Origin: Pomacea canaliculata
Lineage: Eukaryota > Mollusca > Gastropoda > Architaenioglossa > Ampullariidae
Assembly (NCBI RefSeq): GCF_003073045.1
Contig: NC_037596.1
Location: 27,936,392-28,000,391 of the forward strand
Direction: 5' to 3'
Length of the DNA: 64,000 nt
The notes beneath the pieces are model-generated. The model saw only the letters and a program-made list of their open reading frames with translations. It ran no database searches and was not told where the DNA came from. Position 1 is the first letter of the stretch; each line of letters starts with the position of its first letter. Shown here piece by piece: positions 1-64,000 of the stretch. The position numbers were made by a program, and so were the translations under genes.

Positions 1-1032
1 AGAACCATTTCGTTTTTATTTTTCATAAGCGCTTTAAATAATGTAGAACTATGTGTGCCTTAGAAGGGTTTCTTCGTCTCGCTGGCGCGACTAACCAGGT
101 TAAGGGAAGGGGGAGTAGAGTGGAGGAAACAAAGGACTGGCAGTGGTACAAACTTGTCCAAACACGCTCTCAAGTTACACAGCAAACAGGGCGAAACAGA
201 GTTTGGTGACACATCCTGTTGCGACTTCCACGAAGTATTTAACAGTTTATTACTGAGAAATGCTAGTAAACTAAAACATTTTGAACTCGTTTTAAACGAG
301 AGCATGTAAACGATACTTCCTAATTCCTAATAATCCTAGCCTGGACCTTGACACTTTCTTAAATACTATTTCCATTTAAATTGTTCCACAGCTTATCGCT
401 GAAAACAGAACCTAGTGCCTGCTGAGAGCTATTTCATCCAAGATAAATATTTTAAATTCTAGATTAGTTGCTTCTTTAAGCCCATCGATGTTAGTATTTC
501 ATCAATATTATTATAATCATTTTGAACCACTCTTTCCGGATAGTTTCATTTTATTTAACCTATTGTATACTTTATGTCTTGCTCGTAATTGCGAATCATG
601 ATATATCCCTTTAACTATATATCCTTTCTTAGAGATTGGATAGTAAACTTATTTTTGCTTGTCAAGGCACTCGTCCTTGTCAATGTTTTTCTGTCAGCTA
701 TTTAAACTTGACTGCTAGCTTCGTTCGCGCCTTTGATATCCGGAATAAGCTATTAAAGGGCTTATCTGCCATCAGCAGACCACGATTTTGGTTTCCTGTG
801 GTCCGTTTAGAAGTGGATTGAGTTTGGTACTGTAGTACTTAGGCCTCTACTCTCCTCTATTGACTTTAAAACAACCGTACACCAAACAATATTGCTAACA
901 ATTATGTCCTAAGCTGTCTCCTAATAATTCACCAGTGTTGGTCAATTTTTTTTTATTATTTAGATAGGTAGTGTTTTACTTAGTTGGATCATTCTAGCTC
1001 GCAGTCTACTCTGTATATCATACAGATTAATG

Positions 1033-1040
1033 ACTTAAAT
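1033..1040. repeat. Left target-site duplication of hAT element
   Basis: ACTTAAAT, an exact copy of 1518-1525 on the other side of the element. Confidence 0.88.
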
Positions 1041-1517
1041 TAGTGATGCCCAACCTTTTTCGGCCTGCGGGCCATATCCATTTCGGACAACCGTGTCGCG
1101 GGCCATATCCAGTTCGGACAGCCGTGTCGCGGGCCGCTTCACCGCAAAAATACAAAAAACAAAAAAAATAGAGCAGATACCATTTTTTATTAGAAACAAG
1201 TTGTACTTACCATTAATTATGTAGTAATTAGTTGGATATTTGAAGTTGTTTTCCCGAAACCAACTTCTGAATGTCCGGCCTCATCGTAAAGACACCAAGT
1301 AGGAGCACTGAATCGAAATGTTCGTCCATCGAAAAAAAGATTGCGAAACGCCCCTACGTGGGGATAAATACTTATTCCTTCTTTTTTTCGTTTTTTTAAG
1401 GTCTTCTATTATTACTAACATGCCGATTTCCTGCACTGTGGGCAGAAGTTTTGCGGGCCGGATGGCACCGCGTCGCGGGCCGGATATGGCCCGCGGGCCG
1501 TAGGTTGTGCATCCCTG
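1041..1517. mobile_element. Non-autonomous hAT-type DNA transposon (MITE), 477 bp
   Basis: The left end TAGTGATGCCCAACCT and the inverted right end CAGGGATGCACAACCT form imperfect terminal inverted repeats, each followed by a GC-rich stretch ending GCGGGCCATAT. The perfect 8-bp direct repeat ACTTAAAT flanks it at 1033-1040 and 1518-1525; 8-bp target duplications are typical of the hAT superfamily. A subterminal GC-rich motif is repeated at about 1065-1135. There is no transposase ORF. It stands out as GC-rich in an AT-rich intron. Confidence 0.88.
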
Positions 1518-1525
1518 ACTTAAAT
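1518..1525. repeat. Right target-site duplication of hAT element
   Basis: ACTTAAAT, an exact copy of 1033-1040. Confidence 0.88.
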
Positions 1526-1985
1526 GATCACACAAAGCGAAGGTTTTAAAGTGATCGCTGAATAACAGTGTAGTAATTACTTAGATGCCCTGATTGTAAA
1601 ACTCTGTTTCGAACTAGGTCAGCTAACTACTGGACGGCTGGGTCAGATACGAGAATGTCACAAACAGATAGTTCATTCTTGTATCCCAAACTTGCGACAC
1701 ATTAAGCAGCGAACTATCAAAGGAAATATTTGATAACGTATATTGATAAACCACTTCAAAACTCGTTCTAAATTAAAACAAATATGATACAAGATTTCTT
1801 ACCTTGCCAGAGACATTTTAATTTTGATTAAGTGTTTTCATTATTTTTAAAAATATTTTCAGGACGTTAAATACTGAAAAAACACGAACTACTATTATAC
1901 TTATTAGAAACATATTTGTTTAGTTCTTTACTTGTTAATAATATAGTTAGGTTAAAAAGTATTTACAATCATTCTTTTGTTGCAG

Positions 1986-4900
1986 GTTTAATTATCGATG
2001 GTTGTCAACAAGGTAGTGTGGATGTTGTTGAAGACTCAACTCGCTCATTTACATGTGATGCATACCGGAACAAACCAGTACAAATTACGGCTTATAATGA
2101 CAAGATGGAAATTATTTTCTTTCGTTCTTGCATTAATAAAGAGTGTACACCTTGGAACGATAAGTTTGAATTGTTTGAACTATATTATTATTATTATCAA
2201 AGTATCAATTATTACAAGCTAAAAATGAACGGGATCACGAGGAACTTAGCTCGTACCTTGTCTTGCAGCGATTCCTTGACTTACGCACGGTGTGACTTTA
2301 GAATAATTGGTAAGTAAAATACTAAGCACTTTGTAGCGTACTATATACCATTGTTTTAATCAATTTAATGGGTTGTTTGCAAATTGGTAAAGCTGTAATG
2401 CTACTTGCATTCACTCTCTCGTTCTCTTTTTTTCTCTTACGCACGAGCTCGCGTATATCTATACACAAAATGAACTCTAGAAATTAACAGAGAAAATGGT
2501 ATTATTTCAAGTAACCACTTTATAGAATTTTTAAATGGTTATGAAATTATGAGTAAACGTAAATGCAAAATTATCACTATAACATTGTCATACATGTGTT
2601 TTTTTCACCTCACGATAATGTCGCACTTTGATTATATATATATAATAAAGAGAAGGAGATAGAGACAAGAAACAGTTAAATCAATCTCTTTAAAATATTT
2701 TAGATAACCATTAAATAATAATCCTGATAACATATACATATATAAATATATATAAAAAGGTAGAGAAAAGAAACAGTTTTATATTAAAAAAGATATTTAA
2801 GTATAACCCGACATAACTAATAACTCACAAAGGCAGAAAAAGAAAGTAAATAAAATAAGTAAATACTTAATTTTTAGATGAACATTATTTAAAATAAAGT
2901 AAAAGTTTTCAGAAATTTTGTTTAAAATTTTTAAGTAAATAGCATGAATTTTGGTTAAGTATTTAGTAGAAGTTATTAATATATATTCTAGAAATATTGA
3001 ACCCACGTGAATATATATCTCTATAAAATTTAACCCTCTACTGTAGATAATGTTGCAAGAGATATAAATGCATTTAATATACATATATTTCGTTCAGTGG
3101 CGCCGGTGTATTCACTTGGGGACTGCAGTGTAAGTATTTCAAACTGGATGGTGATCGGAAGCTGCACAGTGAAGAGAATGTTTTCTTCAAACAACAACTA
3201 CACGTGCAAGTGGAGAGAAAATGAAAACTATGAGGTAAACGTTTATTTTCCCACTATTGTTTTTGATAAATTTTGGCTCCTCTCACTCTATTATATTATC
3301 AAATTCACAATGCATACCTTTTCTTGCACTTTTCTTCAACATATCCCTTTTTTCACTTTCACGTTTATACCAGGAAAACATGTGATTGTAATATTTTCAT
3401 ATTGTTTAGCCCAACACCATATTTATTTAGTATAGAAAAAGTGTAAACCAGTTTTTGAGATTTGGAAGTGCATTTGAAATGTTGATATATACATCATACA
3501 AAGTTCAAATGTTATGTAACAATCATCATCCCTTTTTTCAAGGAATTCGGGGGTTATGGAACCACACTGAGGAATTACACTGCTGTGAACTTAAGGACTT
3601 ATACTAAAGGTGTTTGCTCTTTTGCAAAATCAATTCCCATAACTGAAGGCCTTTATACGTACAGTGTAAGCGTATCGCCCGGTGCTGATGATTACTTCCA
3701 TGATGAAATATATATAGGTAAGAAGGCTTTCTATGACAACCACATTTATGTTGTGCAAAACTTAAATATCTGTAAATAAAAAATACTTTTTGGCTGATAG
3801 CATCGATAGGGAGAAATTTAAACCACAATGCAGGTTAACAAAGCGGCAAAGTTTTCCTGAAGACAGGAAAAGTCACATGAACGAATACAAATTCCCCGCA
3901 GAGCTTCTCAAACATAAACATCATTACCCTGTGCCATTTTGACTGGGAACGCAAAAACAGCCCCAAAAATGGAAGCATTAAAGATTTATGTATTTGCTTA
4001 GGAATTTGAGAGTGTCGCCCACGGAGCATGTCTAAAAAGTAGTTCAGTCACTATTGCGCTATGTTTAAAAATTTTAATGATTGTGTTACTGTTCTGGAAC
4101 CAGTAGAGTTAGCATAAATGTAGAGTTACAAAGATATAAGATATGTGGTAATGTTACATTTTAAAAATATTTTTGTCGTCTTTCATTATTATTGATTGCG
4201 AGGAATCAATCACACTCCCAAAAACTCTCTTCAGATATGTTTTTTTTTAGTAATATTGTCATCATTGAGGGTGGACTGGGCAGTTTTGTTACTCACTACA
4301 TTTTTATCAAACAAGTAGTTCCGCGTATTACTCAGTACCAATGAAGTAGATCTCAGTATCAAAAATGTTTATGATTTCTCGTTCAGATGAACAAATTTTA
4401 ACGCATTGTCTTTTTTTCTATCATAAGATGGACCATATGTGGTAAAACTCAATCACAACTGTCCTGAGTATGTTTTTGAGGGCTCAGATGTAAGCTGTAC
4501 ATGTTATGCCTCAAGAGATGTAACTCCGCCAGCACTTCTAGTATGGAAAGGAATGAATAACGCAACTCTTCTGCTAAAAAATGTTACACGGCAATTAAAC
4601 AAACAATTCACTTGTCGACTACAATGGCGTCCAGACGGCTCCATTAAAGAAAGCATTTCTTACAAATTCACCGTTGCTTGTAAGTAAATCAGACATACAC
4701 AAAGTAAGGCTATCCATTAAAAGGTGAAAATACTCGTAATGTATCATGGGGAACCGGATTTTAAATGTAAAGGATGCAAGATAAAGAAAACATGTTTTTT
4801 TCTGCAACGAAGAGTAAAGATAACAAACAAGTACATAAAAGCCATCATGAAAAGAATACTGTAACTGACGGTAAATAAGGATTTTCTATTTGTTTTCTTT

Positions 4901-7900
4901 TTTTTCTCTTTATTCGAAAGATTAATTTCTAAAAATTATTAATTATAGTTTATAAATATTTCTAGATGGACCATTAAATGCTGTGATCACCAACAATGAA
5001 AAGAAGACAGAAGATGAGTCAGAGACGATAAGTTTAACCTGCACAGCGACTGATGTTTATCCCTCAGCAGCTTTTCAATGGAATGTCACGTGTTCTAATC
5101 AGACTGACTCTTGGAATTCCAGTACATGTTTCTTCAACTTCACTCAGAAGTTTGAAAGTCTTTCGATATTATGTACAGCTAGCAACACATATTTTCATCA
5201 AGAGTATGCTTCAAATGTCTACGTCCTTTCTTCTTCTGGTAAATAAAAATGTTCGAACAATTTTTTTTTAGTTTTAAACAAAAGACAAGGGTTTAACTAG
5301 AGAAGAATGAAAGGTATCTTTAAATTTGCAAAAGTTTTTTTTTTTATCATTTTAAACGGATTACATATAAAAAATGTTCCACAAAAATCTCGTTATCAAG
5401 ACTTTTACTGACCCTTACATTCTTGCTATTGCTCGTTTGTCTGTCCATAAGTTGTTTCTTTTGAAACTGAATTTTTAGTTTGAAAATCTGGCGATATCAT
5501 GCACAGCTAATAACAGATATCCCCATCAAGCATATGCTTCACATAAAAACATCCTTTATTGTACAGGTCAATAAAACTTGCAACGCTTTTTTAATTTTAA
5601 AACTGGAACAAAGGAACTTAAAGAAGAATTAAAATTATTTACCGTATATTGCCTTCACGGAGGTAGGATGTAATACTTTGCAACGATGTACAGTCTCTTC
5701 ATATTTTAAACTCAGTAAACATGTAAAACATGCTCCAGAAAATAAATTACATTTTGTTATCCAAAGTTTACTGGCAGTAAATTTGTTTATATTAGTTGCT
5801 CGTCTGTCTATAAGGTGTTTATTTTCACGCCACCTTAGATCAATTTATTTTTTAATTTTTTTAGAAAGCCAGCAAGCGAGCACAGGTGGACCTAATGCCG
5901 GGTTAATTGGTGGTGTTATTGCAGCTGTACTTGTTGTACTCATCATAGTTGGAGTCTTGATTGTGTACATCATCAAACGAAGAAAAGGTAAAAACGTCTG
6001 ACATTCTCCACCTAAACCCTTAGAACTTCTAACTCCTATCAATTTTTTTATATTTAATCTACAGCGCAAATGTTAATGACATGTAAAGCCCTAGTTCAAA
6101 TATTCTATTTACTTAGCTATCTACATATTTCGCTTTTTTAATTCTTTTCTGTATTATATCGAATACTCTTTCTATCGTATGATGCATGAAGTAACAAATA
6201 ATCTTTCCTTTTCACAAATTCCAGACAATTTTAAAGAATTGGATAAATATGTACATTGATAGTATGTTTGCTTTATAGAATCTAATATATTGTGAAATGC
6301 TAAAGAAAAAATATAAAAAAACGGCACATTATCGCCTTGTTTTTTCCTTTGACATCATCGTAATTTTTCGACTTTACAAGAAATGCTTTAGTCGGGTCTA
6401 CATCTCCTTAAAGTTTACATGTTTGTTTAACACACCGCATCTGTTTGGACATGCCAATGTCAGGCGAGTGTATTTTCTCATCTTTATCGCGTACTTTGTA
6501 AGGAATAGAGTCTAGTAAAAGTTACTTAATGTGCCTGTGATTATTATTAACTAAAAAACCGTTACAAAAACTATAAAATACAATTGGATTTCTCTCAGGT
6601 ACAATAAACCATACATCTCTTTTCTTTTTTCATTTGTATGCGCTTGTTTTTGTGCTTGATATAAGTTTTATTATATAATTTCTAATGTCAATTAATTCCT
6701 CGTTTGTGAGAATTAAATGCTTTTGATTATATAGTTATGTATACCCTAATGTAATGTATTGTGTTTTGCATCATTTACATAGGTCATAAAAGTAACAAGT
6801 ATCCAATGTCAGAATACAACAACTCTTAATAAATTAAAACACATTAACCTACTGGTCTTTAATATCTTGTTTAACTACAGGGACGCTAGACAGAGAGAGG
6901 GGTTTCTTTGGATTTGTTTCTGACGTCCGCAAACAATATCACAGGGAACTTGCGATGTCACAGCAATATGCTGTCGTCAATACGCCTCAGACACAGACAC
7001 AGACACAGACGCCCATAAGACGAGAGGCAGGTCCTTCAGGCGACATGTACACCATCACTAAAGCAACCAGTTCCGGTCACGTGGTAGATGAATATGCAGC
7101 GGTCTGTAAAACCTCCTTCAACAACACCGGTGGAACAGAGAGTGATGGCGCTCACCAGACGACTCAAAAGACGCAGCAACCAACAACAGCATCGAAACCA
7201 ACAACAAAGCCAACGCTTACTGTAAATAGCAGGAACGTCCAAGATTTGCATGGTAACAATGGACGTCATTCACAATATGATAAGATGTCGAACCAATTAT
7301 TTGATGGATGTAAAAGAGGCAATCAAGACACATAACAAGTTTTAAAATACAAGAATAGGATTAAAAGAGAAAATATGCCAGTGATTTAAAACATCATTGA
7401 TCCTATCATAACGATAACACAGAGACCTGTATCCTAATGAGTTTGTAGATATATGCAGACATACACGGAAACTCGCATAACTATCCGTCGATTGATAACA
7501 TTATACAAATAATCCATAAAAAATCGTTCTTTAATTCAGGTACAGTTTATATGAATGTCACTGAGGTGCCGACTGACTCTGGTTTGGGTGTGTACCATGT
7601 AGTTCCCTGGGCAACAATGTCTGGATCACCTCTACCTGACACAAACGTAAGAATTGTCTGAAAGACATCCATCACAGACGATGTTTCTACGATAAAGCTG
7701 TTAAAATCATTTTAAATTGCACACAAGAAAAATGCTCTGATTTTACTTTATCAATCTCAGTTTATTAATTTTTAGTTACTAAAGGTAAAGAAGTTTTAAA
7801 GCCAAGATGTCTTTAACTGGATTGTCACCTCTTTAAATATTATTTATTGGGTTCTATATTGATAGATGTATTTGTAAAAACATATTTACAACCTTTTATT

Positions 7901-10334
7901 ACAACCTGTAACTTATAATGCCATTCACTTATTAAAACAGGAATATTCATTACCGTCAATTTCTGAAGATGAGTACAATGAACTACATTTCGAAGAGGAT
8001 CGAACTGGACAAGAGAACCAAGCCGATAACTACCACCATCTTCAAATCACATAACATCTTTTTCTGTGATATTTTAATCTGCTGCTGAACTTACTTTTAT
8101 TCTCTTCCCTACACTGTCTTTAGCAAGACTCTCGTAAAATAAATAATACAATCTCATTATTGACAGCTGTCACTGTTATAATAAGTCTCATCCTTCGATT
8201 TTGGATGAACAAGCGAATCTAGTCATGAAAACGTTTTTTTAACGACATCAACTATTATTATTTACGTTCAAAAGCCTGCATACATGGGATGTCAACATTG
8301 ACATGATCATCAGTGTTTTTTTCTCTCTCTCAGCTTAGCCATTCTTATTTGTCCTTTGCTGAAAGTTTCATCTCTTTCTTTAATCTCTTGGAACTACAAC
8401 CTCTCAGCAAGGAACAAAAACAGTCATGTTTTCATTGTTAATATTTGTTTCAAGATAACCAGAACCAAGCATAAGAACTTAAAAGTCTTCATTAACCACA
8501 AAAGACAAAAAGGAATCCTTATTAATCATAATCATGTGTTTGCATAAAAATTCTTAGTTTCGGTCTGGTGGCAGATACGCGATGCCTGAATTCAGAATGA
8601 ACAGTCACTGGAACTTTTCTGTTACACAAGACATTTAGTTAATCAACTCATAATGTTGTGATAACATGACATGATATAATATAGTGCACCATTTGCATCT
8701 AATGTTGTTTCAGGTCACGTGTCTATATATATATAATGTAATTAGACTCATCATGTTTTTACGAGTTTATTTGTATATTGCTTGCCCATATGCAATTATA
8801 AATCTTACTTGTAATATTCCTTCGACTTAAAAACATTGCTAGGTATTGTACTGCCCATAGCATTATAAATGGAATGTCGGAGTGACAAAAAAAGGTGGGA
8901 ACGACAGAAAAGACAGTTAGAAAGATACACGTATTCATACATTAAGAAAGAGAAAATGTAAGAAACTGGTTAATTAAAAAGTAAGCAATATGAATTACAT
9001 GAGAGCCAATTTTTTTCTGTTTTTGTTTGTTTGTTATTTTTAAAAGTTTATGTATGATTTAAAACGCGCTATTACATAGATTATGTTAGAATTTAATTAA
9101 TAACATAAATATTGAACCAAAAAACATGATATAATAATAATTATTTTTTAAATTTTTTGTAACACCATAATTGTGAAAATAAAATATTTCTGCAAACTTT
9201 TTCGTGCTGTGTATTTCAATCATTATGATAGTTACGATCAGAAAAGTAAGCAAAACTATCACACAGTACATTTTTCACACACACATATCTGTATATAAAT
9301 AACAGTAGTGTCAATGGTGTACGATGAAAGCTCTGTGATGGAAGGATACGTAATTCCGAGAAAATTCGTCTCTAATTATCCAAAAGCTTAAATATCTTTT
9401 AGTCTGCTACCTTTTCTATTCAGTGTCAACTTGTTTATCGTTTTTTATTCATGCCGACAACTGACGCACCACAAAAAATTAAATCATAAGCCGTCTTATT
9501 TTAATTAGAATACAACTAATCATCTGTTATCTCACTACAATATATATATACAGCTACCAGTCTAAATCAAAAAGGCATCATTTACATGTAAAGAATTTTT
9601 TCAATGATTTTCGTGTCTTAATGTCACTTGTGGAGACTTTATTCTAGTTTTCCTATCTCAGAGCCATTGTATGACACGACAAGGAGACCTGAAAACAACG
9701 AACACAGCTACGTGGACCTCGCTCTTAGTGGAAGCAAATCATCACCAACAGCAGGTAGCTGAGTATTAACATTACTTTTTATCACTGCTCTGCTTAAACA
9801 AGTAACACTGGGAAAATTCCTTTTATGTGTATAATTAAAGCATAATTCAGTTGAGTATGGCGATATAGCCTAAGCCATAACACAAAACAACACCACCACC
9901 ACCACCACACCCCCACCGCCACCACCACAACAACAACAACAAACTGATACGACTCGTGCAGCAACACCAGCTTGACTGATGTTATATTCGTGGTGCAGGA
10001 GCTGACGATGACAAGGCTAAAAGAGAAAACAAAAATGAGCATCGCTACGAAGAAGTAATCATTGCAGGTCAAAATGTGTCTGAACAACCAGGTAACATAC
10101 CGTACATAAAATATTGCTCTTGTCTTTAAAATGCGACAACAAAGCTTATAATTGTGCATAATGACTGATATTTTGCAAAATTATTTTTAAATGCATACTG
10201 CTTAGAAATGAGCATCATTTGGAGTATTTTAGATGAGATAAATAGTTATAATAAAAGAGCATCTACAACAAGGTCTGATTAATAAAAGTTATTTGTTATA
10301 ATTTCTTTTGACAGAACTGGTAATCCCAGACTGA
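1986..10334 (+). CDS. Gene 1: Ig-domain transmembrane receptor, 5' end missing
   Basis: Type I membrane receptor of the tandem family. Visible exons: D1 1986-2309, D2a 3098-3234, D2b 3543-3717, D3 4428-4679, D4 4966-5238, TM 5865-5987, CYT1 6881-7252, then tail A (CYT2 7540-7646, CYT3 7941-8054 with stop) or tail B (CYT4 9662-9754, CYT5 9999-10091, CYT6 10315-10334 with stop). All junctions are GT-AG; introns are phase 1 except inside D2 and between CYT2 and CYT3 (phase 0). D1 keeps the Ig pattern FTC ... TLSC plus an outer Cys pair and a CINKEC loop. D4 has the CTATDVYPSA core. The TM exon has a long Leu/Val/Ile stretch followed by KRRK. No signal-peptide exon is present before D1. By comparison with gene 3 it should lie about 1.2 kb left of the window. 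The ligand is unknown; an immune or recognition role is inferred. Confidence 0.88.
5479..5566 (+). pseudogene. Duplicated half of D4 exon inside gene 1 intron
   Basis: After a TTTTAG the sequence reads FENLAISCTANNRYPHQAYA and onward to a CAG|GT. It is clearly related to the second half of D4 (FESLSILCTASNTYFHQEYA at about 5151-5238). It lies 328 bp downstream of the original, and flanking intron sequence is duplicated as well. It would enter in phase 0 after a phase-1 donor, so inclusion would shift the frame; it is probably an exon relic. Confidence 0.75.
7540..8054 (+). other. Gene 1 tail A: terminal exons CYT2 and CYT3
   Basis: CYT2 (7540-7646) enters in phase 1 and leaves in phase 0. 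CYT3 (7941-8054) enters in phase 0 and ends in TAA. CYT2 encodes TVYMNV, which fits the immunoreceptor switch pattern TxYxxV, and then YHVV. CYT3 encodes SEDEYNEL, an acidic run before YxxL that recalls the hemITAM of Dectin-1 and CLEC-2, and ends near YHHL. A polyadenylation hexamer follows at 8138. The phase change means that once CYT2 is included only CYT3 keeps the frame, so this tail excludes tail B. Confidence 0.82.
8138..8143 (+). terminator. Polyadenylation signal, gene 1 tail A
   Basis: AATAAA lies 84 nt after the CYT3 stop. Gene 3 has the matching signal 91 nt after its CYT3 stop, in homologous sequence. This supports real 3' end formation here, upstream of the tail B exons. Confidence 0.6.
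9662..10334 (+). other. Gene 1 tail B: terminal exons CYT4, CYT5, CYT6
   Basis: CYT4 (9662-9754) and CYT5 (9999-10091) are symmetric phase-1 exons, and CYT6 (10315-10334) adds six residues and TGA. CYT4 carries PLYDT and HSYVDL; CYT5 carries HRYEEV, all possible phosphotyrosine or YxxPhi sorting motifs. Because CYT1 and the TM exon both end in phase 1, either could splice directly to CYT4. Gene 5 has lost CYT1-3 and has the TM exon followed directly by CYT4, so that order is possible in nature. Confidence 0.8.
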
Positions 10335-10499
10335 TTTATGAGAACCATCTTCTTCGATTGTTCCAAATCTGTAAATACTTTACACAGACTGATTGGTAAA
10401 GCACTAGAGTTCGTCCTGGATTTTTAAAAGTTGAAACAGCCTTCATTGATTATTCGACTTAGTGGCTTTTCATTGATAACTATATCAAACATGATCTCA

Positions 10500-10505
10500 A
10501 ATAAA
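10500..10505 (+). terminator. Polyadenylation signal, gene 1 tail B
   Basis: AATAAA lies about 166 nt after the CYT6 stop. Gene 3 has a homologous hexamer about 181 nt after its CYT6 stop. Confidence 0.5.
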
Positions 10506-11554
10506 AAAAGACACATTTTAGAATGTTTATGCCTAAAAGAAAAATATATGTTAGTATCTTTAGTTGTGAATCTGAAATGGACTTGTCACACAAAGTTTTT
10601 ACATCAGTATTCAGTCTCTGTATTATCAATCGTATTTCGTTGCTCTCAGGTCTTGATTATGTTTTTCCCTGTTTGTTTTTCATTGATTTTATATAAGCAT
10701 AATAGTAAAATGGCATATTACATTAAATTGCAATAATTATGTAATGTTTATAATATTGCATGTTAACTTTTGTAACCACGTTTTTGTGTATACCCGTGTA
10801 TATATACACTTAATTATCTCAGACTCTTTTTTACTCAATTTGGAGACACGTGTTTATTTATGATGCTCTTTAAATACAAATATTTTTAGCTTTGCTTATA
10901 AACATGATATATATTGTGTTTACCATGCTGTCATTGTATCTATTTTTGATCGCCACTTTTCTCTCTTTTTATCCCTCCTCTCTCTAATCCTCCTTAATTT
11001 ATAAAAAAATCATACTTAATAAGTGACATTTCTACTTCGATTAAAATCGTTCACATTCAACTCCTCTCCAAACTCTTGTCCCGCCCTGACAGGGTGGATA
11101 CCAGTTAATTCAGCTACAAGCTCCATTATTTGGTGGACGAGTGTCATTTCTTATCTCCACTCACATTCCTAAAGCGTCAGGTTAATTGTTTTGAACATAA
11201 AGCTGCCTGGAGTTGATACATTTATTTTAAATTAACTGCTTAGTGTGACATCAACATAAACTTGCATAAATACAAACTGTATGTAATAAACTGAGCAGCA
11301 ACTGGGGAATTAAAATTTAATAGATATATATATATGTATATTTCATGCTTGTTTTCGCTAATGCTGAGTAAAATGTTCTCACGACTCACGATTGTGTGAT
11401 TTGTAATTGAAATTTCGGGTAAAAGGACAAAAAAACAGTCCTTTGTGTCTATAACATGAAACTTCTCGACCACAAATTATGGTAAGGAAGTCGGTTTAAA
11501 TATAATAGCTTTCATTCATCACTTTGTTCCCTTTTTTATTTCAACCTGTCGTAA

Positions 11555-11558
<4 letters not shown>

Positions 11559-11586
<28 letters not shown>
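11559..11586. repeat. (TG)n microsatellite
   Basis: Uninterrupted TG dinucleotide run in the intergenic flank of gene 1. Confidence 0.95.
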
Positions 11587-12129
11587 CTTAATTTTTATGA
11601 TTATGCATAAGGCTGAGTGTATAGATATAAAATCACCGATAAAGCTGAAGGTTAAACAATCAGATGTAAAAAAGAGACAGGAAAGAATACAATTTCAAGA
11701 GGATTTTCCTGAAAGCGGTAACTCATCTCTCAGCAATGCCTCGTACCTAAGAGAAATCTTACACGTGAAGAGGACACGCTACCTGCCTACCCACCTCCAC
11801 AAACGCACGCACTCACACACACACACACATACATTTACGCATTCCTGCTCACTCACACAGATGGAACATGAAGCTAAATTGCTTTACACGCAAGCATCAT
11901 TTACATAAATTTGTTCGCATGCAATCAAAAACTGAATTGTTGTTTAGCGAAAAAGTGAATATGAATACTATGATTCCTACATTTACTATTGTTAGTATTA
12001 AAATCGCATAATATATGAAAATTTTATTTACATTTTTATAGCAAAATTCATTTAAATGCATGAAGTTATATTTTATTCCTCGTTATCTCAGTCCTATGAA
12101 GTTCTTAAACAGGATATGTAAATAGGCAG

Positions 12130-12220
12130 GGCTTCTGCTAAGGCTAAATTCTTTGAGGTCCCAGGGACCCCTTCTTCAGATTTCTAAGGGGTCCCAGGCT
12201 AACTCTAAGGGGTCCCTTTA
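12130..12220. repeat. GGGGTCCC-rich patch, possible transposon remnant
   Basis: Several GGTCCC/GGGACC motifs in both orientations lie in sequence unlike its surroundings. The matching position downstream of gene 3 (between about 40180 and 41090) holds different sequence. This suggests an insertion, but no boundaries or target duplication could be fixed. Confidence 0.35.
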
Positions 12221-12529
12221 CAAAGTGAAAAAAATCAACAAATCAACTACTTTGTTCAACTGCCTTTCAGGCACACAAAGCACTGTCATGTCTAGTCAGA
12301 AACGGCGAGATTTCTATGCCATGAAGTCTGTGCAAGCATCTGTGATGAGCTTAAGTTAAGTTACTTTGCTTAATCAAGTGATCTGACATCTGTCACAGCT
12401 TATTTATTCATACAATTGATTCTTGAAGTCTTGAACTTAGTTACCACCACTAAAACTGTTATTATTTTTTAGTACCCTATGCAAAAAAATTGAGACTGCT
12501 TTGTAACTGAGCAAAACTTCTAAATGAAA

Positions 12530-12546
12530 TACACACACACACAACC

Positions 12547-12593
<47 letters not shown>

Positions 12594-12595
12594 AC
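12530..12595. repeat. (AC)n then (AAC)n microsatellite
   Basis: AC run passing into about 15 CAA/AAC triplets. The same compound structure, much shorter, is at about 41250-41285 downstream of gene 3, showing array length change since duplication. Confidence 0.9.
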
Positions 12596-13540
12596 ACAGT
12601 TGAAAAAATAATAATGATTCAGTTGGTCAAGAACGAGCATCTGCCTAAGTGCATTTAACTCTTATATATGCTTTTGAACGAGTTCTCGTGTAATAAAAGC
12701 TGGTAATTACACCTGCAGCAGTCACACCTGGTGAGTCACAGGTTCTCAGACAAGGACACTGAGGACTGCTATATAGTGGGATCTGAACCGTTAAGATAAA
12801 GAGAGAGCATATGTACATTGTCTATGAAGATACATTCGACCTATAAACCTGGTACATGTAGTACACAGAAATAAACTATGTGTCAGTACCTGCGTGTGTG
12901 TGCACGAGTTCGTCTCAGGGTAAGGAGGAGAACCCGCGCTTTTAAACCCAGATTGTTATCACGCATTACCTCCCCTGATAATTTTTTGTTTCTTCATAGC
13001 TGCAGTATCACTCTCATGTCGTAATGTGGATTATGAGTAAAAAGTGCTTCTTTAACGTGGTTTGTCTCGGTAACAGGGAACATAATTTGACTGATATCTT
13101 TTTCTCTTCATTGCTAGTTGACAAAGTAAAGAAAATAAACATATTCTAGTCTGCAACTTATTTAGTTTATGGTTTCCTGTAATCTTTCTTTTCTAGCAGC
13201 AAAACACCTACATTTTTCTCCAGAAACCCTGCATTTTTCTAACCGAAGATTGAAAGGAGAGGGAAAGAGAAGTCTGTGTAGTAAATTGTTTCAAACTTGT
13301 TTATCAATGTGGAGAAAATATCTTGTTTTTCGGCGGTAAAGGCCGGTGTCTTATATTCCCTCGCAAACTTACGTGTATACAGAATTAAGATTTGTAACAC
13401 AACAGAGCGAGTTTTGATCATTGCTTACTTCTGTGTAAATGTCTACATAATAACAACAAGAAACTGTCAAAGGCTATTCACATGTTTAATACATATGATA
13501 TAAGTAATATGTTGAAAACATACTCCTATGATACGAAATA

Positions 13541-13690
13541 TAATCCTGACAGGGGTGCAAACTATAACTGCCAAGAAACACGTGCAAATGTCCTGTTATC
13601 GTGATAAGCCTCACGAGACATTTTAAATAGAAGAAGGAAGTGATTCCCAGTCCTGTCCCCAGTGTGTCACCACCACTTGAAGTGAGAGGT
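13541..13690 (+). promoter_or_regulatory. Putative promoter of gene 2
   Basis: This block is shared with genes 3, 4 and 5. In order it has a CCTGACAG motif (13545), a TATA-like TTTTAAATAG (13621-13630) 189 nt before the ATG, and the palindrome GGAAGTGATTCC (13636-13647). The palindrome combines two facing GGAA cores of the kind bound by ETS factors. The assignment rests on conservation and fixed spacing among paralogues. Confidence 0.5.
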
Positions 13691-13809
13691 CGCACGCACA
13701 GACAGTATTGTTGTTTGTGTGGCAGGTGAAGGTGATTTCAGCATAGCTGTTCACATTGCCTTGTTAGTTGTGTTGTCAACATTTGTAGTTCTTAACAGTG
13801 AGATAAGTG

Positions 13810-22794
<8,985 letters not shown>

Positions 22795-22888
22795 GAGTTT
22801 AAACACTGCAGTGGAAGATCACGTGTGCTGTGTAGGAAACCACAAAATCCGCCTTACAATACGTTGTGTGCTTTTAGTAATGGTCCGG

Positions 22889-22894
22889 AATAAA
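22889..22894 (+). terminator. Polyadenylation signal, gene 2 tail B
   Basis: AATAAA, 95 nt after the CYT6 stop. Confidence 0.5.
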
Positions 22895-25760
22895 AGAAAA
22901 AAATACAATATAAAAAAATAAATAGTATTTTTTTTCCATTTGCTGATAATAAACTGCTGTAGATTTTTCCCGGTCAGGAGATGTTAAACAATAACAAGAC
23001 TTTTATCTAAAGATATTTAAGTATCAGAATTATATTATTACGATATTGCTCATGTCTTTAGCATGCTTTTGTTAAAATAGTTTTTAAGAGGTTCAGAATT
23101 TCTTTACGGACATAATTGTCCATTGCGGAGTCCAAGCATCATTTGTTTTAAACGTTATATAGACCATTCTAGGACCAAAAGATACAAAGTAGCCCGCCTC
23201 TTATGATACACTCAGACGAGTGATCTCCCCTGCGGTATACATGTACCACGATTTTTGTCTTGAATGACATTGATGTCAACACCAGTGGCCTTCAAGTGCC
23301 TGTGCACTTGTGCAGTCATCAAACGGTTTTGATATGAGATTGAAATGGCAGGCCTTTTGTAAATTTATGTAATAACAGCCTCGATATTTGTGTGTGTGTA
23401 CATGTCTCCCTCTTTCTCTCCCTGTCTACACCCGTGTCTCTAACTTTTTTCTAGATGTCCTATGTGTGTCTATATCTCTGGATTATTGCATTGTATTATA
23501 TCAATAACTGTTTCATTCTTTTATTTTGTATATATATTTTTGTTGCTGCAAGTGTATCCTGACCACCCTATGCCTTTTTGTACCTCCATTTTCCAGTAAG
23601 TCTACTTGGTGGTTAGCGTCACTCTTTACTTGCAGCATGTAAACGGATGTGCAAAGAAAGAACAGAAAGTGGAGGGCGTATAAACAACAGTGACCAAAAA
23701 AGAGGAAAGGGTGGGACGCTTAAACGCTATTTAAAAGAAACCTTTAATGTTTTCTATATAAAAGATTCTTTGTGAATAGAAGAGAGGATGAATACTTCAT
23801 GTGACTGTCACCTAAGTACAGCGTACTTTTTTTAAGTGGTACTCCCTCTAATCTTACATGATGATAGGAACTGTTGCTGACAAACATACACTCAGTGTAT
23901 GAGCAGCACGAGAGACAGGTTCCTGCTCCCAAAGACTCAACTACCATTTATAATGTTTACAAGAACACCCAAAACACACACACACACCCACACTGCAAGC
24001 CTCCCCGAGCAGCGAAACATAACTACTTGTGAAAGGGTTAACACGACGACTAGAAATATGCAAAAGAACAGATTTTCTTCTTTTCACTTGTTTATTATAA
24101 AAATATTTGAGGATCAATAAATTTGTTGATTTGCCATTTATTCCTGCCTGTCTCTGATTATTTATTTTTCTTGATTTCTTTCTTCGTCATCCAATCCATT
24201 ATTTTTGTGCTGTAAGGAAGTAATATAAAAGAAAGTGTCAGTTGTTCACTATCACGTAATGAATATTTTGAATTAAAAAATTTTGTTGATATTCATATAT
24301 ATTTATAATTCCTATCCTTTGCATTTTTTTCTCTCTTTCCTGCATCTAGCTATCTATCTCATTTCTCAAGTCGTTCTTGCTTTATCTGTCTATCTCTATC
24401 TCTCGATCTGCATTTTTTTTTCTCTCTCTCAATGCATTCAAGAATTCACAGTGACTGTTGTCGGAACTCAAAGTGCGGGTTAGATTGCATCTGAACAAAG
24501 AAATGAGTGTCAGTAACATTAACAAGGAAAAGGCTCGTAAGGAAGTCCTTTATACCTTTCTGTCAGGTATCATTACAATGCAGGTGTCATGAGGTAGTCA
24601 TTATAATCGTGTGCGTGCGCTCCTCTGCAAATTTTGTGTGTATTTATGTGTGCGTGTGTGTGTGTGTGCATGAGTGGTATCTGTGTCCGCGCACAGATTA
24701 GAGAAGCTGAAATTTTAAAAAAAAATCAGGAAAAAAGAATGGGCGACGAGATTTGCTTTAACAGTCATCAAAAACTCTTGACTAGATGCAGATAGGAGGC
24801 TTATCTCTTCACTTATTCCTGTAATTATATTTCACATAGTGTCTCACTCTCTCTCTCTATCACTCTGTTTTCTCTCTTTTTTTCGATGTGCATATGTGCG
24901 TGCGTGCGGGCGCGCGTGTGTGGCTAAAGGGTAGTCCATGGAATAGAGAGAGAGAAAAAAAGGCAGGACAAGTGGAGAGCAGTGTCTTCTGTTCGTTACC
25001 ATAGTTTCTTATTTTCTTCCATTCTCTCTCTCTCTCTCAAACGCACGTTCACACAGAGAGAGAGAGAACAGAACACAGCTGAAAAAATAACTTTTTTTGT
25101 GTTGTAAACAAACATTCGCTTTAGTGTATTCAACTTTTGTTCCCTCGCATTTAAGTGACAGATTCCTCCTTTAAATAAAAATAAACTATACGTGGTATTT
25201 TTGCATTGAATTTTAATAACATTACAATTTTTTTAGTGTTTCTTCAAATGTATTCGCTATATACGTGTAAGTAAAGTTAAACTTAACACTAACTTAATGC
25301 ACTCTTCTAGCTGGTACACGTTGCAAGGGAAGGAACTCTGTTTGATGAACAAGAGAAGTGAACACAAGTGGTCGTTCTTGTAAAAAAAAAGTAATGTTGA
25401 ACAATGCATCGAAAGCAAAACTGTGTACCTTTGTACAACATATTTACAGTTCTTAAAGATCACCATTTACTTTCACTGTCAGATCAGACGAGAGACAGAG
25501 ATAGAAGAGCTTGAGAAATGCATTTGTTGTTCAAATAAAAATGATGATAGACACAAAAAAACCAAGCTCTTGATCGCGTGATTACACGCATATTTTCTTT
25601 TTGTCAATATTACAATGACAGACTAGTGTCTAGAAAATCTTTTCGTGATATTTTGAATTTTGTCTTTCGTTACCTAATATAAAGTTGTAAAATTTATCCG
25701 GAGGTTAAATTGTATTTAACATGCATAGTATGATGTCAGTGTGCTGGTGTGACACAAAGT
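22895..25760. other. Intergenic, genes 2-3
   Basis: No gene was recognised. Sequence near 23980-24060 resembles 48625-48690 (between genes 4 and 5). Sequence near 25300-25440 resembles 41530-41690 upstream of gene 4, so flanks were copied along with the genes. GT- and CT-rich simple repeats lie around 24640-25070. Confidence 0.6.
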
Positions 25761-25880
25761 ATAACCCTGACAGTGGTACAGCCTGTAACAGCGTAAAAAC
25801 AGTGTACACAAATATAGAACAGGGAAGTGATTTCAAATCCTGGCCACAGTGTGTCACCACCACCTAAAGAAAGAGGTCGA
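25761..25880 (+). promoter_or_regulatory. Putative promoter of gene 3
   Basis: Same block as upstream of gene 2: CCCTGACAGT (25765), AATATAG (25811-25817) exactly 189 nt before the ATG, and GGGAAGTGATTTC (25822-25834), in which one arm of the palindrome is weakened. Confidence 0.5.
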
Positions 25881-25999
25881 AGGGAAAGACAGTGTCGTTG
25901 CTTGTGTGACAAGTGAAGTTGATATCCCCATATCTACAGGTTGTTTTGCTCGCTGTGTGCTGTCAACATTTGTACTTCTGTCAAACGAAGAGGCAAATA

Positions 26000-28900
26000 A
26001 TGGCTGTCTGGAGCCTGTGGATACTGTGTGGTGTGGCACTAGTCGCTGTAAAGGATTGCTCAGGTACTTATTGTTATATTAATTTGTCGAGACGTGAACT
26101 GTAATGCAGTAAACGAGATAACAACGGAATGCTATTGTGCCTAATTGTGTTTTTTTCATCTACCTCTATCCCTAACTGTAACTACCAGAACTATATTTTT
26201 AAATTTGTCATAAGCACTGCAGATAACTAGGTTAAAAAGCGTGTTCCTTAAAGGGGCTACCTCGTCAACACAGTCTTAAAACACTCGCTTTGTTATGCTT
26301 TAGTGAGGAACGGTAAGTTCTTGTTCTTGTCGTATTAAAAAAACATTTTGTTATATATAAACGAAATTTGCCAGTTTATGAGCAACACAAACATATATAT
26401 ATATACAAAGTAACACATATATAGCAGATAAACAGTATGTTCACTATATGACCTCACCTTTCACCTTTATGTATATGTAATTAGGCAAGCAAGCAGCATA
26501 CGCGTGGGCGAACATTTAGCTATAAATGCATCAATTGGTTGTCAAATCCTTTATTATGGCTAGCACTTGTTTCTCGCATGTAGGTTCTAGTGTTGTCACA
26601 CTGCAAATTCATTCATTAACGCACAGAAATACAACCCCAGACTCTACTGTGGCTACAACAGTGCATCGCACACCTGTGGGTGGCGCTGTGACTAGGCCAG
26701 GTCGCGCACTGTGAACGGACCATTGTAATTCTAGCTTTTACTTGTCGGGTGTGCAGTCTAGTCAAACATACCTCGCGTTTTATTCTTTGTTTCCTTCCAT
26801 TACACTTAGCAGACCATAAAGACATTTTTTTCCCAAAAATGTATCTTTCTCGGTGCGTCGTTCAGCTTCAGATAGATTCTCTTTCAATGGACAAGTGTGC
26901 TCACGAAAACTGATTGCACTATATTTTAACGTGCACAAGTTTTACTAGCTCAAGAAATATATAATTATTTCTTTCGTTCGACGAGGACAAAATGTACATT
27001 AAGTGCTGAATCCCACACAGACATACACACACAAAAATATACCTAACTATTTCACCGCTAATACAGAAAACTGGATTTATAAGTACGTGAGCCAAACGAT
27101 TTTTGACCAGAACACCTTTACGGTGTGAAGGCATTTTGATATCGAAATAATACAAGAAAGGAGCGACCCCTGAACGCTGCAGCAAACAGGATGCGTGTTC
27201 CCTGGTGTTTGTGCTTTGTACCCGTCCCAGGTTTACTGGTCTCGCTCGCACAGTCGGCCACGTTTATTAAAGGGAAGGCGGTAAAGGGTGGAGGAAACAA
27301 AGCACTAGCAGGAGTACATAATTTCCCAAGCAAAAATCCCACTACCCGGCAAACAGGTAGATTTTCTCTTTGAAAGGTGGGGGGGGGGGTGAATAGATGA
27401 TAACGTTACTTATTAAATACTAAATACTTTAGCCTGAGTCTTGTCTTCTTCTAAAATATTATTCACACTTGCAACGTCCCATTGCTTAAAGGTGAAAACA
27501 AAATTTAGTGCCTACTGAAAATCATTACGTGCAACACAAAGTGTTTATTCTGAATTAGCTGTTTCTGTATTATCCCTATCAATGTGCATATATGATAAAT
27601 ATTACTACAATCTGCACTTGCTCTTTCCGAATAATATCATTTCTTATAACCCAGTGTATAGTATATATCCTACTAAAAATGTTAAACAATAATGTGACAC
27701 TGGCTAGATCAACATATTTCATTTTTTATTAGGCTGTTGGATAGTTACTTCCGTGTCCGTATCAAGATGCTGGCCTTCATCAAATAATTTATGCCGGTTA
27801 TTGAAAATCAACTCCCTCTAACCCATGTCCCCCTTTAATACGCAGCCACAGCTTTTAACGGTTAATGGTCACATATATCATCACTCGGTTTTATTTGTGT
27901 TTCTGTCGTCCAGCTAGCGGTGGACTGAGTGGACTGAAACCTTTGTCCTACTTAGGCCTCTATCTTCTATTGACTTAGAAAAGAGAACCCGCATACCAAA
28001 CAAAACTGACGACAAGTATGCCTTGAGTTCTAACCTGCGAGTTCACCAGTTGTATATTAGCTAATCTGTTTAAGTATTTCGATAGATTGTATTGTCTATA
28101 GTTGAATCATGCTAATAGCTTACTTAGTATACTATGTAATTTACATGTCCTTATTAAAGACCCCGCTTTGGTACAAGATGTCAACCAATGCTGATTAGCT
28201 GGGTCAGATGATACAAGAATATCAAAACGGAGAATTAATTATTGGTTTTTAAAGTACAACTTTCAAGACAAAAAGCAAGGATCTGCTAAAGAACATGTGA
28301 AATAACCTATATCGTAAGACGAACACATTCCGAACTCCTTTTTAATTATAATAAAGAGAAACAGATATTTCTTATCTTCCCAGAGAGAATTCGAGTTGAA
28401 TTGTTTTAATAACCATAGAAAATACCTGAACTACTATTATGTTAATTTATCAACATTAAAATATGTTTTATATTTCTTTATTTTTAATAATAATTTATTA
28501 TAAGTAAATATTGACAATTATTCTTTGTTGCAGGTTTAGTTATCGGTGGCTGTGAACAGGGTAGTGTGGATGTTGTTGAAGACTCAGATCGCTTCTTTAC
28601 ATGTGATGGAAACCAGAACAGAGAGCTACAATGGGCAGTTTATAATGACAAAAGTATTTTTATTGCTCTATGCCTCCAATGGTCGTGCCTTCCTTGGAGC
28701 AACATATTTACATTTTCTGTAGAGCATAACTATGGCGATGAGTACTACAGATATAATCTTACAATGAAGACAATCACGAGAAACTCAGCTCGCACCTTGT
28801 CTTGCCGCGATTCCTCGAAGTATGCACAGTGTGACTTAAGAATCATCGGTAAGTAAAACAGTTAAGACATTGTAGATTAGTATGCCCTTAATGTTTTTTC

Positions 28901-31900
28901 TACTTTAATTAGTAACTTGCAACGACGTAAAAAATGCAATAATGCAGTCGTTCTCTCTTTTCGCCTCCCCCTCTCTCACACAAATCTACTCATTTATGTA
29001 GAACGTCTCCAAATCTTCATAGAAAAGAAAATATAATTTCAAAATTAATCGTTTTAGTTCTTTTACAAATTATTATGAAAAAGAAAAAGCTAACTTAAAA
29101 TTGTTTTTATAACATTATCGTAACGTGATTCACGAAATAGTAGTTCTGCTCTAAAATAATAATAATAATAAATAATAATCATCATCAACATCAGCATTAT
29201 TATTATTATCATCGCAAAAAGTTGTAAATCGCATACTCACACTTTAAAGGAGCGTTCTCGTAGCACTCCAGAGCAAGAACGACACATGGGCAACATACAA
29301 GCGACATAAAAAAAACAAACAAAATATAAACTACGAAAGAATATACACTACTAATGATGATTAAAAATAATACAGAAAACGCAAGAAAGAGCCAAAGTAT
29401 CGTGACCTTGCACAAATGGAGACGATTAGTAAACAAGCAATAAGCAAAGAAGGGGAACAATTTTGAAAAAAAGGACTTGCAATGTGGGAATGTAATCTTC
29501 ACGGAAGAGTTGCGTTTTCAGTGCATGTTCAAAGCATTCAGTAGCATGTAGGTGAAGAATATGGAAAAACAGAGTTTTTTTGATTTGCTGCAAAGTTACT
29601 AAAAGTCTGTGGCCACATTTTGTTTTCGTGGCAGGAATATTTATGGGACTGTTGTCTGATGAGTAGGGGATTCTCTGGATGATATAAGGTAAAAGCTGTT
29701 CAGGAAAAATATTCAGGACAGGTGCCAGCAAAGACAATAAAACACAGCAGGAACAATTTGTACTGGATGCCAGAACGGATGGGAAGGCAGTGTAGAAAAT
29801 TGAGGAAAGTGGTGGCCGTTTCCTAGCTCTAAGCACCAGACGTGCAGCAGAATTCTGTACTTTCTGGAGTTTGTGAAGAAGGTATACAGGGCAGCCAGCA
29901 AGCAAGGAGTTGTAGCAATAAAGAATTTAGAGAACAAATGAACTGACAAGAGAGTTGGTAGTGCGGGTAGACAGAATGTGACAGATATCACTGATTTTGT
30001 GTAGTTCATTATAGAAAGACTGACAGACAGCTGTAACTTAACTATCATAACAGGCAGACTGACAGACAACTGTCTCTTTTCTAGCAAGAGTCATGCCTGC
30101 AATGACATTGAAAACCAGATTCCTGGGGAATGATGATGATTTCGCCCAGATTGATGCGACCTAGCGGGCAAACGAGTGGAGATTGGTTTTCAGCTTGAGC
30201 ATAGGAAATGTTCCATTTTATCATCACTGAGCTTAAATTTCTTTGTTATTATTCATTTTTTGACGTCATTAATAGAAACTTATATGGTGCTAGTGCATAT
30301 ATATAAAGAGAGAGAGAGAGAGCGAGATAGAAATAAACTTTTATCTCTATAAAGAAGGCTTACATAAACAGTACAAAATATTCATTTTTAAAGGACAATA
30401 AATAAGGTACACTAAATAAATAAAATTAACATTCATTTGTGGAGGAACGTTTAAAAACCTTTAATTTTGTTATTGTTCCCTTTTGGAAATTATGTTAATA
30501 TCCTTTTTACATTTAGAACATGATTTTTGGTTAAATATTTAAATATTTAGTAGAACTTCAAGGAACATCATATATATATATAAAATTGTATATAATATAC
30601 AATTTAACCATATAATGCAAATAATGTTGCAAGAAAGATAAATGCGTCAAATATACACATATTGTGTCAAGTGAAACCAGTGTATAGTGACTGCAATGTA
30701 ACAACTTTAAACTGGATGGTGATCGGCAGCTGTACAGTCAGAGGAATGTATTCTTCAGACAACATATACACGTGCAAATGGAGGGAGAATGAAAATAACG
30801 ACGTAAATATTTATTTTTCTGTTCTCTTTTTTATGCCACTCATTTCTCTCTCACTCTCTGTAATAACATGCACAATGCATATTTCTTCCTGCATTTTTAT
30901 CCCACAAACTTTTTTTTATAATTTAACGTTCAAACTACGACAAAATGTGATCTTAATTATTCCATGATTTACTATGACAAAATCATATTTATTTATAATA
31001 TACACTTTATAATTTTATTTATAATATACACTTTATAATTTTATAATTTTATAATTTTATTTATAATATACACTTTCTTTGCACTTTCTTGTAAAGTTTT
31101 AGGTTTTTCATAAAATGTAGATATAAATAAATGCTATTCATCAAACCAACAGTTCAGCTGTTACGCATCCATTATAAAATCTTTTTTTCAGGAACTCAGT
31201 GGTTTTAAAAACAGTCTAACGACTTATACTGAGGGTTCAAGGACTTATACTGAAGGGGTTTGTTCTTTTGCGAAACCAATTCCCCAAACTAAAGGCATTT
31301 ACACGTACAGTATAAGCGTGTCGCCAGGTGCCGATGATCACGTTGTTACAAGTATGCTTATAGGTAAGATGTTTAAAACAACTACATTTAAGTTGTACAA
31401 CAGTTCATACAAAACTATTAGTTTATCAAATACAATATCATAATTATATGGTTAGTCCTATGAAGAAAAATTGAAACCTGATACAGGAGAACATTGCTAC
31501 CTTGTTAGACATTGTGTCCATTCTTTTTGTTTCGTATCTCCCGCAGTAGAGCATAGGGCCGAAAGGCTTCCGCCAACACACGTCATGGGTCCTTCCAAAG
31601 AGGAACTTTTCCGTCCAGGCTCTCCTTGTATAGTGTTGTTTTTTGTGGTTTCTGTAGCAAAAAGTTTTTTTAAAAGGGGGTTGCTATCTCAAAGCCCAAC
31701 CCTCCTTCTTCATTTGGGCTTCGGTCTGGGAAGTTATCCGGGAAATTTCCAGGCCAGGTTTGTGTCTGTCAATGACCTCCTTAACAGATGTCTATGAAGG
31801 AATAAATGAATAAGTAAGTCACTAGAAGAAGTCACCAAAGTCAGAAGGCAGCAAAATATCAAACGACAATATTAAGTTTGAATTTTTTTCCTGCATACAG

Positions 31901-34900
31901 ACAGTGGCCTTATTAGGCACAGAAAGAATGTTCACTTGTTATCTTTATTGTGAGATAAGGTCACCGCTATAACAACAGGGATGGTTGTCAGGTAATACCA
32001 ATGAAAGAACTAACCCGATATTAGGAGGAGTGGTGTGAGCGTTCTGATGACCAACGAGTATTGCTGTTTAAAATATTCGCAGTACTGACCTGACAGTTGT
32101 ACATTATTACGCTGATGTATTTAGTGGTGGTTACTCATTTTTCCTTCTTCTCATCCCTTCCCTTTTTTGTTAAGTTTATTACAATACTACGTTCTTACAT
32201 ACGTATCTGTACTATCTGTGTTTGGGATATATCCTTTACTATTTTACTAAAGAAATGGTTCATCTTGTAGATTGACAAGGGTATAGAGAACTGGACCAAA
32301 CATACGGATCTAATATCTTTTAGATTAACAATAATTCAACACATTGTTTTTTTTCCTATTGTTTAGATGCGCTACATTGGATACAACTCAGCCACAACTG
32401 TCCTGAGTATGTTTTCGAGGGTTTAAATGTGAGTTGTACATGTTCTGCTTCAAGAGCTATAAGTCCACCAGCATTTCTAGTGTGGGGAGGAATGAGTAAT
32501 GCAACCCTTTTGCTAAAAAATGTAAGCCGGCGATTAAACCAACAAGAGTTTAAATGTCGACTAAAATGGAGTACAACCGGCTCAACTATAGAAACCACTT
32601 CTTACCAACTAACCGTTGCTTGTAAGTAAATTATACATACATGTTTATTTCTTTTAAAAAGTATCTATCTATTCTAGTTTTGTCAATTTCTTTCTCAAGG
32701 TTCCGAACACACTTGCACACACACAAACACAGTTTAAAACTATTCACTGCACAAGAGAGAGATATAACCGTAAACCGCAACTGCGCTTAATCTGAGAATT
32801 TACAACGATATACAAAACACAAATCCGATTTCAAATACTATTATAAAGGATAGAGAAAAATTAATTGTCTCTATATAGAAGTGTAAAGATGAAAATATTA
32901 GAGCACATATATATTAAAATTCGGAGTAAATAGAAAAAATGCGATTAGCAGGCACTAAGGATTTTTCTATGTTTTATAAAAATCGCTTAAAAACATTATT
33001 AATTTAATTTTACAATGTTTCTAGATGGCCCCGCAGATGTCCTAATTACCAACAATAAAAACAAGACAGAAGATGAGATGATAAGTTTAACCTGCACAGC
33101 GACTGATGTTTATCCTTCCGCTGTTTTTCAATGGAATGTCACGTGTTCTAATCGGACTGACTCTGGGAACTCCAGTACATGCTCCTTCACGTTCAACCCG
33201 AAGTTTGAAAGTCTTGCGATATTATGTACAGCTAGCAACGCATATTATCATCAAGTGAATTCTTCATATGTCTATGTCCTCCCTACTTCAGGTAAGTTAA
33301 AAGTTTTACTTAAGAATAATTTAAAATATTCAATTTTGTATTCGTGTTTATACTTCATTTCGGTTGGATGCAATACTTTAAAGATTGCAACAATCTTAAA
33401 TTTAAAATGGTTTGTTTTAGGATTTCAAATGTATCATAAATATAAAAATGCTGCAAAACATCGTTGTCCCTAGTTTACTGGCACAGTATTTGTACGTATT
33501 TATGTAACTGTCCATAAGGAGTTCATTTTGAAACTGAGTTTCAGATAATTTTTTTACCAGGAAGCCCACAAGCAAACACAAGTGGACCCAATGCCGGATT
33601 AATTGGTGGCGTTATTGCAGCTGTACTTGTTGTACTCATCATTGTTGCTGTTTTGATTGTGTACATCATCAAACGCAGAAAAGGTAACAGTCTGACACTC
33701 TCTAATCAAATGTTTCAACTGCTTGTAACTTTGGTCAAGTTTTTGTTGTGGTTGTAAATCTACAGTGTCAATACAAATGACCTATAAAGTATAAATATTT
33801 TATTTACCTGTCGATTTGTCTCTATCTATCTATTTATTAACTTTTCTATTTTTTTTATTTAATAATATATTCTATCAAATACTCATATAATGATCTATAT
33901 ATTCTTCCTACTGTAGCAAATAATTTTTCTTCTTTACAAGAACTAGACCTAATGGCTAAAGATATACATTAACGGTATACATGTTCTGTACAATCTAATA
34001 TTTTGTAAAATCCTAAAGAGAAAATATTCCCTAAAAAGCGGCATATTATCGCCCTGTTTTTCCCGTCACATCGTCGTTTTCTTTTCGTCTTAACAAGGAG
34101 TTGTTTAGTCGGGTCTACCTCACCTTAAGTTTAACATCCTCGTTTAACACAACATTTCTATTTGGACATGGCAATGTCAGGCGAGTGTATTTTGTTTATA
34201 TTTATCCCGCACTTTGCGAGAACTATAGTAAATTAAACCTTGTTCAATTTGTGATTATTATTAAGCATAATATCGCGCGACGATTTGTCTTTTTTAAGAG
34301 ACAGTAATCCATACAGTACCTCATGATTTAATTTCGTTGTGTTGGATTTAGTTTAATATTTAAGTATGAAATTTATATTGTCGATTACTGATTTATTTTT
34401 GATAAATTACTGCTATTTTTATGTAGTTAAGTGTATTATTTTTGAATTAATTGTGTCATTTATAATTTTAATAGTAGACAAAATATTAAAAGTAACCAAT
34501 TTCAGAAACATTTTTAAAATAAATACATTTATAATTAAATTCATAAAATAATTACATTATCATAACGGTCTTTGATGTTTTGTTTAACTGCAGGGATCTT
34601 AAACACAGAGGGAGGATTCTTTGGAATTTTTGCTGGCGTTCGCAAACATTTTAACCAAGGACCTGCTATGTTACAACCATATGCTGTCGTAAATAAGCCA
34701 AAAACACAGACACAGACGCCCATCAGACGACAAGCAGGTCCTTCAGGCGACATGTACACCATCACTAACACATCCAGCTCAGGTCACGTGGTAGATGACT
34801 ATGCAGCTGTCTGTAAAACCTCCATCAACAATACCGGTGAGGCAGAAAGTACAGACACTCACCAAACTACTCAAAAGACGCAGAGGATACGGGAACCGAC

Positions 34901-36850
34901 AACTGCATTAAAACCAACAACGAAGCCTAAACTAACATCAACAAATAAGACAAACATCCAAGATTTGCATGGTAAAAATAAATGTCGTTTACGATATAAG
35001 ATATCTAACAAAAAATTTTATGGATGTAAAAATTTAATCAAGACACATAACGTGTTTTCAAAATCAGTAAAATGATGCAAAGAGGAGAAATTTACCAGTG
35101 ATTTCATTGATTCAATCATAACAATGAAACAACACCTCTACCTAAATAAGTTTTTACATATATGCATACAAACACGTAAACTTGCATCACTATACATCGA
35201 TTAAGAACAATAGTTATTCTACAAATAATCAATTTAAACGTTTTTCCTTTAATTCAGGCACAGGTTACATGAATGTCACTGAGGTGCCGACTGACTCTGG
35301 TTTAGGTGTGTATCATGTAGTTCCCTGGGCAACAATGCCTGGATCACCTGAACCTGACACAAACGTAAGATTTGTTTTATTTATAATAATTTTTTTTCTA
35401 CGATGACCATTTTCAAAGTTCTCTCAAGAAAAATATTTGGGTTTAACATTATCAGCTTAAGTTTAATAATTTGTATGTAGGGCAAGGAACTTTTAATTCA
35501 ATAATAGTATTTTTGTACAGAATTGACCATACAGTAAAAGAATATTTATTGTGATTTATATTGATACACATATATATATATATGTAAACAAGCAATTGGA
35601 AGCATTTATTACAAGATGTTGTAACTTATAATATCATTCACATATTGAAACAGGAATATGCAGTACCAACAATTTCTGAAGAGGAGTACAATGAACTACA
35701 TTTCGGAGAGGATCGAACTGGACAAGAGGACCAAGCCATTAACTACCACCATCTTCAAATCACATAAACATCTGTTTCTGTGATGTTTTTATTTGCTGAT
35801 TAACTTAGTAATACATTTTATTCGCTTGATGACACTGTTTTTTGCAAGACTCGTCAAAATAAATGAAATATCATTATTGAAAACTGACACTGTTATACAA
35901 AATGTCATCCTTCGACTAAGGATGAACAAGTCTAATGTAGTCATGAGTATTATTTTTTAGCAAAGTCAACTGTTTTTATTTAGGTTTAAAAACCAGCATA
36001 AGTGGGATGTCAACACTGGCATGATCATCAGTGTCTTTTTTCTGTTAGCTTTGCCATTCTTACTCGGTTTTCTGAGTCCTTCGCTAAGAGTTTTATCAAT
36101 TTTTTTAATCCGTATTAATCCTAATCATGTGTTTGCATAAAGGTTTTCACAATTTCGGTCTGGTGGCAGATACGCGATGCTTGAACGATGAGCAAATAGT
36201 CACTGGAACTTACCTGTTACACAAGACATTTACTTAATTGTTCTGATCGTGATGTGATAGCATGAGATGACCTAATATAGTGCACCATTTGTATCTAATG
36301 TTGTGTAAGTGCATGTGTTTATATATATATATAATGTGGTTTCTTATAGTGATCATGTTTTATGGGTGTTTTTGTATATTGCTTGTCCATACGCAATTAA
36401 AAATCTTACTAGTAATACCCCTTACGACTTAATAATGTTGCGCTGTATTGGACTGTACTTAGCATTATAGCTGCAATGTCGGAGTGACAAAAAAAAAAAA
36501 AGAAGGAAGGAAGGACAGGAAAAAAATAACAAACGGGCTAATTAAAAAGTAAGCATTGTCCATTTCTTGAAAAAGAAGTTTTTCTGTTTATCTGTGGCTA
36601 CTTATAAAAGGTTTGTTCGTGTGAGTTTGAAAACGAATTATAAAAAGCTTTTGTTACAATTTAATTAATAATATATGTATTGAATCAAATAACATTATAT
36701 ATTTAGCATTATTTTTTATTCTTTGTAACACCTTCAATGTGAAAATAAAATCTATTTTGCAAACATTTTAGTGCTTTTTATTTTAAACATTATGATAGTT
36801 ACATAAAGAAAAGTAAGTAAAATTATCACACAGTACATTTTTGAGACACA

Positions 36851-36949
<99 letters not shown>

Positions 36950-37916
36950 AACAGTCATGTCAATGTTGTAAGATGAAAGCTCTGTGATGGAAGAAAATGA
37001 AATTCACAGAAAATCGGTTTCTAATTATCGTAATGCTTCCTGTTCTATTCAGTGCCAACTTTTTTATCGTATATTTATACATGCTATCAAATGATGCACC
37101 ACAAACTATAAAATCACAAACTGTCTTATTTTAATAACAATACATCTAATAATCTGTAATCTCACTATACAATATATATACATGTATAGCTAAAAATCTC
37201 AATCAAAAGGTATTATGTAAAGGTCCAGAAATTCTTAAATAATTTTCGTGTCTTAATGTCACTTTTGGAGACTGTATTATACTAGTTTTTCTATCTCAGA
37301 CCCATTGTATGACACTGCTCGGAGGCCTGAAAACAACGAACACAGCTACGTGGACCTCGCTCTTAGTGGACGCAAATCATCACCAGGTAGCTGAGTATAA
37401 GCATCCATTTTTATCATTGCTCTGCTTAAGGAAATAAGACTGGGAAAATTACATTTATGTGTATGATGAAAGCAAAAAATCAGTTGAGTATCTAATGTCT
37501 AAGCCATAACACAAAGCAAAACAACACAGCAACAACGAAACGATACGACGACTGCAGCTCAACAGATTTATTAATAATAATACATTTGTGGTGCAGGAGC
37601 TGACGATGACAAGGCTAAAAGAGAAAACAATAGTGGGCATCGCTACGAAGAAGTAACCATTGCAGGTCAAAATGTCTCTGAACAACCAGGTAACATACTG
37701 TACATACCACGTTGCTCTTGTTTTTAAAATGTAATAACAAAGATGATAATTGTGCATAATGACTAATTTGTTGCAAATTTTTTAAAGGCCTACTGCTTAA
37801 AAATGAGCAGTGTAGAGAGTATTGTAAATGGTTATAATGAAAACATCTATAATAAGGGATAAATAATAATAAATATTTATTTATATTTTTTGACAGAACT
37901 GGTAATCCCACACTGA
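26000..37916 (+). CDS. Gene 3: complete four-domain Ig receptor with two tails
   Basis: This is the reference member. Exons: signal 26000-26063, D1 28534-28848, D2a 30672-30802, D2b 31192-31363, D3 32367-32621, D4 33025-33291, TM 33561-33683, CYT1 34594-34971, then tail A (CYT2 35258-35364, CYT3 35654-35767) or tail B (CYT4 37300-37386, CYT5 37597-37689, CYT6 37897-37916). The tail A sum is 1926 nt (641 aa): signal 1-21, D1 to 126, D2 to 227, D3 to 312, D4 to 401, TM exon to 442, CYT1 to 568, CYT2 to 604. Tail B gives 634 aa with CYT1 or 508 aa without. D1-D4 each have paired Cys and many NxS/T sequons, as expected for an ectodomain. Cytoplasmic Tyr motifs include PYAVV, DMYTIT, DDYAAV, TGYMNV and EEEYNEL. 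Introns are larger than in gene 1 partly because of a LINE fragment and another insertion. Confidence 0.92.
26064..28533 (+). other. Intron 1 of gene 3
   Basis: 2.5 kb without a family exon. Parts match intron 1 of gene 1 (window start), and about 26470-26620 resembles intron 1 of gene 5 near 50540-50660. It contains a G-tract near 27379-27390. No transposon was recognised. The hAT element of gene 1 is not present here. Confidence 0.6.
29160..30240 (-). mobile_element. LINE (non-LTR retrotransposon) 3' fragment
   Basis: On the minus strand the frame at 29426-29905 reads CPVYLLHKLQKVQNSAARLV and continues to a PATKTKCGHRLL-like segment. This is the typical C-terminal region of LINE reverse transcriptases. 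The upstream part continues in another frame (29713-30087), so it is frameshifted and dead. Its 3' end (left, 29158-29215) runs into ATT/ATC triplets, as in tails of some LINE clades. The host intron is 1823 nt against 788 nt in gene 1, so the insertion after duplication accounts for the extra kilobase. The clade was not determined. Confidence 0.78.
30987..31076. repeat. AT-rich tandem repeat, unit about 27 bp
   Basis: About three copies of an ATTTATAATATACACTTTAT-type unit in the D2a-D2b intron of gene 3. Confidence 0.75.
31471..31815. mobile_element. Possible SINE-like insertion in gene 3
   Basis: A higher-GC segment ends in an A-rich AATAAATGAATAAG tail. The host intron (D2b-D3) is 1003 nt here and 710 nt in gene 1, so about 300 bp is extra. 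The 108-codon ORF across it does not look like a protein. No promoter boxes or target duplication were confirmed. Confidence 0.4.
35258..35767 (+). other. Gene 3 tail A: terminal exons CYT2 and CYT3
   Basis: Nearly identical in protein to gene 1 tail A: TGYMNV (TxYxxV), YHVV, SEEEYNEL and YHHL, then TAA at 35765-35767. Entry is phase 1, the internal junction phase 0. Confidence 0.84.
35858..35863 (+). terminator. Polyadenylation signal, gene 3 tail A
   Basis: AATAAA lies 91 nt after the CYT3 stop, in sequence homologous to the gene 1 signal at 8138. Confidence 0.6.
36845..36944. repeat. (CA)n microsatellite, about 100 bp
   Basis: Nearly pure CA run between tail A and tail B of gene 3. The matching place in gene 1 (about 9270-9290) has only a few CA units. 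Confidence 0.97.
37300..37916 (+). other. Gene 3 tail B: terminal exons CYT4, CYT5, CYT6
   Basis: CYT4 carries PLYDT and HSYVDL, CYT5 carries HRYEEV, and CYT6 adds ELVIPH and TGA. All three exons enter in phase 1. About 1.5 kb separates tail A and tail B. Confidence 0.82.
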
Positions 37917-38096
37917 TTTATGAGAACTCTATTTTTCACTTTATGTTCTCAGATGTCTTTTTCGTTTTACCGACTCGTACGACTGTTGCAAGTTTGTAAA
38001 TACTCCACACCGACTCACGGGCAAAGCAAACAAACAACATTCATTTATTATTCGACGCAGTGGCTTATTATTTATGACTATGCCAACATTATTTTA

Positions 38097-38102
38097 AATA
38101 AA
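38097..38102 (+). terminator. Polyadenylation signal, gene 3 tail B
   Basis: AATAAA about 181 nt after the CYT6 stop, matching the gene 1 signal at 10500. Confidence 0.5.
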
Positions 38103-39602
38103 ATAGACTATTTTCTGAATGTCTAAGCTTAGAGGAACAGTATCTTTAGTTGTGGATGTCAAATAAACTTGTCACTCAAACTTTTATATCAGTATTATGG
38201 CTGTTTCCATTCAGTCTTTATAGTGAGAATCGTATTTTGCTACTCTCAATTCTTAATTATATTTTTCCATCTCTGTGTTTTATTGATTTTTATATAAGCA
38301 TAATAGTAAAAGGGCAAGTCACATTAAATTGAAGTTACTATGTAATGTTGATAATATTGTACGTTTATTTCTGTAACCACGTTTTTGTGTTCATGTATAT
38401 AAATATACATTTAATGATCTCAGACGCTTTTTCTACTCTATTACTTTATCTACATATATGTATGTTTATATATGCTGCTCTTTCGATGAAAATGCTGTTA
38501 GCTTTGCTTATAAACCTGACATATTTTTAGTTGTGAGAGAAAACCTTATAATGAACTTTGGGCTTAAGGCTCTACATATCATGGCACTATAGTTGTATGC
38601 CATTTTTTTTGCATAATATTTTTCAGTGATTTGAACAGATTCCATCAATTGTTTTCAAAAGGTTTGTAAAGTGATTGTTAAAAAAAGGAATGGGGCTTCG
38701 ATCCGGAAATATATCTGACGCTATACGCAATGTCTTAACACCTAAGCATTGAACTTTTGTGTGTGTGTGTGTGTGCGGGCGTGTGTGTGTGTTTGAACGT
38801 GTGCTCGAGGCTATATTCAGATATCTAATACGATGACTTAAAAAACTTAGTTCTGTCACAAGCCAATAAACTGCGTCGTTTACAAACACCTTTCAAAGTT
38901 TAACTCCTCTCCAAACTCTCGTCCCACCCTGACAGGGTGGATACCCGTTAATTCAGCTACAAGCTCCGTTATTTAGTTGACGACTGTCATTTCTTATCTC
39001 CACTCACATTCCTAAAGTGTCACGTTGGTTCTTTTAAGCATAAAGCTGCCTGGAGTTGATGCATTTATGTTAAATTAACTAGCCTAGTGTTAAATCATCA
39101 TAAAATTGCTTAAATACAAATTGTATATAATAAAATGAGCAGCAGTTGGATAACTAAAATTATTATTTCATGATGTAACGTTAACATGATTAAGCGATTT
39201 CAAGTGATGTAATTAATAAATAGGCTTAAAGCTCGCAGTTTGTTTTCATTTATGCTATACTGTAATATAAAAATATGTACCTATCGACATTTTTAGTTTC
39301 TGTAGTAAATGCAAGTCACTAAACATGAAGTGGGTTTAGTTCACAATTATTAGGATATACGCATCTAGTTGTAGCTGCTTTCTCAATGCTTGTTTTGCAA
39401 ACGCTCAAATAAAATGTTCTGACGACTCACGATTGTGTGATTGTTGTTCTAGTTGAAATTTCAGGTAAAATGACAAAAAAGAGTACTTTGTGTGTATAGC
39501 ATTAAACGTCTCGAACACAAATTATAGTAAGGATATCCGTTTAAATATAACAGCTGTCCTTTATTACCTTGTTCCTTCTTTTATTTCAGCCTGTCATAAA
39601 CT

Positions 39603-39605
<3 letters not shown>

Positions 39606-39664
<59 letters not shown>
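39606..39664. repeat. (CT)n microsatellite
   Basis: About 29 CT units; gene 1 has a TG run at the matching place (11559). Confidence 0.96.
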
Positions 39665-39668
<4 letters not shown>

Positions 39669-40349
39669 TTTCTTGGCTTTTGTGTTTTGTGCATAAGGCT
39701 GAGTGTTAGAGATAAAATCACACATGAAGCGAGAGGTTAAACAATGAGATGTAAAAAAGACAGGAAATGACAATGCAATGTTAACAGGATTTTCCTAAAA
39801 GAAGTAATTCATCTCACAACAAGGCCTCGTACCTAAGTGAAATGAGACACGTGAAGATAACACGCTACCTGCTTACCCACAACCACACACACATTCACGC
39901 GTACGCGCTCACACACAGCTAGAACATGAAACTAATTTGGTTTGTACTCAAGCATCATTAAAAACAATTGTTCGCTTGCAATTAGAAACTTCCTTGCTGT
40001 TTAGTGAAGAAGTGAACATGGATACTATGATTCCTACCTTAACAATTTTTAATATTATAATTGCATAATAAATGGAAACGTTATTTAAATTTGTATAGCA
40101 AATTTTATTTACATGTACAAAGTTATATTTTATTCGTAGTTATCACAGTCCCATGCAGTTCTTAACAGGGTTTATAAATAGGGTTTGTTATCTCCAGACG
40201 TCACCACCTGATTGTGTCTGTTGGCGTATTTGTTCGTTCCCGCGCGCTCGTGCTAGTGTGTGTGTGTGTGCGCGCGCGCGCTAGTGTGTTTGTATCTGCA
40301 TTTATACTTTTTTTAAAAAAATTTTGCTCATGTTTTCTCTCGACCACTG

Positions 40350-40377
40350 TTTTTTTTTTTTTTTTTTTTTTTTTTTT
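40350..40377. repeat. Poly-T tract
   Basis: 28 T in a row; no element was recognised around it. Confidence 0.95.
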
Positions 40378-41908
40378 GTTTTCATGTGTGTTTAGGTGAG
40401 CGTGTGCCAAAAATATTTGAGCCGGTATTCAAATCTTTAACACGATAACCCTGTAAGGCCATATTTACCGCACAACGGATGAGTAATAACAAAATTGGTT
40501 CGTACACACGACCACAAGCCGCAAAACTTGATAAACAACTTCCAAGGTCCAAATCATTCCCTAACCCGGGCTCCACCCTGACAGGGGCGATACCAGTGTT
40601 TGCTTCTTTAGACTTTGTTGTTTATATGACAGCTGCCATCCCTGATATTTGCTTACATTCCTCATGCGTCCTGGTGTTGCCATTCAACATACAATGGGGT
40701 CAATCTTTTTATCTCAACCTGCCTAAAAGCAGACTGTCACGGACCAGACCGTGCCTCCCGTGGTTTTTTTCAAACTATTTAACCTTTTGGTGTCTCACGG
40801 ACTGAAAGTGTAGGTCGAGTGTATGTCGAATGGAGTAGAACATTAGTTGGAAAGTGTGAACGGTGACAGAAGTGTGTAGTTTAAACAAAAATACTTGACA
40901 GGTATAAGTTTGTATTAGATAAACTCAGTTAAATGTCTGCTCAATAGCAATGCCAGCAGTGAAACACATATGAATGGGTCTGATAATGGAAAGCGAATTC
41001 TGAACATAAAGGAAATGCTGGGCCCTTGTACCAGGACGGAAATGTATATTAGTTTATCCGTCTTAAGCGGAAAGCTTTGAGTTTTGTAGCTTAATCAAGT
41101 GATCTGACAGCTTTCACAGCTTATTTATTCATACACATGTTTGAAGTCTTGGATTTAGTTATCACCACTACAACTTTCTCTTTTTTTTATTTTAGTACCC
41201 TATGCAAAAATTCGAGATTGCTTTGTAACTGAGCACCACTTCTAAATAACACACACACACACACAGATACAACAACAACAACATACACAGTTGAAAAAAA
41301 TATTAACAACTCAGTTGGTCCTATACAAGCATCCGCCTAAGTGCATTAAACTCGATATTTCTCTCATGTAAGTGGAAACTTATTTTAACTTTACACGAAT
41401 GTTTTACTTCACTGCCTTCACACTGTTATTAATAAAAAAAATACTATTTTAATAAAAGCAATTTAATATTGTATAAATGTAAATGATTTCGGCCCAAGTA
41501 AATGTAAGTAAAGTTTCACTTAGTAATTGCTAAATTCACTTTTTGTTCAGCTACTGAACATTTCAAGGGAGGGAACTCTGTTCAAAGAACACATAGGAAG
41601 CCACGGGTTGTCGTTCTTGTAAACTATAACTTGCAATGTTGAACAAGGTGAAAGAAAGCAAAACTTTGGTTTTTAGTGCAACTAATATGCATATGTCATA
41701 CAACATTTTGTTTCACGGTCAGGTCCTACTAGAGACAGAGATATGGCAGCTTGAGGAATACATTTATTGTATCAAAAAAACAAGCATTTGCGAGTACACA
41801 GATATTTTCTTTTATTATATGGGAGGCCAGTGCGTCGAAATTTTTGAAAGCATAGTTTCTTAACATATATGTGTAACATGTTGTCAATATACTCACGTGA
41901 CACAAAAT

Positions 41909-42040
41909 GTAACCCTGACAGTAGTGCGAACTATAAGTGAAAAACACGATATACAAGTGTGATGTTTTCCTGAGTCATTTTCAATAAAACAGGGAAATGA
42001 TTCCACAGTCATCTTCACAAAGTGTGACGATGAAAGGTCA
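41909..42040 (+). promoter_or_regulatory. Putative promoter of gene 4
   Basis: The shared block again: AACCCTGACAGTAGTGC (41911), CAATAAAAC (41982-41990) 163 nt before the ATG in the TATA position, then GGGAAATGATTCC (41992-42004). The promoter is kept although the gene body is decaying. Confidence 0.45.
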
Positions 42041-43175
42041 CACGAAAAGTGAGACAAGTGGAGTTCATTTCCCCACATCTGTGAAGGTTGTTGTGCTGGC
42101 TGCTCCTTAAACAGTTTCACTTTCGTCAGACTGCGAAAGAAGTGATGGCTGTCTGGAGCCTGGGGATACTGTGTGGTGTCGCACTCCTTGCTGTAAAGGT
42201 TGACTCAGGTAATAAACTGCTATAATTATTTGTCAACCTGTGACACGCTAATACAACGAAATAATATGATGACAAGATTTGTAAATTACTCGCTTTGCTG
42301 TAGGATTTTTAAGTCCATGGTCTTGCGGTAATTTAGAAAATGTCACATCGAAATCAATTTCCCGAGTGTTTGAGGAACATAAACATAAATAGTAACAAAG
42401 CGGATAATTAGTATGTTCAATATGCTGGTGTAGTTGCGGCTCTATGCTCCACTGTGGGCGACTAGGAACAAGAAGAATTAACAAGATGAATCGTTTATTT
42501 TGCGATATTTGTATGCATTCAGTTTTTTTTTTTCTTTACCAGCGTAGTCATGTCTTTGTCTTGACCACATAGCTTCTTGGACACTCTCCAAAACTCAACC
42601 AAATCGCTCATTTATTTTAAATAATCAAGCTATAGCCTTCACCTGTCAAAAGGCATACAATAACATAAATAAGAACGACTCCAGTACTACAAAATAAAGT
42701 AGCGCCATGAATTTAAAAAAATATGTCATGACTTACCAAGAGCTATATATATATATTCTGTATTTCAAGTTTCTTGTTGTTGAACACATACTTACAACTA
42801 TTGTCTTGTTGCAGGTTGTGAACTGGGTAATGTGGACGTTGTTGAAGACTCAGATAGCTCATTTACATGTAATGTATCCGCGAACAGTGAACTAAAATGG
42901 GCGGTTTATAATGAGAAAAGAGAAACTATTTTTTTGATTTCTTGTTCTCAAGGGAGGTGCAAACCTCCGCGAGGCAAGTTATTTGAAATATATTTTGATA
43001 TGTGGGTCGACTATTACAAGTATACACTTAAAATAAAGAGTATCACGAGAAATTCAGCTCGCATCTTGTCTTGCAACAACTCCGTGAAGTACAGTGAGTG
43101 TGAATTAAAGATAATCGGTAAGTTAAATTGTGAACAGATTGTAGAGCACCATGCATCCATTTTTTTCTCTTTGAC

Positions 43176-43176
43176 A

Positions 43177-43216
<40 letters not shown>
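43176..43216. repeat. (CT)n (CA)n microsatellite
   Basis: Short compound run in the intron after D1 of gene 4. Confidence 0.9.
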
Positions 43217-43217
<1 letters not shown>

Positions 43218-43401
43218 TTATTGTGAATGTGTCTAGAAAGTCACAGAAAAAATGTATTATTCTAAGGATATCACATTAAATGGTTTTGAAATAGTTACGA
43301 ACTTATGAATAAAACGTTAATTTGTCTTCATAAAAATTTTAAGTGAATGTGTTTTTGCAAAACTGTCATATCACGCTAATAGAAATTATAATTATATATA
43401 T

Positions 43402-43403
<2 letters not shown>

Positions 43404-43454
<51 letters not shown>
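43404..43454. repeat. (GA)n microsatellite
   Basis: About 25 GA units in the D1-D2a intron of gene 4. Confidence 0.95.
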
Positions 43455-43458
<4 letters not shown>

Positions 43459-44960
43459 TATAAAAGAAACATACATTGGTCTCTATAAAGTCATTTTAGT
43501 TTTACAGTATATAAATGATATGATAATAAGTAACAAATAAAAGACCAGAGGGCAAGGTAAATTAAAAAAAGTATTGATCTAAATGTTTTTAACATTTCTT
43601 AAGTTTAAAAGTTAGAAGAAAGTTTAGCTTTGTTATTATTTTCTGACAAGAATTAAATTAATCGTACTTCCTGCCCGGAAAATAAGATGGCTTTGTTAAG
43701 TATTTAGTATAATAAATAAGGTTTACATATATATGTATAAATATACAATTGAACAATTTACTGTAGATAATGCAATAATAGAGTTAAATTCAATATTTAC
43801 ATTCAACGTCCGGTCCAGTGAAGCCGGTGTATACAAAGGGTGATTGCAGTGTAAGGATTTCAAACTGGATGGTGATTGGAAGCTGCACAGTGAAGAGCAT
43901 GTATTCTTCAGACAACAACTACACATGCAAATGGAGAATAAGTAAAAACATCGAGGTAAGAAATGTATTTTTCCCACTTTCTTTTTATTGTCATTGCTCC
44001 ATTTTCCTCTCTCTTTTTATACATAATTCTTTCCACTTTTTTTATTCCACACGGCTGCTTGTCTCCTCTTTCACATTTTAACTACGAAATAATATATTAA
44101 TATATGCATAATTTAAAATAGTAGCATTGTATGCATGAATTATAAAAAAAAAAAAACAAAAAAACGTTGAAACCATCTTCTGATGTTTCTGTGAATTAGA
44201 AGAACAGATGAATTGTTAGTAACCCTTCTCATCTAATCCGTTTCAGGAATTCGGGGGTTTTCAGACCACTCCGACAAGTTATACTGAACAGAACGGGAGG
44301 AATTATTATAAAGGGGTTTGTTCTTTTGCAAAACCAATTCCTACCTTTCAAAGCTGCTATACGTACAGTATGAGCTTGTCGCCAGGTGGTGATGATTACT
44401 TCAATGAAAGAATATGTACAGGTAATAACTTTGACACCTATGTTTTCTATAAGTGGTAAACGCTAGAAATTATTTAAATAAAATATATTAAAAGTAGTGA
44501 GTGATAGGAAGAAATACGCAGCTGATGGAGGATATCATAGAATTTGCCATCCAGTCACATAATTTTTTTAGTGTTGTTTGCAACTTGAATGTCATATGAG
44601 TTGATTCCTGAACTTTACATCCATTCATACCCACAGCTTCTCGCCATTCACGGAGCTCACAGAGTTTGCTTGATGCTGCTTACTACTGCAGGAAAATGCA
44701 TAGAGAATGCAGTTGTTTTCTGCACGCAGTTCAGGTTGATACCAAGCAAATAAAACGACAGCGAACCGACAAGAAATGAACTAGGTCAAATTGCAACTAA
44801 TCAGGGTCATGGTTATAAGTACTACAATTTGTTTTTCCTTCCTCAAACTATCCCCAACTCTACACTGGTAGAAAGTAAAATCAGTTTTTCAACCAGATGA
44901 AAAAAATGACAGCATCCATCAAAACAATTAACAGTCAGAAAACCGGCAAAGCATTCAAAA

Positions 44961-45063
44961 CTGCAAACAGAAACTGAAAGAACGGTACACAACCTAAAAT
45001 CAGGAAACTCATGTCACGTGGGCAACGTCCCGGCTGAGCTGCTCAAACAGAGAATAAATAAGG
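44961..45063 (+). mobile_element. LINE reverse-transcriptase scrap
   Basis: The + frame at 44991 reads NLKSGNSCHVGNVPAELLK, preceded by ETERTVH. It resembles the early palm segment of non-LTR reverse transcriptases (x-LKxGKSPGxDxVPAELLK). Only this short segment is recognisable. The host intron is about 650 nt longer than in gene 1, consistent with an insertion whose limits I cannot fix. Confidence 0.5.
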
Positions 45064-47289
45064 TAGAAGAAGTTAAAACGGATTTTCAATTGTCGCATCC
45101 TGATAGAGAAAGGATTGAATCATCAGCAGGGCATTTTTTTTAAAAAACGATATGCAAGAAACCTTCGACTCAAGGAAAAATTCTTAAAGAACAAGAGAGA
45201 AGAACTGATCTTTTTAACGATAGATACCAATAAAGCGAAAAATAAATAAAGAAAGAAAGAAGACCATAGGGTAAATAAGACAGTTAATAACAAAATTATT
45301 AAATAGGATAGTTTTATGCATAGACATATTGGCGTAAATAAGTGTGTAGTACTGTTAGAAAAGATATTTTTTGACTAAATTATCAAATTTTAGTTTGAGC
45401 TATGGACAAAACCGAGACATGGCAGTGAGGTGAAAGACTTGACTTTTCACTTATACAATATCTTTTACTGGTTTTAAGATTATCAAAACTGAGTTGATTA
45501 AGAATAATTATTTATGATATTGAAAATAAGTCTTTAACTAATAACTTATATGTATCTAGATATCAGCATGTTGACTTGATAAACGATTAAAATAAATTTT
45601 GTTTATTGATTAGTGTTTTGGAGAAAAAAAATCTTATGTAGGTTATTAAGTGGTTTGTCAGTGTCAGATAGACTTTAACAGCTGATAGAAAAAAATGTTT
45701 ACTATAATACTTTCCAAGTTTTTCCTGGACCAAACATCATGCTTCTAATTTTATTTAGATGAACAATGATTTATACTTATTTCTGTTTCTATATTAAGAT
45801 AAACCATATCAGGTACAACTCAGCCACAACTGTCCAGGGTATGTTTTTGAGGGATCAGATGTACATTGTGAATGCAATGCTTCAAGAACCATCAGTTCAC
45901 CAGCTCTACTAGTGTGGGAAGGAATGGACGATTCAACACTTCAGTTAACAAATGTAAGCCGCAGATTAAACCAAAGACAGTTCACATGTCGGCTAGAATG
46001 GAGTCCAGACGGCTCCATCAAAGAAACCATTTCTTACAAACTCAACGTTGCTTGTAAGTAAAAGAAAAACAACTTACTTCTCTTCTTCTCGCGCGCAAGA
46101 ACTAACAAAAGCAGACATATTTTCACTACATGTTAGAAATGCATAGTTATCATGAATGACACTTGTTCTTAGAATATGAGAAAAACTAATAATAAATTGT
46201 AAAACAGATTTTCAAGTTTTTTTAAGTCCAAAAATAACATTTATTCTTGAGATATATTTATATAAACCTGTAAAGCATTCGTCCATATACACACGTATCT
46301 GGATACGAAATGAAAATAAACAAAATACCTTAACCAGAGGTAAATACAGATTTCTTTTAAAAAATTGTGTGTAATATAATAATACCAGTTATGAAAGATT
46401 CTTAATTGTAAATTAAAAATGCTTTAGATGGCCCTGGAGATGTCCTGATTACTGAAACGACGACAGATGAGTCACAGACGATAAGTGTAACCTGCACAGC
46501 GACTGATGTTTATCCAGCAGCTGAGATCCGATGGAACATCACGTGTTATAATCAGACTGACTATGGAAGCTCCAGTACATGTTTTCTCAACTTCACTCAC
46601 AATGGTGAAAGTCTGGTCATACTATGTACAGTGAGCAACGCACACTTTCCTCGAGAGTATAAGTCACGTGTATATGTTTTATCCTCTATAGGGATATATA
46701 TATTTTTAACTATTTCTGAATTTTTATCATTAGTTTGGAGCAACCAATCAAATATAAATATTCAATTTTTTTGTAGGTGTTTAAATTCCATTCCAGTTTG
46801 AGGTTTGCAAAGACTTATATTTGCATTATAGTCACATGATAAATAAGTATAGACGTTTACAGAGTATGACACAGTTCCATAAGTTCGTCTGTCTATATGG
46901 TGATTCTTTTTAGACATAATTTTCAATTGTCTTTTTTCTTGTTTTTAGAAAACAATCAGGCAAACACACCACGAGCTAATGGCGGGGTAGTGAGTGGCGC
47001 TATTGTGGCTGTAGTCATCATAATCATCGTCGCAGCTTTGTATTAGTTGGCTACATCTTATATTCTGTTGATCTAGTTTATCCTATGTTCTATATTCTTA
47101 GGAATACACTGTTCTATTGGAATTTTACATTGTAATTTTTTAAACATTTTATACAAAAACTATTTCTTGATAAGAGACACATTATAGCCTTGTTTTTCTC
47201 TGCACGTCGTCGTTGTCTTCTTATCTTCACAAGAAGTGTTTTAGTCGGATAAACCTCGCTTTACCACAACACTATTTAAACATGACAAT

Positions 47290-47661
47290 AACAGACGCTA
47301 ATCCTAGACAAAGAGAGAAACTTCTTAAAAATTTTCTTTGGCGCTCTAAAGTGTTTACACCAAGAACCTGGCTTACTGAAACCACATGCTGTCATCAAGA
47401 AGCCACTTACACAGACGCCAAAAAAACGACAAGTATCTCCTTCAGGCGACATGTACACCATCACTAACACAACCAGTTCAGGTCACGTGGTTGATGACTA
47501 TGCATTGGTCTCTAAAAACACCGGTGGCATAGAAAGTAAAGGTGCTTACCGAATGATTCAAGTCTTACAGTCAGACATAAAGGCCATTAGTGGCTTTGAA
47601 ACCAGCCACAAAGCCAAAGCCACCTACAAGAAACAAGACCAACGCCCAAGATTTGCATGGT
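47290..47661 (+). pseudogene. Decayed CYT1 exon of gene 4
   Basis: Recognisable by GDMYTITNTTSSGHVVDDYA and a final CAAGATTTGCATG|GT, as in genes 1 and 3. The first Tyr motif PYAVV has become PHAVI (Tyr lost). The frame changes near the end, where the KPxTKPK segment sits in another frame, and the start region has shifted relative to paralogues. It lies beyond the premature stop in the TM exon, so selection on it is probably gone. Confidence 0.75.
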
Positions 47662-49310
47662 GAAAAATCGGCTTGCTTTGTCCACAAGTTTTGTGGAAGT
47701 TCAAAATATGATGGAAAATATAAACACATAAATATTATGCATATATAAAGAATAAAAGAAGAATTCAAGAAGGTTAATATAATTTTTAAAAGAAAAATAT
47801 TTAGAATAAATTGAGAAGACATCTTGTAAATTTTTCCTTTGTTAGATTTTGTACACAAATTGTTCAAGCACGAAAACGAATGCAGAAGCTCGGGTCTGTA
47901 ATAAATATATGCTTGCACCCCTATAAGTTCATATACAGACAAGTTGCAAAAGTTATATAATTGTACTAGTACTTTGTACAAGTATGACAGTGTACACTTT
48001 AAATTGATTTAAACTTACATAAATAAAGTACATAAATGTGTGTGTGTGTGTGTGTGTTGGGGGGGTGTACTATGGTGCTTGTTTATAGTTATGTGAGTGA
48101 ATGTTTGCTTGCACGTACATATATGTGCACAATATATATATATATATGTTAGTGTGCAAATTTGTATTGGTTGTGTCAATGTGTGCACGTGGAGTGTCTG
48201 AAAGTGTACAGGACAGTGTTTGTTTGCTCGTGAGAATTTCTTAAAAATGACTTTAGATAGAACACAAAGCTAGCTATTCAAATGGGAATGCATGACAGAA
48301 GGAGAGATAACAAACAGAAGAGCTAGACATGAGGAAAGTAACAACATTCAAAGGGATTTCATTGTGCCGACTTCGAAAGCTCTTGACATTTCACAGTTCA
48401 AATGTCACAGCCCTATATTCAGTCTTAATTATAGTAACGCGGTGCGACATTTTCATTTTTATCTCTGCCCTTCTCGCTCGCTCTGTCTCGCTTTCTTTAT
48501 TTCTCTCTCTATGTATATAAATAAACGAGAGAGGTAAATAATGACAGTAAGACAATGTACACAACTCAAATCACACTCGTGTAGAGGACAGGCTACTTGC
48601 CTCTCCACCCTCGTTATCTCACACTGCCAGCCTTCCTGAGCAGTGAACTGTAAACACTCGGAACAGGATTTGACACGACTGGTCTCAACCCTGTGCAAAA
48701 CTTCGTAAGACTGTTGTTGTCTAGGTTCGCTTCTCCCCCCAACAACCGTGTTTCACTGCTTCACCACCCGTTCCTTGATTCTTTGTAGTTAACAAGTCTG
48801 ATTTTGTATCACCATCTCTCTTTCTCTCTTGAATTTTTATGACAGAATCAAAGACTGGTTGCAAATGTGTCATTTAATTAAACAAGGAAAAGTAACAGTG
48901 AGCAAGAAAGAGATGAAAGTGTCTACATAGGGTATATAATACCGTTAATGTCTTGTGAACGAACGCCCATTATCAAATGAAAAAAAACCTATGGTATTTA
49001 AGTGAACTGAACAAATTTAGGTGAGTTGACATGCTGTTATTTAGTCATCGTTCTTGACAAAGAGGACAATATTTAAGCAACACTAAAACACACAAAACAT
49101 TTTATATATCTTCTTCTTTACCTGCGTTTTACTTATGTCTCTCTGCTTGTCCTTTACACATACAGAGACTTGGGACATAAAAATGACTCATTACACTCAT
49201 GTACAAGTATCTGCTCAAGTGAATTTGACACAATTTGTGTTAGTTTTTCACATGCTTATTATACTTGAGATGTGAATTATGTTGTCAGTATACTGCCACA
49301 TCTCACTAAA
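47662..49310. other. Intergenic, genes 4-5
   Basis: No tail exons or other genes were found. There is a short (TG)n run with a G-tract at about 48037-48067 and CT-rich stretches near 48460-48530. Sequence near 48625-48690 resembles the flank after gene 2. Confidence 0.6.
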
Positions 49311-49470
49311 TATAACCCTGACAGTAGTGCAAACTATCAGAGCTCAGAAGCTCGATATACAAACATCCTGTTGTCCTGATAAGACTAGGCTGACATTTTA
49401 AATAGAACAGGGAAGTGATTCCCAAGTCCTTTCCTCTATTTACGACCATTGTTTGAAGGAAGAGGTCGCA
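49311..49470 (+). promoter_or_regulatory. Putative promoter of gene 5
   Basis: The shared block: AACCCTGACAGTAGTGC (49314), TTTTAAATAG (49396-49405) 181 nt before the ATG, and GGGAAGTGATTCCC (49410-49423), the most complete copy of the palindrome. Confidence 0.5.
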
Positions 49471-49576
49471 GGCTAAAATAGTATTGTTCTTCATGTGAGA
49501 AGTGGAGTTGATTTCATATGTCTTTACATTGCCTTAGAGTCGTAAACATTTGTAATAGTAAACGGTGAGAAAAGTG

Positions 49577-52500
49577 ATGGCGGTCTGGAGACTGTGGAGA
49601 CTGTGGATACTGTGTGGTGTCGCACTACTCGCTATAGAGGATGGTTCAGGTAATGAGCTGTTTCACTAATTTCTCGCATAGTGAACCTTTACACGATGTT
49701 ACAACAAAATACTACGGTGACAAATAGTTAATATTACTTTTATCTGTATCACTACTATAACTATTTTTTAATACTTTTTTTCAAATTGCTACCTCTCCTG
49801 GTAATGACCTGCAAGAAAGGTCAAGCCACGAGGTCATACATCTTGACCACCGACACGAGACACTCTGGTCTAAACATGACTGTTTTGTTTAAGATTATCT
49901 TTTGTATGTGTTAGCTTTCCTGATTCAGTTTAACATCGGAGGGTGACCAGGAACATCACACACGAGGAAAGAAAAAACTTGAGTAAGGAAAACACTGAAC
50001 ATGTTTTAAAGTTTGCGATTATGGGAGTGGAATTCCGTCGCAAGGAGACGTAAAAAGTTCATGAGTGTTGAACTAAGTGCCTAAAACTTTTAAACTGACA
50101 ACAGAACTGGGACTTACTTTTGTTGTGTTATTTCATAAACAGAAACTCTAAACTGTCGCATCTTGACTCTCCGTTCCTGTAGAATTTTAACAGTCATCAA
50201 AAGTAAAAGATTATCGACAACCAGAAAACTAATTAGCAGATTACAAGCATCTGGCTACTGTAAATACTGTGGCTGTAAAAAATGTACTGTTTAGTTGTAT
50301 TTTTTTCTAAAATAATATTGCTTTGTTTTACATATAAATATGTAGAGATTGCGCGGAAATGTTTATGTAAATATCTTAATAAAGTAAAATAAAGGCTAAA
50401 ATCAGAGTGGTCTATCCTTTCTGGAAGAGGCAGCACATCACACACTGGTAATCAGTTACACACATAAATGTATGATAATGAATATATATATATATATTAT
50501 CAATATATTTACAATATGGTTTTCATCTATGTAGATGTAGCGAGGTAAGCAGACAGCACACGCTTTCTTGAATATAGCGCTAACATCGATTACCTGATTG
50601 TTTACTTCCTGATTATCGCTACCACATGTTTGTTGCCCTTAGCTTCTAGTGTAACCACAGCCAAGCAAACTCTTAGAACACAGTCTCCAAAGCTGTCCAC
50701 CAACAAAAGTGTAGGTTCGTACTCAGCCAAAGATTGCTTGACATTTTAAGGCTTTTTATTGGTTTTTCTTTCATTGTTCTGAACCCTTTAATTGGTTAGG
50801 TGATGGTTTGTGCATACTGAAGTCTTTGCTGGTTGTGCCCTGACTGACACACATGATTACGATACTAGATACCCGCTCATTACTAAATATCCAAACAGTG
50901 ACATTTCATTGAATATTCTTTTTTCTACATAATGTCCCCAGCTTATTGCTGGAAACAAATTCTAATGCCTATTTAATAATTAAATATTTATACTTTATAT
51001 TATTATTAAATATTTATACTTTTTCTTTTATTACAGGATTGATTATCGGTGGTTGTGAACAGGGTAGTGTGGACGTTGTTGAAGAATCAGATCCCTCATT
51101 TTCATGTGATGCCCTCAGGACTAGACTACAATGGACAGTTTATAATGACAAAATGGAAACTATTTTTTCCGGTGTTTGCTTTCGATTGCGTTGCTCTTTT
51201 TGGAACAAGTTTTATTTACCCGTGGACTTAAAATACTTTGCGAATGAATATGGCAGATCCACACTTACAATGAAAGGGATCACAAGAAACTCAGCTCGCA
51301 CCTTGTCTTGCAACGACTCCTTGACGTACGCCAGGTGTGACTTAAGAATAATTGGTGAGTTAAGTAGGCAACACCTTGTGGATTACAGTGTACTAAATGT
51401 TTTTTGTCAACTCTAATGGGTTATTTGTAAAGTTGTTAAAGGAAAATATATATATATATATAAATTTTACACTACATTGAAGAACATGTTTTAAGAGATA
51501 TCAATGTATTAAATATACGCATGGTGGGTCCAGCGAAACCAGTGTATAGAGACTGCAGTGTAAGTATTTCAAACTGGATGGTGACTGGGAGCTGCACAGT
51601 GACAGGAATGTATTCTTCAGACAACAACTACACGTGCAAATGGAGGGAGGATAAAAAAGAGGTAAACCCTTTTATGCCACTTTCTTCTCTCACTCTTTCT
51701 TTCAAATAACACGAATAGTGCATAATTCCTTCTGTTCAGAACTCCATACTTCATTTTACAACAAAACGGGATCTTAATAATTTCATAATTTCCTAGGACA
51801 ACATCGTATTTTTCTATCAAAAAGAAAGTTTAAACCTTTTTTTGAGATTAATCAGGCACAAAATAAATGTGGATGCAGACAAACAATTCAAATGTTATGT
51901 AACTATTGTCTTCAAATTTTCTTCAGGAATTTGGAGGTTTTCAAACCAGTCTGACAAGTTATATAAATAACTCAAGGACTTATACTAAAGGAGTTTGTTC
52001 TTTTGCAAAACCAATGCCCCTAACTAGGGGCAACTATACGTACAGTGTAAGCGTGTCGCCAGGTGCTGATGACTACTTCAATAAACAAATTTACATAGGT
52101 AAGAGGATTTTCTAAAGACAATCACATTTATCTTGTACATCATTTGTTACAAAACTATAATTACTTTAAAGAAGAGATAGTAAATCGTATAAGGGAGAGT
52201 AGCAGACCTATTGGGGGATAAGTTAGGATTCCGTTAATATTACTTCTAACAACCTTTCCCATAATACTAGTCCTTTTACACACAGTTCCTTTTGCAGTTT
52301 CATGTTATTCTCAGCTCTTGTTCTTGTTTGTTTGAAAAAGAATTATACATGTTCTTGTTTTACTACCTAACAGTAACTGTTTTATCTTGTAGATTTATAA
52401 GAGTGTAGGCAAGATTAGAAAGTGATGATTGCTGTTTCTAATTGACCATTTTGTTTATTTCAAGATAAGCCATATGGGGTACAAATCAATCACAACTGTC

Positions 52501-54629
52501 CTGAGTATGTTTTTGAGGGCTCAGATGTAAGCTGTACATGTTATGCATCAAGAACTGTAAGTCCACCAGCTCTACTTGTGTGGGAAGGAAGGAATAATGC
52601 AACCCTTTTGCTAATAAATGTAAACCGGCGATTAGACCAACAACAGTTCACATGTCGACTAGAGTGGACTCCAGACGGCTCCACTAAACAAAACACTTCT
52701 TACATACTCAAAGTAGCTTGTGAGTAAATTATATATATATAATTATATATAGAGTAAGTAAAAGGATCTAAAATGGAGATTATATACTTTTCCATGCTTT
52801 GAAGAGTAAAAGATAAAATAATACATGCGAACATCTACATACAAAGGCAGACTACAGAAAATACAATAATTATAGCAAATAAGAATTTTGTTCTCATATG
52901 ATATACAATTTTTTATAAACATTATTGATTTTAATTATCAATGTTTTAGATGGCCCCTTAGATGCCGTGATCACCACCAGTGAAATGAAGACAGAATATG
53001 AGACAGAGACGATAACTTTAACCTGCACAGCGACTGATGTTTATCCGTCAGCAGTTTTTCAATGGAATGTCACATGTTATAATCGGACTGACTACAGAGA
53101 CTCCAGTACATGTTCCTTCAACTTCACTGAGAAGATTAAAAGTCTGGCAATATTATGCAAAGCTAGCAACACATATTATCATCAAGCGAATGTTTCTCGC
53201 GTATACATCCTTTCCTCTTTGGGTAAATATCCCTTTCTAAAAACAGCTTTTTTACTTCTGATTAAATGTTTTACTTTAGTAAGAAATAAAACTTTCTAAT
53301 CTTTATATGGTTTGAGATAATGATTTAAGGTTTCCAATGACTTACAGCACCTTTAGATTTTGTGATTTTGTTTGAAATTTCAAATGCCTTAAAGATGTGA
53401 AAAGAATACTTAAGAAAATTACATATCGTTATTTTTTTTAATTATTTTTTTTCAGGAAGACCGCAAGCAAACACGGGTAGACCTAATGCCGGGTTAATTG
53501 GTGGCATTATTGCAGCTGTACTTCTTGTACTCATTGTTGTTGCAGTTTTGATTGTGTTCATCATTAAACGGAGAAAGGGTAAAAACTTCTGACATTCTGC
53601 AATTAAATGCTTCCATCGAAGTGTATTTCTTAAAGATACAAATAAATAGTGATGAGCCATGACGCCCTAGCTTACTTATTGTATTTACATATCTATCTAG
53701 ATATTCAGCTTTCACAATTAAGTTTTTTATTGATTATATCCTATTTTGTATATTATAATGTATATTTTAATAATTTTTTTACATCATATGTTCTATAGGT
53801 GTAATAAATATTTTTTTTCAAAGCTAGACCATCTTCAGGAATCGGCTACAGATCCGGATACAATTTTTATGAGCTATTATTTTATTAAATCGAAAAAAAA
53901 GTATCTTTGAAAAGCAGCTGTCTCCTTCAGTGGTTATTTTTTCCTCAGATCCAGTGTATGACACGACTAGAAAGCCTGATGAGAACGAGCACAGCTACGA
54001 GGGCCTCCCTCTCAGTAGACCTAAACTGTTGCCAACTGCAGGTAGCAAAGCAGAAAAAATACCTTTCCAAAACTGTTTTGAGCATTAATATTGTTAATAT
54101 TGTAATTTCTGTAACATGTCTAAGAAAACGGCCAATTAATGAAGAAGTGACTGTTTAAAATTTTAATAAAAGGGAGTCATAGTTAATGCATCTAGACAAA
54201 CTTTGAAGTTTTTCGGGCAGGAGCAGGCGATGAAACAGCAACAAGTCCAGACAGCGATGAGCATCACTACGAAGAAATGACCATGACAGGCCAAAATGCT
54301 CCTCAGCATACAGGTATTTCATATGGAACGGTGTGTTTTTACTTAAATGGTAAAAACAAAGCTGGTAGATGATAATGACTGCTTTTTTTTAGCAAAACTA
54401 CATTTAATTGTTACGGTCCTGACGTATAATAACGAGCAGTAAAGAAGTTTTCTTAGGTGACATTAGTTCAAATGTAGTAATTTGTTTTCACAATTAGTTT
54501 TATTTTCTTGTAGACATTAAGGTGGGTTATACTACGTTTGTTTTTGTTTATTTTTTAAATTCTTCAGATTCAATTTATGTTCTACGATGCCGACGACTGT
54601 TCCCAGCGATGACATCTTCACACAACTAA
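49577..54629 (+). CDS. Gene 5: four-domain Ig receptor with tail B only
   Basis: Exons: signal 49577-49649, D1 51037-51354, D2a 51534-51661, D2b 51927-52098, D3 52465-52719, D4 52950-53222, TM 53456-53578, CYT4 53949-54041, CYT5 54221-54313, CYT6 54568-54629. The sum is 1590 nt (529 aa): signal about 1-24, D1 to 130, D2 to 230, D3 to 315, D4 to 406, TM exon to 447, tail to 529. Only 370 nt separate TM from CYT4, against 3.6 kb in gene 3, so CYT1-3 are deleted; the TM exon joins CYT4 in frame. CYT5 has YEEM in place of YEEV, creating YxxM, the consensus bound by PI3-kinase p85 SH2 domains. CYT6 is longer than in genes 1 and 3 (DSIYVLRCRRLFPAMTSSHN). The signal peptide carries a 9-bp tandem duplication giving WRLWRLW. 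Confidence 0.9.
49650..51036 (+). other. Intron 1 of gene 5
   Basis: 1.4 kb with no exon seen. It shares blocks with intron 1 of genes 2 and 3, so the first introns descend from one ancestor. Confidence 0.55.
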
Positions 54630-55221
54630 TATCAAAGCAATGAGTGTTGTTCTGTATTGAGGTATTTTAGGCAGACAGTTTGAGTATCTTGCTGCTTTGC
54701 TCAAATCTGTAGCGTAAACTTAAGCGCATCTCATTCTATTTATAATAGTATTTTAAAAGAAATAGTTTGCTTATAATTTTTAAATTGTAATTTAATACAG
54801 TTTTTATAAAGATGTATATATGTACTTTATAAGTATAGATTAATGAGGATACATTTATACTTCACAATGCTACATTTTTTTACTTTATATAAGATACTTT
54901 GTATATATATAACAGTATATATGCACTGTAGAACTAGAGGGTATTGCATTCATTTATTTCTTCTTTAAATTGCCTTTTTTATTTTATAACTTCATTCATA
55001 GTTTGGAATGTTTGTCCTATCTACCTTTTAAAATATTAGTTTTTATCGGCTTTACATATATATATATATAAGACGATTGTCCTGTAATGATTTTTTTTTT
55101 GAAGAGAATATTGCTGTTGTTAAGTAGCATATATTTTATATTGTGAAAAATACAAATGTATTCGGCTTTTGAACAAAAAACACATTGCTGTAATACAGAC
55201 AGGCTAAACATAATATTATTA

Positions 55222-55227
55222 AATAAA
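55222..55227 (+). terminator. Possible polyadenylation signal, gene 5
   Basis: AATAAA about 590 nt after the CYT6 stop, the first clear hexamer I see; no paralogous support. Confidence 0.3.
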
Positions 55228-56975
55228 CTTTACAAGTTGTAGCTAAAACTTTTGTTTTTTGTATAATCATGCTTGCTCATCTCAGTGCATTTACAGCTTT
55301 TACTCAGGCATTTTGAAGGAGATAGAACAGGAAAACCAAGTTCGGTATACAACAATAACACCACCCAGTCGTTGATTGCTTGTCAAAAGAGGTGAAATGT
55401 AGTAAAGAGTAAACCATTACTACAAATTGTTATTGAGCAGCCTGACTGTGCTCAAAACTTCTAATGATGCCATTTGTAATCACGAAAAACAATAGCCAAA
55501 AGACTGGCGTTTTTCTTAATGAGTCTAATGTGAAAGCTGACCTAAAAAACCATCAAAATACATACATAAAAACAAACAAACAAACAAACAAAACACCAAC
55601 ACAACTGTTTTACCTTTTTGGGGATAGTCTTTACAGTTTGAGTTGGGGAAAATTTGAGGTGGATTGTGATGCTGACACATTTGCTCAAAAAGATAAGAAC
55701 TATAGGCAGGTGATCTTTTAACAGTCTAAGACGTGCTTTGGCAATTCTTATTACATATAGTACTTCTGTAATAAACCAATGAACTCAATATTACAGCTGC
55801 CGTAGGGTTAGCTAATAAATTTTTGCTGTCTTTGTTCTCTAATTAAGCCAGCGAGACTGCATACTTAACAGTCCGACATAAAAGGATCAAAGAGCTTAAA
55901 TTCAGTCAAACGGGAAAAAAAAAAACTTGGAGCATCAATTCAAAGCACACAAACGAAAATTCGTTCCTGTACTAAATAGGTTGATAGAAAAAATACAGCT
56001 TGACGAGAAAAGGGCCTTAACTACAAGATTATTATGTATAATTCCCCCCTTCAGTAGCCATCTTATCACATACTTCTTTACGTTTTTACTCTCATAGGCT
56101 TCATGAAGTGAACATTAAAAAGAAACCAAAGTGTTGTAATCAATAGTCAAAACTGTAATAAATACACTATATTTCTTAATGCATATATATATTGTAAAAG
56201 TAGCAAACTCATTTTGGAAATGTTAAGTAAACATTCCTTGTCATACGGTGACGAAATGTATTTTCTTCGAAAAAAAAAAGACTGGATGTGTGTGTGTGTG
56301 TGTGAAATAGTGATGGCATGTTTGTGTGTGCGCGTGTTTGAATAGCTGAAGTATGTTCTAATGGAGAACAACTCGAATGATAACATATTTTGGAGAAAGA
56401 GATTTACTTCCTTGAAAAAGATCCGGTATATCTTATGTGACAGCAGAAATTACTTCATTTGCATTCAGTGTTACTCGTGTAACCAAAAGTTACAAGAAAC
56501 TCTCAGGGATTATATTTTTCGTAACATCTTTCTCACAAACAGGAAGAATTGAAAGAAAAGCAGCAGAGCTGCCAAATCGGAGAAATTAATCAGTCAAGGA
56601 AAAAAAAACCCCAAGACTATAGCTCTAGAGGTTTTACAGTAAAAATAAAATATGTGCACTTAACACCTTCAAATTTGCTGTTTACACCATGTGTTGGTAT
56701 ATACACTATATCACAAACTGCGTTAATGGGGAATAAACATTATAAATACACTATCTCCACTCTATCGCTCTCGGCACTATTTTTGATCAGAACAAGGAAG
56801 TAAAATGTTGTTGTTCACTCACTCACTTTGTCAGAACCTTTTGACGAGAGAGGCAGACGAGATTTCCTATGTGTAACGGATCAAACTTTACTCTAAACAC
56901 TTCCTGTCTGCACTTGCTGACATGCCAGCTGCACCAAGTCAACATCTCTACTCCTGTCGGCAGATAAAAGAAGCC
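55228..56975. other. Intergenic, genes 5-6
   Basis: No gene or mobile element was recognised. The promoter block shared by genes 2-5 was not found upstream of gene 6. ORFs at 55464-55721 and 56549-56803 resemble nothing known to me and are likely chance. Confidence 0.5.
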
Positions 56976-59900
56976 ATGGCGCTCTGGATATTGTGGATGC
57001 TATGTGCTGTTTCACTTCTCGTTCAAGAGAGTTGTTCAGGTATTTAAATTGCTGTGCTTAGTTTTCTTGAAGTTAATTGATCATGTTACTAATCACGATG
57101 TACATCGTATTCGTTAGACATTATACAGTACACATTGAGTAAAAAGTATTTTTAATTGTGTGACTTAAATCGGTGACTGGCTAACCTTCCCTCAGCTAAA
57201 GCAGCTGCTAATAGTGTTTGTTGCTCTAGTCATCAAGCAGTTTTGCCGCATTGCACAGGGTTCGTCTGTCAGCTTTGTTTACCAGATTGTTTACAAGGAT
57301 AAAAGTAGTAACATTGTTAGCTGACAGGACTGGTGTATTTGTGTATTTGACTTCCTTGTGGCGATTGAAAAACTGCGTGCCTTACTTGTCGCCCTCTTGC
57401 TCTCTCTCTCTCTTCACACCTTTTTAGGCAAAAGACTTTGCTTGTTTGAATCGAAGGTGTCTTATTGTGTGCCTGTCAGTGTGGTTGAGCGAAAGTAATT
57501 ATACTTACTGCCTTTATGCGCAGTAGATCTTTCCTATTGTGTGTTGTCAATGAAGCAGGAAGTTTGTCTATCGTGTTTCTCGTGCTTTCATTTAAACGAT
57601 TAGAAGATGTGGGAAGAAGAATGCACTTGCGCTCGCATCTGAGTGTGTGTGCGCGCGCGCGTTCGAAATATGGGTGGGTGTAAAAAATAAAAGAAAAATT
57701 ATCTCAGAGAATGCATGTGTCTGTAAGCGTGCATGAGTGTGGGTTAGTCTGTGTAACAAAGAAAAAACTTCGTTGACATCGAGATTGCGGGCGGTTTGTG
57801 TTTGTGTGTGTAGGGAAGGTAATACACTGTGCATTAGAGAGCGCGTGTCAGGAGAAAGAATATGTTATAGAACGGGATGGTGGGCGTTTGCTCATGTGCG
57901 CACTCATTTTATACTTGTATTTTTGTATTTTTATTTAGTATCTGGTATAAGTCATTTTCTTTTGAGGTAAGTTTCTTTTGGCTGCTCGTTGGATCTGCCT
58001 GAAGAATGCCTGTTTTTAAAATCGAAATAGTTTTATGAAAGAAGGAGTACATCAGGGAAATAGTTTTAAATACATCAAATGCTTGTAATCTGTGATAAAT
58101 CGCAAAAAGATTGGTTAAATGCCGTAAATTCGCTAAAAAAAAATAAACAGTACGATAACCTTTAAGCTAAAAAGTATTAGAACAAAAGATAGATGTTTTC
58201 GCATATATGTAAGAGCATGATTAATAGCAAAAACAAATAAAATAAAATACAGTAGTGTTATTTTTTTTTTACAATTTAGGATGTGCACGGGTTGCAGATG
58301 TATAGCTCGTAGTTAAGACCTACAATTTATTATTATGTGATATTTATAGATATATAGAGAGAGAGATATGTGTCATGTATATATTGCTACACAGCTGTAA
58401 ATATTTTCATATCTATATCGAAAATCTTGGTAGATGAGCTAGTATCTACGTGAATAAGAAAAAAGAGAGGAGAAATCCTACTGACTCGGCTAGGCGGGCT
58501 TCTCTGGCAAAGTATATGAAGGAACCTTTATGGCATTTAGCTTTGAATTGTTTGTGATCACCTTGATTTACAGTTAGCTTTTTAGAACACACCTTTTAAT
58601 TGTCTGTACTTTAAAAGGTAACCCGTTAGGGCAATGATAAAATGCTTGTTAGAATCCACTACATTATCTACTTAGTGACGATTTCATGTCGTGCGCCTTT
58701 TTCCAAACATTAAACTAAAAAATCACTTGTGTGCTTTAAAAGGTACGATTAGAATATAACTTGCTCTTCTATCCTTAGCAGGTTTTTAGATAAATAAAGG
58801 TTTTTTTCTCATTTCTTTCTTTTTTATATATGCATTTAATAAATAAAGTTTTATTTCAGCAAATAATGTTTGAAATACGTAAAAGTGTGCATATATATAT
58901 ACACACGCACACCAATATGAGAAAAGCAAGGATGTATGACATAGAAACACTCTATATTGAAATGTAAACTGTCTGTTATATTATTTTAGCGAGTAAATTA
59001 CTAAAAAAAATTATTAAAATTAGTTAAGTGTAAAACTATTTATTTCTGTCAACGTGCTTTAGGAGAGATGAGAGTGCACGTTTTCGCTAACACAAAAAAA
59101 AACCAGATGTGCTATGACATTTTAAAGATTAAAATAAAATGTTTCTAGGATATCATAACCATACCTAATTTAACAATATTTTCTGAATTCGTTTACTGTC
59201 AAAGGTTTGTACATTTCTAAAAAAACTTTTGTTACTTTTGCGGCTATAATTATGAAAGTTTTTCTTTTGTTTTGCAGTGTTGACTATTAGTGATTGCAAA
59301 GATGGTCGTAAGAATGTTGTTGAAGACAGGACTTATTCATTCACGTGCGGTCTATACAGCAGCTCGGGACCAGTGTGGACGGTTTATAATGACAAAGGAC
59401 AAGTCCTGTATCGCGGGCCTTGTCAACACAGTTCTTGTTCTTATCTGGATGATGATGCCTTTTTAGTAGAACAGCATTTTGTAGATGACGATGACTTGTA
59501 CACGTCCAATCTTACTTTAAAAGGGATCAAGCGGGATTCAGCTCGCATACTAAACTGCAGCAGTTCATCTGAATCTACAGTGTGCAAATTAAGAATAATT
59601 GGTAATTTTAATCAGATGTTTACAAGATTATGTACCATAATGTCTGTACTTATTAATCGGTCAAAGTCCATCTTAGTGTATATAAATATTCAGTAATTAT
59701 AAGTAATATATCTTTTGAAAAGCTCATCTCAGAAATTAAGCAGTGTGGTGCGAGTTTAAGTGTGCGTTTGTGTGTGCGTGTGTGTTCTCGCACGCGAGAG
59801 AGAGAGAGAGAGAGTAAATTAAGATAAACCCTTTTCGTGTCACAATATTTTAAGTAACTGCCACTAACTTTAATACGATTATTTTTTTAGAGTTCGGGAA

Positions 59901-62900
59901 ATGCTGGTGAGAATACGTTCGCCCAGAGAATATTTATCTCGATTTTTATTTTCCTTTTCTTCCAAAGATGTTAGATATCATTACAAATGGCAAAAATAAT
60001 GTATCAAAGAACTTGCGAGGTACCTCGAATAGCATTAACAGAGATATTACCAGTGTGAGTGACAGACAGATATATTCGGAGGAAAAAAAAGTGAAGTAAA
60101 AAATCGGGTTGACAGCTGTAATAGTTTTCGGAGGATATAACTGCAGTGAAAAGAAGAAAACAGCGTGGTGTTCTATCAGTCATTTTAAATAGATTGTCGT
60201 GTTTTTATTGAAAAGAGAAACCACTAGGAAAGGGCTAGAATATGATAGTATTTAAGACATTCAATTCATAACATAAATATTTTAATCAATTATCTTCATG
60301 CAAAACATGCTTTAAATACTACTAAAGATAACTTCTTTTGCTAAAAGATTGGAAGTAATTTACCTTCATATCGTATTTTTCTCCACGTTTTTCACGCACA
60401 CACACAGAAACTTTGTTTTTAGTTTTGTCATATTATTTTCATACTATGTTTCAGCTGCCCCGAGTTATAAAACTGGAAGCTGCGGTGTCAGTATTTCAAA
60501 CTGGATGGTGACCGGAAGCTGCATACTGACAGGGATGTATTCTTCAGACAACAACTATAATTGCAAATGGAAGGAGCGTGGGAACAATAAGGCAAACTTC
60601 TTATGCTCTTAATCTATAACTGTAACTTTTGTTTGTCATAGTCTTGTCCAAACGTTTCTTCTCTTTCTCGTTTCTTTTTCAATAACATGGCTATTGCTTC
60701 TTTGTATCAGCATTTGTTTCATCCACCCGCTTTTTACTCCATGAGCATAACATTAAACTATGACAATATATGTTTTATGTAGTTTAACTTTCATGATTTA
60801 CAGCATTTTTGCTTTCTTTCCTCACAAAATGTGTCATCCTTTTAAGATTTCTGGTTCAGCACTAAGTATATGTTTCTCATCGGTCTAAGAGCTGGAACGT
60901 GACCACTATCATCAAATATGTTTCAGGAATTTGGGGGATTTCAAAACAAACCAGTGACCTACACTGAACAGAATTCGAGAAATTATACTGAAGGGGTTTG
61001 TTCTTTCGCAAAACAAATGCCTCTCATCAGTGGGTTGTATACATACACTATGAAAGTGTCGCCAGGTGGCTTTTACTTACAGAAAGAAATAACTATAGGT
61101 AAAAATATTTTTTTAATAAACCCCATTTCTCTCGCACAACAATTTATGCAAAATAAAAGTTAGTCACTAGATAGGTGGGAAAGTCTTAAGTAACGCTCCT
61201 TCTGGTGTTGCCAGATATTTCATTCCACATACATCTTGTCTTAATCTGCCCTACCAGCAGAAAGAAAGATTTGTCAGTGTGTTCTTGGATGTTGACCGGC
61301 CTGTGTAGTGCACTAAACTGAAATGAAGCGGGTGCCTTGACCATAGGTGGCAGAAATTAGAGGGAAGACTTTTGCATGGGGAGAGAGTGGGGCGTGTGCT
61401 CTGTGTTGAGCTTGGTTAGAGCAAGAAAGATGAAAAAAGCTCTCGCCAGTGTAGGATAATAAAGGTTTATTCAGGACCACACAGTAAGAATCACGATATC
61501 TTTAAGACATGTTGCAATATGTTAGTAGAACAATAATGTTTGTTTTTTTTTCATTTTAAGGTGAGCCATATCAGGTAAAACTTACCCACAGTTGTCCAAA
61601 GTATGTTTTTGAAGGATCAAGTATAAACTGTACATGCTCTGCTTCAAGAGATGTAACTCCACCAGCACTGCTAGTGTGGGAAGGAAGGAATGATGCAAAA
61701 CTTTTACTCGCTAATATAAGCCGGCAGCAGGATCAAGAACAATTCACGTGTCAAGTAAAATGGGGTCCAGACGGCTCCATTAAAGAAAACACTTCCTACA
61801 CGCTGACTGTTGCTTGTGAGTGAATTTTTCTCCAAATATTTTATTGTATTTAAAAAAAGCACCACTCTCCTCTCTCCCCTCTCTCTCTTACATAAACACC
61901 CACACTCAGACCCACGTACACATCTACATAGAAACTCGCAGTAAAGAGAATACTTTAGCATCGAATAATAATGTTTATTTTTGCTTCTATTAGAAAACCC
62001 TATTTACTAAATATTCCTAATTATAACTAATATTTCTAGATGGCCCCTCAGATGTTCTAGTCACCAGCTATAAAAAGAAGACAGGAGATGAGTCAGAGAC
62101 GATACGTTTAACCTGCACAGCGACTGATGTTTATCCCTCCGCTGTTTTTCAATGGAATGTCACGTGTTCTAATCAGACTGACCATATAGACTCCAGTACA
62201 TGCTCCTTCAACTTCACGCAAAAGTTTGAAAGTCTGGCGATATTATGTACAGCTAGCAACACATATTATCATCAAGAGAATGCTTCTCATGTCTACGTCC
62301 TCTCTTCTTTAGGTAAATATAAATTTCTGATAATTTATGTTTTTATTTTTGTAAGGGTATACTTCAAAATTCAAAATACTCAATCTAGTGTGTAGATTTG
62401 CAGCGACTTACAGTATTTATGCAATGGTTCCAGAAAATTACATTTCCTATTTGATGTCGACTTTGTTTATATTAATTGTTTGCCTGTTGTTTCTTTAGAA
62501 ACTGAGTTTTAGATGAACTTTCCCCTTATACAGGAAACAAGCAGGCAGACACAGCTGGACTTAATGCCGGGTTAATTGGTGGAGTTGTGGCAGCTGTACT
62601 TCTTGTACTCATCATTGTTGCAGTTTTGATTGTGTACATCATCAAACGGAGGAAAGGTTAAAATGACTTACATTCTGCACTTGAATCCTGTCACCAGCTT
62701 GTGAATTAATTTCCGTATTTAACTTTTTAGCGTGAAGAGTGATGACATGTAAAGCTCTTGTTGAAATAATCTATTCAGCTATTTACATATTTACTTCGTC
62801 TAATGAGACTATTTTCTTTATTTATTCTATCATATCCTTTATTCTCAACTCTAAACAATACTCAGATATTCTTTATTGTAATAGATGCTCTTTTCCTTTC

Positions 62901-63923
62901 CACAAAAACTAGACCATTTTAAAGAATTTGCTAGAGATATATATTAGCAAGATATTTGTTTTGTGGAATCTATTAATTCATAGTAAATATTCCATAAGAA
63001 GCAGCACGTGATCGTTTTTTTCTACCCTGAACGTAGTCTTTAACTGTTTATATTTACAAGAAGACCATTAGTCAGGTCTACCTCATCTTAAGTTTAACAT
63101 TCTACTTCAACACAACATTTCTATTTGTACATGACAATGTCAGGCGAGTGTACTTTCTCTTATTATTAACAGGAATAGACTAGATTAAACGTGTCTCAGT
63201 TACAGAGTAGGAGGTTATTATTAATTTTATAGTAATAGTATTTGTATTTGTGTTCATGCAGATATATATATATATGTCATATACGTACTTAATGATATAA
63301 TTGTGCGCCTGATTGTGTTCTTTATATAGTTTAATGTTTTTATTTTATAATGTCAAGCAGTGCATTATTTGTGTGGAATTCGTTGTATTTTGTTATCTAG
63401 TTTTGTGTATAATTATGTATTTTATTGTTTCACTTATCATTTTAGCGGTTGATATAAAATTATAAGACACCAATAAAAATAATAAATCATGACACATTAA
63501 CGGACTGAGCTTTAATGCTATGTTTAATTACAGGTATGTTAGACAGAGAGAGAGCCTTCTTGGGAATTTCCTCAGACCCCCACAAAGATTTTCACAAAGG
63601 ACCTGCAATGCCTCAGCCATATGCTGTCGTCAGTAAGCCAAAGACACAGACACAGACACAGACACAGACACAGACGCCCATCAGACGACAAGCAGGTCCT
63701 TTAGGCGACATGTACACCATCACTAACACAACCAGCTCAGGTCACGTGGTAGATGACTATGCAACGGTCTGTGGAACGGTCAACAACAACACCAGTGGAG
63801 CAGAGAGTCCTGACACTTACCAAGAGACTCATAATACACAGAGGACAACAGAACCAACGGAAGCATTTAAGCCAACAACAAAGCCAACTATAACAAATAA
63901 CGCGAGCATCCACGATTGGCAAG
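56976..63923 (+). CDS. Gene 6: four-domain Ig receptor, 3' end missing
   Basis: Exons: signal 56976-57039, D1 59278-59601, D2a 60455-60591, D2b 60927-61098, D3 61561-61815, D4 62040-62312, TM 62534-62656, CYT1 63534-63923; later exons lie beyond the window. The visible protein is about 579 aa: signal 1-21, D1 to 129, D2 to 232, D3 to 317, D4 to 408, TM exon to 449, CYT1 to 579. The start AGCCATGG has a good Kozak context and opens MALWILWMLCAVSLLV. D1 is diverged (VLTISDCKDG) while D4 is close to genes 1 and 3. The D2a exon ends AAG|GC, so this intron would use a GC donor. CYT1 has the longest TQ repeat of the family and keeps PYAVV, DMYTIT and DDYATV. Confidence 0.88.
57040..59277 (+). other. 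Intron 1 of gene 6
   Basis: 2.2 kb without a recognised exon. It contains CT- and GT-rich simple sequence (about 57400-57420, 57640-57660, 57795-57812). The ORFs over these are low complexity. Confidence 0.55.
60592..60593 (+). other. Non-canonical GC splice donor, gene 6
   Basis: The D2a exon of genes 1 and 5 ends in G|GTAAAC; here the matching site is G|GCAAAC. GC-AG introns are a known functional minority class with a strong exon-side AG, as here. The acceptor at 60926 is normal. Confidence 0.7.
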
Positions 63924-64000
63924 GTACAAAATGGTTTGCTTTATCAAACAAGATTTTGAATGTCCTTTACGAAATAACAAGAAAAAGATATGTTAAACAA

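Follow-up and report, generated by a model that had tools for sequence, protein, structure and literature searches.

Two candidate terminal cassettes for the cytoplasmic tail in an array of probable immune receptor genes of the snail Pomacea canaliculata

The window analysed here, a stretch of 64,000 nucleotides of the Pomacea canaliculata genome (C7:27936392-28000391), has a mean GC content near 34% (genome, 40.3%) and carries copies of a receptor gene family. A first-pass annotation had described three of them, genes 1, 2 and 3; all three are present, and genes 4, 5 and 6 are added here, bringing the number to six. Genes 1-3 were spliced by hand and then checked by script for exon borders and phases. 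Downstream of their outer exons lie a TM exon and six further exons, C1 to C6, which fall into tail A (C1-C2-C3) and tail B (C4-C5-C6):

5865..5987, + strand: gene 1 TM exon, ends in phase 1 (splicing and array annotation)
6881..7252, + strand: gene 1 C1, phase 1-1, tail A cassette
7540..7646, + strand: gene 1 C2, phase 1-0, TVYMNV
7941..8054, + strand: gene 1 C3 with stop, YNEL and YHHL
9662..9754, + strand: gene 1 C4, phase 1-1, YDT and YVDL
9999..10091, + strand: gene 1 C5, phase 1-1, YEEV
10315..10334, + strand: gene 1 C6 with stop, LVIPD type
19058..19189, + strand: gene 2 TM exon
20101..20463, + strand: gene 2 C1
20807..20907, + strand: gene 2 C2, phase 1-0, SGYMNV across the junction
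21093..21206, + strand: gene 2 C3 with stop, YNAL and YHHL
22222..22314, + strand: gene 2 C4, YDDL
22511..22579, + strand: gene 2 C5, YEEV
22745..22794, + strand: gene 2 C6 with stop, family type
33561..33683, + strand: gene 3 TM exon
34594..34971, + strand: gene 3 C1
35258..35364, + strand: gene 3 C2, phase 1-0, TGYMNV, 107 nt
35654..35767, + strand: gene 3 C3 with stop, YNEL and YHHL
37300..37386, + strand: gene 3 C4, YDT and YVDL
37597..37689, + strand: gene 3 C5, YEEV

Gene 3 also holds a long CA repeat at window positions 36853-36944, between its tails A and B. Gene 4 (window 42145-47663) is decayed, judged by eye, with the Ig4 donor lost and a stop in the TM exon, and no donor was found for its TM exon or its C1. 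Gene 5 has tail B only: no C1-C3 was found in it, and an intron of 370 nt leads from the TM exon to C4. Gene 6 has tail A only, its C2 and C3 lying just beyond the window (C7:28000636 and 28000992), and the 3.1 kb before the next Ig1 exon yielded neither a tail B nor a C4.

53456..53578, + strand: gene 5 TM exon
53949..54041, + strand: gene 5 C4, with a second possible start at an in-frame AG six bases on (53955)
54221..54313, + strand: gene 5 C5
54568..54629, + strand: gene 5 C6 as placed, its protein unlike the family type
62534..62656, + strand: gene 6 TM exon (array annotation, converted to window coordinates)
63534..63923, + strand: gene 6 C1

These genes belong to a larger array. Exon searches of the whole genome (440,159,624 bases, 24 contigs; E 10) had 28 C2, 23 C3 and 18 C4 among the matches listed, all on contig C7. 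The annotated region, C7 27.695-28.004 Mb and four smaller pieces, contains 29 gene-like loci, of which 13 combine tails A and B (a, d, h, k, m, n, s, t, u, genes 1, 2 and 3, and K2), six have B only (b, c, g, i, l and gene 5, the TM exon of g being spotted by eye), six have A only (p, gene 6, bb, cc, K1 and the damaged f) and four have neither (j, o, q and gene 4, with C1 retained in q and gene 4). For bb, cc and K1, the scan for tail B covered 2.2-2.4 kb past C3. Not included in the 29 are a C2/C3 relic at C7:27749768, a minus-strand C3 at 27891592, four further C3 loci (24280070, 24301260, 24332198, 24476676) and a C2 at 28006487; no C4 match was found near the last five. Loci b and o (C7:27712794-27716853 and 27871796-27872838) are short receptors with one Ig1-type domain before the TM exon, and no tail was found in o before the next gene begins.

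Tail A lies upstream of tail B in all 13 two-tail loci, at a distance of 0.7-1.65 kb from C3 to C4. Both the acceptor and the donor of C4 are kept in 12 of the 13, the remaining locus, n, having a C4 with no detectable phase-1 donor. In c and l (C7:27726174 and 27845628), B-only near-copies of each other, C5 contains a common in-frame stop, so that tail B may end early there.

No Pfam model of the Ig superfamily was listed at E 1 for the protein spliced from gene 3; scans of single exons at the same threshold gave Ig_3 in 11 of 13 Ig4 exons (best 6e-4, the first Ig4 member falling below the cut-off) and in 10 of 24 Ig1 exons, the best match of all being 'ig' at 5.8e-6 in one Ig1 exon. A Cys-Trp-Cys pattern is conserved in the ectodomain exons, and profiles compared with solved structures gave weak matches of Ig1 to CEA/CEACAM (2.7e-5) and CD4 (0.03) and of Ig4 to an antibody light-chain constant region (0.008). 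The family probably consists of immune receptors. Gene 1 (window 5479-5556) and locus t (C7:27916120) have an additional partial Ig4 exon between Ig4 and the TM exon. When Ig4-type exons were searched for across the genome (E up to 1; 83 candidates scored, so that counts are lower bounds), all 80 among the matches listed fell on C7, which makes up 30.9 of the 440 Mb, in clusters near 7.96-8.3, 20.94-21.14, 24.08-24.95 and 27.18-28.18 Mb. This confinement to one contig suggests a very large complex of Ig receptors on a single chromosome.

The phases of the tail exons restrict the ways in which they can be joined. As the first-pass annotation had it, in genes 1-3 the TM exon and C1 (phase 1-1) end in phase 1, C2 passes from phase 1 to 0 and is compatible solely with C3 (0-stop) and its stop, and C4 and C5 (both 1-1) and C6 (1-stop) enter in phase 1 and end in a separate stop; the spliced sequence bears out each of these points. 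Joining C2 to C4 loses the frame and runs into a stop, and a transcript containing C2, which exits in phase 0, therefore cannot read tail B in frame. Two sets of terminal exons, each with its own stop and both in frame to the same upstream exon, are found in genes 1-3 and in the array. Tail exon borders were initially set in frame (the C2 donor of h and k by hand, to the site used in a), and donors were later ranked, regardless of frame, against every GT within 60 nt. In 17 of the 19 tail-A loci, including all 13 two-tail loci, the best-ranked site was the phase-0 donor of C2; it came sixth in bb and fifth in cc.

The two tails carry different tyrosine motifs. In genes 1-3 these are those of the first-pass annotation: TVYMNV, SGYMNV and TGYMNV, respectively, with YNEL or YNAL in C3, in tail A, and YVDL or YDDL followed by YEEV in tail B. 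Across the family, a YxN site is present in 17 of 19 tails A, mostly with a second, YHxV site and with YNxL-like and Y[HN]HL sites. C4 has two tyrosines (YDT-like and YxDL-like) in the 18 aligned rows and in n, including 13/13 two-tail loci. C5 carries sites of the YEEV or YDMV kind and resembles C4, exon queries of either one matching the other at E 8e-3 to 7e-5. Three signalling motifs of immune receptors serve as a reference, namely the ITSM ([TS]xYxx[VI]), the ITIM ([IVLST]xYxx[LVI]) and the ITAM (two YxxL/I separated by 6-8 residues). The ITSM pattern, present in tail A of genes 1-3, occurs in 13 of 19 tails A and in none of 18 tails B; it is consequently not a feature of the family and was rejected as its signature. 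At least one ITIM match occurs in every C2-C3 part (19/19), mostly at the ITSM-like or the YHHL/YNHL site, and in two of 18 tails B (b and m). ITAM spacing occurs in four of 37 tails, three A (a, h, k) and one B (g), and in neither genes 1-3 nor most other loci; the C3 of a, h and k (C7:27707121, 27802040 and 27834697) is longer, its last tyrosines being YNHL, six residues and YFTL. By the general preferences of SH2 domains, YxN would suggest Grb2-like and YEEV-like sites Src-family partners, which we take as a lead only.

For gene 3, the C6 proposed at first pass fits, and a second last exon, further downstream, fits as well:

37897..37916, + strand: gene 3 C6 of the first-pass annotation, with stop, LVIPH, a type found elsewhere only in gene 1 and locus t
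37953..37999, + strand: gene 3 candidate alternative C6 with stop (VFFVLPTRTTVASL), family type

By eye, 12 of the 18 listed tail-B loci show a last exon with (A/V)xFxx(P/G) as part of its pattern, gene 1 and t having the LVIPD type instead. Potential poly(A) signals follow, or overlap, the stops of both tails in genes 1-3:

8138..8143, + strand: AATAAA after tail A, gene 1
10500..10505, + strand: AATAAA after tail B, gene 1
21202..21207, + strand: AATAAA overlapping the tail-A stop, gene 2
22889..22894, + strand: AATAAA after tail B, gene 2
35858..35863, + strand: AATAAA after tail A, gene 3
38097..38102, + strand: AATAAA after tail B, gene 3

The conserved placement of AATAAA after the stops of genes 1 and 3, to which the first-pass annotation had drawn attention, is real, but it says little, because the flanks of the two genes are 77-84% identical regardless, and it was dropped as strong evidence. 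In the array, AATAAA lies at -10 to +150 of the tail-A stop in nine of 19 loci, compared with 22% of random windows (p=0.012, for loci that are not independent), and is absent within 150 nt of that stop in the other ten; the hexamer includes the stop in m, s, u and gene 2. The poly(A) signals lend weak support to two tail ends.

Taken together, we consider it probable that each two-tail gene encodes one single-pass receptor with Ig-like outer domains and can end in either of two terminal cassettes. After the TM exon, which ends in phase 1, a transcript would take either C1-C2-C3 and end there, giving tail A with mostly YMNV, YHxV, YNxL and Y[HN]HL, or C4-C5-C6, giving tail B with YDT-like and YxDL-like sites and then a YEEV-like or YDMV site. 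The choice would be made through competition of the terminal exons, and the tail tyrosines would recruit different SH2 partners. The claim of two exclusive tails per gene stands as the best reading, with comparative support from 13 loci with the arrangement, from tail-B exons that, in genes retaining tail A, diverge more slowly than their flanks and from single-tail copies in several branches; that both cassettes are used from one gene is what we infer. Points against this reading are the near-neutral divergence of tail B in close pairs, the tests on C5, the C4 of c, i and l, the C5 stop of c and l, locus n, the gaps in AATAAA, the label shuffles on the tree, the possible effect of gene conversion and the failure to find an intronic control element common to the clades.

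Single-tail copies, either A or B, in several branches of the family are the most informative new fact. In a tree of outer and TM exons from 26 of the 29 loci (j, q and gene 4 left out; in six of the 26 rows, fewer than half of the columns are filled), well-supported branches force all four changes of the B-only label, two of the five changes of the A-only label and three of the seven changes of the two-tail label, any of which may be a gain or a loss. These numbers are not extreme, since shuffled labels were equally low in 43, 162 and 69 of 500 cases, respectively. The B-only loci c, i and l are nested within the two-tail loci d and m (support 100/99). Their TM-C4 intron resembles the TM-C1 intron of d at its start (78%) and the C3-C4 intron of d at its end (75-76%), its middle aligning with neither, and thus looks as a deletion of C1-C3 would leave it. 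From this nesting and these intron matches, a two-tail ancestor most likely lost cassette A there. The TM-C4 intron of gene 5 aligns only with stretches near the start of the TM-C1 intron of t and matches neither gene 3 nor either C3-C4 intron; deletion borders in gene 5 were therefore dropped, and the clean deletion picture depends on c, i and l. The repeated loss of one or the other tail suggests that each works on its own.

The sharing of one array by A-only and B-only genes would also be expected if two-tail genes had arisen by head-to-tail fusion, from an A gene followed by a B gene stripped of its outer exons, in which case tail B would lie outside the upstream transcript. We regard this origin as very improbable, as no outer or TM exon was found between C3 and C4 of any two-tail locus (E 0.01 in the window and 27.695-27.895 Mb; E 0.001 in the rest), and as c, i and l nest inside the two-tail genes with introns resembling a C1-C3 deletion. 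As these searches revealed no outer-exon relics between C3 and C4, tail B as the remains of a neighbouring gene was rejected.

Under the preferred reading of two cassettes behind one ectodomain, the distribution of C1 bears on how tail B is reached. Every one of the 19 tail-A loci has a C1, and the searches detected none in the six B-only loci. This makes C1-C2-C3 resemble a single cassette, with tail B likely to be joined directly from TM to C4; we infer that tail B would be reached mainly in this way rather than from C1. The first-pass annotation had proposed a C1-C4 junction, with C1 as a stem shared by both tails. This variant of the two-cassette explanation, which does not exclude it, has in its favour that C1 exits and C4 enters in phase 1, so that the join is in frame; the lack of C1 in B-only loci makes it the less likely route, possible though doubtful.

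Selection was assessed in a, d, h, k, m, s, t, u and genes 1, 2 and 3 (n and K2 fall outside all pairs and clades, and C5 was analysed without a), using four independent close pairs (h-k, d-m, s-u and t-gene 1) and four far pairs (gene 3-gene 2, h-m, k-d and t-u), whose paths overlap and which are near saturation. In the close pairs, exons diverge less than their flanks for C2 (0.037 versus 0.107), C3 (0.041 versus 0.081), C4 (0.051 versus 0.091, p=0.007) and C5 (0.050 versus 0.092, p=0.0045), with the exception of the C5 of s-u (0.083 versus 0.069). In c, i and l, which have tail B only, C4 diverges almost as fast as its flanks (0.043 versus 0.062, 0.075 versus 0.100 and 0.097 versus 0.094). 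Changes at the three codon positions within two-tail clades number 9/3/17 for C4 (p=0.0045), 16/14/29 for tail B (p=0.009) and 19/10/40 for tail A, and the bias was not significant for C5 (7/11/12, p=0.28). The pairwise dN/dS of tail A is 0.11 in close, 0.54 in middle (p=0.11) and 0.27 in far pairs; that of tail B is 0.78 (p=0.5, about neutral), 0.57 (p=0.18) and 0.16, and C5 by itself reaches 1.25 in close and 1.13 in middle pairs. By these measures, tail B is constrained over long times, with little recent amino-acid constraint, least of all in C5. Gene conversion within the array could slow exons without function. Between the six two-tail clades, the tail introns do not align at E 1e-4, and C4 still reads P.YDTARRP.NNEH.Y.DL with few changes. 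No intronic control element common to the clades was found at that threshold, and a conserved intronic element governing tail choice was rejected.

The weaker constraint on tail B than on tail A in close pairs (0.78 versus 0.11), the failure of C5 in the codon test and the missing C4 donor of n would fit a tail B that is a fading leftover in two-tail genes, with only tail A made and B of importance, if at all, in the B-only copies. This we judge unlikely, given that C4 acceptor and donor persist in 12 and both C4 tyrosines in all 13 of the 13 two-tail loci, that C4 and C5 diverge about half as much as their flanks, that C4 has its codon-position bias within two-tail clades and that it is conserved where the introns cease to align.

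Receptors and genes with alternative ends are known from vertebrates. CD244 (2B4) and Ly108 of lymphocytes have splice isoforms that provide one Ig-type ectodomain with alternative cytoplasmic ends and different tyrosine motifs, whereas in the snail genes a single exon, through its phase, prevents the tails from being mixed, and one or the other tail is missing from paralogues that have lost it. In the calcitonin/CGRP gene, a common body is spliced to a nearby terminal exon that has its own poly(A) site or skips it in favour of farther ones, as proposed here, but the alternative ends of the snail genes are three-exon cassettes, and what they encode is the tail of a receptor. The immunoglobulin heavy chain, to which the first-pass annotation had likened the arrangement, also has two 3′ ends per gene, each with a stop; its early end extends the last constant exon and drops the membrane anchor, while both snail ends follow the TM exon. 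That parallel is therefore loose, and separate terminal cassettes come closer to calcitonin/CGRP or CD244.

Among invertebrates, Daphnia Dscam has been described as an Ig receptor, expressed in brain and haemocytes, whose cytoplasmic tail includes variable regions (PMC11999971); it is a single gene with variable outer exons, whereas the snail family is an array of genes. Clusters of polymorphic transmembrane genes have likewise been described in the snail Biomphalaria as PTC1 and PTC2 (PMC7494358), a likeness by description only, and the main text of that paper does not contain 'cytoplasmic', 'splic' or 'tyrosine' (PMC7494358). The word 'immunoglobulin' is absent from the main text of the Pomacea canaliculata genome paper (PMC6129957), and among the titles and abstract openings listed in searches of an open-licence library we found no publication on this receptor family or its tails, although others may exist.

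On a tentative view, for which the likelihood is modest, the array forms part of a single-chromosome snail immune receptor complex comparable to the vertebrate leukocyte receptor complex, whose ancestral genes could each switch signalling by terminal cassette, and in which duplication and repeated cassette loss made the two splice forms into separate paired receptors. If this is true, the array would be a natural dissection of a splicing switch, with 13 two-tail, six A and six B genes under related outer domains, and would make it possible to test directly whether duplication turns splice isoforms into separate genes. It would also show how an invertebrate receptor family gains distinct signals without two gene families.
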